From Deuterostichococcus epilithicus (Eukaryota; Chlorophyta; Trebouxiophyceae; Prasiolales; Stichococcaceae), in contig JAVTLE010000001.1 in the NCBI GenBank assembly GCA_033439295.1, positions 1,302,001-1,366,000 of the forward strand: 64,000 nucleotides of DNA. The letters run 5' to 3'. The notes beneath the pieces were generated by a model. That model worked only from the letters and a program-made list of their open reading frames with translations. It searched no databases and was not told the origin of the DNA. Made by a program: the position numbers and the translations under genes. Shown here one piece after another: positions 1 through 64,000 of the stretch. Every line of letters begins with the position of its first letter. The first letter of the stretch is position 1.

Positions 1-3000
1 TCTTCATGTGCAGCTGCCTTGCCGACGCACAGCAAGCCACAGGAAGGCAGCCGCTGGAGCACCCCGGCATGAGGCAGCTACACGTGTCAGCTCTGTGGCG
101 ATATGGCCGCAGGCCAACGCCGAGCGAAACCCTAAACCGTAAACTCGCCTTGGAAGCCGTCGACGGAGCTGATCTCCATTCGCTCCAGCCGTGGCCGTGG
201 CCGCAGCTCTCGCAGCAGTGTCACCTGAGAACAAGTACGTGGCATGACGTTCCCAAATGATGCAGGATCTGCTTGCAACTGATGCCAAAACCCTGTTCGG
301 CATTGTGGCTCCTGTTGCACGACTGCGAGCAAGCGCCTGTGCTGCCAGAGCGGGGCAGCACGTCACCTGAGCATTGTAGGGCGTGATGATGCCGATGTCA
401 GCAGGGCTGACCCCGGCCTTCACCAGCGCCTCTGCATGTGCGATGACCGCCTGCATGCCAGCGCACACCGTGCATGACTCGCGGCGCCCCACAGCAAAAG
501 TCAGGCGAGCGAAGGCTGCACTGCTGCACCGACTGCTCCCGCGGCGAACCAGCAACCGCCTGCGACCAGCATGGACAGGGGCGGCCTCACCATGTGTGCC
601 ATGGCGCGACCAAGCAGCAGCATTCCCCATTCAACACACCTGGGCTTCGGCCGGGTTGCAGGTGCTGTCCCCGCCTTCCTCAGCCACCTCCTCCATGTCA
701 CACCCGGCCGTGTCCACCAGCAGCAGCACCGGCTGCTCGCCGTCCACCGACGCCTGCTCCACACAAACACGAGTACCCGTGACTGGCTGCAGCGCCAGAT
801 ATTCGAACAACGAGTGCTGTCGCTGGCGCTCGGACTGATGCTTGCACGCCACCGGCGCCTTGTCCACACTCCCAGGGCTCCTGCTGGCATTCGCCGCGGT
901 GCCCGGGTTGCTGCCTGGGCAGACAGCCGCGCCTGGCGCGCGCCCGCGCGTCGCAAAGCAGGCCCCTGAGGAAGCTGTCCCAACGCCCATGCTGCCCCAA
1001 GAGGCCCACATCTGACAACATCCGTGCACACAACTCGGCATGCCAATGGGAATCCGCAGCCCGNCCGATNTCCTTCATGGTATGGAGGGTGTGGTCCGCA
1101 ACGGAGGCGTGCGCCGCCAGGCGGCCGCCGTAAAACTCGTCTGAGGACCAGCGCATCACATCCTCGTGCATGCGGTACTGCACCGTCAGCATTGCGCTGG
1201 CGGCGCTGCCGTGCTGCCGCTGCAGCCGCTCGAACAGCGTGCTGGCCAGGCCCTGCAGGTCGACAACGACAATCTTCACAGGTGGATGACATTGCACAGG
1301 ATGTTTGGCCGCCGCGCCACGCAGAGAATGCATGGGCAAGCCTGTGTGTACTGGACGAAGCGACTGGTAAGCGGCAAGGCGATCCTGAGCTTCAGCAGCT
1401 TGCTGCGCTTGCTGAATCAGTTCCAGCAGAGCAGACAGCTGTGCAGCGAAGCATAGCAGTGGGCAGCTGGCGGGGCGGCCTCTGCCCTGCGAGCGGCCTC
1501 CTCCTGCTGAGGATGGTGGGCAGGTCGCTTTCAGCAGAAGTGACAGCCGCATAAGGAACGGCGAAAGTATGCAGCACGTGGACCATGCCTTGCGGGCAGC
1601 CTCCTCGCTGATGATGGTGGGTGGCAGCTGCAGGTGGTCGCCAGCCAGCACCCCGCGCGGCGCCCGCAGCAGCGCGCCCCATGTCGACACCTCCAGCGCC
1701 TGCACACACACATGAATCACTCAGTCTCCTCTGCATCCGTGTCTTAGTCTGGTCTCTGGGGCAAACGGTTGCGATCGTCCCTGTGCTGAACCTAGACGAA
1801 TTTCGTCCTGAGTCAGCTTGCGCATCGCCTATTGTCAATCGGGTTTAATTCTGTTTGCTGCTGCAACCGCCGTTCGACGTGCAGGGCAGGCTTGCCTGGG
1901 CGGCCTCGTCGATGTAGACGACGTCAAACATGCCGTTCTTGCCCTGCAGGTTGCGCCCCAGCACGCCCGTCAGCGTTGCGCACACCACCTGTGCCGCACG
2001 CAGGAGGGGACGGCGTACCGCCGTCGGCTGCAGCTCGAAGTTCACCAACATTGGTGCGCCGCATCCAGGACCCAGCTTTCACAGCTTCGGCTCGCTTGCT
2101 GATGCGATACCACGACGTTTGTTGCCTCAATTTCAGGGTAGCGCTGCGGGCAGCCGCACAGGCATCCATCTTAGAGGTGCATCTGTCGGACTCTGCCATG
2201 TCCGCACATGGCACAGGAAAGGGCGCTAGAAAATGGAATATCGCTGGCTGGAATGTCGGATTCGTGATGGTGCACGTAGCACCTGGGCGTCGCGGACGAC
2301 CTCGGTGACGGCGCGCTCCTGCCGCTTCCGCTCCTCCTTCTGCAGCTGCCGCAGCTCCGCCCGCAGGCTGCGCCGCTCCGAGTAGTCCTGCAGGGTAAGG
2401 ATTCTGGAATGAGGAAACTGCAAGGCGGCCTGTCATCTGCCTGATGCTTCGAGGCACCCTGCACATTCTAGGCTGGCGGTATTCCGCTGCTGCATCTCCT
2501 GCTAGCAGCCCAGTTGCCATGTCAGAAGGTCAAATGATGAGAGAAGTGGGCTATGCATCTCTCAGCAAAACCATGAGTGTTTCCCGCATTGGTGAAGGCA
2601 CCTTGTGCTTGTGGGCTGGCAATACAAGCAAGGACATGCAGGTCATGCGACCGAGCTTGGCAATCCTTACTGCACAAACCACATACGCCCCTCGGTGGCG
2701 ACGGCACCTGATCATGACATGTTACCAAGACTGACCTTGCGGCCCAGTTTGGCGATCTTGGTCGTGATGCCCTTGATCTCCTTGCGGCAGTCCTTGGCCA
2801 GGGAGCTGTTGTCCGATTTGAGCACCGCCGCCTCCAGGCTGCTGCCCAGCACCTGGGATCAGGGACCAGGATAAACCTCTAAGCGCATTGAGAAGCAAAC
2901 TGCCTGAAGCTATTCCAGCCACCACAGCACCACTGCCTCCAGACTGCTGCTGCGCACCTGTCGGTGACACCCCAGCCCTCTGAAACGACCTCCAGACACA

Positions 3001-6000
3001 GTGCAGCCTTTTTGAGGAACTGAGCAGGAATGTCAAACGTTTACATCCGACGCAAGGATACGGGCCTGCGGATACCTGCGATGCCACTCCAGGTGTCAGA
3101 TCTCTGCCCGGGTCGGCGGGAGACGGACCTCTGGCAGCAGGCGCGCAGGGTGGCCAACGCGCAGGACACGGGTCTTGGGCGCCTGCCGCACCAGCCGTTC
3201 CACCATGTTGTCGACCTGCGGGTTTGCAACGGTGTTCAATGCCACGGCAGGTGCGCCGGGCTTCCATTCGATAGAGATATAGCGACAGTCGTGCTGGTAG
3301 TGATAGTAAAACAAGGTAGTGATAGTGATAGTAAGACTGGCATGTCATGCCTCGGCGCCGACATGGACCCAGGGATGCGGTGCAGACATGTGCAGCACTC
3401 CGTGGTATCAGTGCGCATGCGACGCAAGCGGCGGCAGGGCTGCTGGACTACATCCGTGAACGTTACGATTCATTATGCGTTTGTTGTTCACGTGGTGCGC
3501 ACCGCGATGTTGGAGGCGGCGCAGGCCAGGACCCGGTTGCCGCGCTTGACCTCCTGCAGCACCGCCTCCACCACCGCTGTCGTCTTACCTGCAGTATGAC
3601 AGACAAAATTTGAGTGTCCCTGGAAGCGTCTGCCTCCCACCAGCCCCGCTGTCGTGCCTGCGGCGTAGCAGACAATGTCAAACATCGTCCCTTGAAGCGC
3701 CTGCGGGTCAGGTTTCAGTGGCTGGACGTCCGCCACCAAGCCACGAGACCTGCCGCAATCCACGGGCGTAAGCCTGAAGCACGCCTCAACGCGGTAGATG
3801 GTCGCGTCGTGTATCCGCCCGTGCCACACATGCACACGCGCCTGTGCCGGGTGGGCCATGAATGAGGGCGATGTCTTGGGCCGTGAGCGCCAGGCCGACC
3901 GCCGCCCGCTGACTGGCGTCCAGCCCTGTGCTTTATAAACGGTTCAGACTCGCTCAGCGGCCGACAGGACATGCAGCGAATGTTGGACCAGGCAGTTGCT
4001 GTTTCAGAAGGCAGGAGGTAGCAGACAGCAGAAGGCAGAGGACAGAAGCTAAATTAGACGGCAGCTGCGTGTGAAGGATATTGCGGATGCACGACACATG
4101 CGTTTCGGCGCAGGTGGAGGCACACCCGTGTTCAGGGGCTTCCACTCGACCGGCGACGTCTGGAAGCGCAGCGGCCGCCCGGAAAACAATGCCTCCACGA
4201 GGCGGGACCCGGGCGCGAGCTGCTGCTGCGCAGCGCCGTCCAGGGCTTGCAGCGTCGACTGCATCCGCTGGTATGTCACCTGCCGCAGGCAAGTCGCATG
4301 TTCGTACATCGGAAACACACATACAACAACATACATATCTGCGTCGGGAGGCACAGGAGGCGAAGAGGCACATTAGCTGCGGTGGAAATTCTGCAGCCAA
4401 ACACGCCTACATGCCAACCCGTGTTGGTGTACCAACCATGGCGCCAGCCGACGCTCTCAAGTCGGAAAATTCAGCTAGTGGAACATTGAGCTGGCACACA
4501 TATATCACTTGAATGTACATGTATATATATATATATACGTGTAGATATATGTACATTTCATGGTTTTCTTTTGTTCATCCACCTTGTTGGCCAGCTTCTC
4601 CAGCCGAAGCGGCTGCTCGAGGCCGTCGTCGGGCGCATCATCCACCGCGATGACTATCGACGTCTCGTGCAGGCGGTACACCACGCCGCTGGCGACCGCT
4701 GGGCCGCCGCTGTCGGCCCTGCTGGGCCGGATGTCCACGATGTCGTGCGGCGACAGGCGGTGCTGCGGCAGCGGCTGCGGCGCGGTGCCGGAGGCAGCGC
4801 CCTGTGCGGCGGCGCACGGTAGCAGTCCTCAGGCCAGTGATTATTTTAAATCAGAAGTCGTGCGGCGTTGGGCCGTGCCGCAGCACCAGATGCGCAGGCA
4901 CTTGGCAGCTCTTCTAAGTCAGCAGGAGTGCACGGACCCCAAGCATTCCTGCAGGAGGCAGCCTGCAAGCGTTGGACACTCACATGCTGGCGACCTTTAT
5001 CTGCCCGTGCAGGCAGGCAGGGAGGGGGGGAGTAATCTCCAACTTGTCAGTGCAAATAAGGTTGTGGGTCGATGCTGCCGCCACAACGGCTGTGTGCCTT
5101 TTCGTGGTTGCGACAGTGTTCGCTGCGCCCATCCCACCAAGCCTTTCGCCCCACCCTTGCTGATGAGCGTGAGCAGCGTGCGGCGCAGCGGCCCGCTGGC
5201 ATCGAGGCGGTGGGTCAGAGGAGGCCGTGACAGCTGAAACCCAAACCCTAAACCTTAACACTGCGCCGCAGCGGCAACCGCGCCCCACCTTGTTGCTGAC
5301 GAGCGTGAGCAGCGTGCGGCCCAGGAGCCCGCCGGCCGCCTCCACGCATCGCAGGTTCAGCAGCGCCTGCCCCCGCGCCTGCGCCGCCGCCGGCGACAGT
5401 TTGGCAATTGCGTCGCCCGCCTGCGCCACTTCCGCTGCATGCTCCAGCTCCAGCAGCGGCCCCGTGAGCCTCACGTAGTCGTCCAGCGACATCGTCTGCT
5501 TGTCTGCTGCCGACTTGTCTGCCTGTGTTGCAGAGACACATGCATGCCCTTGCATTCGACCGCTGCTGTTCTTGCATGGATGCATTCTGGGGCTGGATGT
5601 GGCCCCATGAACCTCAATTGCGGAGTCAGCCGAACCGTAATTATGGTCGAAGCTCTCTGCCAGCAGCCTCCAGGAAAGTTCAGATTGTAAGGGGAGTACT
5701 GCTTGACGCTAGGAGCAGCAGTGTCGACGGTCGATGGCGGGTCAAGCAAGGACAGCACCGCACCTTTGCCTCATTCGCAGGCAATTTGGACGAGGGCCGT
5801 CGTGAGCCGGCAAACGCTGCCGCTGCTTCTATGTTCAGGTGCTGCACTAGCGCCGCGCACAGCTCCTCGTCTGAAACCTCGCCCTTGCCGCTCTCTGGAC
5901 AGACCTGTGAGAAACTTGCAGCAGTGGATTCCACAAGCTGGCATTCAGTTGGACTGGAGTGGCAGCCGCCACATCGTGGCAGACTGACCATTCCGATCAG

Positions 6001-6245
6001 GCTGGTTTAGACGCAATACCGCCTCTCAAACGATTCCCAGCAGAGAAGCGCTGCAGCGATTGTGCTGCAATGGCCCACCCGTGTTGCCTCTACTGTAGCA
6101 TCGCCGAGGCGGATGTGGCGCTCGGCATCGTCGCCGCTGCTTTCATGCGGGATGCCGGCTTTCTCTGCCACCGAGTGCAGCACCGCCCGTTGCCGCGCGG
6201 TCAGCGTCGGCGGGAACTGCAGCTGCATGCTGATCTCTAGAAACT
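1..6245 (-). CDS. IGHMBP2/SMUBP-2-like superfamily 1 helicase with N-terminal R3H domain (3' end missing)
   Basis: UPF1-like SF1 RNA/DNA helicase, read on the minus strand through about 16 exons; the C-terminus lies beyond base 1. The first recognisable exon (about 6245-6079) encodes an R3H-like segment (FPPTLTARQRAVLHSVAEK then HESSG). Exons at 5904-5764, 5510-5289 and about 4815-4570 (LSPHDIVDIRPS, VVYRLHETSIVIAVDD) match the 1B/OB region. Helicase motifs follow: Walker A GPPGTG|KTT split between exons ending 3842 and starting 3588; YIDEAAQA (about 1880-2001); GDHLQLPPTI (about 1595-1705); VQYRMHEDVM (about 1078-1260); LLLVDTAGCDM (about 640-780); GIITPYNAQV (about 375-470); ISSVDGFQG ending at 149. 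Human IGHMBP2 carries R3H after the helicase, so the N-terminal position is unusual. The initiator Met is not fixed; upstream exons up to about 6580 are possible. Sure of family, not of every exon. Confidence 0.85.
127..138. repeat. telomere-like motif in helicase intron
   Basis: AAACCCTAAACC lies about ten bases inside the intron that follows the exon ending VDGFQG. It resembles one and a half CCCTAAA units. I see no flanking exon-edge copy here, unlike at other telomere-like sites in the window. Confidence 0.6.
143..149 (-). other. probable GC splice donor (AAG|GCGAGT)
   Basis: On the minus strand the helicase exon with motif V ISSVDGFQG ends ...TTCCAAG and is followed at once by GCGAGT, a near-perfect GC-type donor. 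The family expects Gly-Arg-Glu next, so the split Gly codon must be finished by the next exon, which is outside the window. No GT donor keeps the motif intact here. Confidence 0.55.
3296..3344. repeat. short GTGATAGTA-type microsatellite
   Basis: Imperfect repeats of GTAGTGATAGTA lie within a helicase intron. It is a simple low-copy tandem repeat with no coding role visible. Confidence 0.7.
3574..3705 (-). repeat. exon-edge duplication at the helicase P-loop exon
   Basis: Bases 3574-3632 span the true acceptor and first codons of the Walker A exon (KTTAVV). Bases 3646-3705, inside the upstream intron, are a diverged copy of the same acceptor-exon border. The copy reads GCCGCAG|GCACGACAGCGG on the minus strand. 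Splicing to it would give Gly-Thr-Thr and lose the Walker A lysine, so it is probably a non-functional relic. Confidence 0.7.
3589..3841 (-). other. GC-AG intron interrupting Walker A
   Basis: The upstream exon ends GGC ACA G at 3842 and the downstream exon begins GT AAG ACG at 3588, which exactly rebuilds Gly-Thr-Gly-Lys-Thr. The intron therefore starts GCGCGT and ends CTGCAG. No GT donor nearby gives the P-loop in frame. Confidence 0.7.
4515..4558. repeat. TA-rich microsatellite / imperfect palindrome
   Basis: A (TA)n tract flanked by GTACATGTATAT and ATATATGTACAT halves forms an AT-rich imperfect inverted repeat inside a helicase intron. It stands out in an otherwise GC-rich window. Confidence 0.75.
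5152..5352 (-). repeat. exon-end duplication flanking a telomere-like motif (helicase)
   Basis: The true exon end RTLLTLVSNK with its GTGGGG donor lies at 5283-5352. A diverged copy (GATGAGCGTGAGCAGCGTGCGG on the plus strand, read 5152-5222) sits in the following intron. Between them, at 5237-5254, is AAACCCAAACCCTAAACC. Confidence 0.75.
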
Positions 6246-6778
6246 GCTGTGTAGTCATAAACACCATTCGCTGTGCTCCTGCCGAACGTTTTTCATGCAG
6301 TCCCGCAGCGCCGCCGTGCCGCAACCCATGCTGGGTTGACGTGCTGAGCTGTGCGCATTGAATGGGCTCGCTGCTGATCGCTAGGAGAATCGTATAAGAT
6401 GAAAGATTGCCATTGCAGGCAATCAGCCGCAGCACGTGGTTGCTGTGCGAGGTGTTAAGACTGCCCAGGTAGGATTGCACACCGTCAGTAGGTGGCCTCT
6501 GAACTGCCACGACACTGCTTTGGACAGATGGTTCCGAAGCGCGTTTGCAAAGCGAGACAATAAGTTTGCAATGCAACATGCTGAAGATGCGATCGGCAAT
6601 TCACGTCTCACTCGAAAGGGCACTCAGCTCTTTCGGACGGACCGATAAATTTCCCAATCACCAGGCCTGAAGAAGGACTTCTGATTGTCCTAAGCACATG
6701 ATGCGGCACCATGTGCGTCAGCACCACGGTTCCATTCAGCGTGATATGTCTGACCCTTAATGAATCGGAACCAGACTC

Positions 6779-8362
6779 TCAAAACTGATCTGGGAAGCGC
6801 TGCGCCAGGCCGTGCAGAGCCAGGCCGCCGCCCGCATGCAGCATTGCAACGCCGCCGTTGCCAGTTGCCTCACTCCTAGCCATCTTTTCCGCGACCTCCC
6901 AGGCCGCGAGCGAGTAGATCGGATCCAGCAGGATTCCGTGCGTCCGAGAGAGGTCCTGGCACGTGGCAATCTCGCCCGGCAAGACGTTGCCAAAGCGTCT
7001 AGCCTCCAGCCGCTCGACCCAGTCCAGCGGAAGGGCGGCAGGAGCTGCCCCGGCGCTCGCACGCGGCACAAGGCCGGACTGCTGCTCAAAACCAGCCGTC
7101 AGTGCGGCGGCCTGCCCCTCGTAGTAGTCTCGGCTGCCCGCGAGCATGACGCCGGTGATGCGCCATGGGAGCTGCATCAGGGCCACCCCGAGCGCCAGAC
7201 CTGAATATTGATGCAAGATCGTTACTGTCAGCACGCTCAAACAACCAAGAGTCACTCCAAACAGGCGCAGACTGCGGCAGGCAGAATGCAGGTACGTTGC
7301 CTCTCACAAAGATGCGTCCCCCGCACCTATGGCAGTGGTGCCTGTGCCGCTGTCTATGACGACATTGCATCTCCGTCTGCCCAGCACGGCGTCCGAGCTG
7401 AGGTACTGCACCAGACGGATGAGACCCGGCAGCGCAGCAGCCTCTGAGGCTCCCTCTGGAATCGCCTCCACCTGCACAAGACAGCCGACATTGCTGCACA
7501 GCAAGCGTGCGTCACATTCTGGACCGTGCACCGTCAAACGACGCACCACAGATGACTGACAGACCTTTTTTGTGGCCAAACAGGTGCTGAGAATGCAGCC
7601 ATGTTCTGGCCACGATGCAGCCAGGTTTAAGAGAAAAACAATGCACAACGAACCTTGGCGCTGGACGGGAGGCTCTCCTGGATGCGGGCTGCATGCGCAG
7701 TGAACATTGCGTCGCGGTCTGCATAATCCTTGCGCGTGACATAGGTGACACTGCCCATCATCCGTGCTATGAGATGAAAACCTGTAGGCACATTTGGTCG
7801 CTCCCCGCGCACCTGAAGGCAGGCAATTCTTAGGCTTGTCGTTTTTTGGTCGGTGGCAATGGTGAACAAGCCGAACGAGACAGACATATCGAATGCTGCT
7901 GGGTTCTGCAGGCTCTCGAACGTGGTTCGTCGTTGCAGGAGGCGATCACCAGCAGGTGCGCTCGCATCCCATGCTCGGCGGCCAGCGCCGCCACGGCGGC
8001 GGTGTGGGCGCTTTGCAGCCCCCCGCATGTCACCTGCACAGCCACCAAGGCGGCGCAATCGTACCTCACCGTTTTCGAGAGGCAAGCTCATGTTTTCGAG
8101 CCATTCATCTTGTCGACGATGTAGCCCAGTGAGCACATGACATGCATGCCGGAGTAATTTTCTGTGCAGTGCCCCTGCATAGAGCTGAAAAGGCACGCAC
8201 GATGTCCGTGACGCCTCCCGCCAGCAGCTGCGGGAACCGGGCGTCGAATTTGCGCAGCTTGCTGCCCGCGATCGGGTGCAGCAGATCGTCCCTGATGACC
8301 GAGAAGCCTTGCCGCGCTGCGCCGTCACTCGACGGCAGCTCCACCGAAGTCAACTGTGCCAT
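6779..8362 (-). CDS. D-cysteine desulfhydrase / ACC deaminase-family PLP enzyme
   Basis: Fold-type II PLP enzyme of the tryptophan-synthase-beta superfamily. Members deaminate D-cysteine (to pyruvate, H2S and ammonia) or 1-aminocyclopropane-1-carboxylate. Five exons keep phase: 8362-8201, 8033-7950, 7812-7654, 7471-7327 and 7200-6779, giving 323 residues, a normal family length. Family motifs in order: FSVIRDDLLHP, GSKLRKFD (the PLP lysine lies in GSK), VTCGGLQSAH, TGFHLIARMMGSVTYV, DSGTGTTAIG, LDPIYSLAAW and a C-terminal HAGGGLALHGLAQRF. Known members usually have GGNK and QSNH where this reads GSK and QSAH, so the substrate is uncertain. Start Met at 8362 is the first in frame. The gene lies head to tail with the helicase and diverges from kdsA. 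Confidence 0.85.
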
Positions 8363-9053
8363 GCATGCCGAATACCAAGCATCGCTGCTGCAGTATAGGG
8401 GTTACCAGCAAGATAAACCTGAATTGCATGCCATATGCTCAGCATGTATACTATGCGGCGCTGCCAAAGCATCACGCCGCACTTTGGTGTCTGGTCTGCG
8501 CAGCAGCCAAGGCCGGTCCAGAAAGGCTGACAGCTGATCTATGCCAGAAAAGGACGCGCTGATGGACCGGCAGCCGGCCTGCGACAGCGATGCACAGCGT
8601 GAGAGGGACCTGGCAAACTGGCGCGGCAGCGCATTCATCGCCCGGCGGCCATCTAGCAAGATGTGCATTCGCACGCAGAAGCACGCACTGTTGCTCAAGT
8701 CTATGCGAAAGCGGGATGTGCAGATGCATGATTGGCCAGCGCCTGCTTCTCATGGCATTTCACATGCCGGTGTGCGAGTCCCAAAATGCACATGAGCCAT
8801 GATCAGCAACAGAACGGGAAGCCACGTTTATGTTGCATCGCATGCCTGTTGCTCTGTAATGCCATTGGAACTCCCAGCGCATTGCGTCGCCACGAGGATA
8901 GTTTGCACTGCGGCTGCCTGTGGCAGATCGAAAGCGATCTAGCTCATCGACGCGGATCTATTGTGATGGTGATCAGCTGAAGAGCTTTCCTGCACGTTGA
9001 CTCGATCTGCATTATGCTTGCCGTGCATGTGATCAGGACGCAGCAGCGCTGCG
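8363..9053. promoter_or_regulatory. divergent intergenic spacer
   Basis: About 690 bases separate two divergent starts (PLP enzyme, minus; kdsA, plus). It should hold both promoters and 5' UTRs. I see no convincing TATA box, no conserved ORF and no RNA gene. Confidence 0.4.
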
Positions 9054-11842
<2,789 letters not shown>

Positions 11843-13116
11843 GCCCTTCAGCGTGCGAGCTGAAGGTGCCCGGGAGAAGGGAGTGCACAGACGCCATGAA
11901 ACACAGTTTTGATCAGCGATGGCAGCCATGGCACCGGCGACGCATGGTCGACTTGCGTGACAGCACATTATCGGAAGCAGCTGTTGCCTGTCTCACTCAT
12001 GCCGCATAGAAGACTGCTCATCAGCAGAGGTCAGAGCTGGGTTGCACAACAACTCAGATAGTGCGGGAGATTGAGTAGGCATTGAAATAAACATCTGACG
12101 GCATCACTGCAGGACTCCATGCAAGTGCTGCAGCAAGGACTGCCTGTGGAGCATTGATTAAATTTCGGCCAAGTCCGTGTTAAGGACCGGAGGCATTATT
12201 ACAAGACACTTCTGGCATTTGTGTGCAAAAGCGCTGCAACACCTACTGGCATATTATGCATGGGCGCCGACAGCTGACTGCGGTACCCGGCAGCTGCATC
12301 GAGATGGCAAGGTCGTAGAGGAGGTCCAGCAATGGTGTCAAAAACAAGAAAGCATTGCAACGTAGGTTTTCATGGACTTCAATGCTGCGCACTCCCAGAA
12401 CGGATAGGGACGCCGATGTATGCGCCAGCAGCGCTTGTTCTCAGTGCAAGTGAGCAACTCGATGCGTAAATCGCGAGCTTCTTCAAATCGACATTCTTCG
12501 ACAAAAGTGCAAGGTTAGTGCATGTCGTTGGCGGCAGCGCACGGGAGCCTGCGGCTGCCTCAGCGCCCCGGCGGCGGGGACGCTGTGGCGCTGCGCCGCG
12601 GGCTGGACATGAGCCAGGCGAGCGCCGCTGGCGCGCCGCTGCTGGCGCGCTGGCTGTCAGCGGACGACGACGACGAGTCGCGCCGCTCCAGCAGCCGCGG
12701 CGGCGGCTGCGACGCTGGCAGCAATGCGCGGCCGCCATCCACCGGCGCACCGGCGCGGGGGCTGCCGGCTGCGGCGGCGGCGGCGGCGGATGCGTGGCCG
12801 TTCTGCAGCTTCGTGGGTGAGCCGCCGGCTGCGGCGGAGAGCAACAATGGTTGAATGATGCGCGGTGCAATGGGAAGGAGCCAAACCACAATGGGCCATC
12901 AATCGACCCTCAAAAGATGACCAGGTGCCGGCACAGACGTAGCGCCTCACATTTCGCACGACCGCTAAGGAGGGCGACATGTCGTGCGATGTGAGGGTAA
13001 TATCCTATTCTAGCTATCACATTTACTTTGACATTGTTTTCTATAGCTGGGATACCCCCATTGGCAGGCCAAACGTACAGACGTACAGGCATACAGACAT
13101 ACAGACGTAACAGCTG
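11843..13116. other. convergent intergenic region with a weak ORF
   Basis: About 1.27 kb lies between the kdsA stop and the kinesin stop. A plus-strand ORF at 12522-12854 (110 codons, Ala/Ser/Arg-rich, DDDDESRRSSS) has no family I recognise and is probably a chance ORF in GC-rich DNA, though a small gene cannot be excluded. A tandem ACATACAG/ACGTACAG microsatellite lies at 13072-13111. Confidence 0.3.
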
Positions 13117-16100
13117 CTACGCTGGTGTGTAATTTAGCGTAGCAGCAATTTTGTGGTTTCCCAATTCGGAGCCGGACAGTACGTCAGAGCGCCCACGTTT
13201 GGCATAGCTGCTGATGGACGGCGGCGTGTCGGCATCGCCGCCTTCGAGCGGCTCGCGCAGCGGCGTGCTGAAGCCGCTGAACACCGCGTGCCCATTGGAG
13301 GCGGGCGCCTCTGACGGCCTGCCGCAGGCTTTCAAGGTTTTGAGTAAGACGCGGGGACAATCATGACATAGGTGCGGAAAGCACCGCTCTTGCTGGGCGC
13401 ATTGCCCATGCACTGAATCCTAAGGTATTGCCAGCAGGCCTGTCGCCAGCACTCCATGCAGCATCGAAGAAAGCAGTGTTCTATGAGGTTGCTGCAGACG
13501 GTTCTCGGTCTGCCTGCTCCAACGCCTGCGAAGGTGCCGACAGCGAACAGCAAAAACCATGCATGCAACATGCGAGATGCGCCAGATCGTCAGGCCCATG
13601 GTGGCTGGCTGCAAAGCTGTGCCCGGAAACAGGACATGGGCACGCTTGCACCTGCGGCTGCGGCTGCCGGTGCGCCGCGAGGCATGCACAGGTTGCCAAG
13701 GCTGCAGGGCTCGAAGCATTCAAAACACCTTGGGCCCGAGTCGTGGGGGNTTGCGCACCCAGAGGGGGAGGGGGCGCCGGGGGTGCGCGGCTGCTGCACC
13801 GCGCCCAACAGCTCCCCCGATGACGACCGCAGCCGCTCCCGCTGCGCCATTGCCTCCTGTGAATCGCAGGCGAATGGAATACGAGCCTAATGGGTTCGGG
13901 TTGAATGAAGATGTATGTCTGAATTGAAAATTGCAGATCAGGACCGTTCACATCGCACTCGCCGCTTGGTGCGCTGCAGGTGCTCCTGCCGATTGGACTG
14001 AGTGCAAGAGCCTGAAGCAGGGACGGGCCTCGAGCTTCTGCGCGGCTGGCCAGTGTCTCACAGATGCGTCAAGGGATGCTGTTAGCCGGCACACCAAGCC
14101 GGTGATCGCGCAACAGCAGACTTTGTGTTCCCCAGCCCAGCAGCATTCCCAACTCTCAGGCAGCATGCCCTGAGATGATGCACACAAGTGCACAGGATGA
14201 AACAGCGCAGTCTTCGATTTCGTCCAGCCTGCGTAGGGGAAGTGCTCAGGGCCCCGGTCACTGAGTCACCTGCAGGGCAGCGGCTTGTGCGGCACGGGCG
14301 CGCTTCTCTTCAGCTGCCGATCTTGCTGCTGCCGACCGTGCCGCCTCCGCCTCGGCCTGCGAGCGACGCATGCGGCTAACAGTGAGCAGACGAACACTCA
14401 TGCATGTGACACGAAGCAGCTCCGTAGCAGGCGCGGCGGAGCGACAGGCATGAGCACAGCGCCGGTGCATGGCGATGGCCGTCGCCAGGCCTCAGCGGCG
14501 GCGTCCCAAGCTGTTGACATGATCTTTTGCCAAGCTGCTGTTGGCAAACGCAGGACTCGGCGATGGCTGAGCTTAAAACCTTCGGACCTGAAGTACCGGC
14601 AAGCCTCACAATCCTCACGAGCCATGGACCCTGCCCCCACCTGCAGCGAGACAGCGCGCTCCCGCAGGGCCGCCGCCTCGGCCTCGGCCGCTGCCGCCTG
14701 CCGNCTCGCGGCCGCCGCCTCCTGGCTCGCTGTCTCCAGCTGCGCCCGCAGGCCGGCGGTGGCGGCGGCCTCGCGCGAGCGCGCCGCCAGCCCTGCCGCC
14801 ATGGTCTGCTGCAGGGCCCGGTCGAGCTCCGCCTGCAGCGCGTCCACCCGCAGCCTGCAGGAGCAGCAAAACACGGTTGTTCAACGACCAGTGTTCACTG
14901 ACGGTAGCGCCCGGTCCAGCTCTGCCTGCAGCGCTTTTCGCTTGTAGCCTGCAGGCGCAGGTTCTCCATGCGACAGGGCTGACCAGGGGCAAGATAGGTC
15001 GATGGCATGTAGGCGCAGCGCAGATGGCACAAAATGTTCGCAAGACCCCGCCGCGCCCGGCTGTTGGTGTGGTGCTATCAATGACAGCGACTTGCAGGCT
15101 GAAGCGCCGGCCCCCATGCCATTTCGGTCACCGGAACAGAGTCTGAGCAGAATACATTTCCAAAGGCAAGCAGACTGTAGGACACGAGGTCGGCAAGGCA
15201 CGTTTATCTTTCAACGACGCTGGATACAAAGGAAAAAATCCGCTCACCCGGCCTCGAACAGCTGCCGCCGCAGCGCTTCGTCGCCACCGCTGTCCACGAT
15301 GCCAGCCGCTTGTGGCACCGTGCGCCGCGCCGCGGCCAGCTCCGCCTTGGCGTTGGCCAGCTCGATGCGGAGCCTGCGACGAGGAACAGCGCCACAGGGT
15401 GGGCAGGCGCCTGGGCAGCTGGCTGCAGCACTCGGAAGCAACAATTGTGCGAGACGAAACGACACAGCCCTGCTGTAATGGGGGCAGCATGTGGGCTGTC
15501 AGTGTGCATTAGCAAAGGCTGCCCACGCCTTGCCTATGCCGCTGTGTCCAGAGCAGTGTTGCCGTCACACAAGAGTGCTGGACGAGACTCGGGCAGCAGA
15601 GGATGCACAGCGGCACCACCTCTGGTTCTGCTCCACCGGGCCGACGGCGCCCGCGGCGCTGGACCCGGCACCGGCGTCGGGGCCGGCCTGCTCAGCCGTG
15701 CCACCATTGCCGCCGCCGCCAGACTGCTGCGCCCCCGGCCCGGCGACCTGCCTCCGCAGCGCCGCGTTGCCGAGCCGCAGCTCCGCCACCTCTGCCATGA
15801 GCGAGGCGTTGAGCGCCTCAGCAGCGGCCGCCGCGCCCTGGTCCGACACCCTCGTAGCGTGCGCAGCCTGCACAACAGATGGTCAAGTATGATGAGACCA
15901 GCTGGACATGTCACGTGCGCGGTCTGCACAACAGATTGAAAACAATCTGATAAGCATGAGGAGACCAGGCAGGACAGCTGTTGTCGGATTCACAGCGCGC
16001 CCTGGTCCGACGCCCTCATTTGTGCGCTCGGCCGGCACATGTGCTGGCGAGCCACACAGGCGCGAGCACCAACACGCGTCAAAGCTCCCGGTACGGTGTC

Positions 16101-19100
16101 CCAACGAGTTGTGCGCCATCTGACAAGGCCATGGTGTCCCCTGTTTCTGGTTCTGTGAGCATCGGCCGCTGCCACCGCACAGCCGCCGCACACCAGCTAC
16201 CAGAGCCAGCGCTCCCGCCGGCGTGCTGCTGATGATCAATGCTAAACGAGCAATCGGACAAATGTTTCTGATCCTATCCTAAACTTAATCAACCATTTTA
16301 TATTTTGTGTTTTTGGATGGAAGAACTGTCCACCTGCAAGCGGGCATTGTCGGCGCGCAGCTGCTCCACCTCCGAGTTGAGGCGCCGCGTCAGCGCCTCC
16401 AGGGGTGCGCCGCCGCGGGGGCTGGCCTCGCCGCCAGGTTCGCTGGCGTGCCTGCTGCGCGGCCGCGCCAGCTGCGCCCTGGTGGATTGCAGGGAGGACA
16501 CGGTCTTTGAGTGGCGAACGCCGATCATCGAAGAGCACTGCGCCATGCAACAAGGTAGAACGCCGGCGGAGAGCCGCCTGTCGGCTGTAGCTTGCGGTCA
16601 GCTGCGGCCGCACCGCTGCTAGGGTTGCCGTGAGGTCGCCGTGTGTCGGTGGCCTGAGCCGCACTGTAGCCAAAAAAGTATCCGGGATGTGTGGTAGACC
16701 CTGAAACCGAGACACCTCAAGAGCGCAGTACACAGGAGCAGCGCTCCGGACAGTGGGCGGCAGCGCGCGGGGCGGGGGCGCACTGCAGGGCGGCAAGCTG
16801 CGTCTGCAGCTGCGACCTCTCGGCCGCGAGCGCCTCCCTTGCGGAGGTTGCCGCCTCCAGCTGCGCCTGCGTCTCCTTCGCGGCCGTCTCCTCCTCCCAC
16901 AGCCGCGTGCGCAGCGCCGCCACCTCCGATGCGTCCACCGCCTGCATTTCCAATTCCGTCTCAAGTAAGGATGAGCAAAACAAAGAATGGGTCTCTTGAA
17001 TTGGGCAGCTGCTGCATTCACGAGCGATTCAATCCCGCCGACAAAAATGTCTGGTGTCAATGGGTCATGATCCTGATCACGACAATGTACTCTGGGTGGA
17101 CCTGAAGACGTGTGTTGAGTCAGGTGTGCGAGCAAGCAGGCAGGAGCGCACGCCTCAACATGGCAAGCTGCTGGTCAGGGGACCTGCACACAGGGTCGCC
17201 AGGGCGCAGTTCAGAGCAGGCACCTTGTTGGCTGCGGCGGCCATCGCATTCTCGATCTGCAGCGCGCCGTCGTGCGCCGCCCGCAGCGCAGCCGCTTCAA
17301 CCTCCCGCACCTGCAGCCACCGAGGACACGTGCAGACATTGCATGCGGGCATTGGAGGCACCGTGCGCCAGGGAGCCTGGTGCGGTGACGGGCGCGGGCA
17401 AACCAAGAAGTGCAGACATCGTTGCGCGACAGGAAATGGGCTGCTGTCGCAGCAGCTGAGCGAGGGGCTGGATGAGTAATCTGAGTGCCCGATGTACAGC
17501 GTATCTCGCGACAAGCAACGCCTGATTGTGCATGTTGACAGGGCGGCTGTGCCGTGCAGTGGTGGCCTCATGCGTGTAGGGTATCTCAGCAGGACTGCTG
17601 CTCAGGTAATACGTGCACCTTGATTGAATCATCGGCCAGGCACTGCACGAAGAATGGCGCAGCAGCATTCTTGCAGCGCCACTGGACTCGGCCAGCGGTG
17701 TGAGGCAGTGTGAGGTACCACAATGCTTCATCTTTCCCCCAGCCCCTTCGCCACCGCCAAGCGGTGATGCAATGTGCATAAAACGTTGACGACACGCCAA
17801 AGTGAAGACGACGGTCCAGGTCATTGCATAACAGCGGCCTCATTCGTTCAGAGTATCTCAGCAGGACTGCTGCTCAGGTAATACGTGCACATGGTATTGA
17901 ATCATCGGCCAGGAGCTACACGATGACACCGAATGCACTGCAGTTTTGACTGCCATGCCACAGGTGCTTGACAGGCAGCACCTGTGCAGCAGCACGCTGC
18001 CCCGAGCAGGTGCCAGGACACACTTCCACACGTGTCCTGTGCTGCCTTTGAGACTGAGGATCCCAGTGCCGGCAGGGACTGTGCACTGATGTGAGTGCGG
18101 TCACCTGCGGCGCCAGCGGCCGCAGCGGTGCCTCAGCTCTGGGGCGGAGGCCTCCGCTCCCAAGCCTGTGCTCTTCATTCCGCACCGTGTCCCGGCTTGC
18201 AGACGTATTCGTTGACACATCTGCGCAAAGAAGCGACAGTTGGGGCACACCTGCGGCGCGGCAGACAGCCGCTGCACGGATTCCTGGAGCCGCAGCACCT
18301 CCCCCCGCAGCGCCTCCACATCGCCCAGCAGCGCTTCCCGCTCCGCACGGTCCACATACTGCTGGTACCGCGCCAGCTCCGCCGTCAGCGCCACGTTCTC
18401 GGCTGCGTTTCGAGATCCGAGAGTCAGTGCTGTCAGCCAGAATCACTCTGGCAGGAAAACGCAGGCGCTTCAGACCGGATGTGACGACTGCAGTGACGGC
18501 AGCTGCCATTGGAGAAAGATGTTCCATTCATCGCCTGAGTAGGGTAAGGCGGTCCAAGTCGGTTGTGTATGGGTCGGTGCGGGACTCACCAGCATGGCGC
18601 TTGACTTCGGGGTTGTTCTCCATGCGCGCGCGCAGGATGCGGGCCTCTTCCTTGAGCTCCACGATGATGGCCTCCTTCTCGCCGCTCGCAAAGCTGAATT
18701 CCTCAGCGTCATTCACCGACTTCTGCGGTGCGCGCAACGCAGACGAACGGGTCGTGCATTGTGATGTTTGGGACTGGCTCGAGGCGGCTGGGCACTGCAA
18801 GGCTCGCGCGCGGCCACGCGAGCGACGGTGCCTCGGAGCGAAGCAGCCCTTTCGGCTCTCGGCGGGCAGCACTGCCCGTGGCTGCAGCGCGTGGGCAGGC
18901 CTGCTGCCCAGGCTTCCCAGAGCATGACGGCTCCCACACATGCGGTTACGCAAGGCACCAGCGACTGCAGCGGGCGCGCACCTCCAGGCGGGCAATGAGG
19001 CCCTCCTTGAGCTTGATGATCATCTTGCAGCGCTGCAGATCCGCATCCCGCTCCCGCAGCAGCCCCTGCACCAGAACACGACCAACATCTGCAGCACACT

Positions 19101-22100
19101 GGCCATGTACCAGCCCTGGTAGTTTCGTCAGATCTGCACACCCCGCAGGCCAACAGNAGCCCCCCCCAAAAAATTCTCCCAGGGTCGACTGACGGGGTTC
19201 CAGGCATCGTGAGGACGCCACACGAGGCTGGCCCGACCCAACCGCTTTTCCCGCCGCTCCGCATGCGCTGCGGCGCATCTGCATGACGAGGTCCACGCAA
19301 AACGAGTTGCTTCAGGCGCATCCGCGAGGGCGGACAGGCACCTGCAGCGCGTCGAGCTCCTTGCCGAGGCGGCGGCACTCCTTCTGGTGGGCCTCCTCCC
19401 GCCGCAGCGCCCCCGTCAGCGCTGTCATCGTTGTGCTGGCGTCCTGCTGCGGCGCATGGCACGACAGACAAGGTCAATCGCGCGGAGGCGCCAGGCCCGA
19501 GGTGCATCGGGCTGCCACTGCCGCGTGCTGAGGCGACATGTGGCCCGACAGCGGCGGCCAGCTGTCACCGCTCTCCTCCCGCCCCGGTGGTAGCATGCAC
19601 GCAGAGACCGTCAAAGCACTGGCAGTGCACTCGTAGCTTCCGTTCGCACAGCCGCCCATCGCCGCATCTGCCAGGGCGAAGGGCTCGCGGACCGCGTGCA
19701 TGCTGCATGCGCGGGGAGGTTGAAATGCATGCCACATGCTTCGGGGTTTAGGGTTTGCCGCACCTGCCACGGCGACGGCCCCGCGGACCGCGGCGATGCC
19801 CAGTGCTGCGCGTGGCTGGGCGTGCTGGCCGGCGACCGCAGGCGGGAGGTCGGGGAGCCCAAGCCCCCAAGCTCCCCTGAGGCCGCCGCCTGCTGCCACG
19901 CGGCCAGCTCCGCCTTGAGGCGCCGGATCTCGTGGCGCAGCTGCGCCGCGTCGCCGCGCGTGTCCTCGTTGCGGTACACCTGCGCGGCAGCAGGAAGTAG
20001 ACATTGATGATGACGTTAATGACTACCGAAGGATTCCGCCTGCTGCATGAAAGCTCAGGGCTTGATGCAGGAGCTTCCCAGCTCTTATACCTTAGGTGTG
20101 GTTCAGTCACTGCACTGGTGTTGAGAATCAGCAAAGCAGCAGACAGGAATTGTCAGCAATCTGGTGCGCGCACCGTGTTGCGGATGGCCTTCACGCGCTG
20201 TGCGAAGCGCAGCGTGCTGAGCGTGTCCGCCATGTTGGTGGCCGCGGGGCTGACATTGGCGATCATCACCGTCTTTGCGTTGCCGCCAAGCGACTCCTGC
20301 GCCATGGAACAGGGGGCCGCGAGTTGCAGCAGCTTTCGCGGGGATGATGGCGAGCTGGCAATTGCTTGCAGGGAAAGCATCCTCACGAATAGCCCCGGGA
20401 GGAATGGAGGTGTGACGTCACAAACGAGACTGCCACTGCGTTGCAACAACGTAGCTCGTCCTCCTCAGGGCACAGCCGGGCACCTGCAGCAGGAAGGTGA
20501 GGCGGGAGTTGCGGTAGGGGACATGCTGTCGGCGGCCATGCTGGACGTCCACGAGGCTCATGATGACCTGGCCCAACACTGTCAGCGACACGTTGATGCC
20601 CGACGCCTCCTTCAGCCGGTCGCCCGTGGCACCCGACTGCCGCTGCCGCTCGCTGCCTGCACAAGCAAGGGGGGTGTGGGATTGCCCGAGGGTACAAATG
20701 CCGTAGTGCTCTGCCACCGCAGCATGTGGAGCGCTGTCTGATCTCAGGCCGTCTCACACGAGTCCACAATGCCACCCGGCAGCAGACACTCTCCCACAAG
20801 GATAGGGGAGACTGCGACGTGAGGGCCGGGCCTGATGTGTGCCGTCGCGTGCGACATACATTTCAAGTTTTGTTGGAAACCAAACAAGAGTTTCATCACA
20901 GCTCACAGCTTACAGGTAAAAATTGCACGCGCCTGCGAGGTCGACGAGGTTGAGGCGGGAGGAGAGGACGTGCGTGATGCCGGTGTCGTCGGTGGCCTTG
21001 CACTCCAGGACCGCGGTGAAGACGCTGTGCGAGCGGCTCGACTCGCTGTTCATCATCGTCTCCCCGATCTTGCGATTCAGCTGCCCCTTCTCCAGCAGCG
21101 CCGCCACGTCGCTCACTGCGAGCCGGGGCCGTGGATGTACAATGCCATGATGCAGCCTTGCCTGATGCTCCTGTCAGTCCGGCTGGCGGTTGACATGCAT
21201 GGTCACCACCACATCAAGCATCAGGTGCGCAGCGTGACTTGTGGTCGGCAGGTGCGCCTGTGCCGCTGGAAGCAGCCCACGGCAGCAAGCAACCACAAGC
21301 CGGCGGTCTCGTGGCCCGGACCCAGCCCCTGGGGCACCTCGCCGCATGGGCGGCCACACAGGTCGCGCGCATGCGAGGGGGCGGCAGCGACGCACTGTCG
21401 CGGACCACGTGCTCCGAGAGGCGCTCCACGAAGATGCCGCGCTTGACGTCCTCCCGGATCAGCAGATGCGTCGCCTCCGGGTTCAGCAGGTCCGTGATCA
21501 CCTGCCGCGCGGCGGGTCGCTCGTCACGGAGGGCGGCGCCGCCACTCTTTCAGCACCAGGCATGGTGTGGGGACTGTGCGGGGCCTGTGCAGGGTGGCAG
21601 CGCGCCGCGTAGGGCTCAGCATAGCGGCCGCATTGCAGCCTCCGGGTGCAGAGCCTGCGAGGCGTGCAGCTCCCGGTGGGGGGCCGGTGAACCAAGCAAA
21701 CGCACCTCGTTGTAGATCTCCAGGAAGGAGCAGCGGATGACCACGTCCCTCTTCACACCGGCCTGAGGCCACCCAGCATGTATCAGTGAGGCACTGGGCG
21801 CGATGCACACAGGATGTGCAGGCCCTTCAAAGGTGCCTCGTGGTTGCGGGTCACCAAGCAGCTGTCACCTGGTGTTGAATGGTGGCCTATTGCACATCTG
21901 AGGGGAGGTGCAGCCCCTGCAGGAATGATGCCAAATCAGCTGGATGGAAATATTCCTGAGATGGCCAAACCCACCTCTGCCTGCTCCTTCATCTGCTCCA
22001 GACGTATGAAGACATCCTGGAAGACGCGCGGGATGAGGCCCCGCATCTGCGAGGTGCAACGGCGCCGCACTGTGAAGCAGCCAATCCTCAGGCCACGCAG

Positions 22101-24427
22101 CCATGTGCAGCTGTGGATAGCAAGGCTGGTGCGGATGCGGCTGTCAGCAATAATGCCGCAGCCATGCTCCTATTAGGCGATGGACTCAAGGCGGTCCTCA
22201 CCCCACCTGCCAGACTTGGCTCGCCTCGTTCGTTCCAGGCTCGAAGCCTGTGCCAAGCATCGTGTACCTGCACGACATATGACCTCGCCTCAGGGTCCAA
22301 GGCAGGTCGGAGGACAGAGGCGACCCGCCACAGGGACAATCGCTAAAGGGGATTCCATGCACCGGCAATTGCCCCCAGTCGGAGAATTTTGCCGTGTTTG
22401 CCAGCTTCAGAGTGCGCCTCACGTCTTGCCGGCGCCCGTCTGGCCGTAGGCGAAGATGCACGAGTTGAAGCCGTTGAGGCAGTTGTCCACGATGGGGCGC
22501 CCCGCCACTGCAGCAGCATCGGGCACAGCCGGTGTGCCAAGGCCATTGTGCACCCTGAGGTTGATACAAGTTCATGCCAAGCTTCGACCTGCGCCCTCAT
22601 CCTATGCAGCGATGTCACGGCCTCAGCACTGCAGTGCAGCAAAAGCACCAGCACAAGCGGGGGGCAAGTGCACCGTTGTAGAGCGCCTCCTGAGAAAACG
22701 CCTCGCCGGCGACGCAGTCGAAGGTGTAGTGGTGCGGGTCTGGCGTGGTCTCCAGCCGCAGCGTCTGCGGGCCCGTCACCTCCAGGCACAGGCTGGCACC
22801 GCCTGAGCACGAGACGTGTATCGTCACCCTTGGTGCAGACGGGAAGGCCCCGGGAGGCGGAAGTCCGCACGAGCCCTGGCAGAGCTTGCAGGTTGCACTT
22901 AACCCTGCCTCTGGCGACCCTGCCTGAGCGCTGTCTGCGTTGCCAGCCGACAGGGGTCCGGCAGCGCGCAGCCCTCCCTGGCGCCAGGCAGCGCTCTGCA
23001 GGGACAAGAGGATGCAGCGTGGCGACGCACCAAACTCGACCTCGCGCTCGTTGATGGGCCGAGTGCGCACAAACACCTTGACGTTGTCCGTCTCGCTGCT
23101 GGGCAGCGGCTCCTCGTCAGCGCTGTCTGGCAGCACTAGCCGCTTGGGCGTGATGCTCGCCGCCCTGCGCGCCATGCGAGGGAGAAGTCTCGACTGGCGC
23201 AGGTGATGAGGCCCAGAGCGACAGGCAGGCGCCGCAGCGCAGCTCCCAGACGAAACCCAGTACCGCGTGGCAGCAGGCCTGGTGCTAGCATGCCGTTGCC
23301 ACATGCTAACAACATGGGCTGACAGCAGCGCGATTTCTTAAACTGGATGCCCAAAATGCGCATCGAGATGGAGGGGGCTGCCGCCGCAAAGTCAGTTGCT
23401 CTAGCAAGTCATCAAGGGCTCCACACCCTTACGGCTGCCTCCCCCTGGAATCTGTTATGCAGCGCCTCTTGAGGCTCAGCATGCATGCCAGCGTGCAAAC
23501 ACCTGCTCATGGGTGTCCTGGCGGGCGCGCCGCCGGCGGACGCCGTGCCACGCGGCGGCCGGCTTGGCGTGAAGCGTGACCCGGGGCTGTCATAGTTGCC
23601 GCGCCGGAAGTCGCCGGCGACGCTGGCCGGCCGCGACGGCGGCCTCGACGGCGGCCTCGATGAAGGCGAGGGCAGCATCATGCGCATCCTGCCGCCGCCG
23701 TTGCCGCCGCCGCCATAGCCGTATGCCGCTGCCGGCGCCGTCGCCGCGGTGGCGGCCGTCGCCGCGGTGGCGACTGAGAACGCGACGCTGGATGCGCGCG
23801 ACTGCGCGTCCCAGTGCGCATCCGCCAAAGGCCGCGAGGCGGGTCCTGGTGGCCGCTGCACAGCACGCACAGCACGCTTTGTTGAAGCCATGCACTCAGT
23901 CAACCCAGCTGATGACACGCAGCTGGTAGACAGTCTTAGAACATGTGGTCTGCGAATGATTGACATCGATGCAGAGAGTCATGTCGGACTCCCTGCAGCA
24001 AAAGGCAAGCATGCCGCTGCCGCAATTGCACAAGCAGTGCACGTGTGAGCAAGGCAGGATTGTGACCGACCTGTTGCCAGGGGCTCAGGCTGGCCACGTT
24101 GTGCTCCGTGAGGCCAGCCGAGGGCGCTCCCGACGGGCTGGCTGTCGCTGGGTGGCTAGCGTTACCGACCTGGGGAGGAGACCCCGGCGATGCTTCCCGG
24201 CTATTGATTGTCCTGCTGCGCGGCGGCTCTGGCCATTGCTGCGAATCCGGCCGGCGCGGAGGCGGCGAGGCTGGCCGCTGCAGCGCCGAGTCCACCGCTG
24301 AAACGGCTGTTGACGGAGGTGTCTGGCGCCGGATCGATGGCGCCTTGGCCGACGGAGGGGAGCTGGACTCGCTGGGCGGTCTGTCCCGACTCTTGCGGCC
24401 TTTCAGAGAGCTCAGGAAGCTCTTCAT
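13117..24427 (-). CDS. kinesin-12 family motor (KIF15/PAKRP-like)
   Basis: Plus-end microtubule motor with an N-terminal motor and a long coiled-coil tail; plant kinesin-12s act at the phragmoplast and division site. Exon 1 (24427-24170) begins [13 protein letters not shown] and is Ser/Pro-rich, as is the exon around 23.5-23.8 kb. Motor motifs: [12 protein letters not shown] (about 23.06 kb), P-loop GQTGAGKT (about 22.43 kb), FLEIYNE (about 21.72 kb), DLLNP (about 21.5 kb), switch [10 protein letters not shown] (about 21.05 kb), switch II LVDLAG|SER split between exons ending near 20.93 kb and starting near 20.65 kb, then [11 protein letters not shown] and SLGGNAKT. The neck/tail has [19 protein letters not shown] and [11 protein letters not shown], characteristic of kinesin-12. 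Coiled-coil exons continue to 14.26 kb; the last exon ends NYTPA at 13117. All nucleotide-binding motifs look intact. N bases at 13750, 14704 and 19157 fall inside the gene. Confidence 0.9.
14814..14956 (-). repeat. exon-start duplication in kinesin tail
   Basis: The true exon start (acceptor plus [14 protein letters not shown]) lies at 14814-14861. A diverged copy at 14908-14956, upstream on the coding strand, still reads [11 protein letters not shown] and keeps a CTGCAG acceptor. It could be a relic or a cryptic alternative first part of the exon. Confidence 0.75.
15832..16028 (-). repeat. two short duplications at a kinesin exon start
   Basis: CGCGCCCTGGTCCGAC at 15832-15866 (true exon start, RVSDQGA) recurs at 15996-16028 in the upstream intron. 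A second pair, CTGCACAACAGAT with GATGAGACCAG, lies at 15865-15908 and again, altered, at 15923-15970. Confidence 0.7.
17556..17914. repeat. 85-base direct repeat inside a kinesin intron
   Basis: Copies at about 17556-17640 and 17829-17914 share TATCTCAGCAGGACTGCTGC, then TCAGGTAATACGTGCAC and ATTGAATCATCGGCCAGG. The two are about 90 percent alike over the core and diverge upstream. No ORF is conserved between them. Confidence 0.85.
19661..19800 (-). repeat. exon-end duplication flanking a telomere-like motif (kinesin)
   Basis: The true exon end RSAGPSPWQ with donor GTGCGG lies at 19757-19800. A diverged copy (RSASPSPWQ) lies at 19661-19703 in the following intron. GGGGTTTAGGGTTT at 19743-19756 directly abuts the donor and separates the two copies. 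Confidence 0.8.
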
Positions 24428-25089
24428 TGCGGCTACTTGTACGGATCCCGCGCTGAGGAGCGCAAGCAAGCGTCTGTCTCACAGCCCGCACAACTGACTC
24501 TAGCGGATGTACGCACGCGCCAGCCGGCGACGAGGCATCGCGTAGAGATGCGATGGGAATGGCCGAAGCCGAAGTAGCTAAGCACGTCAAGTGCGTGTCG
24601 ATACCCAAGCTTGCTTCACCCGCGTGTGATGCAACAGCTGCGCTTTCAAACGCCAACGCACGGCTGGGACCACTGTTGCAGCGGGCCGGTCTGCCAGCAT
24701 AGTGCAGTGGTCCGGCAGTCGTGTTCTGATCGCGCCGAGGCTTCCCCAAGCCCGCCGGGCACAGCACACAGCTTGCTCTCCCGCCAATTTGTCTTGTGCT
24801 TCAAAATTGACCAGACAGCTGCACCCTCGACACAGCAGCCGCAGCACAGAGACACGCCTGGCATTGGAAACTGTCTGTCTGCTACGCTGACTTGGCCGCT
24901 GTAGTCGTCTTGGCGGCATTGCTCTGCAGAGTATGGTGTGAGGCATCGAAACATCCGTCAAGGAACACCGGAAACACTAGACGCCCGGTGACACAGCTCC
25001 AGGCGTCTTCAATATTTAGGCCTCGCTGCGTCCACTCAGGGTAACCCGTGCTGGGGCGCTGCCCCCAGAACGTCAGCCTGGCAGACAAC
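24428..25089. promoter_or_regulatory. divergent intergenic spacer
   Basis: About 660 bases lie between the kinesin-12 start (minus) and the coiled-coil gene start (plus). Both promoters should be here. An AT-rich patch AATATTTAGG lies near 25011. No ORF or RNA gene is visible. Confidence 0.4.
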
Positions 25090-28000
25090 ATGAACAGCGG
25101 CGGCGAAGTCGAGCTGCCATCCACATCTCGTTTGCTACCACTGGCGGCGTACCCGTTTGCAGGTGTGCAGCAGCAGCACGACTGGTCCGGCTCAGCCTCA
25201 GAAGGCGCCAAAGCCGGGGAGCAAAACTGCCCCGCCAGCGAGCCTGGGCCGCAGGACCCTTGGATGGTGACCGCCGCCCGCCAGCGGGCGCACTCAGCCT
25301 CTGACGGGTCCGCACCGACGTCGCTGGCGGGCTCCCTGCCGAGCACACCGCTGCGGCGACAGCTCGGCGGGGTCGCTGACTCCGAACCGCTTGCATGGGG
25401 CTCTGGCGCTGGCGGCGACGGCGGCGGCGGCAGCGTCGCCTCGGAGCTGCCGACGATGCTGCCGCCGCTCAAGCACATGCTGCGGGCGCGCGCGTCGCTG
25501 CCGCTCGACTCGCAGCTGGATCAGCTGAAGCCCACGCAGAGAGCTCGGCCCGCCAGTGCCGCGCAGCTCGAGAGCCGCCTGGCGCTGGCGCAGCAGTCGG
25601 ACGCTGCGCAGCGCCCCATTCTTGGGCAGCACTATCCATTGCCCGCCCAGCAGCAGCCGCAGCAGCATACCGGCACGGCTTCACCGGCGGGATTTGGTGG
25701 CGCACCGCTACACGGCAGCGCGCAGTCCCAGCCACGCGCGCCGGCGCCGTCGCCGGAGAGCCTGAGCATGCGGGAGCTCATGGAGGCCGCAGCAGCGGCG
25801 CGGCGGCTGGAGGGTGAGGTGCTGGCCCTGCAGGCACGGCTCGCCGGCGAGGTCGCCGACCGGCGGCGCAGCGAGGCGGGCTTGGAGGGGCTGCATGCCG
25901 CCAATGACAGGTCGTCGTATACTGTTTGCACTGACTTCTTACTGTTGATGCGCTGACTTGCTGCTGTAAATCTCAAGTGCGCTCGGGGTCATCGTTGCCT
26001 GGTCAGAGCTTCTCCGAATGCCTGCTGAAGCTCCAGGCTGCCCTGGTGGGAAAAGATGGCGCGGCAAGCGCACAGTGGATCGTGCTCATTGTGCATCTTC
26101 CTCCTCCTCTGTTCGCAGGCTCAATGGCGAGGTGCATCAACTGCACGGGCGCCTGCAGGCAGCGGGCACGGAGCAGCAGCGGGCCGACCAGGAGGCTCGG
26201 GAGCTGCACGCTGCGAACGACAGGTGCTGAGAGCGGTGGCGTGTCCTGCTGCTGCATGCTGCACTGCGGTGCCGTGATGCTGGTTTGCACATCCCGCTGC
26301 ATGGCTGCAGAACGACGGGTTTGGGATTTGCACATCCCGTCGCTGTGTCAGGACCATGATCCCTCGCATTCTCGTCTACCTGTGGCCACGTCGGTGATAC
26401 ACGAGTTTGGGGAGCATCAAATCCTGCTCAGCGGACTGATGGCCTACCACGCTTGCAGGCTGTGCAGCGAGCTGCAGCAGCTGCGGGGGCAGCAGCAAGC
26501 AGTGGGCGCTGAGCAGCAGCAGGTGGCGGAGCAGGCGCAGGAGCTGCAGGCAGCAAACGACAGGTGCAGAAGCGTGCGGCATCGTGTAGCGGCGCTGTGC
26601 TGCTGGCTGTTGCCCGTGTTGCAGCATGGCTGCAGGCTGACCCATCAGGCGCTCATCGCGTCGCTGCGGCAGTGGCACGATGCCCTGCCTCACCTCGTCC
26701 GATGTGGACACATCCTGATGGTACTGTGGTGTCTAATTGCTGGGCGCGGGCTGTTGCTCTGCAAACCTGCAGTCCTGCCGGATTCGCAGGCTGAACAGCG
26801 AGCTGCAGCAGCTGCGGGGGCAGCTGCAGGCAGCGGGCGAGGAGCACCAGCGGGCGGCAGAGGAGGCGCATGAAGTGCAGGCAGCCAACGAAGCGCTGCA
26901 GCGGCAGGTCAAGGTGACAAACGTCCCATCGCATATTTGAGGCGCCTGCTTGAGATCTGAGATCTGAGGCCCCCCAGATCTGAGGCCCCCACTGCTGGAC
27001 TGTTTGTGTGTTGCGATGTTTGCTGATGCATCAGTTCCCTCAGGGAGCATGCAGCTGAGGTCATGCATTGTCCCTTTCTGCAAAGCCTCGGATCTTTGCT
27101 CGAACCCAAGCAGTGATTCCCCCGATGCCAACGTCATTACAGGAGCGAGACGCTGCCGGGCAGGCGCTCGCGGCGCAGGCCGCCGACATGCACGAAGCAC
27201 TTTCGGCAGCAGAGGCAGAAATTGCGCGCCTGCAACGGCTGGGCAAAACGACCAGCGCAGACACGTCGGCCCTGCAGGTGCATCCACGGACATAGCGATG
27301 CGGGCCGCATCTTCGATGGTCTCCGAGATGACTGAACTGCGACACTGGCCAGAATTTTCGTGGCTGCGACACATGTCTGCAGCACCAACAGGCCTCCCCG
27401 CACACGCACACGCACATCCAGCGTCACCGCCGGAGCTTCCGCCAGGCTCGCTGTCAGCGACGACAAGTCCTGGAGTGCTTGCCGGTCTCGGCAATCGCCA
27501 TTTGCCTTTTGCCCTTTTCAATTGCCTGCTGGATTGTCTTGCGTGCAGGAGCAGCTGGCGGCGGCGCAGGCGGAGGCCCAGCAGGCGCGCGACGAGGCGG
27601 AGGCGGCCGCCCGGCGCCTGCGCGGCGCGCAGGCGGCCGCAGCCGACGCGGAGGACCGCGCCCAGCGCCTGCAGCAGGAGACTTCGTTCGCCAGGCAGCG
27701 GTGGGCTCCTGCTGGCCGCCTGCCTGTCTGCCCGCCCTGCCTGGAACCGTCTGACACCGACACATTGTACTCCTGACAGGCTCACTCTGCAGGGCTGGAG
27801 GGCCAAGGGGCGTCTATCGCAACAAGGGAATCCAGTCAGCAGGTGAAGGTCCAGCAGCCCACAACCAATCGCTTGTCCATGCCGGGATGAGGCGGCGACG
27901 GAGGGGCCGGCTTGGACGGCGCCGCCAGAACCAGGACCCCAATTGAAAGCATCCTTTTCTGGGATTCGTTTTCTCGCTTTTCTCGCAACTCCACAGGGCG

Positions 28001-30676
28001 GACGGGGCGGCGTCAGACTGGCCGGCTTGCAGGGCGCCGCCGGAAGCAGGAGCCCACGACCCCTCCGCGATGCTGCAGGGCGGACGAGGCGATGTCCGAA
28101 GGGCGGGGCCTGGAGGGCGCTGCCGGGCGGCTGCGGGAGGAGAACGAGCGGCTGGCATCGCAGGCGGCGCACCTGCAGGCGCAGCTCGACCGCGCCGCCG
28201 GCGAGGCGCGCTCCAAGTCCGCGGGTGCGCGCTAGCTAAATCCTTCACCCTTCAGCGGCAGCGAGCGTCCGAGCTTTCGCGATTCGAGACATCCCGCAGC
28301 GCTCTGACGAGTGGGTGCGAGTGAGGGCACCCGAGTGGGGGGGCACGGGCGCCATAATTTCAGTCATAAGTGCGCCTGAGGGGGCACTCTGGGGCATTCT
28401 GCGCCTCAAGAGTGCATGCCCCAGTGCATGCCCTAGTAGTGCATGCCCCGGTGTATGCCCTGCCGCACCCCTGTACACCGTGCTGCAGCCTTTCCGAGGG
28501 ATGCACCACGGCAGGAGCCCGCACAGTTTTGCCGCCCACCGCGAGCACATTGCCCGGCCGGCGCAGAGGCCGGCGGCCTCGCACGGCGCCTGGCGGAGGC
28601 GGAGGCCGCGGGCGGACGCGGCGGCGCGCGACGCCGCCGCCGCCCGCCGCCGCTGCAGCGATCTGGACCACCAGAACCAGGTGCTGCACGCACAGTTCGC
28701 GGCGGCGCGGGAGGAGGCCACCGACCTGCGCGCCCGCCACAGGTGTGCGGCCCTAAGTGTTGAACCCTGAACCCTAAACCCAACGCCCGCCACAGGTGTG
28801 CGGCTAGGGTGAAGGGCACACATGCCCCCGAGCGCCAGTGCTGCGAGCGCCGGCGCTGTGTGCGTTCAAAGTGAGGGACTGATGTTTGGGCGAACAATCA
28901 CCTGACGGCATGTGCTCCGTCCCATCTCGCATATATCAAATACGTGATTGCGCTGAATTGCTGCATCGTGTGTTGCTCAGCCCACACTCATCCTACTCCA
29001 TCTGCACGCAATTGGCTGAGGTGCGCGCCGTTATGCAAGGCTCTTTGTGTGCGGACTGCATCTCAGGCGTCTGGAGCGGACCAGCCTTTCGACCTTCGAG
29101 GGCTCACCTGCGGCCGGCGACCCTCCCATGCGGCACCGCCAGTCCCTCGGCGTGCCGCCCGACCTGTTTTGTGGGTCGAGCCGCAGCGGGGCTGGCGGCG
29201 CCAGCGCAGAGGAGCCTGCGTATCAGCCGCTGCCCGCGCCAGCCACACCCAGCCCCCAGGATCCAGACAGGTGGGTGCAAGCCTCATTGCCTCCGCCAGA
29301 AGGTTGGCTGCACTGCCATGCGCCTACAGGGCTTCAGCGTTAGGGCCCGCGGATTGGTTCCATTGTCATCGTGTCCACCTGGAAGCAAGCACGTCGTGAT
29401 TCGCCACATCAGCATACCCACCCACCTGTGAAGATTATTCCAGTGAGCCCTGCGAATGAAGTCGCTCTTGCATTTTCTGCAGGTATGGCCATGGCGGTCG
29501 CCGCAGCTCAGCGGAAGCGTACGGCATGGCGCCGGGTCACCTGCGGCCTGCGACGCCTGAGCAGCCGCCGTACCTCTACGGCCCGCCGCCAACAGCTGAG
29601 CCACAGTTCAGCCAGCAGCCGCACGGACTCCAGCCGCCGGAGAAGAGCCGACATAGCGGTGAGAAAAATGGTCAGCTGCATCGGTGCCTGGACCGTCTGC
29701 AGAAAGGCAGCCCGCAGCAGACTTTGGTGTGGATTGAGCTCTCGCATACATGTGGTGCTGGCCTGCTGTGCGGGGGTGAGGTCCGCTTGGTGGGCTAAAA
29801 CGTCTGGCGATTTCTGCTGCAGGGTGGGCCACCGAGCCGGAGTGGCAGGGCCCACAATCGGGGTATGCGGCAGCCCGGGATGGCGGCGCTGCGGCGGCCG
29901 ACGCCGGGCGCCGGACGCCGCAGCAGCAGCCGCCACCGCATCAGCAGCCGCCGTCGCCATCGCCGGCCAAGCAGCGGGAGGCAGAAGAGTTCTTCATGCG
30001 GCGCGGCGGGCGGAGAGCAGCCGTTGAGGGGGCCGGCGACGCCGAGCGGTCTGGCAATCGGCCCTTCGGCACCGAGCAGTCTCTGGAGGTGCGATTTTGC
30101 GGGTCCATTCCTATACTGTTTCCTCCGGAAGCCTCTCACATGAAATGCTGTTCTCGCTGTGCAGCAGCATCAGTGGGACAGTCAGCACCGCGCGTCGCCG
30201 TATCTGGGCCGTCAGGCGGCTTGTGCGGAGTGGAGTGCAGAACGGCTGTCTTGGGAAGCAGAGCCCCTGGCCGGCACGTCCATTGCCACGCTGAGCCAGC
30301 TGTGGCGAGGGGGCGGCGCGCCTTGGCGACATTCCCAGTGTCGCCCTTACCCAACCGCGGCCTGTGGCACCAGGCCGCCCGCGGGAGCCAGNGTCCCCCC
30401 CCTCTCCCCCGGGCGCAGGACCTAGGAATGCTGATTCAGATCATGAATCCTCTCTTGCAGGAGCTGATGCAGCAGACGAAGGACCGAGAAGGCGCGCTGA
30501 TGGCGCTGATGATGGAGCGCAATGAACTGTCCTGCGAGTTTGCTAAGATGCCGGCGCACGGCGGGCGTACAATCGCGGAGCGGCGGCGCAAAGCTGAGCT
30601 GGAGGCCCGCCTGGAGGCCATTGACCGGGAGGCATCGACGCTGCGACTGCAACTCAAGCGCCTCGGTGTTGCATGA
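25090..30676 (+). CDS. coiled-coil protein with tandem repeat exons, function unknown
   Basis: I do not recognise a named family. Thirteen exons are supported: 25090-25910 (long Ser/Pro/Gln-rich N-terminus), 26119-26223, 26459-26563, 26790-26907, 27143-27277, 27549-27700, 28079-28224, 28567-28742, 29067-29270, 29483-29658, 29823-30088, one from 30165 with unclear 3' end near an N at 30392, and about 30461-30676. The centre is coiled coil; the 29-30 kb exons are Pro/Gln-rich (YLYGPPPTAEPQF). The last exon is highly charged (RTIAERRRKAELEARLEAID) and ends KRLGVA. Exon 8 changes frame internally, so the model is broken there. A structural or cytoskeletal scaffold is plausible but inferred. Start Met 25090 could instead be 25048. 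Confidence 0.7.
26119..26907 (+). repeat. tandemly duplicated 105-nt coiled-coil exons
   Basis: Exons 26119-26223 and 26459-26563 are each exactly 105 bases with identical phase, and 26790-26907 is a third, slightly longer copy. Each encodes 35 residues (five heptads) built as RLxSELQQLRGQLQAAG, then EEAxELQAANDR. The end of exon 1 (RLEGEVLALQARLAGE...LHAANDR) is a fourth unit. Symmetric exons can be gained, lost or skipped without changing frame. Confidence 0.9.
26940..26991. repeat. GATCTGAGGCCCCC short tandem repeat
   Basis: Three AGATCTGAG units and two copies of AGATCTGAGGCCCCC occur in the intron after the last tandem exon. Confidence 0.7.
28408..28456. repeat. TGCATGCCC tandem repeat
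   Basis: Four imperfect copies of GTGCATGCCC(C/T) occur in the intron before exon 8 of the coiled-coil gene. There is no coding role. Confidence 0.75.
28731..28803 (+). repeat. perfect 20-bp exon-donor duplication around telomere-like DNA
   Basis: CGCCCGCCACAGGTGTGCGG, covering the exon 8 end and its donor (CAG|GTGTGC), occurs at 28731-28750 and again, identical, at 28784-28803. The 33 bases between contain GAACCCTGAACCCTAAACCC. This is the youngest-looking of the four donor-side cases. Confidence 0.9.
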
Positions 30677-31199
30677 GGCTGCGGCTGCCGCTCAGGAGGC
30701 TGGGCCTGCCGCGTGAGCGCTACTAGTTGTGGCGATGGCAGTGCCCAACAAGTGCTGCGACTCATGGCTCATGGTGGCGCATGCCAGCAAGGCTGAATGT
30801 ACCTTTAGCGAGTGACGAGGTCTGCCCTGATATGGACGGCAGCGCACACACCTTTAAGGGATCGCATTGGAGATTTTTTGTTAGCCCGCCAAATCAGACA
30901 TTTTGGATGCATTTCACAATGTCAGATTTGTCAGATGTTGAAGGAACTGCTGTGGTCATGTAAGGGTTTGCCTGAGCAGTCTTGCAAGGAACTCTCAAGA
31001 AAGGATTGCCGCACATTGAATGACACACGTCCGCAGCCGATTCAGGACCTACACTGCCATGCAGAGTCTCTTACGCTGCAAGCGCATCCTCCATGCTTTG
31101 ACAGTACGACACAGCCGCTGTCCAGCCATAGCGAGGTGCCGCACTCAGGCGTCCCGCGCTTCACAATACGTTCTCCTGGGAAGTCCGGCGGCCAGCCTC
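30677..31199. other. convergent intergenic region
   Basis: About 520 bases lie between two convergent stop codons. It should hold both 3' UTRs and polyadenylation signals. A more AT-rich stretch is present at 30850-30960. No gene is seen. Confidence 0.4.
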
Positions 31200-32674
31200 C
31201 TAAGGGTGCTCCAGCGGGTTCTGGTAGCTGCCCCGCTCGCGTAGGAAGTCGGGCGCCGCAGGGTTGTACGACTGCCGCGGTGACCGCTGCCCCAGCGCGA
31301 TGGGCCCGCTGCCGTACTTGGCGGCCCCGTAGTGCAGCAGCACGTCCTGCGTCAGCACGGCGCCACAGGGTGTCAGCATGTGCATACAGCGAGGGCAGGC
31401 AGCATTGTCGTTGTGCTGATGCAGGGCGAATTGCTTTTGCATTCAGAAAGGAAATGTGTGGTCCCGTCGACCTGGCCTCGCTCATTGCATGAGCAGCAGC
31501 CCGTCAGGGCACTGCCAGATGACTCAATCTCGCCATGACCAGACGAGGGGATGAGAAGATTCGTGCTTCACCTCTGGGTAGATGCCCTTCTCCTCCGTTG
31601 CCCCGTACTTGCCCTTGGCCCGCGAATAGCTGAGCGGTGTCCAGTCCTTGGGCGATACCGCATCCAGGTCCGCTCCATACTCCTGCGGGGTGCTTGCCGA
31701 TGTTCGACGTTCGCAATTGTGCCCTCCACGCTGAGCACATCGACAGCGCCACCGCAGATCCGACGCTCATCGTGATGATGTGTGCGAGGCTCCACATGCG
31801 CTGCAGATTGGCGCGGCGGCGGCGAGATTGTAATGTGGCTGCACACCGCCAGGGTGGCAAAGCTTCCTGCAGAGCGGTTTACAGCATGACACTGTTGAAT
31901 CTTGGCGAGGAAATGTTGTGATACCTTGCACAGCTTGAGCGTCTCCACGCCGCCGTCAATCGCCCAGAATAGCGTCAGGTCTCCGCCGTTGTTGACGTAA
32001 TTGGGATCCGCCCCGGCGCGCAGCAGCGCCTTCGCGCACTCGAGGCGGCCGCGGTGCAGCGCCACCATCAGAGGCGTGTACCCCTCTGCGCACAGGTGAC
32101 GCGGGGTGTCGCCTTGGCGTGCGCTCAGCATGGTGACAGAACGTGGCCGGCAGGCCGGATCACCACACCATGGACTGCTGCTTGGCAATGGACACGCTTA
32201 TGATGCTGCGAAATGTAATGCAAGCTCGTCACAGTGCTTCACAGAAGCCGTGCATTCTGTTCCCTCGGCCCGCACGCTGGCAGCCGCGGCGCCTTGGAAC
32301 AGATTTGGGCCAAGGGTTTGCTGAAGCCACTGCATGTATACATGATCAGCGACATGAATTATGACTATGTGAATGCCCTATGGCTCCCTGGGCATCTGGA
32401 AGAGTGGAAGAGCTGGCGCAGCACCTGGCGATTGATAGGCGCGGCCAAAGACGAAGTTGACGTCGGCGCCGTCGTCGATCTTCTCATAAACCTTCCGCAC
32501 ATCATTCTTCACGATCGCATTGTACAGCTCCTCCGTTGCGCGGTTCCCCTTCGTGACGTCGTCGCCGACGGCCTCTGGATCGTAGTCCGGGTGGTGCGCC
32601 CCGCGGCCGCCGTCCCACTGCGTCTCATACGCGCCGTCCGCCTCCTTCTGCCGCTTCTTCATGATCTCCTCCAT
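31200..32674 (-). CDS. ankyrin-repeat protein of plant/algal type
   Basis: Four exons keep phase: 32674-32425, 32085-31925, 31682-31572 and 31346-31200, giving 222 residues. The N-terminus MEEIMKKRQKEADGAYETQW is charged. Ankyrin repeats follow: ATEELYNAIVKNDVRKVYEK with IDDGADVNFV; EGYTPLMVALHRGRLECAKA with LLRAGADPNYV; GGDLTLFWAIDGGVETLKLC; and EYGADLDAVSPK with DWTPLSYSRAKGKYG. A conserved tail SPRQSYNPAAPDFLRERGSY ends the protein. Such proteins are protein-binding scaffolds; the partner is unknown. An in-frame TGA just upstream of the ATG at 32674 supports this start unless an upstream exon (for instance a transit peptide) is spliced on. It diverges from ATG4. Confidence 0.85.
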
Positions 32675-33442
32675 TGTGGAACCTCAAGGATCACGCTATG
32701 GAGAAAGCTTCGAAGTGCAACGGAGCGTTCCGGAGCAGAGCAGCGCCCGATCCTTGCAATGGCGGTCCGGGTTTGGAGCAGACGTGCTGCAGTTTGGAAG
32801 TCAAAACTTCGAAAGGGTGAACGTGCGAGCGCTCCCAATGCAAGCTGCGGCACTCCGCAGCTCGGACGCCCGCCTGCCTTCCCCGAAATTTGGCTCCCCG
32901 TCGCATCATCGACCCCCACGAAATCCCACGACACGACAGCGTCGCGCAAATTCCCCGCGTCTCCCATTGCCTGTCTTTCTGTGGTCTGGTAGCCGAGACT
33001 GCCGGCCTCGTTATCCCGTGCTGGTCAATCAGATGTTGACCTCACACCCTCGCAAGGGTGACTCACAGGCATCGGGTACTGTCCTTGCTGGAACGAGACT
33101 TGCCGGCCCGGTTCAGAGGGGGTGCACATCATCGCGATAGGAGCAGTAGCTCGTCTGAGCAGTCATCCCAGTGGTCAGGGTAAGGGTCCATGCCAACAGG
33201 CTCTGACTGCCGTGCGGCGCGGGCACGCCGCAAGTTGATACCCTGCACTTTGCAACAGTCGAGTTCAGCCCCGATGGACGCTGGGCGGTAATCTGTTGCG
33301 CCTCCTTGATCCTGGCGTCTTGGCCGCAGGGCGTGCCAACAATCGCTGCGAGGGAGTTCCGTTTGCGAGTTTGAATTTGGTGCCGTGACGCAAGCCGGTC
33401 GGTGCTCAGAATGCCCAGCGACCTCGCTCTCTCTCGGCACCG
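32675..33442. promoter_or_regulatory. divergent intergenic spacer
   Basis: About 770 bases lie between the ankyrin protein start (minus) and ATG4 start (plus). A minus-strand ORF at 32659-32967 could be a 5' exon of the ankyrin gene, but it ends in a stop in its own frame. No clear motif is seen. Confidence 0.35.
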
Positions 33443-36400
33443 ATGAAAGCAGTCGGCCGATCAGATGCCAACAGCGGTGACGCACACGTGAAAGCGGCCG
33501 GTGAAGACGACAGCCGCGAAGCTGGCGAGGTGCCTGCCGGCCCCAGGCCTGCCCTCACGCCAGCGGCAGCGACAGAAGCAGCGGCGCCAGCCGCTGCAGC
33601 AGGAAGACCAGCAGCCCCTGCCGCGCCGCCCGTCGACGGCGAGGTTGTCCCGAACCCGGCCCCTTCTGTGCCGGAGGGTCCTCAGGTTCAGGGCCCACTC
33701 GGCACAGTTGCCGGCTGGCGCCTGGGGTGGCGGCGCACCTGCCACACCATGGCGCAGGCGCTCGGCCTGAAGCGGCTGCAGGATTACATTCAGGTTCGGC
33801 ATCCTTTCACTTGACCACTCCTGTGGCTTTGCCGCCCTGCAGCCACCACTGTGCGTGCGATGCGCAGTGGTCCGTCACAGAAGATGCACACATCCTCCAC
33901 CGACTTGTGCTGCCCTTGTTGCGAGCTGTGCCACAAGTCGTATCCTAGGTTATGTCGGTCCATGCTGCATGCCCAACTTGGAGCACGAGCCACCACGGTC
34001 CTGGTGGCTCACCTGCTGCTGAGACACCAGCTGCTGTTGCTGTGTCTGCAGGGCGCCGGCACGGAGCTGGCGCCGGACCGCCCGGTGTGGCTGCTGGGCG
34101 TGGAGCACAGGCCCAGGTCGCTTGATGTTGCAGAGACGCAACATGACGGAGCGTCTCAGGCACAGGTCGGCAACCTCAACTCAGCAGGAGCCCCACCCCA
34201 CACCCCACAATCCAATTGTCTGTGCTCAAACATCTTGGCAACCTGTGACTGACAACGAGGTCCCGCGCTGTCCTGGTGCAAGAGTTCGCTTCATTGCGAC
34301 AGCTGTCTCACAGTGTGTGTCTGTGGTGCCTGCAGCATGAGGACGCGATCCTTGACTTCAGGTCCCGCACATGGGTCACTTACAGGCGGGGCTTCCCCCC
34401 GATAGGTGGGCCACCTAGCTGCGGCACCATGCTCTGCAGAGAAGAACACCAGGCTTAATAGCACGGAGGCAGCGTGACTGAAGCAGACCCACGTTTGCAG
34501 TCGATCCGAGGCTCAGGAATCGTGGTCTGTCTTACGAAGCCTGCTGCACCTGCGCAGGCGCCACTGCACTGACATCCGACATGGGCTGGGGTTGTACCCT
34601 GCGCAGCGGCCAGATGCTGCTTGCAGAGGTGCGTGCCCTGGCTGCCCCTTGACACCTCAGACCGGTCTCCTGCACCCAGTTCGAGACACCGTGCATCGTT
34701 TCTGGGTTTTAGGGTTTTAGAAAACTGCCAACATCACGGACCCCGCTGCGCCAGCATCTCGTTCGTGGTCGGTGAGGCAGAACACGTGTTGTAGGGCCTG
34801 GTGCGGCACATGATGGGGCGCGCCTGGCGCCTGGGCGGCGGCTGCGGGCAGCCGTCGGAGGTGGCGCAGATGCTGCGGTGGCTGCATGACAGCCCGGCGC
34901 CCACCTCGCCGTTCTCCGTGCACAACCTGTGCTCTGCGCCCGGCGTCAGTGGGTAGGTGTAGCTTGACTGCATCTTGACTGCCTGGACACGCCAGGACTG
35001 CGCCCACCGCAGTCAACTGGCCACAAGGGCACACCAGCTGCAGCCGCTGTGGCTGTCACTGCTCAACTTTCATAGCTGAGACAGGGATGATCGGCAATGC
35101 TGGAGTGACGCATGAATGCCTTTCTGCAGCGGCACAAGGCAGATTGCGCAACTAGCTGAGACTGTCGCCTCTGTCTCAATACATCAGGGTGCAGGCCGGC
35201 GAGTGGCTGGGGCCGTGGGTGCTGTGCCGGGCGCTGGAGGTGGCGATCAATGCCGCGAGGCCGCTCGGCATCGCCGCGCATGTGCTGGCGGAACCCGGTG
35301 GCGGCGCGCCCTCGGTGTATCCCTCCTCCCTGGAGAAGGCGTTCTTTCCTGAGGGTGATGGCGCCGATGGCGGCGGCATCGGCGCGCCGGCATCAGCGCT
35401 GATCGTGCTGCTGCCGCTGACTCTGGGCATCGATAAGGTGAGACAGTGTTTAATGAGGAAGAACCTGGTAGCTTGCCAGAGAACGGTATTAGAATTGGAA
35501 TTCATCAAGCCTTAAGCACTACTGTCCGTGCCGCGGGCCGAGCAGGTTCCCCAGTGCGGTGGGTGGCCCACATGACAGCGCTGGCGCCTGATCAGATGCG
35601 TATTTGGGTGCCGACAAGACTCTGCGGCAAGCCTTCGGCAGCGTTGTCCTTACCCTCTCAAAACGGTAGCCCTTGAAACTGCCGCTCTGGTGCAGCGATG
35701 CCCCCGCTGACGCCCGCTCCCCCCGTGTCGTGCAGGTCAACCCGCGCTACGTACCGCAGATCCAGACGGTGCTCACCTGGCCGCACAGCATCGGCATCGT
35801 CGGTGGCCGCCCGGGCTCCTCGCTCTACTTCGTCGGTCTGCAGGACGATAACGTGCTGTTCCTGGACCCCCACGAAACTCAGCAGGTGCATGTGCGACTG
35901 CCGGTCACAACAGATGGCTCACCCGCAAAGCGGAGTGCACCCGCTGCCATGTCGTCTGTCTGTGCAATGTCACATGGTCTCCCAGTACCTGCGCCTGCTT
36001 CCCGTTCGCCCTCCTGTACCAGAAGAGACTGCCTATGGGTTGCGCACATCATTGCCATCGTGCCACACAGGTGGTTCCGGACTCCGAGGTGGGCGACCCG
36101 GCGACCTACCACTGTAATACCCTGCGCCTGATGCCGCTGGCGTCCATCGATCCCTCCCTGGCCATCGGCTTCTACTGCCGCTCTGCAGGTACGCTCGAGC
36201 AACGACAGGTTGCCCAATGCCATGCTTTGCAGGCACGTGCTGTGCCCTGCATGTATCGTGTATCGTCCTGAGCCCGTTGGAAGCACGCACTTTACGTTGC
36301 CCAATGCGAAGACCCCAATGGCACCACGAAGGGCAGGAGCAAGGCCGAACAAAGGGCCCAAGCGCAGAGACCCACGGCTGTTTGCGCGCAGAATCGCTGA

Positions 36401-36561
36401 GGGCGCTATGCAGCCAGCTGGCGGAGCTTGAGGTCAAATCTGCGGGTGCGCCGCTGGTGTCAATTGCCAAAGGGGATGCGCCGGCAGCAGCGGACTGGCA
36501 GCACGAGTCGTCCTCTTCTTCCTCTGAGGCGGGCAAGGGCGAGGACTGGGAGCTCCTCTAG
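33443..36561 (+). CDS. ATG4: autophagy cysteine protease ATG4
   Basis: Cleaves the ATG8 C-terminus to expose glycine and later releases lipidated ATG8 from membranes. Nine exons keep phase: 33443-33793, 34052-34116, about 34314-34405, 34558-34628, 34795-34952, 35188-35437, 35736-35885, 36071-36188 and 36392-36561, giving 474 residues. Motifs: VWLLGVEHRP; FRSRTWVTYRRGFPPIG; the catalytic Cys in SDMGWGCTLRSGQMLLAE; SPFSVHNL; GEWLGPWVLCRALE; and IGIVGGRPGSSLYFVGLQDD with FLDPHETQ, which carries the catalytic Asp and His. The first ~100 residues are Ala/Pro-rich and disordered. The C-terminus EDWELL* fits an ATG8-interacting (LIR/AIM) motif, W-x-x-L preceded by acidic residues. The third exon's acceptor is the least certain border. 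Confidence 0.93.
34704..34720 (+). repeat. TTTTAGGG-type telomere-like motif in ATG4 intron
   Basis: GGGTTTTAGGGTTTTAG is two units of the Chlamydomonas-type telomere repeat, between ATG4 exons 4 and 5. Downstream 34757-34782 weakly resembles the exon 4 end, but too weakly to call a copy. Confidence 0.7.
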
Positions 36562-36949
36562 TAGCCTGGGTTTCGCCTTTGTGCAATCGCCTGCGAAGAG
36601 CCTGCTGGCTCGGCCTTGGCAGGCGGGCGCTGCCGCTGAGTCTCGAACGACACAGCCCTGTACCTAGCTGTTTCGGAATGCCCTGTGTTGTCATCATGAC
36701 CCTGCTTCCCCTGTACAGTCTGTAGCACACTAGGTAGCAGCTTGTAGAACAGCCGCACTGTAGCTGGACCTTGCGTTGCGTGTGTAATTGTGCAAGTCGA
36801 ATTCCTTGGGTCGGCCAGTTCTCCCGCCCTGCAGCTGCCTGCAAAACCCTGCAGAAAGGGTCGAGGGGGAATGCGCTCTTCACCAGCAGCAGGAGCGCAC
36901 ACCAGACCTCTTTGCACGTTGCGTGGCGGACCTCAGAGCAGGCGGCACC
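36562..36949. promoter_or_regulatory. spacer with the eS26 promoter
   Basis: About 390 bases lie between the ATG4 stop and the eS26 start, same strand. It must hold the ATG4 3' UTR and the eS26 promoter/5' UTR. TGTAAT-like and TGTAGC motifs occur, but no decisive poly(A) or TATA signal can be assigned. Confidence 0.35.
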
Positions 36950-38065
36950 ATGACGAAGAAGAGGAGGTCTGGAGGGCGCAACAAGCCGGCCGGCGCCCGC
37001 GGCCACGTGAGACTCCTGCAAAGCCGCCACATCTGCCTGCAGGCGCTGCAGCAGCATGGGGCTGCAGTGCCCACGCTTGGCTGCTTGCGGATGAGCTCGA
37101 GCGAGCTCTTCTTAGGTTAAGACAAGTCAGAGGGCAACATGTAGGCTGTTGGATGCTTCTCCTGAAGCTGAGCAACCTTGTGGTGTGGTCGCAGGTGAAG
37201 CGGGTGCGATGCGAGGCATCCGGCGTGCTGGTGCCTAAGGACAAGGCGATCAAGCGCTTCATCGTGCGCAACATCGTGGACGCCTCGGCCATCCGCGATA
37301 TCCAGGACTCCTCGGTCATCGATGGTGAGGCATCCTGACAGGCGCTCTTGCTGGCCGGCGGCAGGCTGACACGCAGCAGCGATAGCGTTGTTTTCTTATG
37401 CTGAACGTCCGAGTCCTCCGGGCGATTGCCTGGCAGCCGGGGACATTGCCAATGCATGCAAATTGCGTTCTGCGCCCCTGCGTAGCAAGCCCGTGAAACT
37501 GGACGGCAGCGGTGTTTCAGACGGTTTGATGCGAGCAAATGGGCCATTCAAGGCAAACTACCGTTACCTGCGGCAGTTGGGCAGCTGCGATGCTGCACAG
37601 GACCATCCGCCGCAGCTGACCGCAATGGCACGCTTGCGTCAGCTGCATCCTGCAACAGGCATCGCCAGGCTTTCGCAGCGCTTACAGGCGCAATTCCTGG
37701 CTGTGAAGCTGTCGCCGCAAGAACGATTGCTTTGAGCTGCCAGAGCGCTGTTCAAGCTGCCGATGCAAAACTTTGATCAAGCTCAGCACTTGCTCTACTC
37801 CGGTGCCGCAGGCTACGCACTGCCCAAGATCTACCGCAAGGTGTACTACTGCATCTCGGCGGCCATCCACTCCAAGGTGGTGCGCGTGCGCTCGCGCACC
37901 GACCGGCGGAACAGGGAGCCGCCAAAGCGGAACTGGGGCCCGCCGCGGCAGCAGGAGGGCGCCCCCGGGCGGCGCCCCCGGCGCTCCTGGTGGTGCTCCC
38001 GGCGGCGCGCCTGCCTTTGGCGCCGGCGCCGGTGCCCCGCGCACCTAAGCAAAGCACGCACGTGA
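36950..38065 (+). CDS. RPS26: 40S ribosomal protein eS26, zinc ligands degraded
   Basis: Small-subunit protein at the mRNA exit channel. Three exons: 36950-37006 ([19 protein letters not shown]), 37195-37324 ([20 protein letters not shown] with [11 protein letters not shown]) and 37812-38065 ([12 protein letters not shown], then [12 protein letters not shown]). The family binds zinc by two CxxC pairs. Here the first pair reads C-E-A-S (normally C-x-x-C) and the second reads C-I-S-A (normally C-x-x-C), so one Cys of each pair is lost. The C-terminal tail runs into an Arg/Trp-rich frame, while the +1 frame reads the expected [15 protein letters not shown] tail ending at 38048. So a one-base indel near 37956-37970 is likely. 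It may be a divergent paralogue, a decaying copy, or a mis-sequenced gene. Confidence 0.85.
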
Positions 38066-39493
38066 GTGGCGGCTGCCCGCAGCGGGCAGAGGGCTGCCTG
38101 CAGTGGGCATGCTGACGGCGCGGCGTGCGGCGGCCGGGCATCTTGCTGCGCAGAGCCTGTAGCGCAGCATGTGTTGCGACGACAAAGAACCTGGGTCTGT
38201 CACTCACATGCCGTGCTGTCTCGCAACCCATGCAGCTTGTGTAGTAAGGTGGACGGAGCCGTCAGTGTATGAGTACATGCAGACAGCTGTAATAGCACCT
38301 GGCCTTTTTGTGGCTCTGAGGCGGATGTGCTATCCAGTTGTTCGCCTCTCCAGATGTGCTTCCACAGCAGCTGTGCCGCGGTTATTTTGCTTCAGTCCAC
38401 ACTCCGTGTGACACTTGTGCAGCAAGCACTACACAGCGCATGCATGACGGCAGCGCATGTGCGCGCATGCATTCAGTAACTAGCTACCTATGACGCCATG
38501 CCGGCGAGCTTTCGCAGCTGAGGCGAGGCTGTATGCAGGCTGCATTGGCTGCGAGCAGAAAGGAAAGCACGCCAAGCTTCAAAATATGGTGAAGACGTTC
38601 CAATTCTCAGACCCCATTCCAACTATCAGAGCCAAAGCGATTGGGACTGGGAATCTTGGCAGAATGCAACCTTGCCTGGGCGACACTTCTGCTTGCGCCG
38701 ATACATACAGCAGCGCTACATCAAAGCCACTGCGCCTTTGGGCCACTGCTGCGCTTGCTGCCGTGAGATCAGGCACCTCGCTGCAGAGCAGCTGCCGAAC
38801 GGTGGCGTTCCGCATCTCCTCAGGTATGGGAGTGTCGGAATGGCCATGTACCACCTGAAGACCGCATATCGCCTTTGAATGCAGGCATATGCCTTGCACA
38901 CACCTCTGCTGGAGCGCTCTTGCTCACTTTGCTGGTTCAAACTCGGGTGCAGGACTTAAGACCCTGGTGCATCACCCCTATCAGCCAGCGCAACATCGCC
39001 AACATGAGGCGGCCTCATGTCTGGTTCGCACAGCAGCACTGGGCAAAGGGCCTCAAGCCGTGGCTGAGGTGACCCGGCTCCCGAACGGCATCAGCATGTA
39101 CGAGGTGAGCTCGTAGCTCGAGTGCACGGGCTCTGTGCTGCGCCTCTGGCACGTCGCCCGTCTCGGGCAGCCGTCAATGCATCTGTTACACGCAAAACAA
39201 TGTGACAGAGCGTGCATCCGGCACGCTTGATCCCATGTGTCGCTCTTGCTGCAGGAGGTGGCCTGCTCCAGTGCCCCGCTGCTGCCCAATGGTAGCCACT
39301 TAGCCAGGTGAACGCAGCGCTGCGCACCTTGCTGTGCCTTTGACGCCCACGCAAGCCGCGTGCACTGTTCGAACCGCAGGTTGCACTCCCCACACTCTCC
39401 TCACTCCTGCTGCTGCGCTGTCATACAAGAGTGACAGGAGCCAGCCCACATGCAGCCTTGCATACCAGCTACATGCTCTTCTGCAGCAACGCC
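38066..39493. other. intergenic region, no gene recognised
   Basis: About 1.4 kb lies between eS26 and the USP gene, same strand. Short ORFs here share no recognisable family. It may contain the USP promoter and an undetected 5' exon. Confidence 0.35.
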
Positions 39494-42400
39494 ATGGAAA
39501 GCAGCCGCACGCCCAACGGCAATGGCCACGCCTCTGAGGACGAGTCGGCGGCGGCAGAGCCGCGTCAGGAACCTGCGGCGGCGGCGGGGCCACGGCAGGA
39601 ACCCGCGGCGGCGGCGGACGGCTCTGGCACCGCCTCCCCGGCAGAGGACGAGCCGCACATGGAGCTGGCCGAGGTCAAAAAGCAGATCGGCGCCATCTTC
39701 ACCGGCCAGCTGGCGGACCGCAGCGACGAGCAGGACGCGCTGACGCAGATGGTGTATGGCAGCACGCCGCGCAGCGCGACGAAGGCGGTGCTGGAGCTGC
39801 TGAAGGCCCGCAAGTCGGAGCTGTCCAAGCAGACGAGCATCCCCCGCTACTGGGCCAAGTTCTGCCGGCCGTGCGGCCACTGCGGGCAGCTGGGGCACCG
39901 CGCGACCACCTGCCCCGAGCTGAACAAGCCCGCCGCGGACGACGACGCGGCTTCCGAGGCGGACACGCAGGCCAGCCAGCAGGAGGCCGGCAAGGCGAAG
40001 AAGCCCAGCGAGGGGAAGCTGAAGAAGAGGAGGGAGAGAGAGGAGAAAGAGGCTCGGCGGGTGGCCGCAGCCGCTGCGGCCGCCGCAGCCGGGGGCGCTG
40101 ATGCCGACCAAGGCGGCGACGGCGGCGGCTCCGAGGCGGCGGCCCGCGCCAGCAGCAAGGGCGAGGCGGTGTCAGGCGACGCTGACGAGGACGAGGCGGA
40201 CGAAGGCGACGGCGCAGACGACCTCGCAATGGCCCTCGCAATGGCCCGCAATACCGGCAAGGCCAGCCTGGCTGCGCCGCTGCCGCTCAAGGCGGCGGAG
40301 CCGGCCCGCAGCAGCAGTGCCGCGCCGTCGGCGGCCGACACTGACGAGGCCGCTCCCTCCAGCGCCAAAGGCAGCCAGACGGAGGGGCAGCCCGAGCAGC
40401 AGCGGGGCCAGCCGCAGCAGGAGCAGCAGCAGCAGGGCAAGAAGCGCAGTGGCCGTAACCGCGACCGCGGCGGCGGCGGCGGCGAAGCGGCTTCGGCTGG
40501 GCAGGCGGAGTCGAGCGACAAGGCAGCAGGACCCAGAGCGGCCAAGACGGCAGCGGCGGCGGCAGATGGCAAGGAGCGCGGCGTCAGCAGCGAGCGCTCC
40601 GCAGGGCGGCCGACTGAGGCCGCCCGTCTCGGCAACGCCGGCGGCCAGCGCCAGGCGGGGTCCGCGCGCCACGCGGACAAGACGTGTGACCGGTGTGCGC
40701 GCTGCTGCGGTCTCTCAATGCATTGTGATTCGTGGTGGCCACATGGCCTGCGCCTCTGACCACAGGGCCCCTGCTGTGATGCCCGGCCGGGCGTGTTGTA
40801 TAACCTACAGAGGTTGCGTCCAGGGCCAGACTGGTTGGAAGGTTGCAACTGGGTCTGCACCCTCATTCGTCCTTGCAAATCCGTCCATGTGCGAGCAATC
40901 GAGCATCCATAGACCCATCTACTCAATCCGAAGCATGTCCTCAAGAATGGCCTGACTGCACGGTTTGCAGGTGCGGGGAGTTGGGCCATTTGAAAAGGAG
41001 CTGCCCGGCCAACATTGAGCGACCAGGCGGGCTCCCGGCGCAGCGCCAGCCGGCCCCCAAGCAGAAGTCGCCAGTCGTGGTTGCACCCAGCGGGTGCGCC
41101 TGGAAATGCAGCCGCAGCAGCGTTGCAGTCTCAATCTTGTTTACCCCTTCTGATTCCCTGCAAGGCCCAGCCCCAAGCTGTGCGCATGGCTCCATGTCCT
41201 GCTGAAAGTTCTATGGCACGCGTGCTCTGCTTGCAGCACATGTGTGCAAGGCAGTCAGAGATGTCTCTACTATGTGCGCTGGCAGAACTGCGTAGGCAGC
41301 TCCAGTCAAGTGCGTGACATGTCGCACCCTGGTCAATGGCGCTGGCCCCGGTGTGGATCAGGACGGGCCTTCTGGGGGGGCTGCCCGCACCGGAGGTGCC
41401 GCCGCCCGAGCCGGCGGCGCCCGACAGCTGGGCAGGCCGCATGGCCGCCAGCACGCGTGCCATGGCTGAGCGGCGCTCGCAGCAGGCCTCGCCGCCGACA
41501 CCGTCGGCGCTGCCACCGCCCGGGCTGCCGCCGGCGTCGCCGCCTGGCAGCTTCGCCAATGGCGACTTCCCGCCGCCGCCGCACAATGCCTTCTGCAGCT
41601 TCGTCCAGCCGCCGGAACAGCAGCAGCACCAGCAGCACCAGCAGCACCAGCAACAGCACGTGACCGTGCTGCCGTCCGAGCAGGAAGACAATGACGGCCT
41701 GGACGACCTGATGGGATACCTGGACTGTCCTCCGGAGGGTGCGGCCATTGCTGTTCCGAATGCTTTCAAAGCTCAGATTTTCGTCGTCACCCTGCGCATA
41801 TATGAGCCTCGATGGCCTGTCTTGCGTCGGCAGGCGCCAACCACGGCCTGCAGGCCCTCACATGTCATCGTGTTCATGGCCGCCGCACCCGTGCTGCACC
41901 CGCACGCATGCATGCTCACAGGCCTGCCAGCCCCAGCTCGTGCGCCAGCTTTCACAACACACGGCCTCAGCGTCTTTTTGGCAGTGCCGAGTACCCTATC
42001 TGCACACATACGCAAGTCGCCGTTTGCACCACCCTGGTGCCGCACGCGGAAGCCCTCAGCGGCTGGTTCTGCCCCATCTCGCAGAGGCGCCGGCGGCCGC
42101 CGCCGCCAACTCCTGGGGCACCTCGCCCTGGACCCCAATGGGAGCGGACCAGCTGCATCCGCTGCAGGAGCCGCCACAGCCGCAGCAGGAGCTGAACCCG
42201 GCTGCGGCGGCGCGTGCGCAACAGGAGGCAGACGAATTGGAGGCCGCCCTTGCGGTGTGTAACACCTCAGCCTGGTCCGCTAGGGTGTAGGTCAAATTCC
42301 TCCAGTTCTCCTGGGGCCTTTTGCCTTGGGGCGTGCCAAATGCTATCGCCGCGCGGCTGCGGCTGCTGTTCTTGCACAGAGCTGCGGCCCCAACCCGCTT

Positions 42401-45400
42401 ACAGGTTGCAGGGCCTGTTGCTGCCAGGCCTGTTGTAGCAGCAAGGAAAACACTTGCAACGAAAATCCACCAGCGCTACTGCTTTGCCGCAGGCAGCCGC
42501 GCCCCGCGTCTGCCACAATCGAGGCAATTCCACAGCACCTTGACCCGCTGCCGTTTCGCGCGCGCAGGCCAGCATGCTCGACATACGCGGCGGTCCGGTG
42601 GGGCTGCGCCGCGATGTGGCGGCGGGCGGCCCAGCGGGCGCGGGCGCGGGCCTCGCCAATGACACCGGGGAGTACAATTGCTTCCTGAACGCCATCATCC
42701 AGTGCATCTGGCGCTGCGAGGACTTCCGTGCCGGCATGCTGGCCATGGACACAAGCGGCATCCCCCACCACGAGGGCAACCGTGCGTTCCGCCCCCTGCG
42801 GCCCCCAGCTTCAACGCTCAGCGCGGCGTTCTGGCTCCTGAGCCGTCCTGATGAGTGTCCGAGCCTAGGCTTGCAGAGTATCCAGTGGGTTCCGCCCACG
42901 CTTTGCACACACACGTTGTCATGCATCGCCGCCGTTCTGTTGGCATGGCTGCACACCTGCTGCTGTGACAAATGCTTGTCACAGCTTCATACGCGACACG
43001 CCACCGACAGCTGCACGGCGGCAGCGTCGGCACAGCCTTGACACTGCGTCCGGCAGCCGGCACCGCTGTGAGTGAAGTAGGGTAGCAGCATCTGCCGATG
43101 GCGTGCGCAAGCAAGGCAGCAGCACCTGCCGTCTGCATGCATCCGAGCTGACATGCTCCATGCTGGCCCCCCTGCAGCACGCATCGTGCTGGAGCTGCAC
43201 AGCCTTTTCCGGGCGCTGGAGCAACAGGAACGAGTCGCCGCAGGCGATGAGCCGCAGGCCGAGCGCGCAGTCGTGTCCCCAAACGGCCTGCGCGAAGCGC
43301 TCGCCCAGTGCCACAACTTCCAGTTGGGTGCGGCCCTTGTCGCCACTGCCTCTCAGAACGCTTTCCTAACGAGGCATGTGACGGGTGCATTCCCTCGTGC
43401 CTTCCCTCGGCTGCTTCTGCGAGCGGCATTGGTCAGCAAGACCAGCGGCGGCGCATAATCTCCACGTCTCTTGCGCATGCGTTTCCGCCGCCTGTGCTTT
43501 CCCTGCCCCCCCGCGCCTCGCCCCGCTCACCCCTGTGAGCGTCGCCCCACCCCGCAGGCGAGATGAACGACGCGTCGGAGGTGCTGCACGCGATCTACTC
43601 CGCGCTGGGGGACCAGGGCCAGGCGCAGCTGGTCAACGGTTGCTTCGGGCTCGAGGTCATGGAGGTGCGGTTCCTGCTGAATCCCAACATTGTAAAACCC
43701 TAGTGGCGCTGGTGGACAGGGCCAGGCACAGCTGGTCGACGGTGTTCGGGCTGGAAGTCGTTGAGGCGCAGACGCAACAAAACCCTTTCATACCAATCAG
43801 AACATCTGACCTGACCTCGAACAGTTCCTCGACGAGACTCAAATTTCTGAAAGGGCGTTTCCAAGCTCATCCTGACTTGTCTATAGCTGGGCGATTGACA
43901 CAGACGTTCACACACCATGGCAACGTGGTGGCAGGCAATCCGACAGTGACAGGATGTGTCTGGACTCTTGAGCCGTGGGCAGTTCGGCATGCGCGCATTG
44001 GAAGTTGGGGCGAGCTGGTTCCGAGGCCAGAGACCGCCGCCGGCGCCAGCTGCACCCCGGGCCCTCTTGCAAAGCACTGGCCTGGTCATCAGGCGCTGCC
44101 GGCGCAGGCGGTCACACCTGCCGCTCCTGTGCCAAATGCCGCTCCTGTGCATTGGAGCCAAACTCTGACCTTCCCTCGGTCGTTGCCGCCAGGTGGTCAA
44201 CTGCCGCTCCTGCGCCAAGAAGACGCACAAGACGCAGTACATGCAGTACTTGCAAAATGTGACGGCGGCTGCGCTGCGGGAGCATGCGCAGCTCGACGAT
44301 GGCGTCAGCCTGGGCGACCGCCTGCGGGCCATCAACGCGCTGACGCGCAAGACCTGCGACCAGGACATGGGTGCGTTTCCATGTGCGGGCAGTGTTCGCA
44401 GGTTCGCAAGGTGACAGGCCGGCCAGCAGCAGGCACCCGTGGGCAATTACTTGCCCTGATGGGCACTCGTGGGCGTCAGGGCTACTGCAGGGGAGCAGCG
44501 GCATGCCACATCGTGGGGGTGTGTTTCTGCTGGCTGGCCTGCTTCCCGGACTGCCGTGCATGTGTGCCAGCGCCCACTCGGCCATGGCAAACCCAGGTGA
44601 CGTACCTGGCGGATGGTGATGGGCCGTGCTTCTGCCCAGTGTCCGTGTTCGTGCTGCTTTTGTGCACTCGCGCCCAGGCGGCTGCGGTAAGCTGAATCAG
44701 GTGACGCATATGGACGGCAATTGGCCGCGCTCCAGTGCACAATGCCTGGTCACAATCTGCGATGTTCAACTGTTGTCTGTCGGCGTGCAGGCGGCTGCGG
44801 CAAGCTGAACCAGGTGACGCACCTGGTGGACGGCGACGGGCCGCGTGTCTTCACGCTGGAGCTGGGCTGGGAGACGCCGCAGGAGGCGCCGGAGGATATT
44901 GCCGCCACGCTCGCCGCCGTCGAGCCCTTCCTGCTGCCCTGTGCGTTCCCTATACCCTGCTGCAACCATGCCCTACCGCAGCCGTAGCCCCTTGCCGCCA
45001 CGCCCGCCGCCACCGAGCCTTCCTGCTCAAGGCTCCTTGGAAACGCGTAGGCAGCTGGGTTCTGATGGTCGCGCCGCGCCCGAGGTGCCGGCCATGCAGC
45101 CCTGCCCCGCAGCTCGTCATGCTCAGCACGATCGCTGTGTACCTGAAAGCACAGTCTTGGCGGCCTGCCCCGTGCCACTAACGTCCCACCCGCGCCTGAC
45201 TTCCTGCTGACTCTCTGCACTTGCGCCCCTCGCCCCCCGCAGCGGAGCTGTACAGGTCCCTCAACGAGCGCACGCATGCGCTGCGGGCGATGGTCAGCTA
45301 CTACGGGCAGCACTACATGGCCTTCGTGCACCTGCCAGGCGCGGACGGCACCTACCGCTCCGGCCGCTGGCTGCTGCTGGACGACGCGCACGCCAGCGAG

Positions 45401-45883
45401 GTCGGCGACTGGGACGCGGTGCAACAGAAGTGCCGCACCGGGCGCATCCAGGTGACGCCCCGCAGATTATAAATTTTCCTGCAAAGCATTTTCAAAGTTG
45501 TGAGGCTTCTTCTCGCTGGGGTGTCCTCCCTGCGCAGCCACTGCTTTGCCGTCCCACCCTCCCTTCCTGCAGGGGATGTCGGTGCGGAAGACGTTGTTGC
45601 GACGGTTTTTGCGTGTGCGACCAGGCCAGCTGGGACCTGTTGGCTGGCTGACCTCATATCGTCCCTGTCTACCTCTGGCCGGTTGCATGCCGTCCAACCA
45701 TCGGCGCACACCGGCGCCGCCCTGTGACCAGCATGTCCGAGTGGGCTACAGTCAGCCAACTCTGCTGCATCAATCCCCTTCTTCAGCAACTGCTGCAGCC
45801 TCACCCTCTCAAGTTTATCACCTCCTTGCGTGCAGCCCTCCGTGCTGCTGTTTGACACAGTCAACGAAGAGATGAACGAGTAG
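39494..45883 (+). CDS. zinc-knuckle and ubiquitin-specific-protease-domain protein
   Basis: Eleven exons keep phase to a 974-residue protein: 39494-40692, 40971-41093, 41362-41738, 42085-42254, 42568-42781, 43178-43327, 43558-43664, 44193-44370, 44791-44940, 45243-45451 and 45836-45883. The N-terminal half has two CCHC zinc knuckles (CGHCGQLGHRATTC; CDRCGELGHLKRSC, rebuilt across the first intron), long Ala/Glu/Gln-rich linkers and a Gln/His run. The C-terminal half matches the plant USP53/54-like group: GEYNCFLNAIIQCIW (Cys box), DASEVLHAIYSAL, NCRSCAKKT, SYYGQHYMAFVH (His box), GRWLLLDD and PSVLLFDTVNEE. Both Cys and His are present, so activity is possible, although relatives are often annotated inactive. 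Plant relatives carry DUF627/DUF629 instead of zinc knuckles. Start Met could be 39431 or 39473. Confidence 0.85.
41611..41662 (+). repeat. CAG/CAC repeat encoding Gln/His run
   Basis: A CAGCAGCAC-type trinucleotide array within USP exon 3 encodes an EQQQHQQHQQHQQQH run. It is likely length-variable. Confidence 0.9.
43601..43771 (+). repeat. exon-end duplication flanking a telomere-like motif (USP gene)
   Basis: The true exon end with donor lies at 43601-43670 (GQAQLVNGCFGLEVME|GTGCGG). A decayed copy at 43704-43771 (GCCAGGCACAGCTGGTCGAC, then TTCGGGCTGGAAGTCGTTGAG) lies in the intron. TAAAACCCTAG at 43693-43703 sits between. Small indels break the copy's frame. Confidence 0.9.
44579..44850 (+). 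repeat. two decayed copies of a USP exon start
   Basis: The real exon begins at 44791 (GCGGCTGCGGCAAGCTGAAC, then CAGGTGACGCACCTGGTGG). A copy with its own acceptor lies at 44678-44720 (CAG|GCGGCTGCGGTAAGCTGAA). A second, shorter copy lies at 44579-44622 (CAGGTGACGTACCTGGCGG). Both are in the preceding intron. Confidence 0.85.
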
Positions 45884-46883
45884 AGCCGCGGCGGTGGGCG
45901 CACAGCAAACCGAAGCAGGCTGGGCGCGCATGGGGGACGCACGAGGTGGCGTTGCCAGCAGGGGCCTGGGGTTTGGCCGCAAACAGGGACGCAGAAGTCG
46001 GCGCCAGTGCGACTCCAGTGGCGGCAGAAGGGGCGGATGCAGAGCGCAATATCTCCGACTCTGCCAGCAAAGGCAGTGGTCCCCACAATACATAGGGGTG
46101 CTGTCTCTTGCGGCGGCTCAGAACAACACGTATGTCCGATTTCTTTGCCAGCACGTAGCGGTCAAAGCGGCAGGCCGCACATGGCAGGCCTCCTGATGGG
46201 CTTGCACTAGTGACTCGCAGCTCGAATCCTGACTCACCTCTGGCTCTCTCGCAGCATTTTGGCGTTATATTCAATGTTTTGTGGGTGGTTGAACATGTGT
46301 TGTTCTTGCTGCCAATCACGATGCGGTGGAGTTTGAGCATGCATGCACATGTCTTTCCAGAGTCTGTCCGTCAGGCAACTTTCCAAAAGCGCATACCCTC
46401 GTGTGTCATGTGCTGGTGTAATTATTTAAGCAAGCACGCTACCCGCTTGCTGCGCTGTCGATGGTGCTGCTGGGAGTGTGACCTGATTCGACAATGCGTG
46501 GGCTGTGCATTGTGAGTGCGCACTGCGCACCCAACCAGAAGCGATTAGCATACCTAGCTTAGGTACTGTATGTCCCAGAAGGCTGTGGTTGCCTTACAAG
46601 TCTCAAATGGACCCAAAGCGCATCGGACGTGTGAGGAAGAATCCTGTACTGGTAGCGGCTCTGTCACCCCTTCAACTGTTCTAGTGCCCTGCGCTCTTCC
46701 AGCTGCTCGTGGCAGCCTCCCATCAGGCTGCCTGGCCTCGTGCCAGACTTGGTACATGCCCCGAGCTGGTCGGCTGCTGAACCGGGGCCGCAGCAGTAGA
46801 CCTACGCCATTGTTCCCAATGTCCGTCCACTGCTCGTCAGCAAACAGCAGCGCTGGCAGCGCGGCCGCCGCCGCCTGCCATCC
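45884..46883. other. convergent intergenic region
   Basis: One kilobase lies between the USP stop and the cytochrome b5 stop. It contains 3' UTR sequence, more AT-rich around 46200-46460. No ORF, tRNA or repeat can be supported. Confidence 0.4.
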
Positions 46884-47825
46884 TCATGCCGCCTTCTTCC
46901 CGAGCGCAAAATATGCTGCCACAGCGATGATGAGCAGCGGCAGCAGCGCCTTGATGATAGTGGCGAAGGCGCTGTCCTGCTTTGCGTCCTGTAGCGACGC
47001 CGAGGCTGATGCTGCCGCAGACTTGGCGGCATCCTTCACTGAGCCTGCCGCCGCCGACACGCCGCCCTGCGCAGGCGCGACATCAACGTGAGCAGATCGC
47101 GGGCGGGCCGCCGGCACCTGAGGCGATGGTGTCGCTGTTGTCGCCGCTGCTGCTGCTGCCGCTCATCATCCTCAACGAGTGCACTTACCGCGCTTGGCGG
47201 ACTCCACGAGCAGACACCACAGATAACACCTGGCACACACCGCGCACCTCGTAGGGGCCTAGGACATATTTGTCCAGCATCTCCCGCGCGGCATTGCTGT
47301 GCCCGATCTCCTCGAAGTCCTCGGTCGCATCCCGCCCCGTGGTGTTGAGGATGATGTCGTAGCCTGGACAGCACAGGGAGTTGCACAGCATGTCAGACAG
47401 TGCCGATCCATCACACCCCGGCAGGCTATGAGCGGCGTCACGTGCGGACAATGAAAGGGCGCAGGCTGGTTAGCTCCGATGTTCCGTTCAAACGGCCGCT
47501 GAGGAGGACGTATCGTATGAATATGCGTTTCAGTGTGAAAAACGCATGAGCCGGCGCGCGACGCCTTGGTGCTGGCAATGTCAGCGCGAAATGCCCATGG
47601 CTGACAGCTCGACTCAATGAGAGATATTTGGCACTGATTCTGTAGCAACGCGCTTGCCGCAGACATGGAAGGAGGCGATCCCTCCAGCTTACCACCAGGG
47701 TGTTCGTCCAAAAAGTCTGTGACGTCGTAGACCTTGCCGTGCACCAACAAGAAGCAACTCTTTTCCGTTGTGTGCGCCTTCAAATCTGTCAGCGTATATG
47801 TCTTCTCTGCTGCTGCATCGCCCAT
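46884..47825 (-). CDS. cytochrome b5, tail-anchored
   Basis: Haem electron carrier of the ER or outer mitochondrial membrane that feeds fatty-acid desaturases and related oxygenases. Three exons keep phase: 47825-47693, 47363-47248 and 47066-46884, giving 143 residues. The domain reads [30 protein letters not shown] (first haem His in HPGG), then [19 protein letters not shown] (second haem His in GHS). An Ala/Ser-rich linker leads to a C-terminal hydrophobic segment [20 protein letters not shown] and GKKAA, typical of a tail anchor. Initiator Met [12 protein letters not shown] is a usual b5 start. It is convergent with the USP gene. Confidence 0.95.
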
Positions 47826-48595
47826 GCTGCCACGCGACCGCAGAGGTGCTCAAAGTCTGTGGTCAAAGATCGAAAACGTGTGCACTTCGCGCAAGCTGGC
47901 TATAAATCCTCCGCAGGCAGCTGGTTACACGAGGAGCTGACGTTAAATTGTAGATGCAATCGGTGCAATGTTCTCATAAGGACTTCTGTCTGCAGTGGCG
48001 ATGATCGGCAGAGCAGCGTTGAGGCCAAAGGGTCGCGAATCCGTTGAAATTGGTAAACCCTGTTATGATTGTACCCTGAGTATTTAGCAGAGACCCACTT
48101 TGCACCCACGCTGTTTTTCAACGGTTTTCGTCTTGATCCGTCAGAGGGGGAGCATTGCTTGGTGGTGAAAACTTCGCGTAGTGGACGAGAAGACCGACGG
48201 ATTAACCGGCGGTTGCCTTCCTGAGTGAGCTCCTGAGGTGGGTGTCACGAAGACCACCGCCCGAACGCCTCGTGATGTCCGTGTTCTGCGAGACGATGTG
48301 TCGCATGACCTATGCAGCTGCAGGCACGGTTAAGCTGCGACTGGTGCCGCAGGGTTCAAAGGCTCGTGCCAACAAGCTCAACAGGCTCTCCCTGGTACGG
48401 CGATGGTTGCAACGGAAACGCCGCAACAAGCGCACTAGAGCAGGACGCGCAGGGTAGTGTTGCCTCTGCATCATCACACCTGACATTTAGATGGCGCTTG
48501 GCATTTCAGCCCTCGTCAGAATCAAACATGTTTCTGGCGCCATACACGGGCGATGATTTTTGCTTGATGTGCCTCTCGAACGTGCAGGTGCATCC
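47826..48595. promoter_or_regulatory. divergent spacer, more AT-rich
   Basis: About 770 bases lie upstream of cytochrome b5 and of the next plus-strand gene. It is visibly more AT-rich than exons, consistent with promoters. A GGTAAACCCTGTT stretch near 48051 is only a weak telomere-like match. A plus-strand ORF at 48242-48457 is basic and unrecognised. Confidence 0.4.
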
Positions 48596-51500
48596 ATGAG
48601 GGACCAACATCAAGGTGGGCAGGACTCGATGGCCGTCCGCGAAGGCCTCCGGCGGGTGTGCGCCAAGCAAAGCCTCGCCAAGGGCACTTTCGACGGCAGC
48701 CTGCTGCAGCGAAGGCTGGCTGAGATGCCGCGTGGCGCCATGCAAAAGGTGTATTATCGCCCAAAATAAAACCTCCTTATGGTGGCAGATCACAGATTGC
48801 AGGCGCCGGACCCAATCTGTCAGCGAACGCTGCCGCCATGTGCTGACATCATTTAAATGCTATTCTGCTTGTCACCGCCCAGTCCTGAACTAATAATCCT
48901 CTACGTGAACAGGAGACATGAGTCCGAAGGAATTTCGAAGAAAGCTGCTGGAACTGACACTGCTTCAGCCTTTCATTATGGCCTGCACAGGCTCTGGACA
49001 AGCTCGAAAACAGCGACCTGCACAAGGCCCGCAACACAATTGGTGCGATGAGTTTTTGAATTTCCTCGTCGCACTGCTGACAAGCAAGTGCAGGTCACAT
49101 CTGCTTCAAATCACATTGTGACCCTCAATGAGCCTGCCTTGTGATGCTGCAGTGTGTAGGACGTACATGCTTTGCAGACCACTTGCTCTCGCTGACGCAG
49201 GCTTCGCCCTGGCTGATGTTGGAGATCTGATCGACGAGTTCTGCTCCGCTTCATCCCCATGGCACCCCTTCCAGCCGCCGCTGGGAGGGTGCGTCTGCTG
49301 GCTAGGGGCAAGAGGCTGCTGGCCTGCTGCACCCAACTCCCTGTGCTGGGCTTGCGCATACTGATGGCCTCTGCTTCACGCATTTCAAGCCACACTCATA
49401 GCTGTTACCCCTGCGCATGCCACGACTGCTGTGGCCGTCCCGCCGCCAGGGCCGCCAGCTGCTGCAGATGCCTGTGTGGATGCGTTGGAGACTGCTGAGG
49501 CTGCTGCTACTGCCTCGAAAAGGCACGTGCTTCAGGCAGTGCGGCGTGCCTGTGCAATGCAGGCCGCCATTATCGGAGTGGGAGACCTCTCGCCTGCGGC
49601 AAGAGCACCACATCAGGCATGACAGCGACTTTCTGCGCTACTGTAATGCATGCGCTAGGCAGCGACCACAGTATAGGCAATGAATGGCGCAGCTCCACGG
49701 TGTGACATTGGGGCTCGTTGGTAGGGCTGTCCCCGGTGCCTTGCCAACTGTCACTGCCCTGCCCACTTCAGCATCTCTGAGCTTTGCAGCTGTTCCAGTC
49801 GCCTGCTGACCTGTCACTGTTCTGCATCTGCTGCAGGGTGCTGAGGGACGTGGCGCATCTGCACGGCCTGCCCGAAAGCCTGCTGATAGACGGCAACCTG
49901 CCCGCCAATATGGCACGGCTGACCTGGGAGCAGGAGCAGCGGCTGTGCCGCCAGGTGCGAACACGCCACTGCCCGGGTGGGAGGAGGTTGGTTCTCTGCG
50001 AGTGTCTGTATGCTTCTTGCGGGTCCGTGAACTTGCCGGAAGGATCCACACTGCTCCGTCAATGGTGCGTGGTGCATCTTGTTTCGGTTTGAGTGGCAAG
50101 GTCACGGCGCCAGTGCACAACGGAAGCATGGAGCGGCAAGGCATGCCGTCAGCGGCGGCCACTGCTGCTGTGGGACGCCGCATGGGTGCATCGCAGGCGC
50201 TCGTGGGTGCCACATCATCGTGTCACTGTCTGGGGGCTGCAGCTGCGGGATGTGGACCTGTCGCCCACAACAGTGGCGTCGCCAGTCGGCTACATCATCA
50301 AGATGATGCAGCGCCTGCAAGTACCCCGGAGCAATGACCAGGTGGGCGCCCAAATCCCAGCACCCAAGTCAGAGTGGTCCCTTTAGGGTTTCCACTGTGC
50401 ACGGCAAAGCGAGATCTCACCTGCTGCCGGTCTGCCTGCTTCGGTGCCATATTGCTGTGCTCGCGGTACACTCGTCCGCTTTTCGTTCTTGCGTGCTCGA
50501 TCCTGAGCTTCGAAGCAAGTGGCAAACCCCGCTGATGTGGCATGCTCCGTGCCCACCAGATCGTCTGCAACGTATGCAACCAAGCAGGTGCGCTGGCAGC
50601 AACTGCTGCACACCGTACCAGCGCCATGTTTGCAGCATTGGCGCCTGCGCGTCAGTGCGGCTTGCGTGGCTATGCCAGCAGTGCTCATTGGAGCATGTCT
50701 GCGCAGAATTGCCTGAGACCTCGTTTGCTTATGCTGTCCTCAGGGCACTACGTGCGCAATTGTCCAAACAACGTGTGCCACGGTGAGGAAATGTGATATG
50801 TTACATACTTGCCAGTGCGCGCACATTGTCTCGGTTGCAGAAGGCTTGCAAGGAATCACTATCAGACACGATGACGCATCATGACATGCCTTGCAGTCTG
50901 TGGGACACCCAGCCACCACAGTAACGAGTGCCCTCGCAGCCGCAATGTGGCCAAGTGCGCCCCCCCTCCCCCTTCCCTCCTGTTGCAATTCTGGCGTGGG
51001 TCTAGGCAGATTTATGTCTCTCGTCTGTGCCGATGCATTTCAAAGCTGCGAATTGCACAGCACCACACAAAACTTCATGAATGAGGTAAATGATGGATGA
51101 TGCCTCCTGTGCAGCAGTGCGCCTGCCGCTGCCAGATCCACCGCCTTGACGACACCGCAGCCGCAACGGCTGGCAGCCCTCGCGAAGGTGCGGCGCCTGT
51201 GCTGCACGCTGCAAAGCAGAGACTCTGCCAGCTCCTGTGGCCACATGCTGTGCAATGCCGGCATCTCTTTTTAATGGGGTGACGAAATTAATTCCTGCTT
51301 ACTGCTGCAGGCTGAGCCTGCAGCAAAGGCGACCGCCCTCACCAAGCAGGAGACGGCTGGCGGGACCAACAGAGGTGGGTTGCAACAAGAAGTACAGCAT
51401 GCTGTGTTGCAAGTCATACCATCTCCGGTGTTGCAGCAGGGTACGTATTGACCCCTGCATTGATCTGCTCCCATGCCCCGGTCATGACGCGCACATGTGC

Positions 51501-54203
51501 CCCGCTGCATCAGTCTCTTGTGCGAGTGCAAGGATTGTCGATTGCAGCGATTTGCAGGCCGCCAGAAAGAGCGGCAGGAGGCACCAGCCGACCTGACGGT
51601 GCCGACCACAGAGGAGGCGGGGCTGACCGCGCAGGCGTCGCTGCTGTGGGCGCTGCTGCAGTGCATGTGGCTCGCCGGCGGGTTGCGCGAGAAGCTCAAA
51701 GCCTGGGCGCCTGACAGGGCAGGTGACATCCCTGCGCACCTTCGTGCAGCAATGGCAGAGGGTGGTGCCGCTTGGCATTTCCACCTGAGAGCGGCGCCAG
51801 GTCTGCGGTTCTGGCTGCCCGCCTGCTGCCTCTGCACATCGCGGCTTCGATGCAGGCTTCTCAATGCCGTTGCTGCAGCTGTGTCAAGCTGTGCACAAGC
51901 GGTCGTTTGCCTGCCTGGCCTGGTGTAGTTTGCGCAAGACGAGCAACAGGCTGCAAAGCCCCTGCGCGACCCCGAGCTCGGCCTTGTCCCGCATCACCAG
52001 GACAGGCCCCAGGAAACACGAGGTGCTCGTTCTTGTCCTCCTGCAGCACATCGCTGTTCCTCCTGCAGAGCAAGGCGCGGTGACGGGCACGATCCTGTGG
52101 CTGATTCGCAATGCCATGTTCGACAAGCCGTCACGTGAGCCCCGGCACGCCGGCGACCGGCACAAGCTCGTCGCCGGGCTGACGGTCCTGCGCGCCTCTG
52201 TCGCACAGTCCAAGCTGGACGTCCTGGGTGAGACCTTGCTGTCTGAGGGTCCGGCATCGCGACAACACGTCTTTGTCGGTGGATCGACTGCATGACGTGG
52301 CACTGACGCTGCGTGGGGCGCCCGACGGCAGATCCATCAGCGGCGGCATCCTGACAACAGCCCCCTGCTCCTGAGCGCAACGACTGCACCTGCTGCGCGG
52401 GGTTGTCATGGGAAAGGTTGAAGCTCAGCTGCTGCAATGCAAGCTTGGCGGGCACTGCTGCAGGCAACAGCCCGGCGGAGCTGCTGTACGAGCTGTTCCG
52501 GCAGCTGAATGCCGACGCCGCCGGCAAGCCAGGGTTGGTCGAAGGGCTCTGCCTGCCGCCCGCCCGCGCCGCCCTCGGCTGGCAGGTGCCATCTGAAGTC
52601 TCTGACTTGACATTTTGACACAAGGCGGCACCAACGATACCAGGATCACAGAGAGCCCAGCAGGTTCTTGCATTGCTGCGGCCACACCGAACCTGTGCAG
52701 CTCTTGCTGCTCTGTCGGCTCCGCAGCTGTGCAGCAGTTGCTTTGTAGCCGAAACAGCGGTAGCAGAGGGAGCTGATGTGTGCCCTTTTCGTCATCGTCG
52801 CGTCGGCCAGGTGCAGCAGCTGCTGGTGTGCCCGGCCTGCGGCGACGATGCCGCGACGCCGGCGGCGTATGAGCACCTCTTCTTCAGCGTCGGCGCGGCG
52901 GCGCTGGCCGGAGCCGCGGGGCGCCGCAAGCCGGGCGCCTCCTTCGCCGAGGTGCTACAGGAGGCTGAGAGCGAGGCTGAGTGGCTGTGTGAAGGTGGGC
53001 CCGCCCCAAGCTGGCCAGCCTCAGCCCGCCCAGTCTCAGCCCGCCCAGTCTCGAGCCACGCTCTCATCCAGCCATGTCTTGGGGACAAATCGTGGCAGTC
53101 ACAGTCCACAGCAGCCCCTCGGGTGCTGGTTTGAGTGGTGCAACGGCCAATTGGCCGCGATCTCTGAGTTTCAAAGGGCCCAATTGCTCGTTGAGTGCTT
53201 GTGTTATGAGCGCGTGCTGCCGTGCCGCCGCAGCGTGCGGCGAGCAGCGGGCTCGGCCGCAGCGGCTGGTGCACGCGCCGCCGCCGGAGCTGGATATGGT
53301 GCAGGTCACGCGCCACAGCAAGCTGCGCGACGCCGCCGGCCTGTGGCCCGCCATCGATGTGACCGTCGATGCCGGTACTCAGTTTCCTCCCGTCCAGCTG
53401 GCTGCCCCTGCCCCTCGTTGCGAAGAAAACTGCTGTGGACTACCATTCCAGTGGGATAGTGTTGTGATTGCCACGCAGCTGGTTTGCAGTCTTACAGCCT
53501 GTGCTGAAAGCACTTTCGAGCTGCAGACGCCCGATGACCAAGTTCCCGTATCTGTCTCTTGTACTATTCAACTCGAGAGAGCATGCGCGGCCGCTGGCAC
53601 TGCACCTGCCCCCGGACTAGCACATGCAGAAGCCATTCATATGCTGCCATTGATGGACGCTTGCAGGCACCATCTTCCTGGGACTGGACGATCTACCAAC
53701 CAAGGAGTACTGTCTCCGCGCGGTGTTGTGCGAGCGTCGGATGGCGGGCGCAGCGGCAGCCTGCACCGTCGCCCGCGGCAAGGGCGGCAAGTGGGTGCTG
53801 AGCAGGTTTGTTCACGGCCGGATGCAAAATCACATTTGTGACGCGCTTGCACTCGTGCACCACGCTGCTGCATGGGGCCTGTGGGGCTTGCCGAAGCTGC
53901 TCGCCTGGCTAGGCGGTATCAGTAGAGGTCCTTTGGCTGCGAGTCGCCAGCTGATCTCCGTTTATCTGATCTGATTCGAGTCTGTTTCAGATATCTTTCC
54001 CTGGCGAAACATGTTGTATCCTCATCTGCAGCGGCTTCGAGCCGCCCAAGATGCTGGCGAAGGACTGGCCAGAAGCTGCGAAGAAGGTGGCGGATGGCGG
54101 CGAGGGCGGCGGCCCGCCCCTGCCGCACCTCCTCATTCATGTCATCAACAAGGGCGGCGGCGGCGGCAACAAGAGCGGTGGCGGCGGTAACGGCGTCGCT
54201 TGA
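48596..54203 (+). CDS. zinc-knuckle protein with catalytically dead USP-like C-terminus
   Basis: Multi-exon gene, borders partly tentative. N-terminal pieces: MAVREGLRRVCAKQSLAKGT at 48.6 kb; SPKEFRRKLLELTLLQ at 48.92 kb; ALDKLENSDLHKARNTI at 48.99 kb; DVGDLIDEFCSA at 49.2 kb; and a GLPESLLIDGNLPANMARL exon at 49.84 kb. Tiny exons 50560-50587, 50744-50782 and 50897 onward join into two CCHC knuckles, CNVCNQAGHYVRNC and CHVCGTPSHHSNEC. Downstream exons resemble the neighbour USP: LLWALLQCMWLAGGLREKL (51.6 kb), SPAELLYELFRQLNADAAG (52.47 kb), VCPACGDDAATPAAYEHLFF (52.83 kb), YCLRAVLCERRMAG and GGKWVL (53.7 kb). Aligned to the neighbour, the Cys box has Ser and the His box lacks His. The Gly-rich C-terminus ends at 54203. 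Paralogy is inferred. Confidence 0.5.
53016..53056 (+). repeat. 15-bp tandem repeat
   Basis: CAGCCCGCCCAGTCT occurs twice in tandem, preceded by a partial unit. It lies just after the exon ending ESEAEWLCEG, in an intron. Confidence 0.85.
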
Positions 54204-54937
54204 AGCCTGAAGAACGGTGACTGAGCTGAGGCCACAATGAAACGATCTGAGCCATGATCGGATGTTTGATGATAGATGCGCCGCTATCTACAATGCTGCG
54301 CCGACCCTGATGCAAGGGCACGAAAAGTGGGCAGCGGTGCTGAAGGTTCAAGATCGTCTGATGTCGATCTGAGGCAGTGACTGTATTTTCGAGTGATAGA
54401 CACGCCGCAAACAGCTCCTCCGGTGAAATGGTCCAAACCGCAGCAGGTGACTTGAGCGCCAAGGATCTGAGGTTTATGGGTCGTCAAATGATCGACTGCT
54501 TGGGCGTTCAACTACCCAGGTCTGATTGGGCTTGGCGGAGACATCCACAGCAGGCTCGTTTTGCGGCGAGGCATCTGGATCTTCACGCTGAAAACTAGTG
54601 CTCCATACCCGTTTCCTCCCTCATTCATGAGGCTCACAGAAAGCCCTGTTGATGATACCCCTGGCCACCTGAACATGACATCGTTGCCCAGTATGCCGTC
54701 ACTGCCGGTAGCGGACCCAAGCTCTCCTCTGCAACCGTGCAACGTGGTCTCTCGTCACTACAAAGCTGAATGCTGCCAAGTCGGGCAGCGTGTAGCAGCG
54801 TGATGCCCTGCTGGCATCACTGCCGAGGTTCATCTGGAAATAGCCGCCGAGGTGGCAGCAATTCTGCCACCCGCCTTCCGCCGCATTGCCCGCCAGCGCC
54901 GCCAGGGCGGGCGATGACAGATGCTAAGGGGACGTAC
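54204..54937. other. convergent intergenic region
   Basis: About 730 bases lie between two convergent stops. No conserved ORF, RNA gene or repeat is seen. Confidence 0.4.
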
Positions 54938-57900
54938 TCAGCTGCCGAGGGTGAAGAAGGCGAGGTAGGGCGCCACGCCGCCGTCCACGGATGCGGCGCT
55001 TGAAAGGAAAGCGTCGTCGAAGCGCTGCGGCGGCTCGAAGCCGCAGTGCAGCTCCCAGCCCGCCCGTGGGTTCACCATCACGATGCCCGCCTGCGGCAAG
55101 CATGCCGATGCCAACCTCGCCGCATGCAATAAGACCGTTGGCCACAGAATGAAGCAGGTCAAGGGTAGACCCTACCAGTAGTGTTGGGCGGGCGCAAAGT
55201 GTGCTTGAATTGTCTGGTCGGATTCATTCAGGTTCTCGCTGTCCATGAATGAGTTTACTGTTTTTGTTGCTTCCTCGAGGGCTGTGCGCCTGAGCTCCGA
55301 AGGTGCCCAGCATCTGGCACAGCACTGCACGCAGGCGGTATGTCCGGGCGCGGCAGCCTAAAGTGGAGTCGCCTACCTTGAGTCGGAGACATCTGGAAGG
55401 TGCTGTCTGGACCGGTGTGGGGGCCATTGATGGCCATTTGCGGCATCGGTGCATCTTGACGGCTGCGCCGACGCATCCCTGGCACACAGGACAGTGCACC
55501 TATGGTCAGCAGGTCTACTTCTGGATGACACGAGTGAGATCGTGCCATCTGCATCAGACCGTTTTTGCATGCAGCACATCGTGGGCAGGCTGTTGCCAGC
55601 TCGTCTGCCGGCAGCCCGGCGTCAGCGCCATCTGCCCCAGCCGCCTGCGGGTGCACAGGGTTTCGGTGGGTGCAGGATGGCACGCCGCCTCCGCAGCCCA
55701 AGCGTCCAGTGCTTGAAAGGTTTAGCGCCATGGAAGGTGCCGATACCCGCTGTGCCAGTGATATATTTGCTCCACCGGAGCTTTTGAGCGGAGCGCTAAT
55801 GTGGCAGCAAAAAATGTTTTCACTGGTCATTTTGGACCGGCGCCGCCGCATCCCCATGACTCCGCACATGTCAGCTGCAGCAGCAAGCCAGCTGCAATGA
55901 CCAGCCGCCAGCGGGACATCTGCAGGCGCCGACGTTTTTCAATATTTAGCGGGCCTGCAGAGCCTCAGGCCTTGCGGCATCTGTGCCTGCTGCACCACCT
56001 CTCCCCAGGTCCAGTGGGGCACCTGACCGCGTCGTCGTAGCGGCGCCAATCGCGCCCCGAGCTAGCCTCCCAGCCGTCGGCCTCCTCCAGTGTGGTCACA
56101 ACCTCCAGCATGAAGCAGGCGGGGTGCCACAGCTTGGCCAGGTCCTGCTGCTCCAGGGCGGCCAGTGCCCGCGGCAGGGTTGAGAGGGTTTGGGTTCGGG
56201 TGGTGTGTCCTCCTATCATGCAGGCTTGCACATGTCCTTTGGCGGCAACGAAGACAGCACGAGTGAATGCACCGCCCTGGGGGCGCTGCATGACCGGCGT
56301 GCGGGACCGTCAGCGCCATGAGTCTCATGCGAGCGGCAGGCACTGCGCCAGATGCGCTGCTATACTCGCGAACATGCTATGTGCAGTCGAGGAGGATGAT
56401 AGCAGAGCAGGGAGAGGCAACCAATGGACATTCAAGACCGTGGGCAGAGCCAGGAGTGTTGCGGCAAACCGGCTGCGACGCGGTGGCGGGCAGGCCTGCC
56501 AGCCGGTACTCGACCAGGCCCAGCTGGTAGCGCCACTCGTCGGTGATACCCTGGCCCGTCAGCAGCCGGCGCAGCGCAGACCGAATGGCCTCGCGCGGCA
56601 CAAGTGCCCCGCCAGGCGGAACCCGCGCCCAAGTGACCCTTGCCGGAGGAAGGCTTGCACTGTGCATTAAGCGTCACAGGACGAATGTGCCTGCACAACG
56701 TGCCCATGCTGAGCCATTCATTGCAGGGACCAGAGACAGGAGAACGCCAGCCCAGCTGCGCACATGCTCGGCTGCCGGGATGCGGGCGCCACTGGCTTGA
56801 CAGCCAGCGGGACCGAAGCAATGGCATGCACGCGGAGGTGACATGTGCCCATTTGAAGCATCGGATAAGCATTGTGGAGAGGGGGTATAACTTTGACGCG
56901 CTGGCTGCCGTGGTGCGCGCTGGTCCCTCCCGGGTTGCTGTGGAGATGAGGCCCATGATGAAGCCGATGGGGCCATCGACTTGCCTGTGCGAGTAGCAAG
57001 ACCATGCGTTCACGGTGCGCGCATGTAGCACTGATTCATCCGCCGCAGGAGATGCAATCCTTCGACAACGAGGGCTACCGCCATAATCAGACGGTGTCAT
57101 GTAGGGCAGGCCACCGCAGCTCCTCTCTCACAGATACAAATCGAAACCCACACAAGGAGATTGCCTGGCGACAGGTCCAGGGCGTCAGCCCGATCCAGGA
57201 CCGCGGCTTCCATTGAAGGCTGCAGCTTATTGAGCCGGCCCGGGATGGGCGAATCCAGCAGCAACTCCTCTGGCAGCAAGTTGCAGCGGCAGAGCTGACG
57301 CAGGCGCCTGCGCATTGCAGCCACCAGAAGCGAGGCGCTCGATGGCAGCAGTAGCATGTCGGGCAGCATGGCAAGTCAAGAGAACTCTGGCCAGTACTGT
57401 GAAAGGCAGACTCTCCTGATGGCTTGCCTGCATGTGGCTGCTTCACGTGTCTCGAATGCTGAGCTGCCAGATGATGCAGCGCCGCCAACCGCAGCCCTCC
57501 TGCTAGCGCCAGGCGCCTCCATCAAAGGGCTGTCGTTAGACCTGAGCTGTGCCTATCCTGCCGGAGCATGTCATGCAGCAAGCCAACATGACGGCGCTGC
57601 ACTGACTCGGAGGTGCAGGTACCAACTATTAGTGCACATGGTACAGTAATGTATTCGGCAAGGCTTGCGGAAGAGATCTGTTTGGCCTGGCGGCACCACC
57701 GCACCTGATGCGGTCTTCGAAGTCGTTCAGCATCGCCCCAATGTACTCTGGCACAGGTCACCGCAAACAATTACTACAGTACGTATGTGCTGGCATGCAC
57801 CATTGCCGACATGTGACAGCAGTGGGCGGGGATCAGTTCGAGGCAGGATGCTTGCTTTGCTCTGCCGTTCCTGCGCGGACGAGCTTGCAGCGCTCACCTG

Positions 57901-58240
57901 CAGGCAGCTTGATGCACTTGAGATCTTTTGCGGAGATCTGCTGCAGCGCCTGCAGCCAGCAGCCAGTAGATTGTCAATACTTGCTCAAATCTGGCGGTGC
58001 AGTGGCCTGTGGAGGCACATTGCAAAGCAATCTGTAATTCTCAACAATCATGCAGCAAACTTGCCTGCTGCGCGGCGGCTCTTGGCAGGGAGCACAGCCG
58101 CTCCTCGACATTGGAGTTCTCGAACATTGCCGGTTTGATCGCATTGGCGCGGCACACCTGCCTCAGCGTGGCGCGAATGACGTCGCGCTTGTTCGACAGC
58201 AGACCTGCAGAATTGCCGCCAGACCTGCAGCACAGCAATT
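54938..58240 (-). CDS. unassigned multi-exon gene
   Basis: I do not recognise the family. Exons supported by splice sites and unbiased protein-like composition on the minus strand: about 58200-58150 (LLSNKRDVIRATLRQ), about 57960-57910 (ALQQISAKDLKCIKLPA), 57755-57712 (EYIGAMLNDFEDRIR), about 57330-57170 (RLRQLCRCNLLPEELLLDSP, then ALDLSP), about 56640-56460 (GGALVPREAIRSALRRLLTG, then DEWRYQLGLVEYRLAG), about 56160-56030 (DLAKLWHPACFMLEVVTTLE, then GRDWRRYDDA) and a final exon about 55091-54938 (AGIVMVNPRAGWELHCGFEP, ending FTLGS). The first three join in frame as ...RATLRQALQQISAKDLKCIK. Splice borders between 57.1 and 55.1 kb are uncertain and this could be two genes. The 5' end is not fixed and may reach 58.7 kb. 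Confidence 0.4.
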
Positions 58241-58730
58241 CATCAGTTCATGTTGTTGTCCTGCCATATTTGGGCCAGTGTTGATAAAAGGTCTGAGCCT
58301 GATGAGCAGCCTGTCCGGCGTTGTCCATCCTGCAGTGCTGCTGGCATGGACAACATCATTTGCAATGATCTCTTGCAATGAAAATACGCAGGTTGATCAG
58401 CGGAATAGCGGATGATGACATCAACCCTCACCTTAGACCTGGCGGCGGCTGGCACGGCCTGCTGTTTGCTGACGGCGCAGGCGGCCCGGACGTGCGGTCA
58501 GATTACATTGCGCCTGCTGATGAGCCAGCTTGCGATTGGCTGCCCAGGTCCTGGCGCTGGCTTCGAAGCTGTTTCTTCTTGGCTGCAGTCTTCCTCGCTG
58601 TCGTCCAAATTTCCTCTTCTGCCTGGGAGGCTTCCTGCGGCTGGTCCTGCAAGCTGCTGCCCTCCGACCTGACGAGCGATTCTTCTGGATGATCAAGCAC
58701 ACCGCAGGTTTTGCGTTTTCAGCCACCGCC

Positions 58731-58832
58731 TGCTATCTACTGGGAGTGCACCCGAACTGACCAGCCTGAGCCCGAACTGACCAGCCTGAGACTGAATGCT
58801 ATCTACTGGGAGTGCACCCGAACTGACCAGCA
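58731..58832. repeat. 35-bp direct repeat with an inner 20-bp tandem
   Basis: TGCTATCTACTGGGAGTGCA followed by CCCGAACTGACCAGC occurs at 58731-58765 and 58798-58832. Inside, CCCGAACTGACCAGCCTGAG is repeated in tandem at 58751-58770 and 58771-58790. The spacing of the large copies is 67 bases. Confidence 0.95.
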
Positions 58833-59773
58833 TCAGCACAATGGTTCTTTTTGGGAGCCGCCTGAGGCTGGACAGAGTGCGTTGCTGCCCACTGCAGCAT
58901 ACTGATGGTCGCCACCCTCGTTGGATGTGGACTGCAAGGAACGAAGAGAAGAGCGTTCTGACGAAGCAGCCTGCCAAACACGAAGCAAAGTAGCAGCAAC
59001 AGCAGCCGACTATAGACTAGCGGCTAGGATTCTCTGCCGGGACTCTCATTATGTGTAACCTGAATGGAGTGTGAAGACCTGGTTGCCAGGATAGCTGGAT
59101 GTGCCATGCTGCAATGTGGGCACTGGCGGACGCACAGCCGCAGGCTGCTCATCATCAGCAGCTCGAAGCTTTATGCAAATGAGGGTCTACAGGCGACATG
59201 CAATGCATTCAAATAGTAAAAGTTCCTGCTGGCTGTCACCGCTGCTGGCTGTCATTTGGGCCACGTCTTCTAATGGGTGGGAGCTCAAGCACTGGTCCGT
59301 CACGCACTGGCCGCACGGTGTTTCCACACCATCGCGGCACGGCGCGAAGTACGAACGGCACAAGCCAGCAGCCGCCGTCGTGCTACCGGAACGGAACTAG
59401 ACTATGTTGTCACGGAGAAACCACAGCATCTGATTGGTGTTAGGAGAAGTTGCCTTTTGACTGCGCCAAGAATTCCGCCGCGTTTTTTTGGCTCGCGACT
59501 GCCGTGATTGAGTTGCACTGTGGGTCCCAGCTGGTACCAACAGCCGATTAGGGGCTTGGCAGTGAGCTCAGCCAAAGCCAACAAGCCATAACCCAGTTTC
59601 AACTCGTAGGTGCTACCGAGCGCCTTTGCGATCATTGTACCGCCACGATCGCGCGCAGTCAAAAGCATTTCAGATTCGGGGTGGATTGGCGGTCTTGACA
59701 CCATCGTTCGACAACCCTCAATACACTGCACTCGCCTTGAATCGGTGCAAGGTCCGTCGCGGTGCACGTCGCA
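58833..59773. promoter_or_regulatory. divergent spacer upstream of NDUFA6
   Basis: About 940 bases have no recognisable gene. They should contain the NDUFA6 promoter and 5' UTR and possibly the 5' end of the minus-strand gene. No motif can be named with confidence. Confidence 0.35.
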
Positions 59774-60879
59774 ATGGCCATGCGATCAGTGCCGCGACTG
59801 GTGAAGCTGGGCTCGCTGGCGACACCCGCAGAAGTCTCAACCAGCCCGGACAAAGCCAGGGACCTATTTCGTGAGGTGGGCATTGCACGCAGCCCTGCAT
59901 TGTCATTTCGATTACGATTTGTCACGGTACCTGCTGCGCTGGTGTGCATGCGCGTGCTTGGCTCTTTGGCGTGCCTGTCATGCGTACCCCATGTGACGCC
60001 GTTCCCCAAACCTGCACTTCACTCTCCCCAACGCTATGACTCCTCCAGGTGGAGTCTGGTTCAGAGCTTTCTGAAATGCTCCATAGCAGCGTTGGCAGCC
60101 TGTGGCTCCATGGTGCAAATATGCATGAGATTGCCGCACAGGTCGCGAGGTGCCTGCCCTGGGTCGTGTCCAACTACAAGCTGGAGGAGATCACGTCGGT
60201 GCAGGAGCTGCGCAGTAACGTGTCAAAGCTTTTCAAGCTGAACTCGGAGCTGAAGCACCCCGGGGTGCGACTCGCCTCCCCTGAGCACCATGTTGGCTGA
60301 TGAGGCCGCACGCCCTTGTTGCAGCGGGGCAGATGCTGCGCTGGAAGTGCTGCATTCACAACCGCCAACGCTCTCGTCGCAAACCCTCTTGGGTGTTCTG
60401 AGTATGTCGTCGTTGCCGTGCAGGCCATTGATGTGGTGATCTACAAGGGGCGGGAGGAGCTAGAGGTGATTGGACGCAATTTCGTCCGACCTTGAGGCGT
60501 CGCAGCAGATGCACAGTATAGCATTTCAGCCCTGTACATGGCACACAGCTCAAGGGCTGACAATCTGACGCTGATCTCTTCGTGCTGCTCGTAGATGGTG
60601 CTGCTGCAGCACAAGCAGCGCCACCATCTGGTGCGTGATCTCCATGGTTGGACTCTGTGGTCACACAGCACATTGACAAAAGTCATGTCTGGCGATGGAC
60701 AAGGTGTCCACAGAAGCTTCAGACCGGCTCTTTTGCTGCACGTGCAGATCGCCGACTACCTCAACAAGCCGCAGCAGCTCATAGCTAAGGCAAAGTCCGA
60801 GTCGCCGTTCCTGGAGACGTTCTATGCAGGCAACCAGCCGCTGGCACAACCGCTGGGCCACTCGACGCAGGGCATCTGA
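59774..60879 (+). CDS. NDUFA6: NADH:ubiquinone oxidoreductase subunit NDUFA6 (B14, LYR family)
   Basis: LYR-family accessory subunit of mitochondrial complex I; binds the acyl carrier protein at the matrix arm. Five exons keep phase: 59774-59875, 60142-60264, 60424-60465, 60595-60630 and 60748-60879, giving 144 residues. Conserved features: KARDLFREV at the LYR-equivalent position (here L-F-R), LPWVVSNYKLEEITSVQELR, VSKLFKLNSELKHPG, DVVIYKGREELE, LLQHKQRHHL and the C-terminal SPFLETFYAGN. The 36-base exon 4 ending CATCTG|GTGCGT is needed to join HKQRHHL to IADYLN. Met 59774 (MAMRSVPRL) is preferred over 59762 by position. Convergent with the synthetase gene, 185 bases apart. Confidence 0.93.
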
Positions 60880-61064
60880 AAGCCAGCGGGCAGCTGGTCC
60901 GGGGGGCTGAAGACAATAGAACGCATAGCAATCCCAATCTCAGTAGGTAGTCACAGATGTGGATTGTTGAAGTGACCTGACAACACACAATGCACGACCA
61001 GAGGTCGTTAATGGCATGGCGAGCAGTTCTTGCATGTTCTACACCACCTGTACAAGTACCACTC
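60880..61064. other. short convergent spacer
   Basis: Only 185 bases separate the NDUFA6 and PheRS-beta stop codons, so their 3' UTRs probably overlap as antisense transcripts. Confidence 0.5.
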
Positions 61065-64000
61065 TCATTGTAGTTTCAATTCCGTCATGTGCGTCGGCAG
61101 CGGCCGATATGCCTGGTCGAACACGAACGGCTCGATGTTAATCTCCAGCGCTGACACCGGAAAAGGGATGTCGAATGCCGTGAGCACCTCCGGGTGGATA
61201 ATGCCGAACTGCCCGATCGGCTGGTCCCGCGCATACACCGTCGCCTGCCGCCCCTGCGCACAGTGGATGATTATGTGATGTGATGCCGCCGCACACACTC
61301 AAGCGTGCTCGACCTGGAACATTGGTTTTATAACAACATGCAAGCTGGACACCTGCGCACTTTCATGTCGGAGATGTCGAGCAGCCCATCTCTATTGCGA
61401 GTGGTAAAGTGTACAAGAGGTAGCTCACCGGGAAGAAGGTGGCGTCATCGCTCGGCTTCCAGGTGTAGCAGCCGCCAAACTTAGCCTCCTGCTGCTGCGC
61501 CGCCTCGCCCTGAGTGCCCTCTGCACACAGGCAACCATGCTGCCGCTCGAGCAATGGGGCGTCATCCAGCGCGCCTCAAGCCTGGTGGCCTGCTGGTCAG
61601 GCAGACCACATGCTACTTGCAAGTCGAAATCGTCGGGCTGATGTCCCCGAACACAGCAGGAGTGATTGCCAGGGGCGCCTGCCGCCGGCTTCGCCTCAGA
61701 GCAACTCCTGCAGCCATCAGGAGTTAGTTGCCCGAGGATGTGAGAGCGCCAAGGGGCGCACCCTGGCCGGGCAGGCGGACGGGCACCCCGAGGACCTCCA
61801 TTACGCGGTTGAGCAGGCCGTGCATGATCTCAAAAGTGGAGGCGTTACTGCAGCAGACCGCCACCAGCCGCCGCTCGTTCCGCGCCCCCTGCGCAGGCAG
61901 ACAGGGGTGCCATGCTGATGCTGGACGTGTGAGCGGAGCGCAAAGGCGCGTAGATAAGCATGGGACATGCATGAGCTCTGCCTGCTCTGGAGATAGCAAG
62001 CATGCGGGAAACTTGTCTCGAGTTGCAGAGCTGGCATTGCTTGTGCCAGCTGCAAGCAGAAAGCTCACTGTTTCTGTGGAGGGATCCAGTAGCACAACGT
62101 CTGAGATGTCGAACAGCTTGACAGGGATGGGGCTGTCCTTGTTAGCGCCCAGCGTCTTCAGCGCGCCTGCGGTCTGGCAAAGAATTGCTTTACAGACCAG
62201 AGAGCACAGCAGTCTACGTTCTGCGCGCCTGCGGTGCGAAAGACTCCTGGTTGACACCAGAAACCGCAGCTCCACGGTGCAGATCATAGCGCAGCCCATG
62301 GTTGACAATGCAGACGCTGTCATGCAAGTTGGGCAGATGGCAGCACAGCGTGCTCTGCTTCTGACGTTGAACGGCAGACGTCCCCGGCAATGTCACAAAG
62401 TCAAGGCCACAAAAGAACTCGATGCAGCAGCGGCGGCGCACCCGGCAGCAGGCTGGTGCGGCAGACCTCGAACTCCGCCGTCGCGGGGTTGCCGATGCAC
62501 ACCGCCGATTTGCCGTCGTCCCTCCGCCGCAGCGCCCCAAAGTTTTCCGCTGTAGACACCAGCGCCCAGGTCAGAATCTCGGTGTAGCCGGCCATCGCGC
62601 ACTCCCCCCGCAGCAGCTCCGTCAGCTGGTTGACGGGCAGCTCTTGCCCAACGGTCACCGCGTGTGGGATGGTGCGTGCGATGTTGTTGTAACCGTACGC
62701 AATGGCCACGTCCTGCAAGCAAATACGCACACATGTCATATAAGACAAGAACGACAGGTGGAGATGAGAGCACGCCTTGTTGTCGAAAACAGAAGGGTAC
62801 CAATGAGCAAAACTCACGAGTCTGCACTATGCACAATGGTCGATAGCAACCCCAGCTGCCATGGCACGACCGTCCCACGGCTCTTGCAATATCATATCGA
62901 TGAAGCTCGAGCTCGAGAGCCCTAAATCCTGAATCCATGGCCACCGCACCTCTGCAACATCGCAGGCGTGCAGCACGTCTGACCGCGTGGGCGGCACCGC
63001 CACACGGACGGCCGCGCTGTCGTCGACGAGCTGTCCCGCGAGCGCCATGCGCGACAGGCACTCCGCCACCTGCTCCGCTGGCAGCTGCGTGCCCAGCGCC
63101 GCGTTGATGGCCGCCACTGGGACATCCATCTCCCGTGAGCTGAGGTCCGGGTACACTGCGGCACAGGAGGCGTGAGCACGGTGATCCCACGTGAGGAGCC
63201 ATGGGCTAGATGGGGGCAGCCGCTCACAGTACTGCACGTCGGACGGCAGCCAGAGCGGCATGCACGGCTGGCGGGGAGATGCAGCGTGTTGCCATGCAGC
63301 AACATGGAGGCCTGCGCCTCTGCACCGCCTGTCTCGTGCTGCAAATACTCATCGCACGTGCTTGTCTCTAAAGGGGATGCCGTGCTGGAGGCGGCACGCG
63401 CACCTGTGGACTGGCCGAAGGCGTCAACGACCTCGACGGGCTCCGTGACGAAGGGCTCCGAGCAATACTCGGAGAACATCGCGCACAGCGTGTTCAGCAC
63501 CACCTGAACCTCAGGCAGAGGCAGGGTCAAAAGGCAGGTGCTAGAGACAGCATCGCTGACCCGAAACATGCGACCTGCCGTGGCTTGTGCCGCACCACTC
63601 CTGACAAGCCCTCCCGCTGCTGTGCAAGGCAGCTCCGGTTGCGTGGCAGCGCCGCTGCCACGGGTGTGCAGACGGTTTGCGAGGTTTATGCTGATCGGCT
63701 GGAAGTGGGATGCCCTGCGCAATCTGCAGGAACACGCCCGCAGCGCTGTGCTTCACAAGTGGATCGATAGAGGGGAATGCATCAGCCTGAAAGGTGGGAG
63801 GACATCCTGTGCGAAGGAAACCACACCTTGGCTTTCGTCAAGTCCGTGGCTGTGGCCTCGATGAATACATCCCTCGTGTTCAGCGAGATCTGCAGCACCC
63901 ACCACCACGAGATTGTAAAGCAGCAACCTGAGGGTGTGCCATCGTTTGCGGTCGTGCCTGGGCTGCACAAGGGGGGCACTGCATGCTGTGATTGGCCGCT
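61065..64000 (-). CDS. phenylalanyl-tRNA synthetase beta subunit (5' end missing)
   Basis: Cytosolic-type PheRS beta; with alpha it charges tRNA-Phe. Minus-strand exons with consistent phase: 63889-63827 (ISLNTRDVFIEATATDLTKA), 63503-63404 (LNTLCAMFSEYCSEPFVTEP), 63155-62950 (YPDLSSREMDVPVAAINAAL, then RVAVPPTRSDVLHACDVAE), 62712-62442 (DVAIAYGYNNIARTIP, then GYTEILTWALVS), 62166-62069 (ALKTLGANKD, PIPVKLFDISDVVLLDPST), 61888-61762 (NERRLVAVCCSNASTFEIMH, VMEVLGVPVRLPGQ), 61520-61429 (GCYTWKPSDDATFFP) and 61253-61065 (GRQATVYARDQPIGQFGIIH, ending ELKLQ). B5 domain and beta core are present. The N-terminal region lies beyond base 64000. The order and joins match the archaeal/eukaryotic cytosolic form. 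Confidence 0.93.

Follow-up and report, generated by a model that had tools for sequence, protein, structure and literature searches.

How do introns come to hold decayed copies of the exon edges that adjoin them, and why does telomere-like DNA lie between some of these copies, just past a 5' splice site? Both questions arise from a 64,000-nt window of the Deuterostichococcus epilithicus genome (46.79 Mb in 21 contigs), namely, the forward strand of contig JAVTLE010000001.1 (here, C1) from 1302001 to 1366000. The window has a GC content of 59 to 66% and a high gene density. Exon models come from a self-trained HMM gene finder, trained and applied on this same window without transcript data, which returned about 100 introns with a median length of 241 nt, a donor consensus of GTGCG, and an acceptor consensus of CTGCAG. 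Five predicted proteins have Pfam matches (SMUBP-2 helicase, kinesin, ubiquitin hydrolase, phenylalanyl-tRNA synthetase beta, and DAHP synthetase), and a search of the window against Rfam at gathering thresholds gave zero matches. The DAHP synthetase I family gene occupies 9054-11842 (Pfam); its product resembles KDO-8-P synthase, as expected in plants and green algae. A near-palindromic, TATA/ACAT-rich stretch was seen by eye within an intron at 4510-4560.

Exon-edge copies within introns

The earlier note on this DNA had described nine places in which an intron holds a decayed copy of the adjoining exon edge, and all nine self-align, at 67 to 100% identity (Table 1). Identity is lowest, at 67%, in A1 (3574-3705) and in the long alignment of A5, although the A5 core (44675-44729/44788-44845) reaches 83% by blastn. 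When the window was compared with itself by blastn, 15 direct pairs were found at offsets of 15 to 600 (score of at least 40), versus none in inverted orientation within 600 and none at offsets of 20000 to 20585; all offsets above 600, on both strands together, gave nine matches, one of which falls in a coding tandem repeat at 26 kb. An ungapped scan with a low-complexity filter (offsets 15 to 400, score of at least 34) returned 14 pairs, versus 0, 0, and 0 in the three other offset ranges that served as controls. The pair 28731/28784, not listed by blastn, was recovered by the scan, and the reverse applies to the gapped pair 5147/5281. By both approaches, short-range direct repeats in the window are far more numerous than in the controls. 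They include several pairs absent from the earlier note: 1483/1586, 2821/2926, 27885/28000/28076, 44105/44190, and 44899/44992, as well as the intron-internal 17564/17836 and the intergenic 58731/58797.

When scored from predicted splice sites (at least 34), flanking copies accompany 7/101 donors and 7/100 acceptors. Among these seven donors, 44735 is part of a decayed copy called as an exon by the gene finder, as judged from a USP54 homologue that aligns with a protein holding one copy only, which leaves six donor-side pairs. The A5 copy at 44678-44734, an exon according to the gene finder, is dispensable for homology. Use of the outer exon is supported by the gene models and, at three of the edges (the USP exon 43558-43664, the exon starting at 44791, and the SMUBP2 exon with donor 5288), by homology. 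At D1, the predicted protein matches SMUBP-2 chain 4b3f across the junction; at D2, the kinesin domain is located elsewhere in the predicted protein and not at the junction.

Assembly error or collapsed haplotypes could, in principle, generate such copies, and the window contains six N; but most copies are only 76 to 95% identical and are spread over several genes on both strands, whereas an assembly duplicate would be near identical, and we give this explanation almost no credence.

Table 1. Exon-edge copies and telomere-like runs, in window positions (D, donor-side; A, acceptor-side)
Feature	Positions	Strand	Evidence and remarks
D1, decayed intronic copy	5147-5200	-	SMUBP2-like helicase gene; 86% over 56 columns to 5281-5336
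D1, predicted true exon end plus 8 intron bases, donor 5288	5281-5336	-	HMM exon 5289-5522
D1, telomere-like run in filler, sense TTTAGGG	5237-5258	-	Exact core 5243-5254, 34-45 nt past donor
D2, decayed copy	19661-19713	-	Kinesin-like gene; 80% over 56 columns to 19757-19810
D2, predicted true exon end, donor 19763	19757-19810	-	HMM exon 19764-19979
D2, exact telomere run, 13 bp, sense CCCTAAA	19744-19756	-	7-19 nt past donor
D3, predicted true exon end and donor (28743)	28731-28751	+	Self-alignment; HMM exon 28489-28742
D3, filler, 32 bp, mostly telomere-like, sense CCCTAAA	28752-28783	+	Exact core 28770-28781
D3, intronic copy, identical 21/21	28784-28804	+	Self-alignment
D4, predicted true exon end, USP-like gene, donor 43665	43602-43668	+	USP54 chain 8c61 homology across junction
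D4, decayed copy	43706-43769	+	Self-alignment
Donor-side pair lacking a telomere motif (1483-1520 with 1586-1621)	1483-1621	-	blastn
Donor-side pair, copies 44899-44935 and 44992-45027	44899-45027	+	blastn
Telomere run, sense TTTAGGG	127-138	-	10-21 nt past GC-type donor 148, by eye
Telomere run, sense TTTAGGG	34708-34717	+	79-88 nt past donor 34629, ATG4-like exon, by eye and homology
Telomere run, sense TTTAGGG	50382-50391	+	61-70 nt past donor 50321 (loosest setting) or ~40 nt past 50342 (by eye)
Single heptamer, sense TTTAGGG	62920-62926	-	23-29 nt past donor 62949
Acceptor-side pair	2821-2960	-	blastn
A1, weak acceptor-side pair	3553-3704	-	67% self-alignment; outside the pair counts
A2, acceptor-side pair, DAHP-synthase-family gene	10571-10750	+	Self-alignment, blastn
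A3, acceptor-side pair	14806-14960	-	Self-alignment
A4, acceptor-side pair plus extra repeat 15858/15914	15832-16039	-	Self-alignment, ungapped scan
Three-copy series in a single intron, last copy at acceptor 28078	27885-28126	+	blastn
Acceptor-side pair	44105-44218	+	blastn
A5, acceptor-side multi-copy series	44557-44845	+	Self-alignment, blastn

Exon borders are heavily represented among these repeats: in 13/15 intron-involving pairs, an exon edge is matched with a decayed intronic copy. The 15 were drawn from 18 rows after exclusion of the coding tandem repeat at 26127, the exon-exon pair at 40112, and the intergenic pair at 58731; 44675/44788 counts as a border pair on homology (the gene finder calls both of its copies exon), and three of the 13 fall in one cluster at 44.6 to 45.0 kb, so that not all are independent. 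Among 17 non-overlapping pairs with scores of at least 34, 12 match a mostly exonic copy with a non-exonic one (rotation mean 4.9, p = 0.0015), and 10 have a border in exactly one copy (4.9 by rotation, p = 0.018). Border pairs are, however, easier to detect, since an exonic copy is preserved and decay is limited to its partner: when random events of uniform age were simulated in the introns of the window, border pairs made up 22 to 39% of those generated and 28 to 50% of those detectable. The border preference, which the earlier note had left unexplained, is partly accounted for by this one-sided decay, and the remaining excess (13/15 observed) leads us to reject one-sided decay as a full account; some preference for borders beyond detection bias may exist.

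Other duplications lie away from exon borders. A pair that is 88% identical at an offset of 272 (17564-17653/17836-17926) falls entirely within a predicted intron of the kinesin-like gene, so the duplicating process is not restricted to borders. Sequence called intergenic contains a 95%-identical pair (58731-58771/58797-58837) with a perfect 20-bp tandem at 58751-58790. A coiled-coil-like gene has repeated coding units at 26112-26891, spaced ~340 and 670 bp apart, 67 to 77% identical, and with predicted introns between them; these are perhaps whole exon-intron duplications. Repeats in the A4 region (15832-16039) fall into two or more offset classes (56 and 164) around a single acceptor, which suggests that this acceptor was hit more than once.

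Anatomy of the pairs and their fillers

Most exon-edge pairs have aligned cores of 21 to 67 bp, with copy starts mostly 53 to 164 bp apart (217 in one pair) and, in the 13 pairs examined, a spacer of 18 to 142 bp between the copies. Among the exon-edge pairs counted above, all but 44593/44810 have a core that stops no more than about 14 bases from the splice site, and 28731/28784 does likewise. The copies are internal to introns and do not occupy their opposite ends, as in the intron at 4775-5288, whose copy lies at 5147-5200. This position leads us to reject intron gain by tandem duplication (the AGGT model). The possible bearing on intron gain raised by the earlier note is not borne out, with no gain demonstrated and all copies sitting within existing introns.

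A competing account invokes short tandem duplications of the ordinary kind and their neutral decay, in which the pairs are the remains of longer units, the exonic copy is protected, and the telomere motifs are there by chance or independently. A decayed tandem unit predicts that the part of the intron beside the true exon resembles the part beside the copy. In none of 13 pairs was filler-flank homology significant in the expected direction (p = 0.055 to 1.0), the test having low power for old pairs; one comparison reached p = 0.01, on the non-expected side. The values for 1483 (p = 0.055), 43602 and 44105 (p = 0.105 each), and 5147 (p = 0.11) are suggestive of such homology, and A4, A5, and the 27885-28126 series contain more than two copies, as decayed tandems might. 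On the other hand, homology is nil in 28731/28784 (21/21 identical, p = 0.65) and 44899/44992 (89%, p = 0.925), where it should be visible. The filler is clearly outside the repeat unit in these two pairs; the other 11 gave no significant result, at low power. Fillers vary in both length and sequence between pairs. With filler that has no significant homology to its flanks, the architecture of the pairs looks like duplication plus filler, and we reject decayed long tandem units as a full account. One-sided decay raises the detectable share of border pairs, as tandem decay would have it, but not to the observed level, and telomere runs associate with copies (see below), so we regard tandem duplication with decay as unlikely.

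The presence of insertions with flanking direct repeats at splice sites also invites comparison with a family of mobile elements or introners that would target exon borders and leave long target-site duplications, introners having been detected in 5% of the species searched in the survey reported in PMC9860276. But the fillers differ from one another in the ways just described, and no interspersed family was seen in the window: the best 25 distant matches, judged by their coordinates, are mostly between predicted exons. We judge remnants of such a family to be very improbable.

Telomere-like runs downstream of 5' splice sites

Exact period-7 runs of at least 12 bp in the window are most often built from TTTAGGG, with four runs (those starting at 127, 5243, 19744, and 28770) versus three for each of the next three units; two further TTTAGGG runs, of 10 bp each, occur at 34708 and 50382. 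The run unit matches the telomere repeat of the species: among the matches listed of 373, TTTAGGG arrays open contigs C1 and C5, and further arrays are found on C3 and C4. Chlorella and Coccomyxa telomeres are likewise TTTAGGG, according to PMC12633428. Also among the matches listed are two seemingly internal sites with three exact TTTAGGG units each (contig C4, 1055490-1055510 and 1210439-1210459).

Each of the six runs of at least 10 bp starts past a 5' splice site, at a distance of 7 to 79 nt, and in the sense direction four read TTTAGGG and two read CCCTAAA. The gene finder supplied three of the six donors, and its loosest setting a fourth (50321); the other two were read by eye and checked by homology. 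The exon at donor 148 is backed by homology, namely, the SMUBP-2 motif SVDGFQG; this SMUBP2-like gene site is of the GC type, and C at the second base has a weight of 0.03 in the trained donor profile. The statistical strength of the donor bias depends on how donors are counted. With gene-finder donors, 3/6 run midpoints fall within 80 nt after a donor, versus 75/445 for control units of AT 3-5 and 26/150 for those of AT 4 (p = 0.07); with the loosest donor settings, the figures are 4/6 versus 78/445 and 27/150 (p of about 0.01). Adding the by-eye donors yields 5/6 by the 80-nt midpoint rule and 6/6 by run start (the run at 34708 starts 79 nt past its donor, but with a midpoint at 83 nt, it fails the midpoint rule), although this addition was made for telomere runs only, control runs being given no second look. 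The donor bias is strong on the full hand-aided count and weak on the strict gene-finder test; with six sites, it is a lead.

Degenerate telomere-like hits with scores of at least 10 show no excess in number in the window (10, versus a mean of 15.4 for permuted units), and the telomere signal is seen only in the count of exact runs and in position: 6/10 such hits fall within 80 nt after a gene-finder donor, versus 67/292 for 19 permuted units. The degenerate hit at 28236 is preceded by a gene-finder donor whose 31-nt "intron" is probably spurious.

Position past the donor, in exact runs and degenerate hits alike, is what would be expected if the motifs had a function, either as an intronic splicing element or as a site for a telomere-repeat protein, with the duplications a separate matter, and TTTAGGG includes GGG, a known type of intronic enhancer. 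The mixed orientation of the runs, unlike that of an RNA motif, makes a splicing function less likely, as do the small number of runs (six, for the ~100 predicted introns in the window) and the location of three of the six between duplicated copies, for which a splicing motif does not account. A function of this kind strikes us as improbable. Both orientations are as expected for the insertion of DNA.

Telomere runs are associated with flanking copies: 3/6 runs lie between copies (5147/5281, 19661/19757, and 28731/28784), whereas copies accompany 4/98 other donors (Fisher p = 0.0035), one of those four being 44735, the decayed copy called exon. The youngest-looking pair, 28731/28784, carries the 32-bp, mostly telomere-like filler. 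Flanking copies were not found at 127-138, 34708-34717, 50382-50391, or 62920 (the single heptamer). Acceptor-side copies in the window enclose none of the six runs of at least 10 bp. 

The earlier note had held that donor-side copies always bracket telomere-like DNA, citing four cases, and that acceptor-side cases lack it. Of the four, D1, D2, and D3 have runs of at least 12 bp, and the D4 filler (43669-43705) holds only an 8-mer, AAACCCTA, as telomere-like DNA. The rule itself fails, in that two of the six donor-side pairs (1483/1586 and 44899/44992) have no TTTAGGG heptamer, in addition to the one with an 8-mer only; the 44899/44992 filler contains CCCTATACCCT, with a weak degenerate telomere score of 9. 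The acceptor-side statement stands as a count (0/7 pairs with a run), but its difference from the donor side (3/6) is not significant alone (p = 0.07, by hand).

Proposed repair of staggered breaks and its precedents

We favor, with moderate confidence, the reading that the exon-edge duplications and their fillers are scars of end-joining repair of staggered breaks, with filler that is sometimes telomeric. A staggered break close to an exon-intron border would have its overhangs filled in, duplicating a segment of ~20 to 67 bp with the exon edge in it and, in most cases, the splice site as well. Filler of some tens of bases would be joined between the copies and, at some breaks, would include one to three telomeric repeats, which telomerase may have added or which may have been taken up as pieces of telomeres. 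Such an event would survive if the outermost donor or acceptor stayed in use, since the protein would then be unchanged and only the intron would lengthen, and the inner copy would then decay. The sequence itself shows the paired copies, the filler, and the telomeric runs beside donors; that a break occurred and was filled in, where the telomeric DNA came from, and in which order the steps took place is what we infer from one sequence. Telomere capture at staggered breaks, as the earlier note proposed, draws support from the duplication, the filler without significant flank homology, the anatomy of D3, and published precedents, even as the supposed constancy of telomeric filler at donors falls away.

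Several points weigh against reading the pairs as repair scars. Random breakage predicts neither donor proximity nor the residual excess of border pairs, no flanking copies could be detected at half of the telomere runs (3/6), and degenerate telomere-like hits are not in excess. The donor position might conceivably reflect breaks made co-transcriptionally at 5' splice sites. Going further, breaks just 3' of 5' splice sites might be repeatedly healed with telomeric DNA and a fill-in duplication of the exon end, a splice-site-directed repair, perhaps linked to transcription or R-loops, that would lengthen introns from their 5' ends; this extension is tentative, and we doubt it more than we believe it. 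Should the donor bias hold genome-wide, telomeric inserts would mark intragenic breaks and tie repair outcome to splice sites. Putative scars of this kind accompany about 7% each of the window's predicted donors and acceptors, a frequency that would allow events to be counted and dated and intron growth to be measured, and the asymmetric decay, with the exon copy held by selection, would provide a built-in clock.

The closest precedents for telomeric filler are the interstitial telomeric sequences of mammals. Telomeric repeats inserted at staggered breaks, with duplications at their flanks, are reported from horse, primates, and rodents (PMC7215372, PMC2246262), and there, as apparently here too, short internal telomeric runs sometimes come with target duplication and extra bases. 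Duplication is nonetheless the minority outcome in mammals, at 4.6% of rodent and 16% of primate loci (PMC2246262) and, as duplication alone, at 4.5% of horse loci (PMC7215372), and the insertions are documented by empty alleles or orthologues (PMC2246262, PMC7215372), whereas here 3/6 runs have a duplication, read from a single sequence. The distributions differ as well: the human one is described as fitting random insertion, with 31% of sites intronic (PMC7215372), whereas all six runs here follow donors. In literature on telomere repeats in introns, splice sites, and intron gain, mostly judged by titles and the openings of abstracts, donor-proximal telomere repeats were not found.

For the duplications, the nearest parallels concern fill-in synthesis and introns. 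In mouse and human cells, fill-in of staggered ends by CST-Pol alpha is reported to yield duplications (PMC8355091); like those proposed here, they are short, and the enzymes, CST and Pol alpha-primase, also serve telomeres, whereas telomeric filler, present in some of our pairs, is not mentioned in the portions of PMC8355091 considered. Among gained introns in Drosophila, direct repeats flank 19/77, versus 26/100 conserved introns (PMC3296678), a lack of excess that counts against the repair reading proposed here. Internal repeats in Daphnia introns are ascribed to staggered breaks (PMC4202315), and in its neointrons, as here, internal direct repeats are read as scars of such breaks that may lengthen introns; the exon-shared repeats in Daphnia measure 4 to 12 bp (PMC4202315), whereas the cores here are 21 to 67 bp, lie at exon edges, and in some cases enclose telomeric filler. 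In the potato RdRp gene, as here, an intron 3' end and exon start were duplicated, but the tandem duplication there gave rise to a new spliced intron (PMC4974935), whereas here the inner copy decays within one intron. Finally, direct repeats near splice sites have been taken as marks of break repair in PMC11782384, as border repeats are here; that work compares the 5' and 3' borders of introns, with repeats of 4 to 30 bp, whereas the pairs in this window each match one exon edge with an internal copy.
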